Assembly (NCBI GenBank): GCA_016748015.1
Contig: JAAOMT010000602.1
Location: 1,378,054 to 1,442,053 of the forward strand
Length of the DNA stretch: 64,000 nucleotides
Direction of reading: 5' to 3'
From: Geosiphon pyriformis
Lineage: Eukaryota > Glomeromycota > Glomeromycetes > Archaeosporales > Geosiphonaceae
Under the pieces are notes generated by a model. That model saw only the letters and a list, made by a program, of their open reading frames with translations. It was not told the origin of the DNA and searched no databases. Position numbers and translations under genes: made by a program. How positions within the stretch are numbered: position 1 is the first letter of the stretch; every line of letters begins with the position of its first letter. Below, one piece after another: positions 1 through 64,000 of the stretch.

Positions 1-288
1 TTTACCTATGCACATGGGTGCCTTAAAGGAAGCAGTTATGACCAAACAGCGGGAATTGAATACTTGAAGAAAGCGGTTCGTAATGGGCAACCGCAGGCAT
101 TGCTCTTTTATGGTGAGATTCTTTTAGATGGTCTATACGGTCAACCTATCAGATTAGATGAAGCTGAAAAAATGTTGAAGGCATATAAACGAATGAATCC
201 GCAAGAACTTGAAACCGAAAGTGGCAAGAAAAAATTCGAAAAGATTGTTTACAAATTACAAATATACAAAAAGCAAGCTGGATCTTAA
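1..288 (+). CDS. Sel1-like repeat protein, 3' end only
   Basis: The frame is open from the first base and ends at TAA 286-288, giving the last 95 residues of a protein whose start lies outside the window. The visible part carries the small-residue/Gly spacing of Sel1-like (SLR) helical repeats: an 'AxGxL...D...GIEYLKKAVRNG' repeat, then 'PQALLFYGEILLDGLYG' starting a second, then an 'LDEAEKMLKAYK' helix and a Lys-rich tail. SLR solenoids act as protein-protein scaffolds, and in Glomeromycotina they are often fused to protein kinase domains. No kinase sequence is visible here, so the specific role is unknown. The family call is good, the function open. Confidence 0.75.
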   Translation, partial: FTYAHGCLKGSSYDQTAGIEYLKKAVRNGQPQALLFYGEILLDGLYGQPIRLDEAEKMLKAYKRMNPQELETESGKKKFEKIVYKLQIYKKQAGS

Positions 289-784
289 TTTCAATCGTGG
301 CGCGAAATACAATTAGAATTCAAAATTCAAAGCTAGAAATGGTTTCCTTTTGAAATAAATGTAAAGTTGGGTATTAATTTATTGGGAATTTTTGACAGAG
401 GCTTAAGATGAATCTTGATGTAAATACTGTTAATTCTTCCTCCTTCATTGGGAAAAACTTTATAATTGCTTGGGATTAAAAAATGTCTTTGAAATATGGT
501 AATTGTTAACAATTTGTTTTTGATTCAAATTTTTGATCATTAAATTGATTAAAGCGTAAATGTAAAAACAGGAGCCTTATATTGAATGTACAAGAAAAAC
601 TTAAATTGATGCCACTGAATTATAGATTTTAAATTTATTTTATAACTTTACGAATCTTTGGAATGATAAAAAATGAAAGTATGATTTTTCTTAAAAATCT
701 TTATTGAGAGAAGGAGGTCAATTAAATATCATGAATATAAAAAATTCGGGAACTTATAATTTTTAGTTATCTTATGTAGTCATA
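289..784. other. Intergenic, no gene seen
   Basis: AT-rich spacer between the Sel1 gene and the LTR-like element. No long open frame and no RNA gene is recognisable. The 3' UTR of the Sel1 gene must lie at its start. Confidence 0.6.
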
Positions 785-1330
785 TGTATTAGCCACTGAT
801 GTCATTATATTAGCCACCCTATTTTTAGAATTAGTCGTTGATGTGATCATTGACTTGATAATTGATCCCTTTTTAAGAGTATATAAGTGAGACCTTCCAA
901 AGCCATAGAAATTCATTCACACTCAATTCATTAAAAACAAAGATCAATACAACGATATCAACTCCTGTATTTCCTTTTCACTATTTCTTTTCCCTTTTCT
1001 TTTCTTGATTTGTATAATTGTTAGTTTTTATGAAGTATATTGAATCAACATTTACTGAAAAGGACAACTGATACCTGATATTGAATTCTAAGAGTGCCGA
1101 TGTGAGGTATAGAATTATATCAGTGTGTGATTTTTTGTTCAGATTCCCTTGTTACCATTTTTTGGAAAGAATAGTGACTGAAATATTTATGAGACTTATC
1201 TCGCATATTGAATCCCTACTAATTTAATTCGCTTATAAAGTTGGATTATTTTCATCGTCACACAATACTGTTCTTTGCTATCCATTAGCGTGTTACATCT
1301 GACCGTAATAATGTAATTCATTTGCTATTA
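785..1330 (+). mobile_element. LTR-like element, least-mutated copy (copy 1)
   Basis: A stretch of about 540 bp found three times in the window in the same orientation: here, at about 45465-46130 and at about 61990-62520. It is placed from TG at 785-786, where similarity to copy 2 begins, to about 1297-1330. It resembles an LTR promoter: short tandem 'TGATNATTGACT' units at 835-866, a TATA box (TATATAAG, 880-887), then a pyrimidine-rich stretch and an anchor (TTGTATAATTGTTAG, 1010-1024) shared by all copies. No internal retrotransposon domain adjoins it, so it is probably a solo LTR. No clear target-site duplication was seen. A non-LTR repeat family with its own promoter is the alternative. 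Confidence 0.6.
880..887 (+). promoter_or_regulatory. TATA box of the LTR-like element
   Basis: TATATAAG lies about 95 bp into the element just after the short tandem U3-like units. The same position in copies 2 and 3 is also a run of TATAAA or TATATAA. Its position is typical for a U3 promoter; function is inferred. Confidence 0.4.
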
Positions 1331-3463
1331 ATCTTAACAAAATTTTCTTGCATTGAACAATTATTAACATTATAGTTTGATTAAACAAATAATACAAACT
1401 TATTGAGATTTTGTTTTAAAAAGCTAAATAATTTTATTTAACTTCTAAAGATTAATAATTTCAAGATTATTACTTTACTTGTACATTATTATTTAAATAA
1501 CAGTTTTCTTTATGTGACCAAGTTTTTTTTTTACATTAATTATAAAAACTTTAAAAATGTATTTTATTATTTTTGAATAATATTACATTTAAATTAGTAT
1601 GCTTTAAAGTAGATTATTTATAACTTTATTTTACATATTTCAAGACATTTTTAAAATTAATAATTTTAATGTTTTTTTTTTGCATAATTTTTTTATTTTT
1701 AACTCCAAAAAAATATGTATCAATTATATGATTGTAAAATTATTATTTAAAATTTTCTATGCCTTCTTTTGTTAATATTTTTTTGATTACTTTAAATTTG
1801 TTTCACTTTTTTGCAATTGATAGGTGAATTATAATAAATATTTTATATTAATTTTTTTAAAATATCGTATTCACCTGGAAATAAGCACTCCCTTCTGATT
1901 TTTCATAGTAAATTAGGGTACTTATTCTCGGGTAAAATACGGTACAAATATCATAAAAATAAAAAGTAAATCTTTTGTAACTTTACTAACTCGTTATTAA
2001 TATCTGAATTGAGAATTTCATAAATTGTATTTTCATTTTTTATAAAGACCAATTACTGGTCTTTTTTAAGCAATTATTATTTTTTTAACTTTTTTTTTTT
2101 GCATTTACTTTATTTCAAAAGAATTTTCAAAATCTTTTCAAAATCTAGTCGGATTTTGAACGAATATTATTGATGATTTTGTATTTTGAAAAGTATTATT
2201 ATAAAGTAGAAAATTTAAGATTTAAGATCTTTTTTGTTGATGATTTAAATTGATTTGAACATTAACAATCTTGACCTTTTGTTTAAGTTGCTACCATTTG
2301 TTATTATCTTCAAACGTTTTTAAAAGATTAAAATTGCTTGCCATTAAGGGCCTTGATAAAGACCGATGTGCAGTTTATTGAAATGATTAGATACAATATA
2401 TTATCTTTATAGATTTTACATAGGTTAGATATAAAGTTAAATAAACCATTGTAGTTTTTTCTGGAATGTTCGAGAACACTGTAACGATCACAATTTATAA
2501 GATATTCGCATTCACTTTTAGTGGAAACTGTTAAAAATTAAAATTTTTTAAGTATCATCTTGGGCTTCTTAATTTATGAAAATATTTTAATGTCTTTAGG
2601 AAAAAGCTCTTAATATGTTAATTGACCTAAATACGTTTCAGAGAAAAACGAAGCTTTTTGGTAAAATTGGTAGGGTCTGTTGGTTACAAACTATATTATG
2701 AAATGCTAAAATAATAACATCTATGTTCTTGTTTTTAAAAGTAGGAAGAGAAAACGATGTTCAGGAAGGGATCATAAAGAAAGAAAGGGTATATTTTTGG
2801 CAAAAATATCATATTATTGATTGCGGCTCTAACTCAAACAATGAAAATAAATAAATTATTTAGGATGACAACTTTGAGGAATTTTCAATGTACCAGAAAT
2901 CATCATTATCTGAAAATAAATATCGAGGACAATTGTGTGTTTTTAATTTTAAACTTTATTAAGTGAAAAATGTTTTTGAAAGTTTGAATTGCATATATTG
3001 CTGTGAAGTTTTTTTTTGGTAAAACTAATTTTTGAAATTAGAAGAGATCAAAAGTCTACGATTTCAATTTTGAATTGCATTTGAAAATTTTCAGATTTCT
3101 TTAATATAGGGTAACAACTGCATGAAATCTTTCGACTCATAAGTAACTTCACTTTAATCCTCTTTTTCCAAATAAAATCTATGGTTTTAAAAATAAATGA
3201 TAATGTTCTCAAGCATTTAGAAATTTTTCATTTTTGCTGAATGTGTTTATCAATCTATTAAGCAAAGAAAGTTTTTCTCATTAAAAATTTTTTGCTTCAT
3301 GATTTCAAATCATGATCCCTTTGATTATTCTTAAAATTTTGTGCGCATTAAATTATCAAAAAAATTTACACTTTACTTTTTTCTTACTTTTAAATTTCTA
3401 TATACAATTCTTCATTATTTTTTACAAATTATATAAAAAACTAACTTTTTACTTTAAGTAATC
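1331..3463. other. Intergenic, no gene seen
   Basis: AT-rich spacer with many homopolymer A and T runs. It lies 3' of the DUF2985 gene and right of the LTR-like element. No open frame of coding character was found on either strand. Confidence 0.6.
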
Positions 3464-3485
3464 ACCATTACCATTACCATTACCC
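3464..3485. repeat. (CCATTA)n hexamer repeat
   Basis: About four tandem units of the hexamer CCATTA lie just downstream of the stop codon of the minus-strand membrane-protein gene, so probably in its 3' UTR. Confidence 0.7.
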
Positions 3486-3529
3486 AATGTTTTTAACTTA
3501 TTAACCCACCATTATAAAATATCACGTTT

Positions 3530-4892
3530 TCAAACTTGTGAAATCCCCTCAATCTCAGTAGATCGCCCCTTTCCTTTTTGCTTGTTTGTTTTATTACTCC
3601 ATATCGTTGTCATTTCTGCGTTGAATTTAGGGATTGTACGTATTGAGGAGTCTTGTACAATATCTCGTTCTTCAAGATCAGCCACTGCATTGTCAATCCC
3701 AGATTTGCTTGGCATTACAGTGATCTGTGTTACTGGAAGTTTAATTGCAATTGTCGATGTATTATCTGTCATTTCTAAACTATTCCTACTTGGATGTTTC
3801 ATTTCTGAACTATTCATACTTTGAGTTTTTGGTGTTGAATAAAAAGTGGCTAATTTACGTTTCGTAACTCGTGATATGATCAAAAAACCGCTGACAACAG
3901 ATGTTGTAACCGCAATTGCCACGAAGCAGTATAAAATTTTCATTGGTCGATGATGAGTACTAATCATTTTGAATACAAGTTGATCATCGCTGTCATATTG
4001 GGAGAACTAGAATAAGAGGAAGAAGATAAAGTAAAATTTAATTCAAAGTTCTCCAAACAAGTAATGTTTTTATTATAAGATGAAAATTAATTTTTTGAAA
4101 AGAAAGCAATTTATGCTAAATCATACATACCCCCCACATGAAACATGCAATCACAAGCTGAACAAAAGCATTTAAAGTAATCAAAATCAGCACACATATG
4201 AGAATAGTTAGGGGGTCTGTTTTATGATCATACCACCCGGCATATTTTTTAATATTTTCGACATGTTCCGAACTTAGTTCCTCGTCACATATTGCACCCG
4301 ATGTTGATTTGATTTCTCTTAAAAGTTTTATTGTATATCTTAGGGGTATCAAGCGTTGTCGAACGGTGAATATTGCCAGAGAAGTGGAAATCCCGTTTAT
4401 TACTGTGGGAAAAAGAAAAAGAAAAAGAATCAAGTTTTCTGTTGTTGAAAAATATTAAATCAAGTGCCAAACTACAATGATTTGCTTACTTTGTGATAAA
4501 AGTTCAATCCACATTGCTCTCTTGGCTTCATTTTCAAACCTAACCCCACCCAATAACATCACAAGTAACGAGAGCCCAACTACAGCAAAAATTAATACAA
4601 TAACAGTCACTATAATAACTATTGGGCTCTTGAATGCTTGAACCACTTCTTCTCGTAATAATTGAATTGGTGATCTTGTATCTTCTTGAGGTAGATTTTG
4701 TTGCATTGTCGTTTGTTCTATAAGAATCGCTGAAAGTTTTGCGGCTGAAGAGAGTTTCGTAGGTCTGAGGGGTGGTCGTTGGGGATTGAGTTGTGAATGA
4801 GTTGATGATATTGTTTTTTGTGAGGATGATTGTTTTGTAGCTATTATTATTGGTGGTTTTACTCCCATTGTGATTGATAATGGGGGTTCCAT
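3530..4892 (-). CDS. Fungal DUF2985/PLAC8-like multipass membrane protein
   Basis: Three exons on the minus strand: 4892-4490, 4402-4131 and 4006-3530, joined by GTAAGC...CAG and GTATGT...TAG introns that keep the frame. The product is 383 aa. Residues 1-90 are a Ser/Thr/Pro-rich cytosolic tail; membrane segments are seen near 91-114, 199-222 and 249-270, with a hydrophobic stretch after 135. The DUF2985 signature spans the first splice: 'WIELLSQ' joined to 'IINGIS', followed by an Arg/Pro motif and a later 'CFMWG' at the end of exon 2. In this family the Trp-Gly precedes a PLAC8-like Cys-rich region. Here the C-terminal tail after 270 is Ser/Thr/Lys-rich and lacks PLAC8 cysteines. Function of the family is unknown. 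Confidence 0.75.
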
Positions 4893-5589
4893 GAAGAAAA
4901 AAAGCCTTTTGCTTTTGATCTGGGTGTTGTGAAAGTATAGAATTCGAATTTTACAAGAAAAGGTAATGAAAATTATTCTTTGATTGAATAATTTACGTCG
5001 TTTTGAGCTGGAACGTCTTCAAAAACTTTTGATATAAGCGGGAAATTTTAAATAAAACAAAATCTAGGCTTTTAAATTATAATTTTCTTTTAAATCAAAG
5101 TCGGTTCTTATTTCCTTTGGCAGAATAAAATTTTTTAATCTCATAAGTCACCTCAAATTAAAACCAACAATTTTTGATAATTGAAAAACACCACCACCAG
5201 GACCACTTTTTATAAAATATTTTACAAAATGACAGACCAATAGACAAATTGTGTGACAAACTGAGAATAATCAAGAATTTAAATTTTTTTTCTCACTCGA
5301 GAGCTAAAATCATTAGTCCTTTTTGTTTCGCATACATTAAAACCCCGAATACTATTTGGTAGCATAAATGAAGGGAGTCTTATGTTTCTTATTTGTACTG
5401 GGTTGTTACACAATTGCCATTGATTTTTGATCGGTGATGAATATTTTAATAAATAAGGTGAAGACTGGGCGGTTTTTCCATTACTATTGATTTTTTAAAT
5501 TTCCTAATCAAGAAAGAATTATACCTACATTTATGTCACAATGATGGTGAAAATTCCAAAAAAAATAGAAATGATTCAGTTTGAGAAAA

Positions 5590-5617
5590 GGAAATTGGAA
5601 ATTGGAAATTGGAAATT
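5590..5617. repeat. (GGAAATT)4 tandem repeat
   Basis: Four consecutive perfect copies of the 7-mer GGAAATT in intergenic DNA. Confidence 0.8.
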
Positions 5618-5929
5618 TTTTAAAGTTTATTTTTAAAACTAAATTCAGTTAAACCCATGGGACGTCAGATTTGTGCAATGATTAAACATACGATTCAGAA
5701 AAATGATTTTTTAATATTTAATCTGTGGAGAATAAAAATTCTGGGCAAGCTTTTTTAATATCATTTGATAATGGTGTACAATAGTGTGATATATCAATCG
5801 AATATTTAAAAAATTTACGAAAATTTAAAGCTATATAGTTTACTTTAATTTATGTGACTTCTTGAGGGGTATTAAGTTTTAGTCCTTTTTTAAAATACTG
5901 AATTGTCACATCAGTCTTTACTATTTCAA

Positions 5930-5934
5930 AATAA

Positions 5935-6016
<82 letters not shown>
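5930..6016. repeat. (AAT)n microsatellite
   Basis: About 85 bp of nearly uninterrupted AAT/ATA triplets, with one ACT interruption near 5955. Confidence 0.95.
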
Positions 6017-7979
6017 TTGTGAACCAAATAAATTTTGTCATGATCAATTCTTTTTTGAATTTCATGTAAAGTTCACGGAGGTTTTCTCCTAGTTTCATAG
6101 ATCTGAATTTATTGGGTAAACGATTAAATCAAAAATTGTTTATTTAATTATGATTTTTTGATTTTTCGTCATCGCTGCAAATGAAAGAAATCAGATTAAG
6201 TGATCGTGATCAAAAATTCTAATTTTGAAAGTAGGGAAAGCCAAAATATCAAACATAAATACACCAATATTTAATAATAAAAACAAAATTTTATGTTGAT
6301 TTGATAAAAATTCCAAAAGTTAAATATTGTTTCAAAACATTTCACATTAGCCAAGTTTATGTGACTCTGTTGTTTTTATTTGTTTGATTGATTGATTGTT
6401 TATTATTGTGAGTAATTGAAAAATTGATTTACGGATCACGAAATCCTTATTATTGAGAGGATGATACTGAAAGAAATTTGTGTCATTTTAATGAAGTTCT
6501 TGCTAAAAGATATTATTCATCAACAAACATTTGTAAAATGAAGTTATTATTATTTGTTTACATTTAAAATAATTATCTTTTGAAAGTTTGAAACATATAA
6601 AAACAAAGAAAATTCTGGATATTATTTAAATATGTGGTACAAATTTTTTTTGAAAAACCAAACAATTGATCATATGTATTTGAATTCATGATCATGATTC
6701 TCAAATGGTTTATGTATAAATGAAATTTTAAATAAAATGATATAGTTTAATAAAAGAAAAGTATTAAATTCTATATTTTTTCATGTTTAAAAAATTATTT
6801 TCATGTACAAATTAATAATTTTATTTTAATTCTCTTTTGGTTTATTCGCAAATCTGGCCAACAAAAATCAGTCGATTTATATGGCGATTTGTAAATTTTG
6901 TTGTGTCAAAAAAATTTAATCATGAAAATATGAGTTTTAAACTTCTTATTGGTAAAAACTTTAGTCAAAAGGTTTTCGTAAAAAGAATGAATGACAAAAG
7001 TTTTTATCAATAAAGTTTACAAATCATGTCAATTTAAAGATTTAATTTATTATAATTATTCAAAATTTACTTTAATCACTAAATGTTTGTTTATACTTTG
7101 AACAAGTTTACCTTAAAAAATATATATATATATATTTATATTAGAAAACAATTGAATTTACAATAATAAAAATTAAATATTTTTTAATAATGCAAAAATA
7201 TAAAAGAGATCAATATTTAAAGCGATGAATAAAGTTTTGTTTTGATAAGTTTTAATAAAGATCTGAATCACAAAATTGAAATTTAATTGTTTATTTAATT
7301 ATTAAAATTGTTTAATAATAAATAAAGAAAAATAATTTTTTTTTTAATTAATATAATTTTGTACTTATGCTAAGACAACTTGAGAATTAATCTTTTCTTA
7401 TTATAAAACCCAAACAATTTTTAGGTTTAAACAAGAAAAAATACAGTCATGTTTTATATCTTTCTTTCTTTAATAGTCCAATTTTAAAATTTCAAGCTAA
7501 AAAGGTTTGCAAATTAAAAAAAAAAGAAGACACTATAAGTTCTGATAGGAAAAAGCATATATACCATGAAATCTTGTATAAATAATTAAAATCTAACGTT
7601 ACTTGACAGAAATTACCATATCTCTTAAGATAATTTGAAAATATTACAATATATTAAAAAAGCATGGCTTGTAAAGATGGGGAAGCAATCTCACTGTGAT
7701 GAGATAATCGTAATTCCTTTATAAAAAAAAAAGCTCGCCCCAATAAAAGATCACCCTTTTAGTTATGTAGTGCTCATATTTATGTTCTTATAAAAACCTT
7801 ATTAAAAGCAAGCGGCATTTGTGTTTTGTAATATATAAATGATAATTTTGCTTGGAACAATTATGTTACTTTTTAAAATTTGGAAAAAAGGTCTTTATTT
7901 TATGTAATTTTCTTTTTGATACTGGATGGATATAGCTATGAATTCAATAACTTCAAAAAAAGTAATAATTATTAATTCG

Positions 7980-8009
7980 AATAGATCATATCCATGGATA
8001 TGATCTATT
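7980..8009. repeat. Perfect 30-bp palindrome
   Basis: The sequence centred on the NcoI-like CCATGG at 7992-7997 reads identically on both strands over 30 bp (half-site AATAGATCATATCCA). There is no spacer. It sits in gene-free DNA. Confidence 0.9.
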
Positions 8010-11000
8010 ATATGCTGTAAAAGGAATAGACAATAGATTCTTCGATATTTTTAATAAAAAGCAACTTTTTAATCGGGTTTCGAAATCAGAATTTGTAAAG
8101 AATTAATTTGTAAATATCAAACATGATGAATTGTTTATTAAAATCATAAAGGATATATATTAAAAAAAAAAAAAAAAAGGAAAGAGAAAACCTCAAAAAA
8201 TTTATGAATACCAGGAAATTTGAGATTAAATATGCTCAAAAATAAAAGATTGTACAATATATTATTACCGTATGAATATTTGAATGGTATTGATTTAATC
8301 CAATTTTCTTTATGTTGCAGATTTCGAAATTAACATTTTTTTGCTTTGAATGAATGAATAAATAAATAAATAAAACTCAAACGAGGTCAAAATACTAAAT
8401 AAATTTAAGCTTGATAGAAAGCAATCATTTAAAACATAAATGCTTATTAACTCTTTAGGACTAGCAATCAAATATATTTTTTTACTAACATCCGGGAAAG
8501 TAGCATAAGTTGTAGATTCTCAGTTATTGTTTGGTTTAAAAGTTGACCTATTAATCGGGTTGAAACACATTCTTGATAAATCTAGGTTCAAACTTAATAA
8601 GGTCTGTGGGATTTTTTATCTTCAAAAAATGGGGATAATGTTTCACTACCGAATTTGTGGGACAAGTAAAAAAGACAAAGAAGCTTTGATATCTCATTTT
8701 CGAGTGCTCAAACAAAATAAATACTAATAATAATAATGTTAAGATTCACATAGAATTTCAAACTTTAAAAAAGCCTATTACAACTCCAGATAAGGTAATA
8801 GAAAAGCCATTATTAAAAAGATATTTGTCATCCCACATGATTTCTATGAAAGGAATGATTTTGGATAATTAGTGGTAATACATTTACTATATATATATAT
8901 TGCAAACGGAAATTAGGATAAATCTTAATAATTTTAAAATCTTAATTTATTAAGAACTAAAAAAATTGCTTTCTAACTCTATCAAGTAAAAAACTGAATT
9001 GTTCAGTAAATAGAAAAAATCTTCAATTTTCTTTTTTTAAAGTTTTTAACTATAAAAATAGGTTAGAATTTACCCAAACATGCAATCATAGGGTAAGTGA
9101 CCCTTATTGTTATGTTAAATTAAAATATCATAAAGCAAAAAGCTTCTGTCTATTTCAAGTAAAAAATAATAATTTGAAACCCAAAACTCTCAAAACCCGT
9201 AATTATTAACTTTTTCTGTGGATATGTACAACCAAAATTATGAATCTCTAAAAGTTTGGGATTATTATCTCAATTACATTTATAGTTTCTCAAAGCGAAA
9301 AAAGTAAATGAACGGACAAAATAGAAGTACAATTAATTAATTTCATTTGTTTTCAAATCATTCGAGAAAAAAAAATTGCCAACTATAAACCATTTAAAAA
9401 CACGTTATGTAAAAAAGGTTGAAACTCTATATTTAAAGAAATTTTTAGTTCTACAATTTCCTGCACCTTCTTCTTAACCTTTTATCTTTCACACAAAATA
9501 AAAAAAACTATTATCCTCTTTCTAATTTTGAAGCTTATTAAAAAATTCACCTAAAATCATTTTCCTTACCCAATAGCAAGTTTTAATTTATAAGTCAAAG
9601 TTGAATTATAACAAGTTTTAGGAGATCTGACAACTAGGAGTGATAAACAAATGTGGCTTAAAAAACTGAAATTTAAGTTTAAATTTTGCATAATCAAATT
9701 ATGCGAAAATGAACGTAATCTTTAGCTTGTGGCCAGATATTAAACTTTGTAAGGAATAATTTATATTTTTTTCCTCATGGTTTTCCGAATTTGATGTATC
9801 TAATATTTTTTAAAGGTTTATACTAACTATCAGTGTAGTAATTTGTTTCATTCATTACTAGGAATAAACAATCCTTTCAATTCTAAGCTGAATCGTTTTC
9901 AAAAAAGAAATTCTTTTTGGACGAATTCAAAAAATTCTTTTACTGGATTGAAAATATAATTACAAATAAAGAATATCCATTAAAAAAAAGCTTTAACTTT
10001 TTCAGTGAATTTAATCATAATAATTCGTTAATTTCTGAATAAGCGTCTGCCAAATAGATAGTAAAATACTGAAATCCGAAAAAAAAATCCCCCAATAAAA
10101 AAGATAAAAATAAATTTTCAGTTTTCAATGGAAATAGCTTGAAAGGAAAAAAAAAAAAAAGGAATTCGACTTACCAAAGCTCAAAAATATTATCAAAATC
10201 AAAGAAAACATCCATTGCTGTATTGATGATAAACCATCCTTATTACTTTTTCTTTCATGGTAATTCATTTGAAAAGGTTGTGAGGAATTTATTTCCTTTG
10301 GATCTACCTATTACAAATATATTTTTAATTTTTAAATAAAACTTTTTTAGACTGTGCCTATTTCGAGTACATTTTTAAATTTTCAATACGACTGTTTAGA
10401 AACTGTTTCAATTAAAAAAATCTTACCATAAACTCGTCTTCGGAACTGATTGTTATCAAATAAATTTCTGGAATTTGACTACTTTTTGAATTCACCGCGG
10501 CTTTTTCTGGGTATTTGAGACTCATTAGGATTTTAATTTTGTTCAAAATTCCAGTGTTTTTTTTTTCCAGAGATTTTCAAAGAGTAAAATTAATCCCCTT
10601 TTTAAAATTTTATATGAACAATATTCTTGGCAGTTAAGTTCATAAAATATTTTCTCTGCTGACATTTTTTTTTATAGAGAATTTCATTCAGTGTAATGTT
10701 CCTCAAAAGATAACTGTAATGTTAGCGTGAATTTGTGGAACGCTCACAAAAAATGGTGAAATTCCATGGGTTAAACAAAACAAAAGATTTGAAATTCGAT
10801 ATTTGGGAGCAAGATGATTCACATGAACATTTTGGTGCAACTTCTAATTAGGCAGACATCTTTGTTTTTGAATTCGCAAGGGAAAACTAAAGTTTAACTC
10901 AAATCATTACGAAAAAAGGTTTTTGATAAGCGCAGGGTTTTTTTTATCTATAACCAATTATAAATTTATCCTGAGAATGAGTCATTTGGGAATTCATTCC

Positions 11001-11445
11001 ACAATTAACCTAATAAAATAAATAATTTCTGAACGTTTTAAGCTTTCCTTCTTATCTTATGGCTGAGTTCTTTTATTCTGAACTAATTTACATTAAGTAT
11101 ATTGTGAGATGTAGAAAAAAAAAGTCTACAAATATATATAAATCTCTAAATCAAAACTGATTTTTATTTTTTTCAAATGATGAAAATACTAAATTGATAC
11201 TTTTTTTCATAATTATAATTAAGGTTTCTAACTTGTTTTCAACCATTTTAATATTTATTTTGAGAACTTTAAAAAAGTGGATAATTGAAAAAGATTTTCA
11301 AATACCAGATTGAGCTTTACAAATTAATATCCCAAAAATTAATTATTTTAATCAAATTTCATTTAAAATAAGTTTAACGGAATTTTATCATTCCAATACC
11401 CCCTCCACCTCGTGAAAATTGAATTTGAAAAAGTTCATGTGGTTA

Positions 11446-11482
11446 GAGGGGGGGTGAGGGGGAGGGGTTAAGGGAAGGGGGG
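11446..11482 (+). repeat. G-rich tract with G-quadruplex potential
   Basis: Five G runs of 7, 5, 4, 3 and 6 bases separated by 1-4 base loops in a region otherwise around three-quarters A+T. The spacing fits the usual G3+N1-7 quadruplex pattern. Confidence 0.8.
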
Positions 11483-13009
11483 ATCATGGATTAAAAAAAG
11501 GAGTCATTTTTTTAAATGATAGCTTGAACATGAAATTTTATTCATTTCACTCTTTTTTATGGTCTTATATCCCATCAAGTAAACAAAATGAACTCCCATT
11601 TGATTTTAAAATGAATCAGTATCATGAAAAATGAAAACAAAAAACCAAAAGAAAATTATTTAATTAAATATCCTTTTTCAGATTAGAAAATCTCATTGAG
11701 CCGATATGCACAAAAGGTAGGGGAATAGATGTACATGTAGTAATAAACTTTAATTCTACATTAAGGGTCAATTTGAAATATATATATATTTTTTTTTTTG
11801 ATCCCAAATGATTTTTTTTAATTATTCAGAAAAAATTAATAATTTGATATAAATAAATATCGCTTTCTAATCTTTTTTTTTTTGGAAAAAGCAATATAAA
11901 AAAAATTATTAATAACAAAAAAGCTCCAAGAATAACCTATTAAAATTTCAAACATACTATAAGGTGTACCCAAAAATAAATAAATAAAAACTCTGTGCAT
12001 TTTACGTGTAACATCTTTATTCAAAAAAAAAATTTTTTGATTCAAATAGTGAATTTTGAAAATGATTACCTTTTGCTTCTGGCTGCCAAGATCTTTTTCT
12101 TTATATAAAAAATTTTCCAAATTTTATTGTATGGGTTTCTTTTTGCAACTCTTGTAAAAAAGCCTTGCTTATATAGATTTGAAAAATCTCCATCAAAATC
12201 CTACTTCATACAAAAAAATCATCCCTTTCTACGAAAATAAAGGCAAGTATCAAGATAAAAGGACGTTCAAAGATATTTAAACTTTTCTAACAAATCCATG
12301 CCAGCCAACTATGCGAAATATCCAAAAATTTGTCGACAACTCTTTCAAAAAGCAGTGGTTATAATAGAAGTGAAATATAAGTGTTGGAAACCATGAAATG
12401 TGAAATTTTCTTATTAAAAGTATCAAATTAATTCCTTCATTTTAATAATTCGCTCAATAAAATTCTTTGAAAATCGTGGTTTTTTAATTTCAAAGAAAAA
12501 AGATTATCATCCCTCTAACCTTTTAAAAGTCCCCTAGATGCGCTATAACATAAGCATCCTCAATCTTTTTGAAATGAATACTGAATACAAATTAAATAAT
12601 TTTGTCTGTAAAATCCATTATATGTGATATGATTCTTTTCCTAATTTATGCTCTCCCTTTAATCAGAAAACATAGATATTCAAAAATAATATATCGTCTC
12701 TCAAAAAAAGATAAAAAAAAAGTGTTTTTTATCACTTTTTGTGACATTTGCGATGAAGAGGATGAGGGAGGGAGAAATTCCTTCTATTTAACTTTTTACA
12801 AAGGTAGGGTTCAAGCAAAAATTTTTGGAACTGAGAATGTTAATTGAAGGGTATGCAATTTGAAATAAAAATGCAATTTATCAAAATAATTGATTTAATT
12901 CTAGTATATTCAACTGCTCTCGAGGAAAATTATATTGGAAAATCAATAAAAATAGTTTATATTCAGGTAAAAAATATAACATAAATAAACAATACCTCAA
13001 ACTATTATT

Positions 13010-14580
13010 TTAACCCACAATCGATGCACTTTTGTGTTCAGGCGTTGGAGGAAGATTTTTATGAACAAGGTACGAGTTAAAACATACAGCTGAAGGAGGA
13101 AAAAGACCGATTCGCCCATTTACTGATGTTGAATTCATAAATACGTAAGCTTTTTGTGAGTTATTCGATTGCAGGTTCGGCGCCGATATGTTACGACGTA
13201 ATTTTTGCAATGACTGGGAGTCTTGATCAGAAGGATTTAGAAAAGCTTCATCTTCTTCAGATACATCGTATTCTATGCTAGGAAGAAATCCTGAATCATG
13301 CTTCTCTGAGGAAGGTGTTGAAAAACCTATCGGGTAGGTACCTGGCATCGAACTTTTATTTTTTACTGAATTTGAATATGAAATACCCGCAATCGACATT
13401 ATTGAAATCTGACTTGATATAGAGCATGTTGAATCACGACGACGTGTCAACATTCGTCGTGTTATATGACTGATCGAATTTCCAACAAGTGATATTCGCT
13501 GATTTGCCACTGCTGAAAGCGAAGTAAATGAAGCGTTGTTCTGTAACTTTGATCGTTCTATGGCATTAATTGCTAAGGAAGTCTTTCCAAGTTGTGATTG
13601 AAAACTTATTTCAGAGGATGAGCTAAGTGACTTTAAGGCAGAAAAAGACAATCGAAGTGAACCAGATGATAAGGATTTTCTTGGTGAATGACCAATATCA
13701 GTGTTAGCTGTAAATGATGATGGACTTAAGAATGATTGGGTTGAAGATTGTTCAGTTGTTGAAGTTTCAAACGAGGTTGATGAAGATGAAGGTGAAGGTG
13801 AAAATGAAGATGAAGATGATAAAGAAGAATAATCTTCCATTGAATTAATTAAAGAATTTCGGGTAAACTTTGGCAAAGAATCTTGTAGCATCAGACCGAA
13901 ACAATGTTGTTGCAATTTATCAAATAAATCAACAAAATATCTTTTCCCCTCTATTTCTCGTCGACAAGAAAGTACCATTTCTTGTGGTACATTCAAAGGT
14001 TTCGATGATGCATCATCATCTAGATAGATAGCCCATACATGAATTGCCAAAGAAGAAATCTCCTTTTCACTAGACGGCGAGTCAAACATTGATCGATATC
14101 GTACAACGTCCATGTAAAAGTCCAAATTCTCCTCACAATATTGAGATACCAAATACTCACGGAATTTTACACATGCCGTTTCACTCTCTAAAATATTTAA
14201 TAATCTAATTCTACCAGGCTCACTTTGGGTTAGACTTCGTTTAAGATGAGCTCCACTGAAATTCTTGTTTCTCAAAATTGTTGATTTACGTTTTTCCGCT
14301 GTTCCAAGTAGTGCATCAACAGGTGGGGTAATTATAGTCGTAGCTTCACTAATCGAATCACCCAAGCTTTGACCTTCATGAGTAGAAACTTGCCATTCAA
14401 ACGCTGGTATTTCTGGTTTGACTTGACCTTGGGCGTTCTTACCCTTTCAATAAGTAAATAATAATAATAATAATTTAAGTTTTTATTTATAATTGACTTT
14501 AGCTCTGGTTGACCATAAGAATTTCGACATACCTCTTTTGATCTTCTATCAACTAAGAATTTTAAACCAAATTTTAACAT
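13010..14580 (-). CDS. RGS-domain regulator of G-protein signalling
   Basis: Two exons on the minus strand: 14580-14533 and 14443-13010, joined by an 89-bp intron (GTATGT...AAAG) that keeps the frame. The ATG at 14580 is chosen because it is the only start that splices in frame into the 'GKNAQGQ' segment. Product 493 aa. Residues about 96-210 are an RGS domain, with the typical helix 'CVKFREYLVSQYCEENLDF', a middle section 'MDVVRYR', and a closing 'LQDSLPKFTRNS'. RGS proteins speed up GTP hydrolysis on heterotrimeric G-alpha subunits and so switch off receptor signalling. The remaining 280 residues are Ser-rich and look disordered. No DEP domain or transmembrane segments are present, unlike the FlbA/Sst2 and seven-TM RGS types. 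Confidence 0.85.
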
Positions 14581-15086
14581 CAACCTTTATGAATTAAGGA
14601 ATGTGGGAGAGTTTAATGATACAGAGAGGAGGAGATGGTCGTAAAAGATGAAAATGCGGGGGGAAAAGGATAATAAAAAGGAGAGTTAATCAAAGATTGA
14701 TTGATTAAATAAATAAATTTGAAAATATGAAAAGAATGTATGGATGTGTGCGGAAAAGCAACATTTGGGAAAAAGATGAGTTTTACAGAAAAATTTAAAC
14801 TATTTTTGATTCAAGATGAACCCTTGTGTGTTAGAGTTTATTGCCATACGAACAGGAAACCTTGATGATAATGATGATGCATTGAACATAGATGTTGTAA
14901 TAATAATAAATAATATTAAATAATATTAAACGCAGCGTTCGGCAAAGCGTATCAGGTAATTATATATAAATGTAAACAATCGAATCATTGAAATTGTCAA
15001 TAAAATATTTATAGTATTTTGGGATCATACTACTACGATCTTTTCCTTTTTACCCATTTATGACCATAATTCTTGAAAGACTTTGG

Positions 15087-15470
15087 CTAGATATTCCATG
15101 TGCGAATTCTGCGCAACAGCTCAGTGTTGCCCAAAAATTTTGTACCATATCTGTCGTGTCTTGTGATAGAATAGACTAAGAAGACCAATAAATTAGGCAG
15201 GAAACGTATATGCTGCTGTGACTTTGTAAGGAATACAGTAGTGACTAATACAGAACATAGACTCGCGAAAAATTTTACAAAGAAGTCATTATGCAACTTG
15301 AAGAGTGCTAAATTGCGCATGTTCCTGAATTTATAATAATTTGAATTTAGTAGTTTTAATATTTTTGATGAGATTTTACTACCAAATATATTACGAATTA
15401 AAATTCGACAAAGCTTTTTTCCAGGTAAAAACTGAAGTCCGTCATATACTATTAGTGTAAGATGGCCCAT
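15087..15470 (-). CDS. Possible hypothetical ORF, 127 codons
   Basis: An ATG-started frame of unusual length for this AT-rich DNA and somewhat richer in G+C than its surroundings. The predicted product is basic, with a hydrophobic stretch around residues 67-82 and an Arg-rich C-terminus. I do not recognise it. It could be a real small gene, a decayed exon or chance; no intron or homology supports it. Confidence 0.22.
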   Translation of the reverse strand: MGHLTLIVYDGLQFLPGKKLCRILIRNIFGSKISSKILKLLNSNYYKFRNMRNLALFKLHNDFFVKFFASLCSVLVTTVFLTKSQQHIRFLPNLLVFLVYSITRHDRYGTKFLGNTELLRRIRTWNI

Positions 15471-15716
15471 TTACTTTTCTGGGGTGAGTAATTTGCACCA
15501 TGTATCTTAACTTTGCCTTGATATTTGGGTCAAAACGTTACCAACGTATTGATTAGATTATGGATAAATCAAAACAAAAATACAGTAATTATATCATAAC
15601 GTTATATAAAAGAAGAGTCTTTTTTCACATTAAAGTATTAATTTCTTTATTCAAAATTATCCGAGAAAAAAAAAGTATTTTAAACAAAATTTCGAAATAA
15701 TTGACATTTTTAAAAG

Positions 15717-15717
<1 letters not shown>

Positions 15718-15750
<33 letters not shown>

Positions 15751-15758
15751 TTATTATT
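15718..15758. repeat. (ATT)n microsatellite
   Basis: About 30 bp of perfect ATT triplets followed by imperfect TTATTATTTA. Confidence 0.9.
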
Positions 15759-16074
15759 TATATATTAGCTTAATAATTTTCTTTTTCAATTTTTTTATAA
15801 ATAATCTTCTCATATTATGTTTAATTGAGGTATTCAAACTTTATATTTTTGATGCCTAATTCCAAATTTTTTTATTAAAGACATATCTTAAACAATTAAA
15901 AACAAAATTTGGTTGAACAGGAAAAAACCAATCCATTATGTACTTGAAATTATAAATATCACAGCAAATTATTATTATTTGCCAAGGTTAAATTTTCTAC
16001 ATTTTTGAAATGGTTTTAAAAGATGCTCAGAAATTCATTTATCTTTGATAATCTTATCTCTTGGATTGCTTAAG

Positions 16075-16512
16075 TTCACGCTCGTGTATCAGGCACAAAC
16101 TTCATTTGCGAGACAGTACTGGACTTTGCATTGATGTCTTTGAATGACATTCAACAACTTGTTAGTGAGCAAAATGAATTTCTGGGGGTTGCTGTATGGA
16201 GTAATTTCTATCGATTACAGGTTTGACAGTGTTGAGATATGTTTTGTCAGAATATTAAGAATCTAAAGTGTTGATTATAAATCCGGAGAATTGTACTTAT
16301 ATGTTGGTCAATAGGCCTAGAATTTAAATAAAAGCATACAATGTGCACTATGTCAATATTTACTACGAAATGTTGACGCAATAAGAAATCTCGCCACTGC
16401 TTCAAATCATTTCGGTCCTTTCCAGACCTCTTGCGTTAAATGTAGTACACTCAAAAGTCAGGCCATAGATCTGGGACGACATGTAGGACAAACGTCATTG
16501 TCAAATGTATAG
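16075..16512 (+). CDS. Possible two-exon CxxC...CxxC protein
   Basis: Two coding-like open stretches, 16075-16220 and 16321-16512, fit together in frame across a 100-bp intron (GTTTGA...CCTAG). Starting at the internal ATG 16134 they give 92 aa; the frame is open back to a possible acceptor at 16073-16074, so an upstream exon may be missing. The second exon has two cysteine pairs, 'CALC' and 'CVKC', about 29 residues apart, which suggests a zinc-binding fold. The stretch is richer in G+C than its flanks. I do not recognise the family; a remnant of a transposon gene is possible. No Yippee or other named zinc fold fits the spacing. Confidence 0.35.
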
Positions 16513-18190
16513 TAGTGTTCTAAGTTGGCGCGATAAATGAATTTCTTTAAATAGAATCAAATGTAAATTTATTCATAAGGAACTTACTCAATTTGTTAAG
16601 GTATTAAACACATTAAGGAACTTTAATTTTGACAAAACAGTGATGATACAGAATTTTTTAAGAGTCTTTACCCTTATCTAATCCTCAGACTGTTTTCACA
16701 AATTTTTTCTAGACTTTTGCTATATAAAAATTTTATGAAAATTTCCATTTGAACCAAGTAAAAAAGCTCATTCCAGTTAAAAGCATTTGAAAGATTCGAA
16801 AAAATGAGTTGGGGGCTTTCAACTGAAGGGATGATTATTATAATGGCCGAGTTTCCAGGGTTTTTTGAGACTTAAGTTATGAGATTCGAAAAAAATGTTG
16901 CTTATAAACCAATCCTCAACCTTCCTTTTAGCGATTCACTATAAGAATTATAAAATTTTGGAATTTTGAAATCATTCAGGACTTAAGGTATAAAGGGGGT
17001 ATTGTGGGGAAGTTAATAATTATAATAAAAAATCCTTTTTACCTTATATGACTAAATATGTAAAGGTTTGTATTAGCTCACAGATATAGGTTAAGGATGA
17101 CATAAATTCGAAATTTGCATATTAAAATTAAACACTAATACCAAGTAAATCAGTCCAGGACTTTTGTAAGTAAATTATTAGCATGGGAAAAAAACCAATT
17201 ATAGAATGATATTTCCACCCTTTTGCTCAATGAGCAAATATTTACATAATTGAGCAGCATCAACAAATATTGACAAAATATATACGATTACAAGAGAACA
17301 CAGCAAATCTGGGGTTTTATTATTACTTTAAGATTAAAAGATCGAAAGAATTTTTATTTGGTGCAAAATAATGGCCTAAAGCCATATTATTTTAATCTTT
17401 TATTCAAACATATAATTTTCAACTGTTAAAATCAATCTATTTTATGTTAGCCGAACTTTTTTAAAGAAGTCATTATTTTGTTTATTTGAGATCTATTTAG
17501 ATTTGACAGACAAACATTAAAACATTTGAACCCATTTTAAAACATGAATAATAAAATGAAGATTTCAAATAATAGTTTTGATTTCCTAGTATTTGATTAA
17601 AAAAAATGAACTATTTGAGCTATATTAAAATTTAGAAATATTTAATAATTAAAGTCATAAGTTTTAAATAATATCCAGATTTTTATACAGCAAATAAATT
17701 TGAAACTTGATACATATATATATTTATATCTGCAAAATTTTCAAGAATTTTTAAAGCTTTTGCAAAATAAATTCAAGTTATTTTAAATAATGTAAACATT
17801 CATCATAAATTCAAATTATTAATAAATTCAAATTGACTAAATATTATGTTACATTAAAAAAAAATTTAATAACAAGCTTAAAATAAAATTGTACAAACCA
17901 CTTTAATAACAAAAATTGACTTATGTTAATTTATAGTAAATTTATTTAAAATCTTAACATGTTATAATTAATTAAATTTTATAATAAAGTTGAGTTTTAT
18001 AAAATTAAAATGTAAAATAATAATAAAATTATTTGGTTTTAATTTAAAATTAATAACAAAACTTATTACAAAACATATTTTTGATTAATTAAATTAATCA
18101 AATTGTAAAAATAATATGTATAATTCATTGTTTTAAATATTTATTTTAAAATACTATTTAATTATTTTATTATTATTATTATTATTGTTA

Positions 18191-18231
<41 letters not shown>

Positions 18232-19385
18232 GTTGTTGTTGTTGTTGTTGTTTTTGCTGTTTTTTTTGTTATTTTTGTTGTTATTCATTGTTGTTTATTG
18301 TTAATACTAATTAAAATTAAAGAACAAAATACTAATTAAAATTAATAAAAATAAACTTTTAAACATCTTGTTGTAATATTAACTTAAAACATAAGTTTAA
18401 TGATAATTATCAAAATTAGTTTTTAAATTAATTAATTTTCAATTAAAATATGATTTATATAATTAAACTTTTAATATCTACTTCTTGCTCACAGCTTTAT
18501 TTTTTTCATGAAAATATTCTCATATGACAAAGTAAATACATTAATGTAAAATGGTCATCATAAATGGAAGAACTCAAGTTGAGCTTTCGATTGACATGTC
18601 ACCTGGCTGATATAAACCATAAAGAGAAAAAGTGTCACACAAAGTAGGTAATACTGGTTTTAAAAATTTTTTTAGATAATCTTAAAGTAGTTTATCTGAG
18701 TATGCCTATGCATGGTAACAAAAAATTATCCATAATTCCCAAAGTTTGACTCTCGACTTTTATATCAATTCATGTGTAGCACTAATTTTATTGGGAAGTT
18801 AATCTGATAAGTACAACACAGTTGTACACCGCCAGACGGGCATTGTGAAATGAAAATCAATGGCATGTTAATCATCGCGGGAAAATGTTTGAGACTCGCG
18901 TTAATAAATAATAAATTGGCTGCTTTTCTTATCATAAATCAATGTCATCAAGGTCTTTTTCATTATTCTTTGAAAAAAAATCACGATATTCGTAACACCC
19001 ATCATCACAGTGTCAATCAATTTTTCAAACAGAAAAGCCAATAGCTGCAGTCGTCTTAGATTTCTTAGCAGTTAGTTCTGTTTCACATCAGCACACGCTC
19101 TTCAATCAAAAGCACAACCTTGACTTTTGTGCTAAAGCTCTAGTTTTTACAGACCATTTTTAACTCTTGTTTCTTTTTGGCCTGTAATTTGTGTTTCAAG
19201 AAAAGAACCAAACCTTTCAAAATTTTCAAACATTCCTTTTTTTTACTGTACTATCCTTTTACTTCTCCATTTGTTCTACAAGAAACGTCTTGACTTGAGC
19301 AAAGCCACTTCTTGACCGTGCTCCTACTTTCGTTGGCCTTTGGATAAAAGTAACCACCTGGCCATTGGAATATATTTTTTTGAAA
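16513..19385. other. Intergenic, upstream of the CK1 gene
   Basis: No convincing gene. A very AT-rich stretch at about 17.5-18.5 kb contains a long (TTA)n/(GTT)n microsatellite. The last few hundred bases should hold the promoter and 5' UTR of the casein kinase gene. A 64-codon ATG frame at 18850-19044 has no coding support. Confidence 0.5.
18169..18258. repeat. Compound (TTA)n(GTT)n microsatellite
   Basis: About 90 bp of TTA/ATT triplets grading into eight GTT triplets, followed by T-rich DNA. Confidence 0.9.
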
Positions 19386-22300
19386 ATGGCCAACGTTGGC
19401 GGAGCTTGGTTTACGGGACACAAAATTGGCGAAGGTTCTTTCGGTGAGGTCTACATAGGTAAATTGAAGCAAGAAATATTTGAAAAGCAGATATTTAATC
19501 CAAAAAATTGGAACCTCTGAGAAAAATTAGAAATTCCAGAATAACTTTTCTGACGAAATTTACTTGGTGTTAGTTATCTCTTATACCAAAAAGTCTGACC
19601 CATGAAAGCAGAAATGTTTTGTTTGGTTTTAGGGTTGTGAAGTTAGAATCATTCCGACTTTTTTCCCAAATAGTTCTTGTCCGAACAACACTTAAGGTTG
19701 TAACTGATATTAAAATATCAATTTTGTGTTTTAAAAGCCGTTGACAAGAATGGAAAGGAATATGCTATCAAACGCGAGCTGATTGGTATTCCAACCGCTC
19801 AACTGATGCACGAAGTCAAAATTCTTAATTTACTTCAAGAGTTTGGTAAGGGATTATTGGGGGGTTTTTTTTAACAGATTGAGCTTTAGTGACATCGTTT
19901 CTCTCTAACTGGTTTTGTCATTCAATTAAGATTTTGTACCCAAGGTTCATTGGTATGGGGAGGTACCCCCTTTCAATGCATGCGTCATGGATTTGCTTGG
20001 ACCCAATCTCAAACATCTTCGAGTAACCTTTGGGAAACTCCCTGTAAATTTTGTTAGTGACATCGCTGTTCAAATGGTGAATACCTAATGGTTTTTTGGG
20101 TGGAAATTTTCAGTGCCCATAAAAGAACAACTTAATTAAAATCTTCTTTTCAGGTAAATATAATGGAGGGCATCCACCAGAAAAGCATCGTATATCGTGA
20201 TGTCAAACCGGAAAATTTCCTTTTGCAACTTGACTTTGAGATCCCAAAAATACCCGGAAAGGATTGCTATGAATCCGATTCTGACAGCACCTCCGCTTAT
20301 CGAGCAAGAGCTAACGCAAAAATCCTGTACAAAAAAAAGCCTTTGGTGTATATTGTTGATTTTGGTCTGGCCACCTATTACAGAAATCCGGATACCGGGA
20401 AGCATGTATCTGGAAAGCAATACCTTAGGCATAAGACTGGCACTGCAAGATATGCCAGTATAAATATTCATAAGGGGAAAGGTAAATTTTCGCTATTTCA
20501 TTTTCTTCAATCTTTATATGCTATCTGATGATTTCAACGGTCTTCTAAAAGAAATTTTCATTTTTCATAGTGGCTTCCCGTCGAGATGATATGGAGGCCC
20601 TCGGATATGTGTTCATTGATCTTTTAAAAGGTCATCTTCCTTGGTCAGGTTTGACTGCAGATAATGCTGAGCAGGGGTGGAAAAAAATGCGTGAAAAAAA
20701 AGAGATGCCCCTGGAGGAATTGTGTGAAGATCTTCCAAGGGGATTCATGACTTATTTGGAATATGCTCAGTCCCTTCGGTTTCAAGATGCCCCAAATTAT
20801 GCGTATTTGAGGCAAATTTTAATGTGAGTTAATTATGCTAGCGATTTTGTGCTCCACAATTATTGTTTTTGAACTTTGTAGAATATTCTTTAGGGAAACT
20901 GCTGGAATTGGACACGAAGCTGAAATAATCACTATTTCTGATCAGCCATATTTCATTGATCCAACTTATGACCAATCACCTCCGTCGCACCCACCTAAAG
21001 TGAATCCCCCCATGGAAATTACCTTTCCACATGGAAACAAGAATAATTTCGAAGATAAAAGAGCCAAAATCCCTTCGACTCCTCTTTTTAAGCCTCCGAA
21101 AAAATCATCCTGGCCGTCAAAAAAACACGTAGATATTCCTATTCCTGGCTCAAATTCGCGACGAAGCTCATTGCAACAATTTGAAAGGAATTTCAAACCA
21201 TTTGATAAATTTGTACCTGATTCTCCATCTGATTCTCATATATTCAAAAACTCTGACTCGAATTACTTGAAAAATCAACAACACAATAATTATGATTATC
21301 ATCATAAGATGAAAGACTCCCGCTTGAATCGAACAATAACAGAACCGGAAGGATGGAACGATAAAAAACTATCGGCAAGGGAAGATCCAGAAGCATGGAG
21401 AGCTGGTATTTCATGGGATACTCCAAACAGTTCTGAAATGGATTCAATTCCTGATACCCCAGTTTATGAAAACAGCTTCTGGAATGATGTTGATGTAGAT
21501 GGTGATTATGTTGATGCTAGGCCTGCGTATATGGAGTTCATTGGGGGAAATGCTGCAAAAATTGAATGGGATGGAAATCCCAAGGGATTGTATTTGAAGG
21601 ATAATGGTCGAAAATTTCCCAATATCCCACAAACTCATCCACTGATTCAAAAAAAGAGTAAAGAGTGGCAAAGTTTCACTCGAAGACCCTCGGTACCCTC
21701 ACCTCTATCGATAGTAATTCCGCAACGAGTAAACAACAATTCATCTGATGAAAAATCACCTATCTCTCAAAATTCTTATCAAATCAATAGTCTCAATAAT
21801 GATGTCACATACCATAAGAATAGCAAAATAAATTCTAATTACGGCAACAATTTCAGCTGTAATGACATTGTAAATAGTCCTCCCAAATCTACCTCAGAAT
21901 ACGATGACGCCTTGAAAGATATTCAACCTGATACTTTGGATGATCAAGACAATGGGGCTGGGATTGATGAAAATTTTTTTTTGGAACACAGACGAAGCAA
22001 TCCAAATTTTCGAGGAAATTTTCAACTTTCGGCAAATCTCCTCAAAAGAAGTGTTCCAAATCTTCGAGATGTATCTCGTCATCAATCAATTCCTCAATCA
22101 TCATCAAACATTAAAAACCCTGCAGCCCAGGTGCACGAACGAGAGAACCTGGCTCCAATTGGGGGACTCAAAAATTTTGGACCTGACCCAAAATATTCTA
22201 CTCAAAGTATTCAGAGCATGCAGTACTCTCCACAAGATGTCCGTTTTTCTTTTCCCGATGTTGGTAAATATAATTCCCAAGATGGTGACAATTCTAATCC

Positions 22301-23045
22301 TTTTGGAAATAACCGTTATCGAAAAAATCGGGATCGTGGTAACACCATCAGTTATCACACTTTACCGAGCCAGGATGCTCGTTATTTACCGACTCCACCA
22401 GTTGCACCTGCTAGACAAAGTAGTAAGTTTCCCCGTGGACGCTCTAATACATTCAGTTCACCTTCAACAGAAAACAATCCAAAATTTACCCAGCAACCGC
22501 GTGGCGTTGTCAATGGTCCTGCAAATTCTAATTCAGCTCAAAATCCACCACACGCAATAAAAAATCGCGATCGATCAAACAGCTTTTCTTTCAGTCGTGG
22601 TAGTGGGAATGGCAATGGAAATGGGAAAGATCAACCTTTTAAGTCCCCAATTGAACACCAATCTCAGCCATTACAACAATGGTCGGCCCGGGATCAAACA
22701 CAAAACGGACAGAATCGACAACAGGCGATGAAATTCAATAAGAGCCAGCAACCACTACAAAGTGAGATCACCGATACCTCCATCGTTCAAGATGTTCATG
22801 TCGACAATGCTGCTGTTGACAACTCGAGCCCAATCGATTCCACTATCTCCAAATCGGCCACACAATCACATCACGTCAGTTTTGGTGAGATCGTCCAAAT
22901 TACTGTCGCTCATGAAAATGACAAATTTAGCACAGCTCGTAGGCAAAGTTTCTTTGGTTCTCGTCTTTCTGGACAAGAAAAAGCCTACAAAGGACGCCGA
23001 TTCACTATGACCTCGGAAAAGGAAAGGAAAAAGGCTTGGGCTTAA
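19386..23045 (+). CDS. Casein kinase 1 family Ser/Thr kinase with long disordered tail
   Basis: Six exons, all frame-consistent: 19386-19458, 19738-19845, 19931-20076, 20154-20481, 20571-20823 and 20882-23045, encoding 1023 aa. The kinase domain covers about residues 10-310: Gly loop '[12 protein letters not shown]' (14-25), ATP-anchoring Lys 36 in 'YAIKRE', '[12 protein letters not shown]', catalytic 'YRDVKPEN' (Asp 125), 'DFG' (178-180), the CK1-specific 'GTARYASIN' (205-213) in place of APE, and '[13 protein letters not shown]'. 'NPDTGKHV' after DFG resembles the YCK/CK1-gamma branch. Two oddities: about 30 extra residues, Asp/Ser-rich, between HRD and DFG, and a 710-residue Asn/Ser/Pro/Gln-rich tail. 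The tail ends KKAWA, with no Cys pair for the lipid anchor of yeast Yck1/2. All catalytic residues are present, so an active kinase is expected. Confidence 0.9.
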
Positions 23046-24663
23046 TGGTTTTGACGCGTATGCTTGAGTTTTAATTTAAAATTGAATAAATTCTTGGATT
23101 CTAAGCAAGGTTTTTTAAATATTTGTCTTCAGGCCTGTCTCAAAAGTTTATATGGCTGAAAAGTTTTATTGGCTTTCGTTTACGAACATTGTTTATTCAT
23201 ATTTAAATATGAGCAATATTTTAAATTTTTCGAAAACTTTGCTTCAAGAAAACAGCTTCTTGATTTGTATTTAAATATCTCATTTGTAAATTCGACTTCG
23301 GTACACGTTTTTTCAATGCATTCGTCCTTTGAATTCCTAAATAAATAAATGTAGATTACTATCGTGTATATATCTGATATCTTTGAGGATAATATCCTGA
23401 AACTTTATTGATAGGGTAAATAAAAGATAACCCGTATCGGTATTTGGTATCTATTTCAGGATATCTTGCTCTAAACCTTTTAACTAATCTACTGGGTATA
23501 AATGGCAACAAAAAATTTTAATATAGCTCAAAGTATTTTTCAAAAGTATGCGTGACCAGCTTGAATATTTAGGTTATGGGAAAAATACCATGCGAGTAAT
23601 TTTAAAATTAAATTTTTTTTTTTTGCGAGTTTCAGAAAGATAATTATTTTTCTTATGCGTAAGGGTACAATAATTCTTTTGAGAATTATGAGGGAATTAA
23701 ATCTGTATTACAAAGATGAAACACTTGAATCAATTCTCAAGTTGCATCGTCTCTGTAAAACAAAAGTAATATGTTTCTTTGAAGTGAGATTAAATAAATG
23801 ATCTTTATATGATGCATGCTAGTACAATTTAAGATTGTTTATTGTCTTGGAATTTTTTAATGAGCGTTCTGGTATTAAGAACCTAAATAGAGCTCTTTGA
23901 GCAAAATGGTTTTAATTTAGAATTTCCATCTGGAATGTTTATAAAACTTGTCGATATAAAGAATCATACAAGAAAACAGGACTTTAAAGGAAATTAATAA
24001 ACTTCGAATTGTGAAAGTCATGCTTAAATAACCGGATTCTCATAGAGTTTCAAGGATATTTGACTAAGAACTTTCAGTGATTCTATCGTGACAGATAAGT
24101 TAATTATCATTATGAAAATAAAATAAAGAACATATTTCCATCATATTGGTTGAATTTTATTTTAATGATCTTGGTTTTTCATAATATATTTTAGCCGGAT
24201 AAAAACTAGCATGAGAGTACAGGGGTTCAATACATAAAAATACATGATTTACATGAAATATTTTATTTTGTGTAAAAGATGACTCGGACAATTTTGAAAG
24301 AATCATAATCATCTTTTAATCGAAATTGCGAAAATCTTTAAATTAAAAGTGATAGCATGCACTTAAGTCTAATCATTTTTTTGATTTGTGTTCAATCATA
24401 TGTCAAGGACAGCATGAATATTACCTTACCAGATCACTGTTTATTTTAAATGTGAAAATTTCATTATAAATAGTGTTATCACCACCGTTGTTCTTTTTTG
24501 CTCAAATTCTATACCCATATTCAAACTAACTGTGAGTAAAGGGAATTTTTTTTTAAAATTCAAGCCTTAAATCCCCAAGTCAAAAACCTTTAAGTCAAAA
24601 ATAATCTTATCTTTAACATAGTTTTAACATCAACACTATTTAAAAAAATTTTTTGTGATATCA
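23046..24663. other. Intergenic between CK1 and orphan gene
   Basis: AT-rich spacer containing the 3' UTR of the kinase and presumed promoter of the next gene. No open frame or RNA gene seen. Confidence 0.6.
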
Positions 24664-25288
24664 ATGACGCAAGAAGAGGATTATCTTCTTTCGAATGGAG
24701 CCTCCTTCTGCTTTAATGATGACGAGTCAGATTGTGTTCTTGAAGTTGTTGACAAAAATGATTCACCAGGAGCTGTCTCACGCTATTCGGAGAAATATTC
24801 CTGTCATCAAATATACCTTTCATTGAAGAGCAAGTGCTTGAAAGATCTCATTAAGAAATATCATGATCAACTACCACACCAATATCTTTTAAATAAATAT
24901 AAAAATGATAAAAATATGCTTGTAAAGATGCATATAAAGGTCAAACTCTTTGCACCAGAATTAACAAAATTCGAAGAGATTTTATTCTGGGTAATTTTTG
25001 ATTTCTTTAAAAAAGAGTTTTTTATTCTATTCTTTGCCAGAAAGATATGTGTTAAATCATTTATTTCTAATTACTTTGAAATAGATGTATACTGGTGACA
25101 ATCATTCCTGGTATGCAAACGGCTTTTCTCCAGAGAATTATCATATCGTTGTCAAAAACATTCAGATTCTTGGTTTGGGAGATGAAGCTTTGAAGGTCTG
25201 TCACAGATTCCGAGATTCATATACAAATTTTCTTAGAAATGATCATTCCCATTTGGAATGGATACCATCTGAAAAGGAAGATGATTGA
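24664..25288 (+). CDS. Orphan protein, two exons
   Basis: Exons 24664-24990 and 25085-25288 join in phase 0 across a 94-bp intron (GTAATT...AAATAG), giving 176 aa. ATG 24664 is used; the frame extends upstream only to a GTG. The product starts with an acidic segment (DDESD near residues 20-25), has a Lys-rich centre, and ends with a conserved-looking block containing 'YTGDNHSWYANGF', 'IQILGLGDEALK' and an acidic C-terminus. No signal peptide or membrane segment is visible. I do not recognise the family. The coding composition stands out from the flanks and the intron fits well, so a real gene is likely. Confidence 0.6.
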
Positions 25289-25823
25289 AAGTGAATGTGG
25301 ATGTGGATGTGGATATGTTTAAAGCCTAACAGAATTTCCAAGGAAATCTAGAATCTATGAATATTAATATAAGAAATGTAGTTAAAGTATAAATTTTCAT
25401 TTTATCTCTCTTGAAAAACGGTTGTGCTATTGAAACTATTCGTAGTCTAACACAATTTTATGCCAAGATTTTTCCTAAAGAAAATAATTTTATTGATATC
25501 TAGAGAGAAAAGTTAAAAATTTTCCCATGTACAAGAAAGAAAAAAAAATTTTTACTGAATAATATTTTGAAAAAAATATCAAAGATGGGTTTCACCAGGA
25601 AATTTAAAATAAAATATTACTTAAATTCTTACGTAAATTTTAATTATAAATCTAATTAATTGCAATCGGAGATTTTTATTATAAATTAAAATATACATGG
25701 TCAAAATATTTTATCAGTTTTAGAATAAATTTTTGTGTTGTAAAAAACTAAGAATTGCTGGTTTTAGAAAAGAAAAAATTAATTTTAGGTCCTGGGTTTT
25801 TAATTAATTTTTTGATTTTTCAT

Positions 25824-25954
25824 AATGAGCAAGAAACGTAGGACACGATTCAGCCTTCAAAATCCTCAATAATATTGAAAAGTCCCTAATTACATCATGA
25901 TCATGGAAGTTACCGAATCTCTGAATCTTCAAAAAATGCATTAAAATACATAAG
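25824..25954. repeat. Direct repeat, copy A
   Basis: Matches copy B at 26053-26195 with an exact 26-bp run at its left end (AATGAGCAAGAAACGTAGGA...) and further matching runs such as 'CCTAATTACAT' and 'TACATAAGA/ATATAAGA'. The copies start 229 bp apart. They are diverged by substitutions and one small insertion in copy B. Confidence 0.8.
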
Positions 25955-26052
25955 AAAAACAATTTTTTTTTAGATAAACTATTATAATTGGATTACAAGG
26001 TACACATTCTGATCGTCTTTTTATGCTTTTAAATTTTTTCAATGAAAGTCTA

Positions 26053-26195
26053 AATGAGCAAGAAACGTAGGACACGATGCAGGTAACTTTTGTGAAAGGC
26101 TTCAAAATACTCAATAGTATTTGAAAATGCCTAATTACATAATATTGTAAGTCATCTGAGTCTCTTAACCTTAAACAAATGCTTAAAAATATAAG
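26053..26195. repeat. Direct repeat, copy B
   Basis: Second member of the pair described at 25824-25954. It carries about 12 extra bases near its left end. Origin unknown; a tandem duplication of about 229 bp or two insertions of a short element are both possible. Confidence 0.8.
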
Positions 26196-26737
26196 AGTTT
26201 GATCAGAAAAACTTTATTCATTTAAAAATCGAGAACAAATAAAAATTAAGCTTTGATTTTTTTACCTAAATTAAAATTCATTCAGATTTATCTTAAATCA
26301 AATGTAAAATTTTTCACTTTCTAAATCATTTTTTTTAGAATAGAAAAAAAAATTTCATAAAGATATGCAAAGATATTTCTTTAAACGGTTGCAACTGAGA
26401 TTTCTTAAATATTTTCATGCATCCAAAATACACTGTTCTGAAATGATAATTCTATTTTAGCTGTATTAAATGTTGACAAACGAATACAATCAAGAACTTT
26501 TAAATTAAAAATGTGAAAAATTTTTTATCTCACAAGATACAATCATATATATATACTGTATGTTCAATATTAAAATTTTTTTAATTATATCTTTTATCAG
26601 CCGAGTGTGATTGGTATTCGAGTTTCGAGTTTAGATTACTAAAAGAGGTTTCCTTTGTAAATCAATGATTTCAATTGGGACAGGATAGTTTAAAGAGTTC
26701 AGACTTGAATGAAAAAAAAACCGTGATCATAACCACA

Positions 26738-26765
26738 CCCTCCCCCCTCCCCCCTCCCCCCCCCC
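26738..26765 (-). repeat. C-rich tract (minus-strand G-quadruplex potential)
   Basis: Four C runs (3, 6, 6 and 10 bases) separated by single T bases. The minus strand therefore fits a G-quadruplex pattern. Confidence 0.8.
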
Positions 26766-27073
26766 AACATTATTTATAATTTTATTTCTGTGGGCTTTGT
26801 CATTATTATTACTAATTTATTTGATTTATCGTTTTCCCTTAAATTATGTTTTGTCTCGCAACTGAAGAGAAACGTATCACCCAAGTTGGTATTTCAAACG
26901 ATTTATAACGTCAAAGTATCGTAAGTACTTAAATTACCTTTGAATTATGTAATCACGGTTCGAACTTAATGCAGCTCAACGTGAAACATAATTTTTTGGC
27001 GCAACTTTGATCCGCGTAGTTTCTCTCAAAATTGGTATACAGTATATTTCCTCCCATTTTGAAGTGATTTAAG

Positions 27074-27131
27074 CAGTGAAACCTTGTTTAATTGTTCCCC
27101 CTAGTAGAAAGGAATTGGTCCAATTAGTGAT
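27074..27131. mobile_element. Possible pogo/Tigger-type transposon end
   Basis: The segment beginning CAGTGAAACCTTGTTTAATT and continuing through '...GGAATTGGTCCAATTAGTG' resembles the terminal inverted repeats of pogo/Tigger-like DNA transposons, which begin CAGT(A/G)(A/G)AACC and contain 'AATTGG' motifs. No second end and no transposase were found, so this is at most a relic. Confidence 0.25.
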
Positions 27132-30100
27132 GTAGATAAAAACCTTTAATAGAAAAAAAGATTTATAGTTAATAGCTTTCCACAACCAAAATCAAGTCGA
27201 TAGACTGAATATTCCAACAAAATTTTACTCTTTTGAAAATTTCATCGTTTAAAAAGCTAATTAAAAAGAACTTTTCCCGCCACACAATTCAAAAAAAAAA
27301 AAGAAATTTCATTTTCTGGATCATAACATGTGATAAATATATCACAACATACGCTTTCAAAAGTTATGCAGAAATTTCTCCCAAAGATCTGAACAACAAC
27401 TGAATAGAATCTTATAGATGAGCTTCTATTTAAGAAATCAATGCCCAGATCTCAAATAATGAAACTGTAACACAAACACCTTCGGATTAGAAGAATTCAT
27501 AGATCCCTTTATTTAATAATCTAGATCTGGGAAATATTAAAAAGTTCTTTAAATACATTATGACTTATTTTTTACGCTTTTGGAAGAAACTTGGTGTGTG
27601 CGCCTAATGAGCAATATAATAATTTTAATTTTCAAAGTCAATTTCTAACCTTTTTTCAATTTGTTTATTATTTTTGATTTATTTTTAAACGAGTTTCATG
27701 TGACTATAGCGGTATTACAAATCTCTATGAATCCTATGGATTACCAAAACTAGCATACAATTATAAATTATTGTCACATATGAGGGCAAAAGCAAGTTAA
27801 CCACCGCTAACTTTCTTCTATTCTTTTCAATTTTTGAAAAAATTCATAGAATAAAATATTATGACCAGATTTTCATTAATTGTTTCTAAATTAAAATCAT
27901 TTTTTTATTTTTATGGTTTTTTCTTGATCGTCTTTTTTTTTTTTGATATTAATATATTTGCACAAGTCTTGGGGGTTTAGCAGATATGAATCACTTGCGT
28001 TTAAAATCTGAATTTTAATTTTTTTTTTATGATTATGCCTTAATTAAAAAAGGCTTTGGGGGGGGGCCAGTTGGGCTATCAAAAGATGCGAAGAAAAAAC
28101 TATGCAAAATCATATGATTCTAATATTTCCAAAGAATTTAATATTTGCAAATATAGTTTTCTTGGAAGCCATTGGAAGATTTAGTTTATATTCTTGATAT
28201 AAAACTAAAAAAAAAAATAAAAGATACAAACCATTAAAAGTTAGTGAGTTCCTTTTTAACTTTTTAAAAGAGCAGAAACATTTTAAATTTAGCTTTAAAA
28301 TTAATTAAAAATTGGACGTTACACAAATGAATTTCATTTTCTGATATATCTAGTCGGATCTATCAATTGCATCTCCAATATTATAAATGAGTTAAAGCCA
28401 ATTTCAAAATTTTACTGTGACAAACCCGATTTTGGAATATCATTTTTTTTTATTATTGAATTTATATCGGTATAAAGTTAAAACGGTCAGATGCTACGAG
28501 TTTTTTCTCTTTAAATTTCGGTAATTTAATAATTTATTAGATCACTCGGGGACCTAATTTTTTCGAAGGATTATAATATTTTGTGAAAAAAGATAGAAAA
28601 AAATTTTTTTCGGCCAATTACGAAAATTTAATAGAAAAAGAAAAAAAAAAGAGGAAATTTGAATGAACGCCATTATTATTAAAATGATAACACGTTGAAT
28701 AATTCGAAACGAAAACACGCTTTTCTTTACGGAACTGACGAAAGGTCAAATTTTTTCGATACTTTATGCGAAATAAGTGAATGCTAAATAAATTGAAATT
28801 TTTCTCGAATAATGTCCCTGCGAATACCAAAAGAATCTATTACGATATTAAATGGTTGAGGAAATTGGTTTAGTTGATCGAAATCGTCCAAAATACGTCA
28901 AACCCAAAGAGTCATTATTTGGTCGTTGGACGATATAATCCCCTATGACCAGGCGTGTAATAATGAATCATGTTCTTAGGAATTGGGACAAGTCTCTGAT
29001 ATAGACGTTCCGCCACCGTTTTGACAGACACTTTTCATCAGCGAAGCTATGAAATTTGGGCATTTATCACGTCTTTCATTTTGCGATTTGATAGGGATAA
29101 CAATTCGGTATTTAAAGGTATATTGAGGAAAAGAAAGATTAGGGATTGGGTTGGGGCAAATTTCCAAAGCAAAATGATAGTTATGGCGGAACGGTGATCA
29201 AAAACATGCCCAGATTTTCAGGTATTTGCCTTGGGGCGTCTATTTATCAAAAAAATTATTTTGAATTTCGATTAAAAATATAAATAAAAAGCGTGAACAC
29301 TCTGAACAGAAATCTCCATTATTGTTCTTATAATATAAAGCTTAAAACACCGCTTCCTATTTCCAGCCTGAGCCGAGAAATTTTCAGAGTATCTTATCAA
29401 CATTTTTTGATGCCCTATTGTTCGTTCGTTTCAACATCAATTCACTTTTTGGGAAGCGTGCAGTTTTTAGGAAAAAAAAAAATTTTTTTTCAGTTCAAAA
29501 AAGTGTCATTTGTGTCCAGTCGTTTCAAAATTAAAAAATGTGTGCCTGTCAGATATCCTTGGGTTTTTAAAAAAAAAAAATTTTGCAACCCGAAAACGCC
29601 TTGATATGTTTGGTTTGATAAGAATGATGCATTGTAAATGTTTTACCTCTGGAAAATGATTGTTGGTTCCATTGTTCAAATCAACACAAACAATGGCTAG
29701 CATAATTATTAAGCTTTTTACAAAATAGAAAATGATAGTCGGCATGTGGATATGGTGAAAATTGGTTCAACATTGTATGAATCAATTGGGTTACTTATTG
29801 AAGTTTCCAAAAAAAAAAAAAAATTATCATTGGGAAATTCTAAAGAAAATTCCTCCCAAATGATCAACTTTTTCTTAATATCTCGATTATGGCACTTGTA
29901 AGAAATCATGTCAAGTAACAAAACTTTGAGTACAAGTTTTGGAAATCAAGAATTTTAAGGATTTTGATTTTTGAATTCAAATTTCAAACTTTTCTTAAAA
30001 AACCTCATCGAATTCCAATTTAAAGAGGATATTGCTCCTCTAAAATTAAAAAAGTATTTAATTCCCTTCATGATGTAAATTGACCTAATATTATTTATTA

Positions 30101-33100
30101 CGGAATATTTTCATTCTAGCAATTTGATAGTTTAACTCGAAATTTTTGTAATACGTACTCTGTTGTTACTTGCGAAATCGACATCCTACTTTACTAAACC
30201 TGGGTTCCCGAATCTCATACACAATTTGCAGCCCCCATTGTTAAAGAGAAAACAAGAAAAAAGCAAATGTGGGGTAGGCCCATTGTCATCTGTGCCAACA
30301 TTGAACACTACAGCCGCTATATCTCTATGCTTTATGCATAAAATATCTGGGTTCGTAGAAATCTTGGCAAATTAAATCGTCCATCTATTTATGAATTGGT
30401 TATTGTGATAGGGTGAGTATATATTGAAGAAAGTTTCATGTTTTGAAATTCAGTTTTATGGTCTAAAATTATATAATTAGCAACAACAACAAATAAACCA
30501 TTTATTCTTCAAACGGCTTTGATATTTTTATTATGAACAATCAAGATGCAGCTAACGTATGAAATTGCAAAAGTAAAAGCTAGTTTTGAGTTAGCCTAAA
30601 GGCGTTCTCATGTCAATCTCAAACTTTATATTCGCACAAACAATTCAAAGTAAGACTGTGATGCATCGCATTGCAATCATATTGGGCAAGGTTTATCCTT
30701 GTCTTTTAAAGACTTGCCAACTCTAGAATAGAATTTTTCGTAAAAAATAACTTTACTATTTTTCAATTACCCAAAAATTTATAGGCTTTTAAAATGTAAA
30801 ACTATCCAAGATGAGATTATGAATAGGATCTGAAAGCTCCAATAGATCGTAAAGCGGAAAATTTCTTTGTGAAAATAATCATGCGTATGTATTTTTGAAA
30901 TTTCCAAAATCAGAAATGAGAACATATGAAAGAAAAAATCTTGCATGAATGCACGTTATATATGTTTGGTCTTTGTGAAATAAAGGTAACAAACGTTGAT
31001 GCAAAGTGTTACCAAAGAAAATTTTAAAATTCAATGAATTCTTCAAGTTTTTTTTTGCGTATATAAATAGATTTTTAAATAAGGACAACCATAAATTCCT
31101 AGTATCACGAAAAATTGGACACAAAAAATGAATTTCTTTATCTCATCGGACTTTTCTCTGAGGGTTATTCCCATGACATGATTGAACAAATTTTTTAGAA
31201 CCTGTAGAAACCATAATTATCCCTCAGGCTTCTGAAAATTAAATACCGAAATAACAACTAAGATCGAAATATAAAATTTCGAGTCATGAAAAAAAGGTCT
31301 CAATACAAAAACCTTTGGAATGTTGAAACTTGTTTCAGGTTGACTTAAATTTTTGTCAAATACTAGCAAAAAACCCAAAGATTATTTTTCCAAGCTGGGC
31401 ACGTTACACGGATCATCATGATAAACCCTAAAATCTAATTTTCTTTTTATCATGAAACTCTTTTATAAAACTTCATAAATATTTCCTTTTATTATTGCTG
31501 CCGTTACGTACCCGTATACCACACAATCTCAATTTTCACCGCGAAAATATTTAATTAATCTAGGAACTTCAATTATTTTGAGCCAAAACTACAGTTCAAA
31601 ACCTGAAGGTATAAAAAGGCTTAAAACTTGCGTTGCCAAACTTACCTACTTGGAAAGGTCAAAGAGGAAGACCATAAAAATTTCGTTCACTGCTTTTGAA
31701 GTCGATATCCGAAAAAATTAACAATCATAAATAGAATTTACTATCAAACAAATTTAATAAAGTAGTAGATTAAAAAAAAATTTACTTTGACTAAAGAAAA
31801 ATTTTTTAGGCTTATTGTTTTTAAGATTGTAACAATTAATTAAATTTTATTTTATTTTATTTTATTGAATAGATCTTCAAAATATTTTATTATCAAACCC
31901 AATTTTGTGGCTCCTTCAAACTTTTTGATTGGTTATCCTATTGAATAATTAAGTGATATTCTTTCTTTTGCAGATTGTACCATAGCCGATAAACATAGGC
32001 CATTTAAAGATTTGTCAATTAAAATAAGCCACTGCTTTCAAAGTTTAAATTCATTAAATCTAACACCGTTTTTGCGTGGCTTTAGTTTAAATATTTATAT
32101 GTGACTTTGAATTTTACCAATAAAATAAATTTAATTCAAATTTTCAAAAATTATACTGTGAAATTATTTAATATCAATAATATTAATTTAAACTTTTGTA
32201 AAAAGAATAAATTCGAGTTTTAATTTTGTTATTATTTTATTTTTTGCATTGATTTTTATTAGTGTAAAGATTTTCAGCTCAATATGATTATATAAAAAGG
32301 ATAAATTTTTTTTAAAGTCTAATCCTAAAATGTGTCGAACATTATTTGTGATTGATTGGTGCCAAGAGTTTTAAGTCCAGTTATTTTTGATTTCCGTTAA
32401 TGAGGACAAAATTATTAAATCTGGTACAATTAATTGAGAAATTTTATACAACATTAGAAGCATTGTACATTATTGTTTTAATTTAAAAGTAATAAATGTT
32501 CCCAAGATTTGCGATTGTAATATAGCCACAAAAAAATTTTCGGTCAATTTTTTCCTCAATACAAAGATAGCATTCCGGCAATGCTTTTTTGTACAGCCTC
32601 ACATAAATTAATTTCTAAAAGCATGGCCTGATCAGTGATACTGAAAAATGCGACCAACTACTTTTGAAGTGCAAGGTATTAGATAACAGTCTACATATGT
32701 GAATCGATAATAAAGCCTTAATATATTTAACATCAATGTAAAAAGAGTATTTTTTATACATTAAAAGTAATTTTCGTAACCAAAAATTCGCATCATTTCA
32801 GAAAATTTGAATTTTAAAGATAAGAATAAATTATTTATCAAATTGGAAAAATTTTTGGCTATTTTTTTTAAAAAAAAATATATATTCAACATTTCGAAAT
32901 TCTTAAAGCGAAAATTTTATATATTTCGCTTAAAATTCTATTTTTGTATAATCTTTTAAGAAAAAAGGTTTTTTAAAAAATAATAAAAATTAACAATATC
33001 TTTTAACACTAAATAAATTTATAAATCTAATTTTCAACAAGAATTTTTTATTTTCACTTTTTACAAGATTTTTCAAATAGAAATAGCCATTTGGGTTACA

Positions 33101-33590
33101 AAAAAGGGATTTTTTTAGTCTTAATTATTAATTTATTTTTATTCAATGCAGTTTTTTCATTTTCAGCTCACAAGAAATAATAAAACTGATGAAAACTTTA
33201 AAATTATTAATTATTTTTATTATAAAATAATAAATTTTAAAGTAATCAAGTAAATGAATAAGCTTTTGTGAAATCTATAAGAAATTTGCGCATTTCAATG
33301 AAACAAGATTGATTAATAAGTTTATATTACTCAAAATTTATGAATTTATGTTAAATCTTGTAAAAAAAAAGGGATTTATATGTCTTAAATTATTTAAAAG
33401 AATAGAACCAACAATCGAAAATATATATAGTTAACAATTGTTAATCTAAATAATAAAGGAAGATTATCTTATTTACAAGAAGGTTTATCCTCTTTTTTTT
33501 ACATTATTTATTTTCTAAAGTAGAGTTCAATTAGTCTCGGTATTACTAATAAAATTTTCTTTAATGAGTTTTTTTTGTTAAATGGGTTTT

Positions 33591-33938
33591 TCAAAAAAAC
33601 TTCCGAATCGAGTTTGCCATTTCAATTTTTGCAGCCAGGTCAAATTCGATTTGCTTCTTATTAAATTCAAAATAATCCATTATATTTTCTGTATTCATAG
33701 GTAAATAAAACTTGCAATTGGTAGCAAAAGCATAATTTTTCGATGGTGGTGATTCTTTCGAGTAAGTTGAAAAAAAAAGAGTACACGGATCATTACTTTC
33801 GATCAGATATGTTATTATCAAAGCCATTATTAATACGATCGGAGTGACTGATACCAAAATGAGTTTGAAATTTTTGGTCATCGAAGCCGGAAATCGAAAC
33901 TCGAGGCTTTTTTTTATTGGATAAGATTTTTTACTCAT
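33591..33938 (-). CDS. Small single-pass membrane protein, unidentified
   Basis: An intronless ATG-started frame of 115 codons. A basic N-terminus (MSKKSYPIKK) is followed by one strong hydrophobic segment at about residues 24-46, then an outside-type segment with two cysteines (about 52 and 74) that could form a disulphide, and an amphipathic Lys/Glu-rich C-terminus. This would be a type II membrane protein. No family recognised. Composition is more gene-like than the flanks, but a missing exon at either end cannot be excluded. Confidence 0.42.
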   Translation of the reverse strand: MSKKSYPIKKSLEFRFPASMTKNFKLILVSVTPIVLIMALIITYLIESNDPCTLFFSTYSKESPPSKNYAFATNCKFYLPMNTENIMDYFEFNKKQIEFDLAAKIEMANSIRKFF

Positions 33939-36000
33939 TGTAATTATTATTGGTGAATAAGATTTGTTAGGTTTTCAAGCTAATGCTTTGATTCATGACC
34001 CAAGTTTCGGCCTCCTTTTTTATAGAAAGAAATTGTTTCAGAAAGCTGACTGCCCGGGCTGTTTACCACGAATCCCCTTTTTATCCGAAGTTTACTCCAA
34101 GTAACAAGCCTCACTGGCTAAAATCGTTATCTCAATGCAATAATGATAATGAAAGATTTCCCGTAAATTCAACTTATCACTTATCGTATTTCTCAGTGTT
34201 GATCTTTGTTTGAGAAACAACATTAAGGTGATAAGGGAAAATCTCAAGTTTCAGGTCAAACATGAGAGGAAAGGAAAGGAAAGGAATATTTAGAAATTTG
34301 ATGGATCAATTCTTTCAAATAAGATTTTTTTTCTTTCTTTCTTTCTTTCTTTCTCAAATAAAATTTCTCAGGGGTTTTGATTAATAAGAAGAATGTCATA
34401 TTAAATGTACAATATATTCTCCAATTAATTTTCCAGTTATCACCATCCTTGAATATAATAGTTGCAATAAGCCTTGAAAAGAATTCTCATTTACTTAATG
34501 CACCGGTCCAAGTGCTTTGAGTTTATAAGAACATTAAATAAGCTTAATGAATAGATTTAAATATTTTTCAATTCTTGAAAGCTTCATTCAAAGCAAAACA
34601 TTATTACACATGAAAATTAAATTCTTCCTATGCAGAAGCAGTATTTTTGTATAATGTTCCACTAATAATTTCATTGAATTCTAGCGAATTTAAAATGAAA
34701 AAAAATTTAATAAAAAAATTTTTCTGCATATTCTGCCGTTTCTTTGTTTTCTCGCTTTTTTGTGCATCAGATGGAATCACAAATTAAAGCGAAAAAAAGT
34801 TATTTTTGCTGAACATATTGAATTCCCGAGTTTGATCATTTTTTGCACTTCGGGCTACTCCGAACCCTCTTCATCCAATAATTTCAATTATAAATGATAC
34901 AAGATTTGGGTAACAGATGAATGAAGTACGAGTAACAAATTCATTTTGAAAAGTTGCCGTTGATGTCTTCTTTTTCTTCCAAAAACGGGGATTATATAAA
35001 AATCATTTAGATGAAATATACATGCAGGGTTTTAGGTAAGTGTCTTATATACAAACTTTCTTTTGAGTAACTGTTGATCAATTATAACGTTGATGTGTAT
35101 GTATCAAAGTGTATTTCCATTAAGTGATTTAAAAAATATTTATACTAGTTAGCAGTAGTGAAATCGAATTCTAAAGAAATTTTTTCGTACACCAAATAGA
35201 TTATCATCTTGATAAAATATTTAATTCAAGTCATCAACTTAACACAAATATAGATACTAGTTAAAAAATGAATTTTAAAAATCTAAACTGATCACAAAAC
35301 TTTTTATTTTTAAAGTTCAATCAAAAGTTAATCACAAATGCAAATTTATACTTTCTTTTAAGTTAAAATAAGGGGGGTGTAAATCAGAAATATAATTTGA
35401 AGTAGATTTACAACGACACAAGATCCATTTTTGTGCTCACAATAGAATTAAGGTCAAAAACTATTTTTTTTTTTATATTCTTTTTTTTATATTCTTTATT
35501 ATTCTTTCATTGTACCTTGAAATTTTTGACCTAATTAGTAAAACAATCAGAGATTTAATAAGAGACAATTTCTAGATTGGTAAAATGAGGCATTGCAATT
35601 TTCTGGCTACAAATTCTGCCGCATTTGCACCGATATATATTTGTTTATGTATGTACAGGCACCAAAGTAACTGACAACTTTTTATATTCTTACACATGTA
35701 AATCGGGGGTTAATTTTGAGATTAAGCTATTTAAAATTGTAAAATAATCTTTTGATTTAGAGCAACTACAAAACAAATGTTCCACAATTCAAAAAAAAAA
35801 GTACTTCTTTATCTTGATTTGTTTAAGAAAAAGCTTTCTGGTATATTATTTTAATTGAATAATTGCGATTGAGAAGTTAGCAAAAAATTTGATGTAAGCT
35901 TTTTAACAATATGTGGGTTCATATGCAATTATCTGTAAACTAGAGAAGATTCGAAACATTTTTATATATCAATTTTCTTGATTGAAAATTATTGCTTTTT
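33939..36000. other. Intergenic, upstream of small membrane protein
   Basis: Contains two short tandem arrays, (GGAAA)n at 34268-34286 and (TTTC)n at 34331-34354, and otherwise ordinary AT-rich DNA grading into the extreme AT block from about 36.0 kb. A 72-codon ATG frame at 33995-34213 probably overlaps the promoter of the neighbouring minus-strand gene and is not called. Confidence 0.5.
34331..34354. repeat. (TTTC)n microsatellite
   Basis: Six tandem TTTC/CTTT units. Confidence 0.9.
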
Positions 36001-39000
36001 TTTTTATAAATTATTTTTTGAAAACCTGTATTTTTTTAAATTTGAAATTTTTTATCAATATAAAATCATATTATTTAATTAACTTTATAATTTTTCAAGT
36101 TTATTAAAAATATTATATCATATTATTAAAGCAAGTTAAGCAAATTTTTTTTGCTGCATTGAAATTTTTATATAATAATATCAATTCACTTTGTTGTTTT
36201 TAGCTTTGACACTTATAATATATTAAAACCATTGGTTTCTCATAAAAACATAAATTTATCTGTACTTTTCAAAACAATAAAAAAATGATGATTTAATTAT
36301 TAAAAATTAGAATATTGAATCTTAATAAATTATTTTCATGTTTTTAAAAAAATTTATTTATATTTTTATTTTTAAATATAAAAAAAATTACCATATATTA
36401 TTAATTTCAATGTCTTTTAAAAAGGAATTCTTTCTCAATTTTTGACATTTTATTTAAAATAATAATTTTTACTGTTTTTATTATTTGTTTCGCAAAATTA
36501 ATAATATTTATTAAGCTATTATTTTAAACTTGAAAATAAATTTTATATATTACTTGAAATTTATTACATAAGTAATGAAAATATTTTATAGAATTGTTTA
36601 TTTTTGAAATTTTTATTTTTTTCGTTTTAGAAAATTTTTAAATACAAAAATAGTTACTTTTTATTACATTTTGCGAATTATTAATAATATTTTAAATTCA
36701 TTTTTTATTATTTAGAAATTATATTAAATAAAAAATTTTAATTATTAAATAATTAATTTTTTAATTTTCAAACAAAAATAAACTTTAAATTTTACATAAT
36801 TAACAATTGACATAAATAAATAATTCATTTTATAAAAACATCTTAAATATAGTATCTTTGGCCAAATTAAATACATGATTAATAGTTAATTTATTTTTAT
36901 TAATGTTCAAAGTTTTCAAAAAATAACAGTAATTGCTGTTTTAAAAAGTATTATTAGAAAAAAAGATACTCTTTTTTAGAAATTAAAATACAAAAAAGTA
37001 ATTTGTGTTTTAATTTTTATAAACTATAATCAGTATAATACTAAAATATTAATTGTTTAATTCTTGTTTAATATAACTTTATGTGAATTTTCTAAATTAA
37101 AAACAAATTTATATTTAATTTAATTATTATTAACTGTTTGATTTTGGTATAATATCATAAATTACTTAATTTTAATATTACTCGAGTATTAATAATATTA
37201 AAAAGATATTTATACTCCTTATTTTCAAGTTTAAATTATATTGGTATTATAATTTTTTTTTGGATTTTAATAATTAATTTCTAAAAATAATTTTAAATAT
37301 TAATATATTAATTTTGATTACATATTTTATGTCTGATTTGTTTGTTCCTAATTATTGCTAATTTAAAAAAATATTAATAACTTATATTAATGTTTTTTAA
37401 TATGTTTTTAATTTTTAGATTATAATATAATATAATATAATATAACAAACTTATACCATAAACAAAAAAAACTAAAATATTTTCTGTAGTTTAAATGTAA
37501 ATTTTTTTTTCTTTATTAAAATTTTTCATTGTGTATTATTCGCGTAAAAATGAAACTTATTATGTTTAACTTAAATTAGAAAAAATTTTTATTAAATTTT
37601 TTTATCGAAATTTTTTTTTGTAAATATTATAATAAACACTTTTTTTATCATATTCTTATTTATAAATTTTTATTAATTGAAATTTGAACAAAAACATCAA
37701 TAAAGTATTTTAAATTTTTATTTATAATTTGATTTTTAATAATTTACAAGCACAATCAAATGCAAAAATTAAATTATACAATATTTGAACTTTGTAACAA
37801 TTAAAAATTTGTTAAAATTTAAGCATTTAATATATAATTCTCACAACAAAAAAACAAGAAAACTTAATAAGTAATCTGTTGGTTTAAATTTTTCTGCTGC
37901 TTATTGAATATAAATATATTAAAAATTGGTAAAAAATTTAAATCTAAGTTTTAAAAAAATAAATTAGTAGTTGTTATAATAATGTTAATAAGAATATAAA
38001 TATTAATAATATAAAAAATATTTATAAAAAATTAGTTTTATTGTTAATAAAAGAATAAATGATTTTAAATCTATAAATAATATAATTTTATTTATATTTA
38101 TTATGATAAATTAAATAATCTTATAAACAGTACTTTTAAGTAATAAAAATAATATTTTTAATATTCTTTTTGTGCTTAATAAGAAATTAAACTTTATATT
38201 CTTGCCAAAAAAAAGTTTTAATTATTTAGTTTTTTGTATTAAATATTAATTTTATAAAAATTATTAAAAAAATATTTCATTAAATAAATGATTTTAAAAA
38301 AAGTAGAAACTTTTTTAAAAATTTTTGAAATTATTAAATCTACATTTATATATAAATTAAATTAAAATAGTTTAAAATTTGGTTATAAAGACAAATATTA
38401 TTATTAATATTTAATCTAAAACATATAAATATAAAAGTAATTATTAAGAAAATCCTAATTAATTTTTTTAAATTGGCTATAAAATTTGTTTTTGCTAAAT
38501 TTAATAAGCTAATTTCAATTAAAATACTTATTAATTTGTATTAAAAAGTATAATAAAGTTTATTAATAATAAAATTATTAAGTTAATAGTTTTTAAATAG
38601 CTTATTTTTATAAATAATAATTTTATAAATATAATAAAGACTAATAAAAACAAAAATTTATGAATTTTTAAGAATTATTATTGAATATTTTTTTATATAT
38701 TATTAATAAATACAATAGTTTAAAATTTTTCAATCTAATAATTTTTATAATAAATATTAGTAATTTGGTTTTATATATTTATATTAAATATAAAATTATT
38801 TGTTTTAAAAATAAAACATCTTAAAAGATTGTATTTTATACTATTCTAGTTTTTAATAATATAAATTTATATTAAATTAAATTATTTTTATTATTATATA
38901 TAAAATATAAATAAGCTAAATATATATTTATTAAGTATAATTTAGATAAAAAAAGTTTTGGTTATATTAAAAAAAATGTTAATTTAATTGTTAATTAATA

Positions 39001-42000
39001 ATAATTAATACATATATATACTATAAAAATGGTTTTTATTGTTTATTTTATTATTTTTAATAGTAAAACTTGGATTTAAGTTATAATTAATATTTTTGCT
39101 AAATTTTTGTTTAATGCTTTTTTAAATATTAATTTATTTAAAAATAGTAGTTTTTTTATTAATATTGTTATTAGAAGTTTTTTTGCTTTTTTTTTAATGT
39201 TGTTAATGTTATTTTATTGTTATTTTATTGTTATTTCTATTGTTAATAAAACTTAGTAAACTTCTAATAAGCTAATTTTTTTTAAGTATTTTTTTATACT
39301 TTAAATTATATATGCTGTTAAATTTATGATAAAATAGCCAATTTTATGCCAATTACTTGTGTAGTTATTTTGCAATAAAATCAATTTTTTTATATAAAAA
39401 TTTCATTTGTAAGTTTTTTAAAATATATGTAGTTACTTTGTTATAAAAGTTAATTTTTTTATAAGAAAATCTTGACAATAGACTATCCAGTAATATTATA
39501 ATAAGAAAAATTTAAACTTTAAAGAAAAGAAAATAGAAAAATATGTATTATAAAGTTGTTTTAGATCTAAGCTTATAAGTACTAACATTTACTAAAATTA
39601 ATAGCTAATTAATTTTAAGTTTGTTAATTTAAAAAATAAGTAATTTCGAAATAATAATAGTTAAGAATTTTTAGTTTTCAGAATAATTTTATTTATATTA
39701 ATTTATAGTTAATAATATTTAAAAATAAGCTTAATTTTGAGTAAAATATATTTTTTGAAAAAGAAGCTCTTTTTTTATAAAACTTGTTATAATATTATTT
39801 TATAATTTAGCATTTTTTTTAATATTTCGGCAAATTAATATATATTTCATTAAACTACAAGTTATTTCTGCAAACTTATAAATTATTTTAGTAAACTGTT
39901 AAATATTTTATTGAACTTCTAAGTATTTTGGTAAATTTTAAATATTATATAGTTTAGAATATTACATAATCTAATTATTACAATTTGGTTATATTTGTTT
40001 TTTATACAAATTAGATTATTAATTAAATAATAATTTGGTAATTTAATAAAATAATAAGTGATAATTTAAAATAATATTATATACTAATTAATAATAAAAA
40101 TTATAAAGATAATTTTATGCTATTACTTGAATAAAAAAATCAATCCAAAATTATTAAAAAACATGATTATTATATGATAACATAAAAAAATATGATAATA
40201 TAAAATAATACAAAATAATACAAAATAATGCTAAATAATATAAAACAATTCAGAATAATACAAAATAATACAAAATAATTAATAATAACTAATTATAACA
40301 TAAAAAAATAAAACAATAGCCAAAATAGTAAACAATAATTAATAATAACAAACAATTGAAAACAATTATATAAAATTAGAAAATATGTATAAAAACAAAT
40401 AGTTTAGCAAATAAAAAAAAACATATAAAAATCTAATTAATATTTTTATTTTATTCTTAGTTTTAAAAATCTTTTTTATTTTTTATATTCCAACTTTACC
40501 AAATAAAATATTATTATTTAATTCATAAATCTATAATTTAAAATATTTAATTGTCAAGATCTGATTAATTGTTTTTGTTTATCTTTGTTCCAGGCTAGAT
40601 ATAATTAGCATAAATGCTTTTAGAACTTTAATAACTTGGATCTATTGCTTTTAATTATAATGATTAATAAGATACTAATTTATTTTTTTATTTATTTATT
40701 TTTATTTTATTTTATTTTTTATTTTATTTTTTTTATTTTTTTATTTTTATTTTTTTGTGAAATGAAATATTAAAAATAGATTTTATAATAGTTTAATAAA
40801 AAAAAAAAGCTCTTTTAGATTTAAATATTAATTTTATTTTGTTAACTTATTAAAAAAGTAAAAAACAATACTAAATTTTAGTAATTATGTTCAATTAACT
40901 CAAAAAAAACACAACTATAGCAATACACTTGAAAAAACAATATTTTTGTGTCTTATAATAAAAAAACTTAATGGATAAAGTTTTAGACAAAAAAATCTTT
41001 AAAAACTGATAATCAATTTATTACCAAAATTAATTCATTCAAGAATAATCTGTTTTTAATATTACAATTTTACCAAGTTTATTTATAATATTTGATGCTT
41101 TTATGAAATTATAAAATTCATAAAAACAGAATATCCAGAAAATTCATAAAGTAATAACTATTAGAATAGTTAAAAAAAATTATTTGTTTTTTAGAAAAGC
41201 ATTATATTAACATTTTTGAAAAAATTTAAGAATCTCAAAAGAAATATTTGTAATTAAAAGTAACTTTCTTTATTATATATATGCCAAAATTGATTATGAT
41301 TTAAACAAAACAGCTAATATTAAAAAACTTGAAAAGCAAATTTATTAAAATCTGTTATTAAATTAAAATATATACACAAAATTGTTATTTCTAATTTAAA
41401 AAAAATCACAACAAAAAAACTCTTTCCAAGAAATTTGAGTCAAATACTAAAAGCAATATTTAACAATAATTTAAGCAAAAAAACTATAATCTACTATTAA
41501 TAAAAAGTCAAAGTTTCTATTATTAACAATATTATCATATTACCAAATTTTAAAAAATAGAATATTACTTAATTAGTCTACTAAATTACAGCTTAAAATT
41601 CCAAAGACTTTTGGAAATTTCTGAACTAAATTATTGAAAAAATATAAAATTTTATTTGAAAATTTTATTTTTGTAACAAATAATACTTTTTAAAACACTA
41701 TTACTTAAAGATAACAAATATTATAATTACTAACTAAATCAACAATTATTTTTTTTAAAAAAACAGCTCTATTTTAACTTTTTATAGCAATCAACAAAAA
41801 AAATAACCAATATTAAGTTCAATTAAACAATTAAACATACTAATACCAATTTTTTCTTTGTTAATAAGTAAACAATCTTTTATTATTTCTGTTATAACAT
41901 ATAAAACCATTATTAAATTAAAAAAATTCTCAAGTATAAAAAAAATATTTATATTTAAATTATAAAAACTAAAAAAACAATTATGACAAATAATTAGAAT

Positions 42001-45000
42001 AATAACAAAATAATTTAAGCCTTACTTTTTTTTAACTAAAACAGCTAACTTATGATATTAAAGTTTCAATAAAAAATTAACTAACTTTGTTGTTTTTAAA
42101 CTCATTTTTTTATAATATTTTTGTAACTTAAATACTCTAATTAGATTACAAAATTAATTTAGCATAATAAAACAAAAAAATTACAAAGCTATAATTATTT
42201 ATCTTAGATAATTTAATAAGACTTTATACTAAATTCAAATTATTAAATAAAATTATTATACATTTGGCCAAATTTTAAACCAATTTATAAAAAACCTAAG
42301 AAGCAATATTTTTTGGTTTGTTAAATTTTACTATCTTAAAAGTTTGTAAGATATTATAATACTTGTTTATAATTTTAAATTAATTTAATAAAAAGTCAAC
42401 CATACCTAAACCATTAACTTAATTATAAATAGAATTTTTAAAATTAACACAAAACTTATTTAATTAAATAAGAAGTTATTTCAAAAATTGAAAAATATTT
42501 TGTAAAAAGTTCAGAAATGTATTAACTTTTATAATATTAAAAAAATAACAATAATACAAAGTATTATTAATAGTAATTATGTTAATAACAACAACAGTTA
42601 TAAAAACAAAATTTCTATAATTACTACTACTATTAAATATTGGTTATATTGTAAGAAATTATTGCCAAAAAATATCAGATCAAAATTGTAAAAACTAATA
42701 TTAGCAATTAAATATTTACAAACAATAAAATATTAAACTTTTTTATTTTAGTATCTATAATTACAATACTTACTTCAATTACCACAGAATTATTACCAAT
42801 ATTTTTAAGTAATAATATAATTTTAATTTTAGTATTAAGCTTTATAATATAGCAATTCAAAATTTCAAGCCATTAACTATAATTAAAAATAATAAAGCAA
42901 TAATAAAAATCAAATTTAATTTACAGTAGTATTTTTTCAAAATTTAAATCATAAAAATTTATTATCTTAAACACTATTAACAGGCTATTTAAACTAAATT
43001 TTATATCTTGGTTTTATTAAAACTCAAAATTTTAATAATATTGAATCTTTAAAAAAAAAGCTATAGTTAAATTCACTAATTTTTTTCTTTTATCAACAAT
43101 TAGACCATCTTTAATATAATTTTTTCAACTACAATTACCAAAAATAAAACTTTTATAGTCATATTTTTATTTAATATTAATAATTTAAATATTTATGATT
43201 TTTTAGTAAAATTGCTATTAATCTAAATAAAGTTATTATAATAATATATACCAATATTCAAATAGAACAAATAAACATTAAATTAATACTCAACAGTAAA
43301 TTAGTAAACAATATTATTATAAAATAAATTATAGACTAATTAAGTTATTAAATTAATTATATAGCCATTGTTAAAATTATTACTATTAATAAAAATACCA
43401 AGATTCCAATAAAAAAAATTTATAATTTCTTTTTTAAAATAAATAAAATTTTAATCTTTACCAAAGTTTTTGTAATAAAAGCATTTAATATCAAGTTTTA
43501 GTTAATAATAAATGGTTAATTAAGACTTATGTTATTCTTAATTGAAATATTCAAAAACTTTAAATTTTATTTAATGGCCAATACATTTAAGTACTTATTA
43601 ATTATGACTATTTTAAGATAATTATTCTTAAATAGCCTTTAATTAAATTTAAAAAATCTATAGTACAGCCTATTTTGAAGATATATTAAATTTCTTGGGC
43701 TAATAATTTTAGCATAAAGTTATTGTCATCAACCAATTAAAAAAAAAAGTTAAAGAAGAACTACAAGCTTTAATCTTTTTTTATATTTTATTGAATTAAT
43801 ATAATTAACTCTATTATTAACCAAAATTAATTTGTGTAAATTGTAAATCATGCTAATATATTATTTTAATTAATAATTAAGCATATTTAGTAAGTCAAAA
43901 AAATTGAAAATCTAAATACAAAATAAATTTTTGTTAGAAATATTTTGTGTTTATTAATTTAAAATATATTTATCAAATTTTTAAATATAATTTCTGATCT
44001 TTGGTGTATTAATATAATTTTTTGAATAATGTAAATAATATTATGTTTATTAAGATAATAATAAAAATTCTGTATAATAAGTTATTAAAAATTGGCTAAA
44101 TAATAAAACTGTTAATTTGTTTAATATTACAAATAAATTATAAAAATATTGTAATAAATTTGTTTTAAATTTGCTATTAGATCTGTTAAATATATATTTA
44201 ATAAGTAAATTAATTTTTTAATTATAGAAAAAAGTTTGAATAGTAATAATTTTTAAACTATATAATTAAAATAAAATATTATTTAATATTTGTTTTAATA
44301 TATTAATTGAAAATAAAAAAAAAATTTAAAATTCATTTTAACAGAATATTTTTATTCATAGCAAGTTTAATATTCTTTCTGATAATAATTTTTTAGTAAT
44401 TCAATATATTTTAAATATTATTAGATAATCTTTTAAGATCAATAAATAATAACAAAACTGTAATTATTTTAATTAATTAGAAAGTTATATATGTTTTTTT
44501 TTAAATATTAACAATTTATTATTTTTTATTGCAAAAATAAAAATACATAGATATTTTGAAATTTTTTAATTTTTTAATTAACTAAAAGCATATTCAGATA
44601 TAGTTTAAAAAAAATACATGTAAATATTAAAATTTTTTGTGAATATAATTTTGAAAAAAACAATTTTTAATAAATAATTTCTTTATATAATATTAATAAT
44701 ATTAGTTTATTATAAAATACAATTTACTTAAAAACATTTCTTATAAAACAGTACATTTTTTTTGTTGTACATTTTAAAATTTTTTAAATAGATTTAATTA
44801 AAAAAAAAGTTGTTAATATAATAAAATATGTAAATACTAATAATAATTTTAACAGATTTTTTGATTATAAGATAGTAAATTTACATATTTTAACTAAAAA
44901 GTTATAACATCAATTCTAATTCTTTGTTAAACTATTTTTTAATTTTTTAAACAATTTTTTGACTAGTGTAAAAATTATTTTTTTGGAATATAAAATTTTT

Positions 45001-45464
45001 TTATTTATAATATTTTTAATGTTTTTTATTTTAAAAATAAAGTTTTAATTTGAATGTTTTAACTTATTTAATCTATCATAAAATAGTTAAGTTTTTTTTA
45101 AAAATTTAGTATTGTTTTTGTTAATTAACTTTTTAATAGTTATAATTTATGTTTCAATTAGAAAAACTTTTATTATTAAAAAAAATTTAATCTTAAAAGT
45201 TTAATTCCTGTTTAATTCAATTTGTTTTAATTTTTATCATAAAAAATAATTTTATTAATAATAACTTGATTTTATTATTTTCTATTTTTTATTAAAATTT
45301 TGTTGATTTTAAAGCTGTTAATAAAAGTTTAAAAATAACTTATTTAGATATTGTTTTAATTTTTATAGATAATTCTATTAAAAAATTGGGTTTTTATAAT
45401 ATTATTATGGTTAAATCTTTTACTTTTTAGCTTTTATTATTTATTTAGCCATAATTAATTATAG

Positions 45465-46130
45465 GTATTAGTTATTAAAATTATTAAATTAGTTATTTTA
45501 TTTTTAAAACTAATTATTAATGTAATTATTAACTTAATTAATGACTTAATTATTGATTAAACGTTAATTTAATTATTGATTTGATTATTGCCTAATTATT
45601 AATATAATTATTAACCTAATTATTGATTTTTTTAAAAAAATATAAAAATAAAAGCTTTTAAAAATATAAAAATAAGAACTTTTAAAAATATAAAAAAGCA
45701 TTTACATTCAAATTATACTTAGATTAATACAAGAATATCAATTTTTTTATTTTTTTTTATTATTTCTTTTATTTATTTTTCTTAATTTGTATAATTGTTA
45801 GTATTGTAAAGTATATTGAATAAATATTTATTAAAAAGTATAATTAATATCTGATATTAAATTCTAAGAATGCTATATAAGACATAAAATTATACTAATA
45901 TATTATTTTTTGTTAACAATATGGATTATTTAGATTTTTTTATTATTTTTTAAAAATAATAATAATTAAAATATTTATGAACTAATCTTACATATTGAAT
46001 TTTTATTACTTTAATTCACTTATTAAAGTTAAATTACTTTTTTAATTATTTTATCATTATACAATACTGTTTTTTTTGCTATAATAATATATTAATTTTT
46101 TTTATAATTATTATTAACTTAAATAATTAA
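45465..46130 (+). mobile_element. LTR-like element, hypermutated copy 2
   Basis: Aligns with 785-1330 from 'GTATTAG' (45466) through the shared anchor TTGTATAATTGTTAG (45787-45801) to 'TATACAATACTGTTTT' near 46050 and slightly beyond. Differences are almost all G to A or C to T relative to copy 1, for example TGATGTGATCATTGAC becoming TAATGTAATTATTAAC. It is about 100 bp longer before the anchor because the U3-like tandem units and the TATA-containing unit are present in extra copies. It could be the 5' LTR of the remnant to its right. Confidence 0.6.
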
Positions 46131-46579
46131 GTTTTTTTTAAATATATATATATCTAAATCAAATATTTTTAACTCTAATTTTTATAATTTTTTTGTTATG
46201 TATTTAACAAATATAATCTAACTATTATCTAAAAATTAGAAACAAATTAAGTGTCTTAAAGCTAAATACAGTTTATATATTTTCTATTTGTAACTAGTTA
46301 CTTAAATCAGTTCAGGCTATATTATATTAATATCTTAAAAGAAAATTACCTAAAAAAAACATTTTTTAAACAATCTTAAACAACATAATACTATTACTAA
46401 TTAATTCAATTAATTACTTGGCTGTTTTTAAAACATCAATCTTAATACTAATAAATTTATGTTTTTATAGTAATATTTAATTAAAAAACATATTATTATT
46501 AATTACAAACAAATTTATATGAAGGCCAAACATATTAATGTTTTTATAGCTACACTTAATTTTCAAAACAATTATCTTT

Positions 46580-48345
46580 TATTTTAACTTACTAACTGTT
46601 TTGTTAAAAGTACTTATATATACTAAAATTTTACTAATTCTAAAATTAAATACACTAGTTAAAACCAAATTACTATTAATAAATTGTTTAAACATAATAA
46701 TCAAAGATTTAATCAGCTTAACAATAGATCTAAACAAAGCAAAAAGCTTGATCAAATCAGATTCCAAAAAAATTAACCAAAAAGAAATCACAAAAATATT
46801 AGCTATTATATTAGCAGAAAAGCAGAACTAACTAGAAAACTAAAAACTAAAGAAGACATAAAAACAGCAGTCTTAACATAAAATTTGATATTAATAAAAT
46901 AAAACACAAGAGCTTTAAGAGTTTTGAAAGAAAGAGATAAAAACATTTTACAATTAACAACTAAATAATTCAAGTTTTGGTATTTAAAACAGTATTAACA
47001 TTCAGAAATTTTTTATCAGATACAATACTTTCTTAAAGTATTAGTTTTAATAATAGCTGCATCCAAATTATTCTGTGAGTTAAACATGATTAAAACAAAC
47101 TGGAAACAATAACTAAAATCAAATAAATAAGAAAAAAAACAAATTTAATTACCAATTTGAGAAATTATATTATTAATTTTATAAACAGTACAGTCAAAAA
47201 AAAAATTAATTAACATAACTTTGAACTTATTATAAAACAAAATAGTTTTATTTTGATTTATAAGAAAAAAAATTTTAATACTATTTTTATTTAACAAAAC
47301 TAATTAATAATTTAAAGCAAATACTACAATATTTAAAATCTTAAAATAAACAACTACATATTGCTAAATGCCAACAAATTTCAGTATAATATAAAAAACT
47401 TTACTAAATACATCAAAGATTATCTTAATATTAGTAGTAAATACATCCAAAAATATATTATACAATACAATAACAGCAAAAAAGAAACCAAACTCAAAAA
47501 CTATTAAAGACTAAGTAATTTTAAAAGTAGTCAAGCAAATAAAACTTGTAAACTTAATTAGAAAAACAGATTTTAAAGACTCTTAAAAAGCAAATTTTAT
47601 ATAAAAAAGCTTTATATTATTTTTTGATACTAACTTTATACTCAAAAAATTATATATAAACTAAAAAACAGTCTTAATATAAACTTATTTAATCTTAAAA
47701 GTAATATTAAGTACCAAAGTAAAAACCAATTATTTAGTAAATCTTTGACAACTAAAAATAAATTCTTAAGTACTATTAGCAGCAGCACCAAAAATAAATA
47801 GAAAAAATATTTTAATTTTTATCTAATTAGTTTAATTCTTAAAAACAAATAATCTAATAGAAAACTGTTGTTTTGTTTCTAAAACTGGCAATAATCTGCC
47901 AAAAAATATCATATTTGGCAATATAATCAATAGTTAATTTTGGTTTATTTTAAATTATAAATAAGATAATACAATAGAAATTTTATTCAAGATCTTATTA
48001 AAAATCACAAAAAGATTTAATATAACAATAATAGAAGTAAATAGTTATTCTTATTTTTTAAAAACATTGGTTTTTTTGACTATTTTTTTTAAAAAAGTAG
48101 TGTTAATAACACTAGATATAAAAATTATAATAAGAAAAATCAACTAATTAACTGGCTTATTGTTAAATACTTTTGGGCTCTTTAAAAAAGTAGAAACAAT
48201 ATTAAAATTAATCCAAGTATGTTTTTTTAAAAAAACTTTAACTGGTAAAGAATTAGTCAAAAATGAAAAAAATGCTTTAATAATTACCAAAAACAGTTTT
48301 TTATTATTATTAACTAAAAAAAAAGCTTCCAAAATATTTGCTTAG
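46580..48345 (+). pseudogene. Hypermutated coding remnant right of LTR copy 2
   Basis: Plus-strand stretch, C- and A-biased, that keeps coding-like frames. From about 47776 to 48345 one frame (that of 48160) runs for some 190 codons interrupted by only six stops, all TAA or TAG, which are the codons made from CAA, CAG or TGG by single transitions. A shorter open piece lies at 46601-46831. Its place right of an LTR-like copy in the same orientation suggests gag/pol of the same element, but no reverse transcriptase, integrase or protease motif is recognisable after so much mutation. Confidence 0.4.
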
Positions 48346-50210
48346 CTGTTTCTATAATAAAAAGAACTTTTTTAGTTGAACTTTATAAAATATCAAAAAA
48401 AAAGTATCAGTTATAGCTTTTTTACTTTTGCTTTGATTATAATTATAAAATTAAGGAAATAAATAGTTTTTTTATAATTAATATTAAATAAAAAATAATA
48501 TATTGATTAAAAATTTAATAAAAAAAAATAAAAAATTATTTTTTATTTTGCTTTTTAATATTAAAAAAAATTTTAATTTAATATATCTATTATAATATAA
48601 TATTTTAATAAATATCTAAAAACTAATTTAATTAATTTTTTAATATTTTAAATTTTATATAATGCTATTATTAATAATTATATTTATATAATTATTATTA
48701 AAAATTAATTATTAAAATTAATATTAGTTTATAAAGATATTGTTAAAATTGATATAAATTTTATGAAATATAATTATATATTACAGATTAAATATTTAAT
48801 TATTAAATTTTAAACATAGAATTAAGTATATAAAAAAAGTTTAATTGTTTATAATAAGTCTGTTTTAATTAATATTTATGGTTTATTTATAATTAATATT
48901 GTAATAAATATTTATATTATAAATTTTGTCTAAAATAAAATAATTGTTTTTCGTTTTAAAACTATTTTGTAGTTGTTTTTTAATAGTTTTTGTAAATATA
49001 TTTATGTTTTTGTTAACATAAATATATAATATTATTTTAATTGATTTAAATAATTGATTATATATAAAAAGAGCATAAAATTATATTTATTTTAAAATTT
49101 AATATAATTATATTATAATAAGTAATAGTTTAATTATATTTATTAAATATAATTTATTAAGACAATTTTTTTAAATTAATAAAAACAAAAATAATTCTAA
49201 AATTAATATAAATAATTTAAATATTAAAACTTAAAAATTCTTACTAAAAAAATTTTATTTGTTATAAAATTATTAAAACATTTAATATTAAAATTGTGTT
49301 AAAATTTATTAAATAAACAATTATATTTATTTATTTTCAATATTATATTTGAAAATAAATTATTAAAATATATTGAAATTTTAACAATAATTTAACTTAA
49401 AAATAAGTTTTAAATAATATTATATTTTTGCAATTAGCAAATTTAATTATCAAAAAACTTTAATAATTAAATATTTAACAATATGCACAATTATCTAATA
49501 TACTATTATTATTAAAATAATTTATTTTTTGTTTAAATACAATAATTGTAATTTTAATACTGATTATTATTATTATATTTAATACTAAAAACATTTAACA
49601 TTTTAATTATTTAATTATTAATTAATATTACAATATTTATAATTTTAAGTAAATTTTAATAAAATACACTAAATTAAATTTAAATTTAAAAATTGGCTGT
49701 AAACAATAATTTTCTTTTTATTGTAATAATAATATAACAATATATCTATTAAAATTGGTTTTAATTAATACATAATTAAATTATATAATATATTAAATTT
49801 TAGTTAATTATTACCAGTTTTAAAACAAAAATAAATTATGTTTTTATATATAAATTTGCTTAATTATTTAATTTTAAAAATTAAAGCTTTTTTTTCTCTA
49901 AAAACACTATTAATTTTAATAATATTTAAAAAATAATTACAACTTGTTAAAAAACTTTTAAATAAAAAATCTTTATTTTAATATTTAATAAAACTATAAA
50001 ACTTAAGTTGGCTAATATTAAAACTGTTTTTTAGTTTTTATATGGTTTTATTGGTTTGAAATTGGTTATTAAAAACAATTTTAAACTTTTTGAATAAATT
50101 TTGCATTTAAATCTTTTTTAAATACTGCTATTTAAATTATATTTGTTAATTTTTTTCTTATTATTTTTAAAATTATAAAATTTTCTGTAATATTTGATTT
50201 TTGTTTTTGC

Positions 50211-51322
50211 TTTTTTTAAGTATAAAAAATCCATTCAATGATAACAATGACTGTGACAATAACCAAATTTTTAAGCTAAGAGTAATAATAATTCAGAGTA
50301 AAAGTTTCAATTGATTTAATTTCAAATATTGAATTTTTTATAATTAAAATTTAACTGGAAATATTTTTATTTATTATTATTTGAAGTAAAATATACATTT
50401 TTTAACTAAAATTTTATTCTTAAACTTTGATTTTTGTAGAACAAATTACAAGAGAAAATCAATATCTACTTTTTTAAATAAAAGCCAATCAAATTTTATT
50501 GACACATATTGAAATTCATTAGGTTTTTGTTGAAAGAAAAACTTTGTTCTCTGAATTATAGATGTTATTGGACTGTTTTTTTATTAATATCTAAAACTTT
50601 TTGCAACTAGTTGAAAAAACTAATTATTACAACACAAACATAAAAAGATTACTTTCATTTGATTTATATAGATAATACAATTTTTTAAAAAATAAAATCT
50701 TACTATAGTAAAAATTATAAATATTTGATTTCTGAAAAAAAGCACAAGAAAATTCTTAAAATTAAAATTTTTAGTTTTATTGAAATTTATGATAATTCTT
50801 ATAGACTAAATTTATATTACCTAATATCTTAAAGATTTTTAATATTGTAAATATATTATTTATTATTCTGTTTATTTTCAATTTTAGATTTCTTTGACTT
50901 TTAGTAATTTTACTGATTGATCTTACTAAAAACTAGTTGTTTTTGATAACTTAAATATTATACATTTAATAATTATCTTCTAATGCTATTCAGCTAACCG
51001 TATAAAAAAATAAATGGATGCCAATTATATTTGTCTAATATGGCTTTTGTTTACTCTCGGCCCCAATAAATTAGCTTTTGTCATTATATTTGAATTGTTC
51101 CTGGCTCTTATGGATAAATCTAAACTTCAAAATATTCCTCTTTATTAAAATTATTTAATATGAGCAATTATTCAAGAAAATATATCCTAAAAAATGATTT
51201 AGGATGTATTGGTTTTAAAATAAGATTTCATTTGCAATTTTGACTTTCTTGAAAGGGTTTAGAGCAATAGGCTATAAAAAACCATGTGGGTACAAATTTC
51301 AAAATTGAGAGTCCTATTTAGC
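50211..51322. other. Intergenic edge of AT block A
   Basis: Composition returns to the ordinary background from about 50.2 kb. No gene seen. Downstream flank of the dead BTB-TLDc gene. Confidence 0.5.
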
Positions 51323-52740
51323 CTAACATCTAATCAAGTGGTTTAATTTTTGATGATTTTGAAAAACTTCAAAATTATCAAAAAAAATTCCACCGTTGTG
51401 TTTTCTGATCCGGGCATTATAACGTCTCATAATTTGTTTCCTTTCGACAACTGCATGGAATAGGTTGAAAATTACTACTCTTGGTTCGAATACTATAAAT
51501 GCCAATTTGGGGTCCGAGCTCTTTATAACCATAAGTCCAGATCCACCAACGAATTTGCCAAGTCTATATTTTGAGGTTTGCCATCTCCAAGGGAAAAAAT
51601 AAAACTTCCCTCTCCATTTAAACTTGAATTTAAAGAGTGCCAAGATTCTGGGGTATATCTGCCAATCAATTGACCAGTCCCTTTAACTTTGATTACAGTA
51701 ATTGTTGCTCCTTTGTTATCACACAACCGATGAAAATCATTTGGTGAGAATCCGTCTCGACTCGTAGTAGTAATTTAAAATTATTTCCAAGTCGGTTTTG
51801 AAAAGAAGTATTTTTCGTCTTTGCCTTGAATCCAATGATTAAGCTGCTTTATATTATGTGGTTGAAGAAGCTCTGATTCAATATTTGATTGTGAAAACCG
51901 TAATGGCTGATAACTCTCGGTACTAAATAATGGTATAAAAGATCTTTATATAAGGTTCCAGGTAAACTTCTCGCAAATGACTTTACTTTATGATAAAAGT
52001 CAAATGAAGAGATGTTAAAGAACCGGATTAAAAATAGAAGTTCTCCAATAGATTCCTTAAAAGCTTCAAAGTTTACATCTGTCCAATTAAGAACTTTACA
52101 ATTGAATATCATTGCTTAATTTAGTGGCTCCCCGTTCTATAATCTTTCCCATATTTAACTTTCTTTTATATTTAGGTCATCCGGTATAAAATTGAGCAAA
52201 GAGCATTTTTATTAAGGGAGGTAAAATCTTGAGAGTTAAAGACTGCTGCTGAATTGTTGACAGCTATTTCGGTGCAGAATTTTTGTACCTTTTTGAATGA
52301 TGGATGAAGGATGTTAAATGAAATTTTCTTCCAACTCTTCTGTATAGTGTTCAATTAGATAATCTTCAAGGTGATCAATAAGTTTTTCTAGAATAAGCTC
52401 GTCAGCGGCAATAAGCAATTCTAAGATTGTAAATGTTCCGCGTTCATTAAGAGATATTTCAAATAAAAAATTAAATAGTCATGAATAGAAATATTGAGAA
52501 AACAAAATTACTTACCGACCGAAGAATCACCTCAAAAATATCGAGCGATATATTAGGCTTAGAAAAGATAATGGTGTTATTTTCTCTTTTGACCCAATCA
52601 GAGTGCTATAGCAAAATACGAGGATCTTGCTGAAAAGTTCTAATATTCGGCGCAATAATCCTAACATCAGAAAATTTCTGACTATTTAATAAGCTCCCAA
52701 AATGGTAAGATAAAGCGTGAAAGAGTTGTTGGGGTGACAT
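51323..52740 (-). pseudogene. BTB-BACK-TLDc protein gene, broken
   Basis: Reading the minus strand from ATG 52740, all parts of a BTB-BACK-TLDc protein appear in order but in different frames. BTB: 'QKFSDVRIIAPN', a TAG in place of a sense codon near 52610, then 'NNTIIFSKPNIS' and 'FEVILRS' followed by a GTAAGT donor with no clear acceptor. BACK: 'LLIAADELILEKLIDHLEDYLIE', frameshift, 'HPSFKKVQKFCTEI', 'FNSQDFTSLNKNALCSILYR', two further stops, 'LIRFFNISSFDFYHKV' (about 52010). TLDc: 'SRDGFSPNDFHRLCDNKGA', 'ITVIKVKGTGQLIGRYTPESW', 'GSFIFSLGDGKPQN', frameshift, 'GGSGLMVIKSSD' and a final 'FDNFEVFQ'. Intact relatives are probable ubiquitin-ligase adaptors or stress proteins. This family is massively expanded in Glomeromycotina. 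At least three frame breaks and three stops make it dead. Confidence 0.85.
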
Positions 52741-54138
52741 TGATAAGATATGGAAAGTTTAAAATAAGTTATTTTAAAAAGAAATGTATTTAAATTTTAT
52801 ATTAATATTAATATGCATTAGTCACTATAAATGATCATTCCCTTATCATTTAATATCGTTTAAAGTTCTTTTTAATTCCAATTTTCAAGAAATTGATATT
52901 GTGAATTAAATCGCATTTGAGGAACAAGGATACCATATCAAAAAAACACTTCAAAAAAAGGTTATCTTACACCAACATATTAGTATCTTTTCAGAAATTT
53001 TCTTTATTTAAATCAAAATCTACGAGAATTCTTTGAAGATAACTAAATACTATACCCAAGTAAATTTAACTAAAGAAATTTCGACGTGAATAAACAAAAT
53101 AAATTTATTAAATTTATTATAACATAAAATGTCAAAAAAGCTTTTGTATAAACGCAAAATAAATGTTTCATTTAATAACTTACAGCTTTATATGTCTTTT
53201 AAGCTATACATTATAAATTTTGGTGTACATATATCATTCTTAATAATTTATTATTCATTATTTGTATAATATCATTAATGACTATTAATAAAAAACATTT
53301 TTTTAAATTTCATAAAATAATTATTAAATTGTGAATTAATAAATTTCTTCTTCTTATGTGTAATGAAAAACCTTGACTTTAATATTCATATGACTTCATT
53401 AAATTTTTATAGTAATAAAATTACTTTTTATTTAATTCACTTTGCTCAGCTCAAAATTTTTCTGAAGAATAAATTGTATGATGATGAGTACACTTTTCAA
53501 TTAATCCCACCAAATATTCACGGAGACCTTCATTTTCCTCCATTCTATATTACAATAACCGACACTACTATGGTTTTCAATAAAAAGGTTTTACTTTCTG
53601 CATTTTTGAATTCTCCTTAATAAATTTCCTTGGTGTAAAGGATTGAACCACTTAATTCTTTGTTATCCTTGCATTTAGCAGTTAAAGCAAGAACTTCTCA
53701 ATCTTTTCTTATAAATATTCTATAATTAATTGAAAGTGATTTTGCTTCAATAATCAAAAAGAAAGTAAAAAAATCATACAATATTGAGAATAATATTATG
53801 AAAGAAAGAAATTACTCTGCCAATTTTTAGTTACCTACTTCTCCAATATTTTTCACTTCATAAACCTAAAAAATTGAATTATAATTCAAATAGGTAAATT
53901 TAAATTTGAAAATAATCATTCATCAAAACCATTTTGTCAACATTTGTGGTTGCTATTATTGCTATTGCCATTAGTATTTGGATCAAGAAATAGTACTACT
54001 TTTTTAAGGTAAAAAGATGGATTTAAAAAAAGACTTGCTTTAAGAATATTTATAGTAAAATTACTAACATCTGGATGAGTGATAGTATGTAAATTTGCAG
54101 GTTTTGTTTTTGCATAAGTATTTAATTTCAGGCAAACA
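52741..54138. other. Intergenic island with one doubtful ORF
   Basis: Upstream of the dead BTB-TLDc gene. An 85-codon ATG frame at 53363-53620 (plus) has a fairly protein-like second half (around 'GDLHFPPFYITITD') but no recognised family and no intron or partner exon I could identify. Nothing else is seen. Confidence 0.4.
53363..53620 (+). CDS. Doubtful 85-codon hypothetical ORF
   Basis: ATG-started, ends at TAA 53618-53620. The last 35 codons use a wider range of amino acids than background frames. No motif recognised; may be a decayed fragment. Confidence 0.2.
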   Translation: MKNLDFNIHMTSLNFYSNKITFYLIHFAQLKIFLKNKLYDDEYTFQLIPPNIHGDLHFPPFYITITDTTMVFNKKVLLSAFLNSP

Positions 54139-54342
54139 TTTTTGTTATAAAGCCTTTATAAATTAGTATTTAGCACCAATTTTTGTTATAAAGCTCCTAT
54201 AAATTAGTGTTTAGTGTTAATTTAAATCTTAAACATTAAATCGTTCCAAAAATTTCTTTCTTTTTTTGTTATAAAGCCCTTATAATTAGTATTTAATATC
54301 AATTTAAATCTCTAATAGTAAATTATTTCAAGAAATTTCTTC
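54139..54342. repeat. Three tandem units of about 80 bp
   Basis: Units start at 54139 (truncated, 42 bp), 54181 (82 bp) and 54263 (80 bp). Each begins with TTTTTGTTATAAAGCCCTTA-like sequence and 'AATTAGTATTTAG', and the two full ones continue 'AATTTAAATC...AAATT(A)TTTC...'. They sit at the left edge of extreme AT block B. The unit is not known to me. Confidence 0.75.
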
Positions 54343-54379
54343 TTTTTTTTGTTATTAATATTATTTTAATTATTATTTT

Positions 54380-57300
54380 TGTTGTTATAAAAATAATTCT
54401 TTACTCTTTTTTTTTTTAGTTTTTAAAAATGTTAATTCTAATATTATTACTATTATTATTACTATTATTACTTTTATTATTACTTTGCTATTATTATTAC
54501 TATTGTTATTTTTATTATTATTATTATTATTACTATTATTATTATTATTACCAAATAATAAAAACAACTTTTTAAGCTCTTTTTAAAATTAACAAGTTGT
54601 AAAATAATCTTAAAAATTGTGATTAGTTATTATAATTGGCACTTTTGTTTCAATTTTTTTTAACATATTTTGTTTTTTAATTTTGAAAATTTATAATTTA
54701 TATTAACAAATTAACTTTTAGTAAATATAAATTGGTTAAAAATATTTTTGTCATAATATAATTGAAAACATAGAACTTAAAAAGCACAAAAAATAATAAT
54801 AAAAATTTATAACAAATACCAAAAAACAAAAAATATACATTATTAATTAAAATATATTTAAAAAAACTTTTAAAACAATAAATAAAATTAATTAAATTTG
54901 TTTTTAATACAGTAGTAAATAAAACTAAAAATGTTAAATTAAAAAAGAAATTGATTAAAACTTTTTAATAAAAACAACTTCTTTTTAATAATAATTTCAC
55001 TATATAAGATAAAAAAAGCTTTATAGAACATGTTTTTATAAAATTGTTTAGATTTAATTCTTGTTAACCACACAAAATAAAGTTATTAAATATAATATAT
55101 AATAACAACAAAATACATTAATATATTAATTTTAGTAAATTTTTTTTGGAATTATTTTTTGTTACTTTTTTTAATATTTATATTAATACAAATTTATTTT
55201 TAGTTTAAATATTAATAAATAGTTATTGTAATTATATAAATAAAAAAACAAATTTGTTTAATTTGTATAAATAAGTTTATTTATGTGGTTTTTATTAATT
55301 TTAGTATTTATTTATATTTTTTATATGTATTTTTTTACTAAAAACTAAGTAAAATTAGTTAATATAATATAAAATATATTATTTTTATCTCTATTTATAT
55401 AAACAAATTAATATAATAATTTCTAAATACAAAAAAAGTTAAAAAAACTTAATAGAACAATAATATAAATACAATAAAAAATTAAATATCTGCAAAATAA
55501 AATTCACAAAAAAACAATTTCTTTTTTTATTTATAAATTTAATAATATTATTATTTTACTATTTAAAATATCTAATATAATAAATTAAAAATCATAAAAA
55601 TTACATAAAATTCAGTTTGAAAAATTCTTGATTAAATATATTATCAATTTTAAAAAAATTAAAAATTTATATTATACTTTAAAATAAAACTTATATATAA
55701 TTAATATAAAAAAATTTAAAACATTAAAAAATTTACAATATATATTATAAAATTATAATAAATAAAAATGAAAATAATACTCAAAAAATTTTATTTTAAG
55801 TATTATTTAATAAAATTTTAATTTTATAAAGATTATATAAAAAATAATAATATGTATTGTTTTTTATTAATATATAATACAAATATTTTAAAAATATTTA
55901 ATACTTTAAAATATAAAAATTCTATAAATAAAAACATAATAATAATAATAAATACATTATTAAATAATTTTTAATAAAATTTAAAAACTAATATATTTTT
56001 ATAAAAAATGTTTTAAAATTTTATTATATAATTAAATTTTTTTGTAAATAATTTAAATAGGAATTAATAATAAACAAAATAAATTTTTAGTATTTAAAAA
56101 AACATTTTTAATTGGCTAAATTTTATATATAATTATATATATTTAATAAAAATATATTAATATATTATTTTTTTAGTAAAATTTTATTCTAAATTATTCT
56201 TAAACTAATTAAGTTTTAATATTAATTTATATAATTAAACTTCTATAAAACACTATTTAGAATTTAACAATATTATTTATATTTTTTAATAGCAAAAACA
56301 ATAGGTTTATCTAAAAAAATTTGTTTATAAGTACCTATATATTAAGTAAATTAATATATTTAATAACAAATATTAACAAAACTAATAAATTTTAATACTA
56401 ATAAAATAATTGTTTTAAGATTTTTAAACAAATAATTACAATAAAAATGTGTATATTATTTTGTTTTATTTCAAAATATGTTAATAAAATTAAGTTTACA
56501 ATAAAACTTTAAATAAAAATACACATATATTTAATTATTTTAATAATTTTTTGTAAATAGTTTTTTTGAAAAGTAAAATTAAGTTAATAGCCAAGAATTT
56601 TATTTGCATAACATTAAAAATTTATTAAATTAAAAGCATAAAATTTGCAAATACTATATTATTTTGTCAAACTTTTTAATTACAAGTTATATACTTTTTA
56701 AATTTATTTAATATCTTTATTTTATTATAATATTAATATTAATAAATATTAAATTATATAAAAATTCATTGGATATTTTGTTATTGTAAAGTAATAATTA
56801 CTTATTACTGTTTTTTAAAATTATTTGTAAACTATAAAAATATTTTTAACATAAATTTTGTAATTATAACTGTTATTAAATATATAGAATACAATTTTTC
56901 CTAAGTGTATTTTTTCAAAAACCAAATAGTTTTGTTAACTATTTGGTTTATAAAATTTTGCTTAGTTTATTAATTATTTTAATTAAAGTTTAAATATATA
57001 ATAATCCAAATTTTAACATACAAAATTCAATTATTTTTAAAAAGCAAATTATTAACATAAATATTAAGCATCTGTAATTTGTATTAAGTCTGATTTTTTT
57101 CTGTTAAACTTTAAATATTAATAATTCTATTGTTTAAAAACATTTAATAAAAGTATTGACACAATAATTTGGTCTATATTCTGTTTTTTATATATTATAA
57201 TCTGAAATTATAAACTGGTTATTTATTATAAATTCATTTTAATAAACCACATTTTTATGTTTATAATCATTAAAGTAAATGTTCTTTAAATAATTTTTAT
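54380..57300. mobile_element. Extreme AT block B
   Basis: About 2.9 kb of extremely AT-rich, nearly CpG-free DNA beginning with a (TTA)n array at 54431-54555. Same texture as blocks A and C. I could not align any part to the LTR-like element, so transposon origin is inferred from composition only. Confidence 0.35.
54431..54555. repeat. (TTA)n/(ATT)n microsatellite
   Basis: Over 100 bp of ATT/TTA/ACT triplets with occasional C or G interruptions. Confidence 0.9.
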
Positions 57301-57901
57301 AATTTAACTAAAATAATATAGCCATTTCTGAGCTGTTTTTTTAGCAATCGTTTTTTATGTTTCAATTTCAAGAAAAGAAATAACTTTGTTCTTAATAAAC
57401 TTAATAAATTGTTAAATAGTTATGATAAATTTGTTTATATGCAAATATTAGGTAACACACAGCTTGAAATCTTTATTAAGTAAAAGTAACTTAATTTTGG
57501 AATGTTAACCACTACATAATGTAATTATTTTGAACATTGTTTGGTCTATAAACAAATAATTTGTTCATGCTATGAACTCTAATTAACACCACAAACAAGA
57601 ATGTTACTAGCAGAAAGCTTAGAAAACCCTTGATCTTGAATGAGATAAACGAATTAACTCATTATTTGAAGCCACACATTGGAGTTTTTCTTTTGAAAGA
57701 TGCCAAAGTGAACAAATTATTCTCTTTATTACTTGATTCAATGGTCTCAAATGGGAGTTCATAATTACTGAAAGCATTATTGATAAGAAACCAGTTTGTA
57801 ATTTTGCTGGAACCCAAAGCTGCTTTTCTCCAGGCCGCTCTTTTATTACAAAGTGTTGATTCAGCAAAACCCATATAAATTGACTTTCATTCTTTTACCA
57901 C
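57301..57901. other. Intergenic, possible decayed sequence
   Basis: From about 57.6 kb composition is ordinary. Two overlapping minus-strand open frames end at 57619 and 57662 (the latter ATG-started at 57874, 70 codons) but neither has recognisable motifs, and they lie directly 3' of the coding-like segment at 57902-58140. Confidence 0.4.
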
Positions 57902-58140
57902 CTACACATCAGATTGTCTGGCGTTCTTTATGAGTTTTTCCAATGCATCTGCTTGTACTCTTCCCAATTCTTCTATAAATTGGTCGTTACTCAAAGGCTC
58001 GTTTTTATTTTCCATCCAAGTAGTATCAAAGCTTAGTTGGTTGTCCTTTTGGTTATTATTTGGTTGATTCCCCGGTACTCGATAACTTAGGGTTTGATTT
58101 CGTATTGTTCCAACACTTTTTTGCAGTTGCTGAGCAGTGT
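57902..58140 (-). pseudogene. Unidentified coding-like segment, probable last exon or remnant
   Basis: Minus-strand frame of 80 codons ending at TAG 57904-57902. It encodes a hydrophilic Gln/Asn-rich part ('NQPNNNQKDNQ') and a helical C-terminus ('DQFIEELGRVQADALEKLI'). Codon composition is clearly non-background. The frame meets TAA at 58143-58141, where a neighbouring frame stays open back to an acceptor-like TTTTAG at 58185; a one-base slip in the A run of 'GTAAAACAC' would join them. So it is either a frameshifted gene or a sequencing error. Family not recognised. Confidence 0.35.
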
Positions 58141-58660
58141 TTACTTTGCTTCTTTCGTTTCGGTATAATAAAAAATGTGCAATCTAAAAGGATCTTAAAT
58201 AAAAAAAATGTACTTTCAATGGAAACAACGGGTTTTTAATTATAAAAAAAACACTTTAAACCAACAAACATTTCATTTTTGCTTTTTTTTGAAAAAAACG
58301 CGTTCTGAAATTCTAGAGTATATTGTGGAGAGAACAGGGTTATTAGGCAACAGCCTTCCAGACACGCTCTTTTATAGAAAAGGGAAAGCCTGAGAGTCTC
58401 TTAAATAACTTTAAAAGTCACTCTTAAGATATGAACGCGTAACGCGTTTCATTTGCAGATGATTTATTATATAGTAATCATGTGGTTTATTATTTTATTA
58501 ATAAACCACTTTCCCAATATACTACGTAATACATGCATCGAGAATTTCAGCGGTGGTGCAATATTTGATATTACAAACCATCCGGAGATATGTAATAAAA
58601 GTTTTCACCTATAACTTTATTGTTGAAAAACAAATATCTACTAATGGGTCGAGTCAATAA
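58141..58660. other. Intergenic, possible transposon flank
   Basis: Ordinary composition. Contains an ATG frame at 58208-58393 (plus) without support. The 3' terminal inverted repeat of the Tc1-like relic would be expected in the right part but I could not identify it. Confidence 0.35.
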
Positions 58661-59488
58661 TTAAAGAATTGTCTCTAAAGCAATTAAATCCCATTCAATA
58701 AAGACTGTCTCCTTCAAGTTAGCTTCTGTTCGTGGCTTTTGGTTCTGGTGAACCCAATTTTTTAACTTCCTTCTACAAAGATCTGGCGATTGTGGAGACC
58801 ATTCCAAAGTCAAAAACTCTAGGTTTATCTTGGAGTTCTTTCACACGCTTGCACTTATGAATTGGAGTGTTCCTGGAATATTGCCTCTTTGATAGTCATA
58901 ATCATTGGTTTCCATATACTTCACCAGTCATACGTGAGGAATACATCTATACTATGATGGTTTTACATCCACTTTTAACGGTTGCTCATGTATGACCAGG
59001 GTTATGAAAGCTCACTTTTATGACGCCATACACGAAAATCTCCACAAGGATCGGTGCTTATGGGGGACTCGTCTGTCCAAAGAACGCGTCGCCAATCCTC
59101 CTTGATCCAAAGCTTGTAGGGTTTTGCCAATTTAGCGGTTTGATTCGGTCACTTCATTGATCATTGGTTTCTTACATGTTTTTTTTCGGAGTTTTCATAA
59201 AAGTTGTAATGGACGTAGGAGTTTGGATTTTAGATGAGATTTCGCTAGTAAGCAGATGTTTTGACATCTTATTTTTTAATTCCCAGAAAATTTGAGTTCA
59301 GAATGTTATAAATATTAGATTTTCGACCACTATTAATTCTTTTGAATTAATCAGTATTTTTTGTTAATTCTAATCGTGTTAACAACTTTTAACACAAGTA
59401 GTGGACCGTCCAATAATACGTGCAATTTTTACCCTTTATCTTGAGAATCTTTACATTCATTTTTGCTAAGATCTTTTTGGCGACCCAT
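58661..59488 (-). pseudogene. Tc1/mariner-type transposase relic
   Basis: Reading minus from ATG 59488 ('MGRQKDLSKNE'), pieces in shifting frames match a Tc1-family transposase in order: helix-turn-helix 'KIARIIGRSTTCVKS', linker 'SGRKS', catalytic-core start 'EDWRRVLWTDESP' with the first Asp, 'NTPIHKCKRVKEL' at the second catalytic block (the expected Asp is not visible), 'WSPQSPDL' at the third block, and a C-terminal 'WDLIALETIL' with stop TAA at 58661-58663. At about 276 codons it is shorter than the usual 340, with several frameshifts and stops. Cut-and-paste activity is lost. A possible terminal repeat begins near 59680 (TACAGACGGGTGACACAAAA on the minus strand). Confidence 0.8.
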
Positions 59489-59786
59489 TTGTGTATACAT
59501 TTCGAATTTTCAAGTCGCTCTTTAGTTAAATAATAAATTAAACAAAGACGATGTCTTTTTGTTATTAAAAATAATGCAGATGCAATTTTAAGGTTGTTAG
59601 TATTACTGCAATCTTTTGAAATTCATTACTGTCTTGAGAAAATCGTCCTAATTTTGTGTCACCCGTCTGTACTTGTTCTTACAATAATCTTTTTATAGTT
59701 ATTGCGGATTTCACCGGATATAATCAATAAAAAGCAGGTTTAAATAGTTATCGCAGTTTTCACCTCATAGCCAATCAACGTAGATT
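59489..59786. other. Flank of Tc1 relic and 3' side of SNX3
   Basis: Contains the likely 5' end of the Tc1-like element (terminal sequence around 59660-59682) and the 3' UTR of the sorting nexin. No gene. Confidence 0.45.
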
Positions 59787-60567
59787 TCACCCTGTCATAT
59801 TATACTTTTCACGACTGAAATTGGGATCTTGGATAAAAGCAGAAAGCACCTTACTCCCAGTTTGCAAAAGAGGATGACCTGCGACACTATAAATCAAATC
59901 AAACAAAAGTGAAAATAGTCCAACATAAAATAAACCTTACTAAAAACTTAGAGATCAGGCCCATGCTACTCACATTTGCAAAAACCTTTCAAGTCCTTCA
60001 CGGCGGGCTTCAATCACCTCATCAGTAAAGCGATTAGTGAAGACTTTTCCAGGTAAAGGGGGAATGTTCACTCTCGAGGATTCCCTTTCAAGAACATCTC
60101 GAAACCACTCAAAATCACTATATCGCCTTCTGACTTTAGAATGTGTAAGTTTGAATGCAGGGATATTGGTCTGAAGAGAAAGCAAAACAAAAATGATTGA
60201 ATCGATTTGAAAAACGAATTTTTTGATAATTCAGACTTCATGATAGAACAAATCTTCGCTGACTTTTCATAAGAGTTAAATTCACAGAACCCAACACTAT
60301 GATCTCTACTCACTGTACAAACGATTTCATAATCTGTAAACATCTTGCGTCCAAAACCTTTACGTTACAAGGTATTGGAATTTATTAGCGTTCCGGAAGC
60401 ACCGTCAATGAGCCGTTCAAAAGTGAAAAAATACCATGCGTCTGCGGATTTCGAATTTCAATTTCAAGTGAGTTTTCTGGTATTCCATACATTTCGTCAG
60501 GGGTTTGTTCTTTCATTGTTAGCCGAGAAGTTGCGTCAAAATTTTTCTGGGTAGGAGAAGAAGCCAT
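59787..60567 (-). CDS. SNX3: Sorting nexin 3 (SNX3/Grd19), PX-domain protein
   Basis: Four exons on the minus strand, all frame-consistent: 60567-60435, 60357-60314, 60170-59974 and 59886-59787, giving 157 aa, close to the usual 160-odd. After a short N-terminus with '[20 protein letters not shown]', the PX domain fills the rest: '[13 protein letters not shown]', '[13 protein letters not shown]', the phosphoinositide-binding '[10 protein letters not shown]' (73-82), '[12 protein letters not shown]' (96-107, Lys 101), 'RREGLERFL' (115-123) and '[11 protein letters not shown]'. SNX3 binds PI3P on early endosomes and works with retromer to return cargo to the Golgi. All key residues are present. 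The gene begins less than 300 bp from an extreme AT block. Confidence 0.93.
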
Positions 60568-60850
60568 TTTAGAAGTTAGAAAAGGGAATGTAAGGTGAGC
60601 TGCACATTCAAAAAGAAAGATTTGGAATATCTATTTTTTCGGGAGGTTAAACGTTTACGAAATTCAAGGAGTTCTAGAAACATGACAAACGTTACCAAAT
60701 CGATAAGGATTTAGCTTTGATTCGCTGAAAGGGAAAACGTCGACACATCGTTGCATGATCTTTTGATATCCAAATTAATTGGTCACAGATGCTGCGACAA
60801 CATTAGATCACATGAGCTCAAAATGGCTGGTGTGGCTGAGAAATTAACTA
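60568..60850. promoter_or_regulatory. Upstream region of SNX3
   Basis: Less than 300 bp of ordinary composition between the SNX3 start codon and AT block C; it should contain the promoter. No specific element recognised. Confidence 0.35.
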
Positions 60851-63800
60851 ATATAACTGATAATGCTTTTGTTTTAAAGCACATGTTTGAATCCATAATA
60901 AACATAACATAAACTTTTACTATAAGAGTACATTTATATAAAAATATAAATATGAAACTAATTTACATTAAATCTATATAAAACCTAAAAATTACAAATA
61001 TTTTTTAAAAAAAAAACAAAATAAAAATATTATATTTTATGTTTTTAAAATAAAATTCTTTACAATATTTAAATAAAAAAATTACTTATAAAAAATTAAA
61101 CAAAAATAAATCAGATAAGTATAATTAATTTTAATATATTAAAATAGATTTTTTAACAAAAAACATATAATATTTTAATATCAAATATTTTTTATTAATA
61201 TGTATTTTTTTAAAATAATTAATATTTATTATTTTTTTATTTATTGCTTTTAATTATATTATTAAAAATATATTTTGTTTAGATCTAATAAAAGCTTAAA
61301 AATTTGACAATTTTTTATATATAAGCAATTATATATTATTTTTATTAAATATAATTAATTGTTTTCTTGTAAAAAATATTTAAAAAATATTTATATTTTA
61401 TTTTTGGTTTTTATTTAAAATTTTTTAATTTTGATAATATTAATATTATTTATATGTTGATTTAAAAGTTTTTTACAATTTTTGATTATAGTTATTATAT
61501 ATAGAATAATAAAATATTACAATATATTTTAAAAATATATACATAAAAACTATTTACATATAATATATATTCTTTAAAAAAAATTTGTTTATAAAATATG
61601 AATTTATATATTATATTTTAATAAAAATTTAAACTGTGTTTTTATTTTACAAATAATTTATTACAAAATTTTAAATTTTTTTATTTTTAATATTTATTAA
61701 TTAATTATTACAGTTTTATTATTGTAAAAAGTAAAATTAATAATTAAATTCAAAAAATTCACTTATTTAATAATAATTAATTTAAATAAATTATTATGTA
61801 TTATATTAAAATTTTATATTATTATATAATTAAATAATTTTTTTTGTTATTTTGTTTTTTTGGTCTTTATATTTTGTTTTTTGTATTTTTATTTTTTATT
61901 ACTATAGTTTTATTTATTATTTAATCATTTTATTAATTTTATTTTTTTTAACTTTAATATTTTATAATAAAATTTAAATTATTAATTAATATAAAATTAT
62001 TTTTATAATTTTTATTATTAATTAACTACTTTATTTTTAAAATTAGTTATTAATATAATTATTAATATGATTATTAATTTAATTATTAATCTTTTTTTAA
62101 GAATATATAAATAAGATTTTTTAAAGTCATAAAAAAAGTATTTATATTCAAATTATACTTAAATTAATACAATAATATTAATCTTTTTATTTTTCTTTTA
62201 TTATTTTTTTTTAATTTGTATAATTGTTAATTTTTTTAAAGTATATTAAATAAAATTTTACAATTAATACTTTATATTAAATTTTAAGAATACTAATATA
62301 AAGCATAAAATTATATTAATATATTATCTTTTTTACTTTCAGATTTTTTTGTTATTTTTTAAAAAAAATAGCAACTAAGATATTTATAAAACTGATTTTA
62401 TATATTAAATTCTTATTAATTCAATTTATTTATTAAAATTAAATTATTTTTTTAATTATTTTATTATTATATAATTGTTTTTTCTTGTTATCTATTAACT
62501 TGTTAATTTAATTATAACATAAAAATAATGTTTTTTATAAGATTGTTAAAATTTTTAAATCATTTTTTATTATATGAATGATTATTTTTTTATAGTATAA
62601 AAAATTCAAAATTATTTTATAATATATAATTAAAACAATTTAGCTTATATTAAACTTAATTTTCTTTTATCTTGTTTTATTTGTTTCTTAGTTAAAAAAT
62701 AATTTAACTAAAAATTTCAATTGATTTTTAATTGAATATTCAGCCAAAACTTAATTTATATATATTTTTTACTTTTTTAATCAAGCATATTTTAAAGAAA
62801 AATTTAAAACAAAAAACAATTATATTAACTAATTAATATTTTCAGTTATTTTTAGTCAATTTTTTTTAAATTTAATAATTTAAATTAGCAAATCTATAAT
62901 TAAATATTTATTTATTTAATATTCTTAGAAACTAAAAAAAAAACTTATTAAACAGTATTTTTGAATTTTTTTCAAATAATTTAGACTTTTTATTCTAAAT
63001 ACTAACTTTTATTATAACATAAATTAAAGTACATGATAAAACAAACATATTACTAGTATTTTAAAACATCTAAATTATTGAAATATAAGTTTTTTATCTT
63101 TATTTTAAAAAAAAATTTAAAATTTTATAGAATGATTTAAGACCTTTAAAAAAGTTACTATAACAAATCAATCTAACAATAATTACAAGTTTTAAATAAT
63201 TAAAAAATTTTTTCAAGAATTTTTTACTGCATAATTTACTTAAAAAACTGTTAAAAAAGCTGTTCAATAAATTATTTAATAGTTTTTTAAGAATATTAGC
63301 CAAAATACAATCTTTTTTACTATATAATTTGAAAAAATTTTCATATTATACTTAAATAAAAAATAAAATTAAAAAAAAGAATACAAAACTCAAAAAAAGT
63401 GGTCATAGAATATGTTAAAGCAATTTAGAAATTAATAAAGCATATAAATTTAGAAAAAAACTAAATAGAAAAATAAAAAATTTAAAAACAGATCTTTTTT
63501 ATGCTTTATGATTTCTTTTTACTATTAAAAATAATTTTATTTTTAACTCAATAATAGAAATAGTTTAAAAAATAGAAAATCATGTTTTTTTTAAATAATT
63601 GCTTTTGTTTTTATTTTTTTTGTTAATTGACCAAAACAATATATAATAATTAATTAAAATTATATTAAAACAAATTTTTAGCAAGATTTAATTCATCATA
63701 ATTAAAAGTACAAAGAATATTAGTTAAGCTAAATAAGATTTTTTAAGATTTAAAATCAATTATTATTATTAAAGCCAGCATATTACAAAACTAAAATATT

Positions 63801-64000
63801 TATAAATACAGCCAAAAACATAACAAAACAGAACAACAAAATAGAAATTACAGACAATATTTACTCAATAACTTAATAATTGTTTCAATTATTGTACATA
63901 AAAAATTTATATATAAAAATAATAGTTAACAAACAAAAAATTTAATATAAAAAAACTTAAAAAAAAAAATACTTTACATAAAAAATTGGAAAAACAAATA
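60851..64000. mobile_element. Extreme AT block C: mutated transposon DNA
   Basis: From about 60.85 kb to the window end, DNA with hardly any CpG. It includes degenerate LTR-like copy 3 at about 61990-62520. Strand bias changes within it: 60.9-61.1 and 62.9-64.0 kb are C-over-G on the plus strand, 61.2-62.2 kb G-over-C. No gene. A 67-codon minus-strand frame at 63100-63303 is only a product of AT-rich codons. Confidence 0.5.
61990..62520 (+). mobile_element. LTR-like element, hypermutated copy 3
   Basis: Aligns with copy 1 from about 62013 ('TTAACTACTTTATTTTTAA' against 'TAGCCACCCTATTTTTAG') through the anchor TTGTATAATTGTTAA (62216-62230) to 'TTATCTATTAACTTGTTAAT' near 62490-62510 against 'GCTATCCATTAGCGTGTTAC'. 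Differences are mainly G to A and C to T. The left end is blurred by mutation. Confidence 0.55.

Follow-up and report, generated by a model that had tools for sequence, protein, structure and literature searches.

C:G-to-T:A hypermutation of several repeat families on both strands of a fungal genome

C-to-T mutation directed at repeats has been described in several fungal groups. In Pucciniomycotina (Microbotryum), excerpts of the published account describe a RIP-like hypermutation with TpCpG as its target, despite which Gypsy-like elements expand (PMC5381629). A Dim2-dependent mitotic mutator of Zymoseptoria tritici changes C to T in repeats without meiosis; in the passages cited, more than 98% of these changes fall at CpA, with CpG showing no high rate of mutation (PMC8016269). 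A signal of RIP indices has been described in Entomophthorales, amounting to 24.2% of the genome of Zoophthora radicans in the excerpted text (PMC10515909). According to the cited portion of a kingdom-wide k-mer screen of 2025, RIP-like signatures occur in ascomycetes only (PMC12543289). RIP was not shown in chytrids, as far as the cited section goes (PMC6572847), and excerpts of two papers state that the arbuscular mycorrhizal (AM) fungus Gigaspora margarita is without RIP (PMC7082362, PMC8647823). For Glomeromycotina, no report of RIP was found in the literature searched, which was represented partly by excerpts and came mostly from outside subscription journals.

Here, C:G-to-T:A hypermutation was observed in several repeat families of a fungal genome, on both strands. 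The window from which the analysis departs is the whole stretch of 64,000 nucleotides of DNA.

The short element and the AT-rich blocks of the window

Three plus-strand copies of a short element lie in the window, and their extents are approximate. W1 (745..1315) is a mild copy of 30% GC (0.306), and W2 (45395..46100) and W3 (61960..62535) are degraded copies of 10.8% (0.108) and 8.3% GC (0.083), measured over the slightly different coordinates of the original prediction. W1 is short and has TG...CA ends, a TATA box and internal repeats of about 22 bp in variable number; it is a solo LTR or an LTR-like non-autonomous element. The original prediction held that the three copies form one repeat family, and that alignment no better than shuffled sequence would speak against this. 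Local alignment confirmed the homology: W1 scored 158 against W2 and 132 against W3, while 200 dinucleotide shuffles each gave means of 18.3 (W2) and 18.8 (W3) and a maximum of 26 (z 67 and 50). Because the real scores lie so far above the shuffles, a chance match of AT-rich DNA was ruled out for these alignments. Other AT-rich DNA within the window gave many weak alignment matches.

The predicted placement of W2 and W3 inside AT blocks and of W1 outside them was borne out by 1-kb windows, in which GC is 7-18% at about 36.0-50.9 and 61-64 kb. The first block (36000..50900; ~13% GC, CpG observed/expected 0.18) holds W2 together with one or more further dispersed repeats. The second (54200..57400) has ~12% GC and a CpG ratio of 0.09 over 54.0-57.2 kb, and the third (60950..64000; ~10% GC, CpG ratio 0.0) holds W3. 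In the GC-normal parts of the window the CpG ratio is 0.84, against 0.0-0.18 in the blocks. Between two blocks lies a GC-normal gene island (57500..60900, minus strand, ~34% GC) that includes an exon for a sorting-nexin-like PX domain; 200 bp at the third block's border with this island suffice to take GC from 0.32 down to 0.05. A dispersed repeat at 40001..43000 gave 4330 first-look candidates, of which 40 were scored. Three copies differ by 459-470 transitions versus 113-140 transversions per pair, and 82-103 of these transversions are A/T swaps. The end state of heavily damaged DNA is ~7-15% GC.

Ancestral states for the three window copies were taken from columns at least 80% conserved in 12 GC-normal copies of the short element, W1 being excluded from the reference when it was itself scored. 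W2 carries a transition at 60 of 104 ancestral G:C sites and a transversion at 8; its 321 A:T sites hold 13 transversions. The corresponding counts for W3 are 67 of 98, 3, and 5 at 297; for W1 they are 9 of 100, 1, and 9 at 309. The predicted dominance of transitions in W2 and W3 was thus found, but the loss of almost all G and C was somewhat overstated: 58-68% of conserved G:C sites have turned to A:T and about one third survive.

Beyond the window, the short element is a high-copy family (1924 first-look candidates, 40 scored). With GC-normal copies as the reference for polarity at conserved columns, 20 degraded copies show C>T at 523/1156 and G>A at 369/934 sites, and 12 mild copies at 94/758 and 60/555. 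A:T transversions are similar in the two groups (170/6486 in degraded and 114/3831 in mild copies), and this equality led us to reject age alone, or an overall mutational bias toward AT, as the cause. Damage varies widely among copies whose transversion loads are equal, and it tracks the neighbourhood: copy GC follows flank GC with a rho of 0.70 (n=32, from a search that heavily diverged copies escape). Two degraded copies, L014 and L021, have one GC-normal flank. The original prediction had proposed a family alignment with counts of transition types and their context. Its expectation held at conserved G:C columns, where transitions dominate, but unfiltered pairwise counts over 605 core columns gave transition:transversion totals of only 2575:1911 (10 mild copies) and 8434:5650 (15 degraded copies). 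We tentatively attribute the weak excess in these counts and in those of older pairs (below) to the age of the copies, to saturation and to unreliable alignment where the DNA is AT-rich or tandemly repeated. An apparent second element family proved to be an artefact of minus-strand loci left unturned. A sequence search found no match of the short element in the RT loci.

Spectrum and context of the changes across the genome

Copies of RT-coding retroelements are abundant in the genome (6000 first-look candidates, 150 scored). The copies analysed, 16 and 4, were drawn from the best 40 of 4541 (RT family 1) and the best 40 of 1499 (RT family 2), and their damage loads are biased low because they come from the 40 best-scoring candidates. 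RT family 1 (2.3 kb), which has no blastn match within the window, shows 598 variable columns. Of these, 569 are purely C/T (282) or A/G (287), and 29 include a transversion. Its private changes, over 27,587 cells, comprise 123 C>T and 105 G>A, beside 7 G:C transversions, 9 A:T transversions and 15 A:T>G:C changes. In 550 columns the AT allele is the rarer one, present in at most 10 of 16 copies, and in 19 it prevails, with at least 13 copies carrying it; 228 + 133 of the 569 columns are altered in one or few copies. Every copy is moderately damaged, with AT alleles at 71-172 of the 569 variable columns, and there is no mix of intact and heavily mutated copies. Pairs within RT family 2 differ by 122-180 transitions versus 2-4 transversions (ratio 35-76). 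Private changes there are 107 C>T, 108 G>A and 28 A:T>G:C, with 1 G:C and 4 A:T transversions. Both strands are equally affected in the two families, as the double-stranded action of RIP requires, and both families were damaged before any appreciable number of other mutations. In the copies tested, changes did not cluster significantly on the same strand.

Neighbour context in RT family 1 was taken from copies retaining the C. Every cytosine context is affected, in the order CpG (602/2271 cells lost), then C after T (456/4108 for TpC outside CpG), then other non-CpG (540/8256). Almost all CpG columns (140 of 142) are variable, and the rate at TCG (154/544, 0.283) is hardly above that at other CpG (448/1727, 0.259). 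A preference for CpA was not seen in the RT families, the 6-kb duplication or the short-element family; CpA and CpT are about equal. Losses outside CpG make up 996 of 1598 in RT family 1, and 340 of 352 transitions in the 6-kb duplication also fall outside CpG; pure CpG decay was rejected on these counts.

The 6-kb duplication, which lies on two contigs, was compared over 3.56 kb, in which 352 transitions stand against 33 transversions. Both copies are affected, with losses split 186/166, and on one contig GC rises immediately beyond the duplicated stretch. An SSU rRNA copy was polarised externally by the Rfam consensus at 626 conserved positions (611 + 15, with V4 left out). It carries 25 G:C>A:T changes and 2 A:U>G:C changes, with no transversion at G:C or A:U. 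Against this copy, the sole one found, the AM-fungal primers AML1, AML2 and AMDGR show 1 mismatch each, AMV4.5NF 2 and AM1 4. Group primers show 3 (ACAU1660, ARCH1311), 5 (LETC1670) and 6 (GLOM1310). Judged by eye, C>T or G>A accounts for four of the first five primer mismatches, and the SSU copy is itself damaged. The near matches to several AM-fungal primers agree with a host that is probably glomeromycotan.

Transposable elements, the 6-kb duplication and the rDNA copy are affected, whereas one coding pair was spared. This pair (1.1 kb, 32 kb apart, ~90% identity) is not hypermutated, with 50 transitions versus 22 transversions; 1.1 kb is near the known length threshold of RIP in Neurospora. 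Eight other, more diverged pairs (69-84% identity) gave transition/transversion ratios of only 1.0-2.8, without excess. MULE elements, searched as a DNA-transposon replicate, gave 18 matches; there is no young MULE family among them because all but one contain stops.

Candidate methyltransferases and rival explanations

The original prediction pointed to DNMT5, RID and Masc1-type methyltransferases as genes to look for. A six-frame search gave ten PF00145 matches at seven loci in the genome. In excerpts of the defining source, motif VI of RID/Masc1-type enzymes reads EQT or EET (PMC6709928). Here it reads ENV at all six loci read and was not located at the second C318 copy; a RID-type enzyme could be missed by such a search because it crosses introns. 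The joined exons of locus C327 matched PDB 9baq/9bap, which we take to be DIM-2, with 127.6 bits, and DNMT1 with 124.4 bits, so that a DIM-2-sized methyltransferase and DNMT1 match about equally well. A BAH domain gave a weak match below the cut-off. Locus C355 resembles C327 by eye. Judged by these matches, several genes of probable DNMT1/DIM-2 type are present and the RID/Masc1 type was not seen.

The explanation we prefer, at a probability of about 0.55, is methyltransferase-coupled C-to-T hypermutation of heterochromatic repeats, with no requirement for sex. It draws on gene content and sequence context. Cytosine methyltransferases of DNMT1/DIM-2 type would mark repeats packed in heterochromatin, and the methylated (or enzyme-bound) cytosines would undergo deamination without repair, far more often than at the background rate. 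This would be a RIP-like genome defence without RID, perhaps without meiosis. It would have to be leaky or late, because the coding duplication was spared and RT copies are abundant. The role of CpG as first target counts against this explanation, being equally expected if methylated CpG simply decays.

Slow decay of methylated C, named as the main alternative by the original prediction, remains the main rival, though we regard it as less likely. Repeats would be methylated in all contexts, and, in the absence of a dedicated mutator, 5mC would be lost over long periods by spontaneous deamination. This would suit the damage to CpG first and hardest, the near absence of CpG from the AT blocks, the dependence of damage on neighbourhood and the DIM-2/DNMT1-like genes. 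It is disfavoured by the majority of RT family 1 losses outside CpG and by their excess over other mutations: private non-CpG transitions stand at 216/5730 cells (3.8%), ~65-fold over all private transversions (16/27,587, 0.06%), whereas human methylated CpG exceeds transversions only ~30-fold. The changes also arose independently across near-identical copies before other mutations built up.

Classical premeiotic RIP, sensing homology but with an altered context preference, would imply a sexual cycle and appears improbable. The predicted RIP-like footprint is strongly supported, C:G to T:A occurring nearly alone, in repeats, on both strands and in recent copies; both duplication members and the rDNA copy are affected, and the GC rise just past the 6-kb duplication on one contig fits as well. 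Against the classical form speak the context, in which CpA is not preferred, the EQT/EET motif, seen in none of the PF00145 frames read, and the spared coding duplication. The moderate load of all 16 RT copies, in place of an intact and heavily mutated mix, also argues against it, as does the sparing of short-element copies beside GC-normal DNA, albeit these are short. The further step from such a footprint to cryptic sex does not follow, because a methyltransferase-dependent mitotic RIP-like mutator is known, that of Z. tritici Dim2, from the published excerpts (PMC8016269).

Weak base-excision repair of uracil, leaving deamination unrepaired with the clearest effect in heterochromatin, is still less probable. 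The genome gave a single weak match to the uracil-glycosylase superfamily, versus matches in 13 of 14 control genomes; these controls are prokaryotes, so an intron-split UNG may escape detection here. The match resembles TDG/MUG rather than UNG by eye. Weak repair alone would leave the coexistence of mild and degraded copies at equal transversion load unexplained. Editing of retroelement RNA or single-stranded cDNA by an APOBEC-like cytidine deaminase would suit the TpC preference outside CpG and the retroelement nature of two affected families. It is very improbable, since C>T and G>A are balanced (123/105 and 107/108), a strand symmetry by which cDNA or RNA editing was ruled out for both RT families, and the rDNA copy is also affected. 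Artefact has hardly any probability either: in some assemblies of long reads, modified bases can lead to C>T errors in the consensus, but most changes at homologous sites occur in a single copy or a few, they reach 58-68% of conserved G:C sites in W2 and W3, and the shuffles exclude chance alignment.

Methyltransferase-coupled hypermutation can be extended to a more specific proposal, which we make tentatively. A RID-free mutator of repeats, preferring CpG and TpC and probably coupled to DIM-2/DNMT1, may have evolved independently in a glomeromycotan (the arbuscular-mycorrhizal lineage), where it would act in clonal nuclei without meiosis and build the AT blocks. AM fungi have long been regarded as putative ancient asexuals. 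If the proposal is true, they gain a defence against transposons that is irreversible and complements RNAi and methylation, and the origin of the extreme AT blocks is explained. With such damage in a probably early-diverging fungus, repeat-directed mutation would have arisen more than once or be older than thought, and may not require RID. RIP-like marks would also be weakened as a simple proxy for sex.

Comparison with known systems

The RID-dependent RIP of Neurospora crassa and other Pezizomycotina resembles the present case in its near-exclusive C:G>T:A changes, its action on both strands of repeats and on both copies of a duplication, and its AT-rich end state. It differs in that CpG and then TpC, not CpA, are the targets here, no RID-type methyltransferase was seen, the coding duplication was spared and the host is probably outside Ascomycota. 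Microbotryum shares a CpG-containing target, changes on both strands and retroelements that expand despite hypermutation. Here, however, all contexts are affected, most changes are non-CpG and TCG is barely above other CpG; each copy of RT family 1 carries AT alleles at 71-172 of the 569 variable columns, compared with 1.7 mutated target sites per copy in the excerpted Microbotryum data (PMC5381629). The Dim2 mutator of Z. tritici is alike in its C>T changes in repeats, and DIM-2/DNMT1-like genes occur here too, but it is CpA-specific where CpG comes first here. Decay of 5mCpG in vertebrates and plants likewise removes CpG first and by transitions only, whereas more than half of the changes here lie outside CpG, far above the transversion rate. 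Entomophthorales share the hint of RIP outside Dikarya; the signal there comes from dinucleotide indices, and here it comes from copy-by-copy alignments of the mutations themselves.

The short repeat family and its mutation spectrum

The window holds three copies of a short repeat element: a GC-normal copy (W1, about 745-1315) and two AT-degraded copies (W2, about 45395-46100, and W3, about 61960-62535). The original prediction that they form one family was borne out by alignment scores 67 and 50 SD over those of dinucleotide shuffles, and the copies are homologous. With W1 as the query against the 124.7-Mb assembly (406 contigs), 40 of 1924 first-look candidates were scored. The set studied comprised 32 copies, 3 from the window and 29 from elsewhere in the genome. 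The element is 561-683 bp long (12 copies), starts with TG, ends with CA and carries terminal inverted repeats of ~9 bp. Perfect, TA-centred 4-bp target duplications were seen by eye in 9 of 13 copies with end patterns found; among the other four, the end-pattern match of W3 fell outside the element. Since the flanks of the mild copies are mostly unrelated to one another, the family appears to consist of solo LTRs or of a short non-autonomous element resembling an LTR. Internal tandem units of ~22 bp, varying in number, were observed in the window (785-1330) and in the family.

Ancestral states were taken from columns conserved across the 12 mild copies, with the tested copy excluded from the reference. 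The 20 degraded copies showed C>T at 523/1156 sites, G>A at 369/934 and remaining G:C changes at 74/2090; the corresponding counts in the 12 mild copies were 94/758, 60/555 and 64/1313. Conserved G:C sites were changed via transition at 43% in degraded versus 12% in mild copies. A:T transversions were alike in the two classes (170/6486 degraded, 114/3831 mild), and by this clock the degraded copies are therefore no older. The excess of transitions in degraded copies at conserved columns is absent when copies are compared pairwise across every core column without filtering: transitions to transversions then stood at 2575:1911 (10 mild) and 8434:5650 (15 degraded). The low ratio without filtering is attributed to misalignment within the tandem-repeat part.

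The footprint in other repeats and in an rRNA gene copy

A 6-kb duplication on two contigs differs by 352 transitions versus 33 transversions over the 3.56 kb compared, with G:C losses divided 186/166 between the copies. Outside it, GC climbs to about 0.30 on one contig and not on the other. At its 5' edge (L043, C305, about 204.1-205.1 kb), tandem-like repeats are arranged differently in each copy. Eight further, more diverged pairs (69-84% identity) gave a transition/transversion ratio of only 1.0-2.8. The window at 40-43 kb is part of a second dispersed repeat, three copies of which differ per pair by 459-470 transitions and 113-140 transversions (mostly A/T swaps). At G:C sites common to the other two copies, transitions to transversions were 92:2, 67:3 and 86:4. 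The apparent A:T>G:C transitions, 139-143 in each copy, are interpreted as sites where both remaining copies had independently undergone the loss.

Two high-copy families encoding reverse transcriptase were compared copy by copy. RT family 1 was scored at 40 places among 4541 candidates, and apart from the query itself the identity of these places (39) was 91-96%; across 16 copies, 569 of the 598 variable columns were purely C/T or A/G. RT family 2 had 1499 candidates, 40 of which were scored; its four best copies differed per pair by 122-180 transitions versus 2-4 transversions, and private A:T>G:C changes numbered 28 in all. RT family 1 belongs to the Ty3/gypsy type and carries a dUTPase domain (Pfam dUTPase, E 7e-24), which lies directly upstream of the reverse transcriptase in L052 and its relatives L048-L051 (C366, C238, C321, C328). 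Such a domain would be unusual for a fungal retroelement.

A universal SSU primer has its sole exact match within the assembly in an rRNA copy, L065 (C320:1044526-1047546). Over 626 positions given in upper case in the Rfam consensus, this copy carries 25 G:C>A:T changes, 2 transitions in the reverse direction and 0 transversions; V4 and the stretch after it through position 919 of the consensus, and everything beyond 1639, lie outside this count. Some of the damaged positions are regarded as near-universal in SSU, and undamaged rDNA seems to be missing or withheld from the assembly. Against AM-fungal primers, this copy has 1 mismatch each to AML1, AML2 and AMDGR and 2 to AMV4.5NF, with poorer matches to AM1 (4) and GLOM1310 (6). 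The near-matches would fit Glomeromycotina.

Sequence context, tempo and targeting

The footprint in these repeats is that of RIP-like hypermutation, as originally proposed. Some of the defining marks of classical RIP that were tested are not shared: the context differs and RID was not found, and the footprint is therefore not classed as RIP. Deamination coupled to a methyltransferase, acting on cytosines in heterochromatic repeats, would be the most likely mechanism, with passive decay of 5-methylcytosine as its chief rival. In RT family 1, CpG cells were lost at 26.5% (602/2271), and 140 of 142 CpG columns were variable; TpC outside CpG lost 11.1% and the remaining contexts 6.5%, with no preference for CpA. 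Non-CpG private transitions (216/5730) occurred at a rate ~65x higher than transversions (16/27,587). The AT allele was in one copy at 228 columns, two at 133 and three at 78, as expected of independent hits on near-identical copies. In the 6-kb pair, loss reached 49% at TpC versus 32-41% after other 5' neighbours, and 12/18 at CpG. Observed/expected CpG was 0.0-0.18 in the window AT blocks versus 0.84 in GC-normal parts, and TpC 0.63-0.71 versus 1.08. Together these contexts indicate an order of loss from CpG to TpC and finally to all contexts. One-strand editing is disfavoured, since C>T and G>A counts are near equal in both RT families.

The GC of short-element copies tracks that of their flanks (rho 0.70, n=32), with L014 and L021 as exceptions. 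Two edges of the window's AT blocks, at 36.0 and 60.9 kb, are sharp, the change being complete within about 200 bp; the other edges grade across 300-600 bp. Two DNA-methyltransferase-like coding copies, separated by 32 kb of a single contig, with ~90% identity over 1.1 kb and normal GC, showed 50 transitions versus 22 transversions; duplication alone therefore appears insufficient for hypermutation, as judged from this single pair.

Candidate enzymes and comparison with known systems

A profile search of the genome gave ten PF00145 matches at seven loci. Their reading frames, judged by eye, are DIM-2/DNMT1-like on C355 and C327, DNMT1-like on C96, and two separate DNMT2-like genes on C307 (L037) and C346 (L039). 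The C346 gene adjoins Sel1-type repeats, also by eye. On C318 near 788-821 kb (L031, L033, L035) lie two methyltransferase-like copies, 32 kb apart, that resemble small or bacterial-type enzymes; the first matched DNMT1 roughly as well as it did 3g7u, an enzyme of bacterial type, and the second is apparently partial. C327 scored 127.6 bits to 9baq, which we take to be DIM-2, and 124.4 bits to DNMT1. The uracil-glycosylase superfamily gave a single weak match (L066, C282:249001-252000), whose joined pieces match Pfam UDG and which looks TDG/MUG-like; no UNG was detected in a six-frame search of the genome. The RID/Masc1-type methyltransferase that had been sought did not emerge: all six PF00145 loci for which motif VI was read have ENV at that position, and EQT/EET, given as the RID/Masc1 mark in PMC6709928, was not seen there.

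In the literature searched, no report of RIP in Glomeromycotina was found among the matches listed, as far as their excerpts go, and two articles state that G. margarita is without RIP (PMC8647823, PMC7082362). A k-mer screen detected RIP-like signatures in ascomycetes and in no other group (PMC12543289). Further articles describe RIP-index signals in Entomophthorales, with caveats given by the authors (PMC10515909), RIP-like mutation at TpCpG in Microbotryum (PMC5381629) and DIM-2 in the mucoromycete Phycomyces (PMC13297926, PMC7862722). Dim2 of Z. tritici offers a mitotic precedent, but its sequence context differs from the one found here (PMC8016269).
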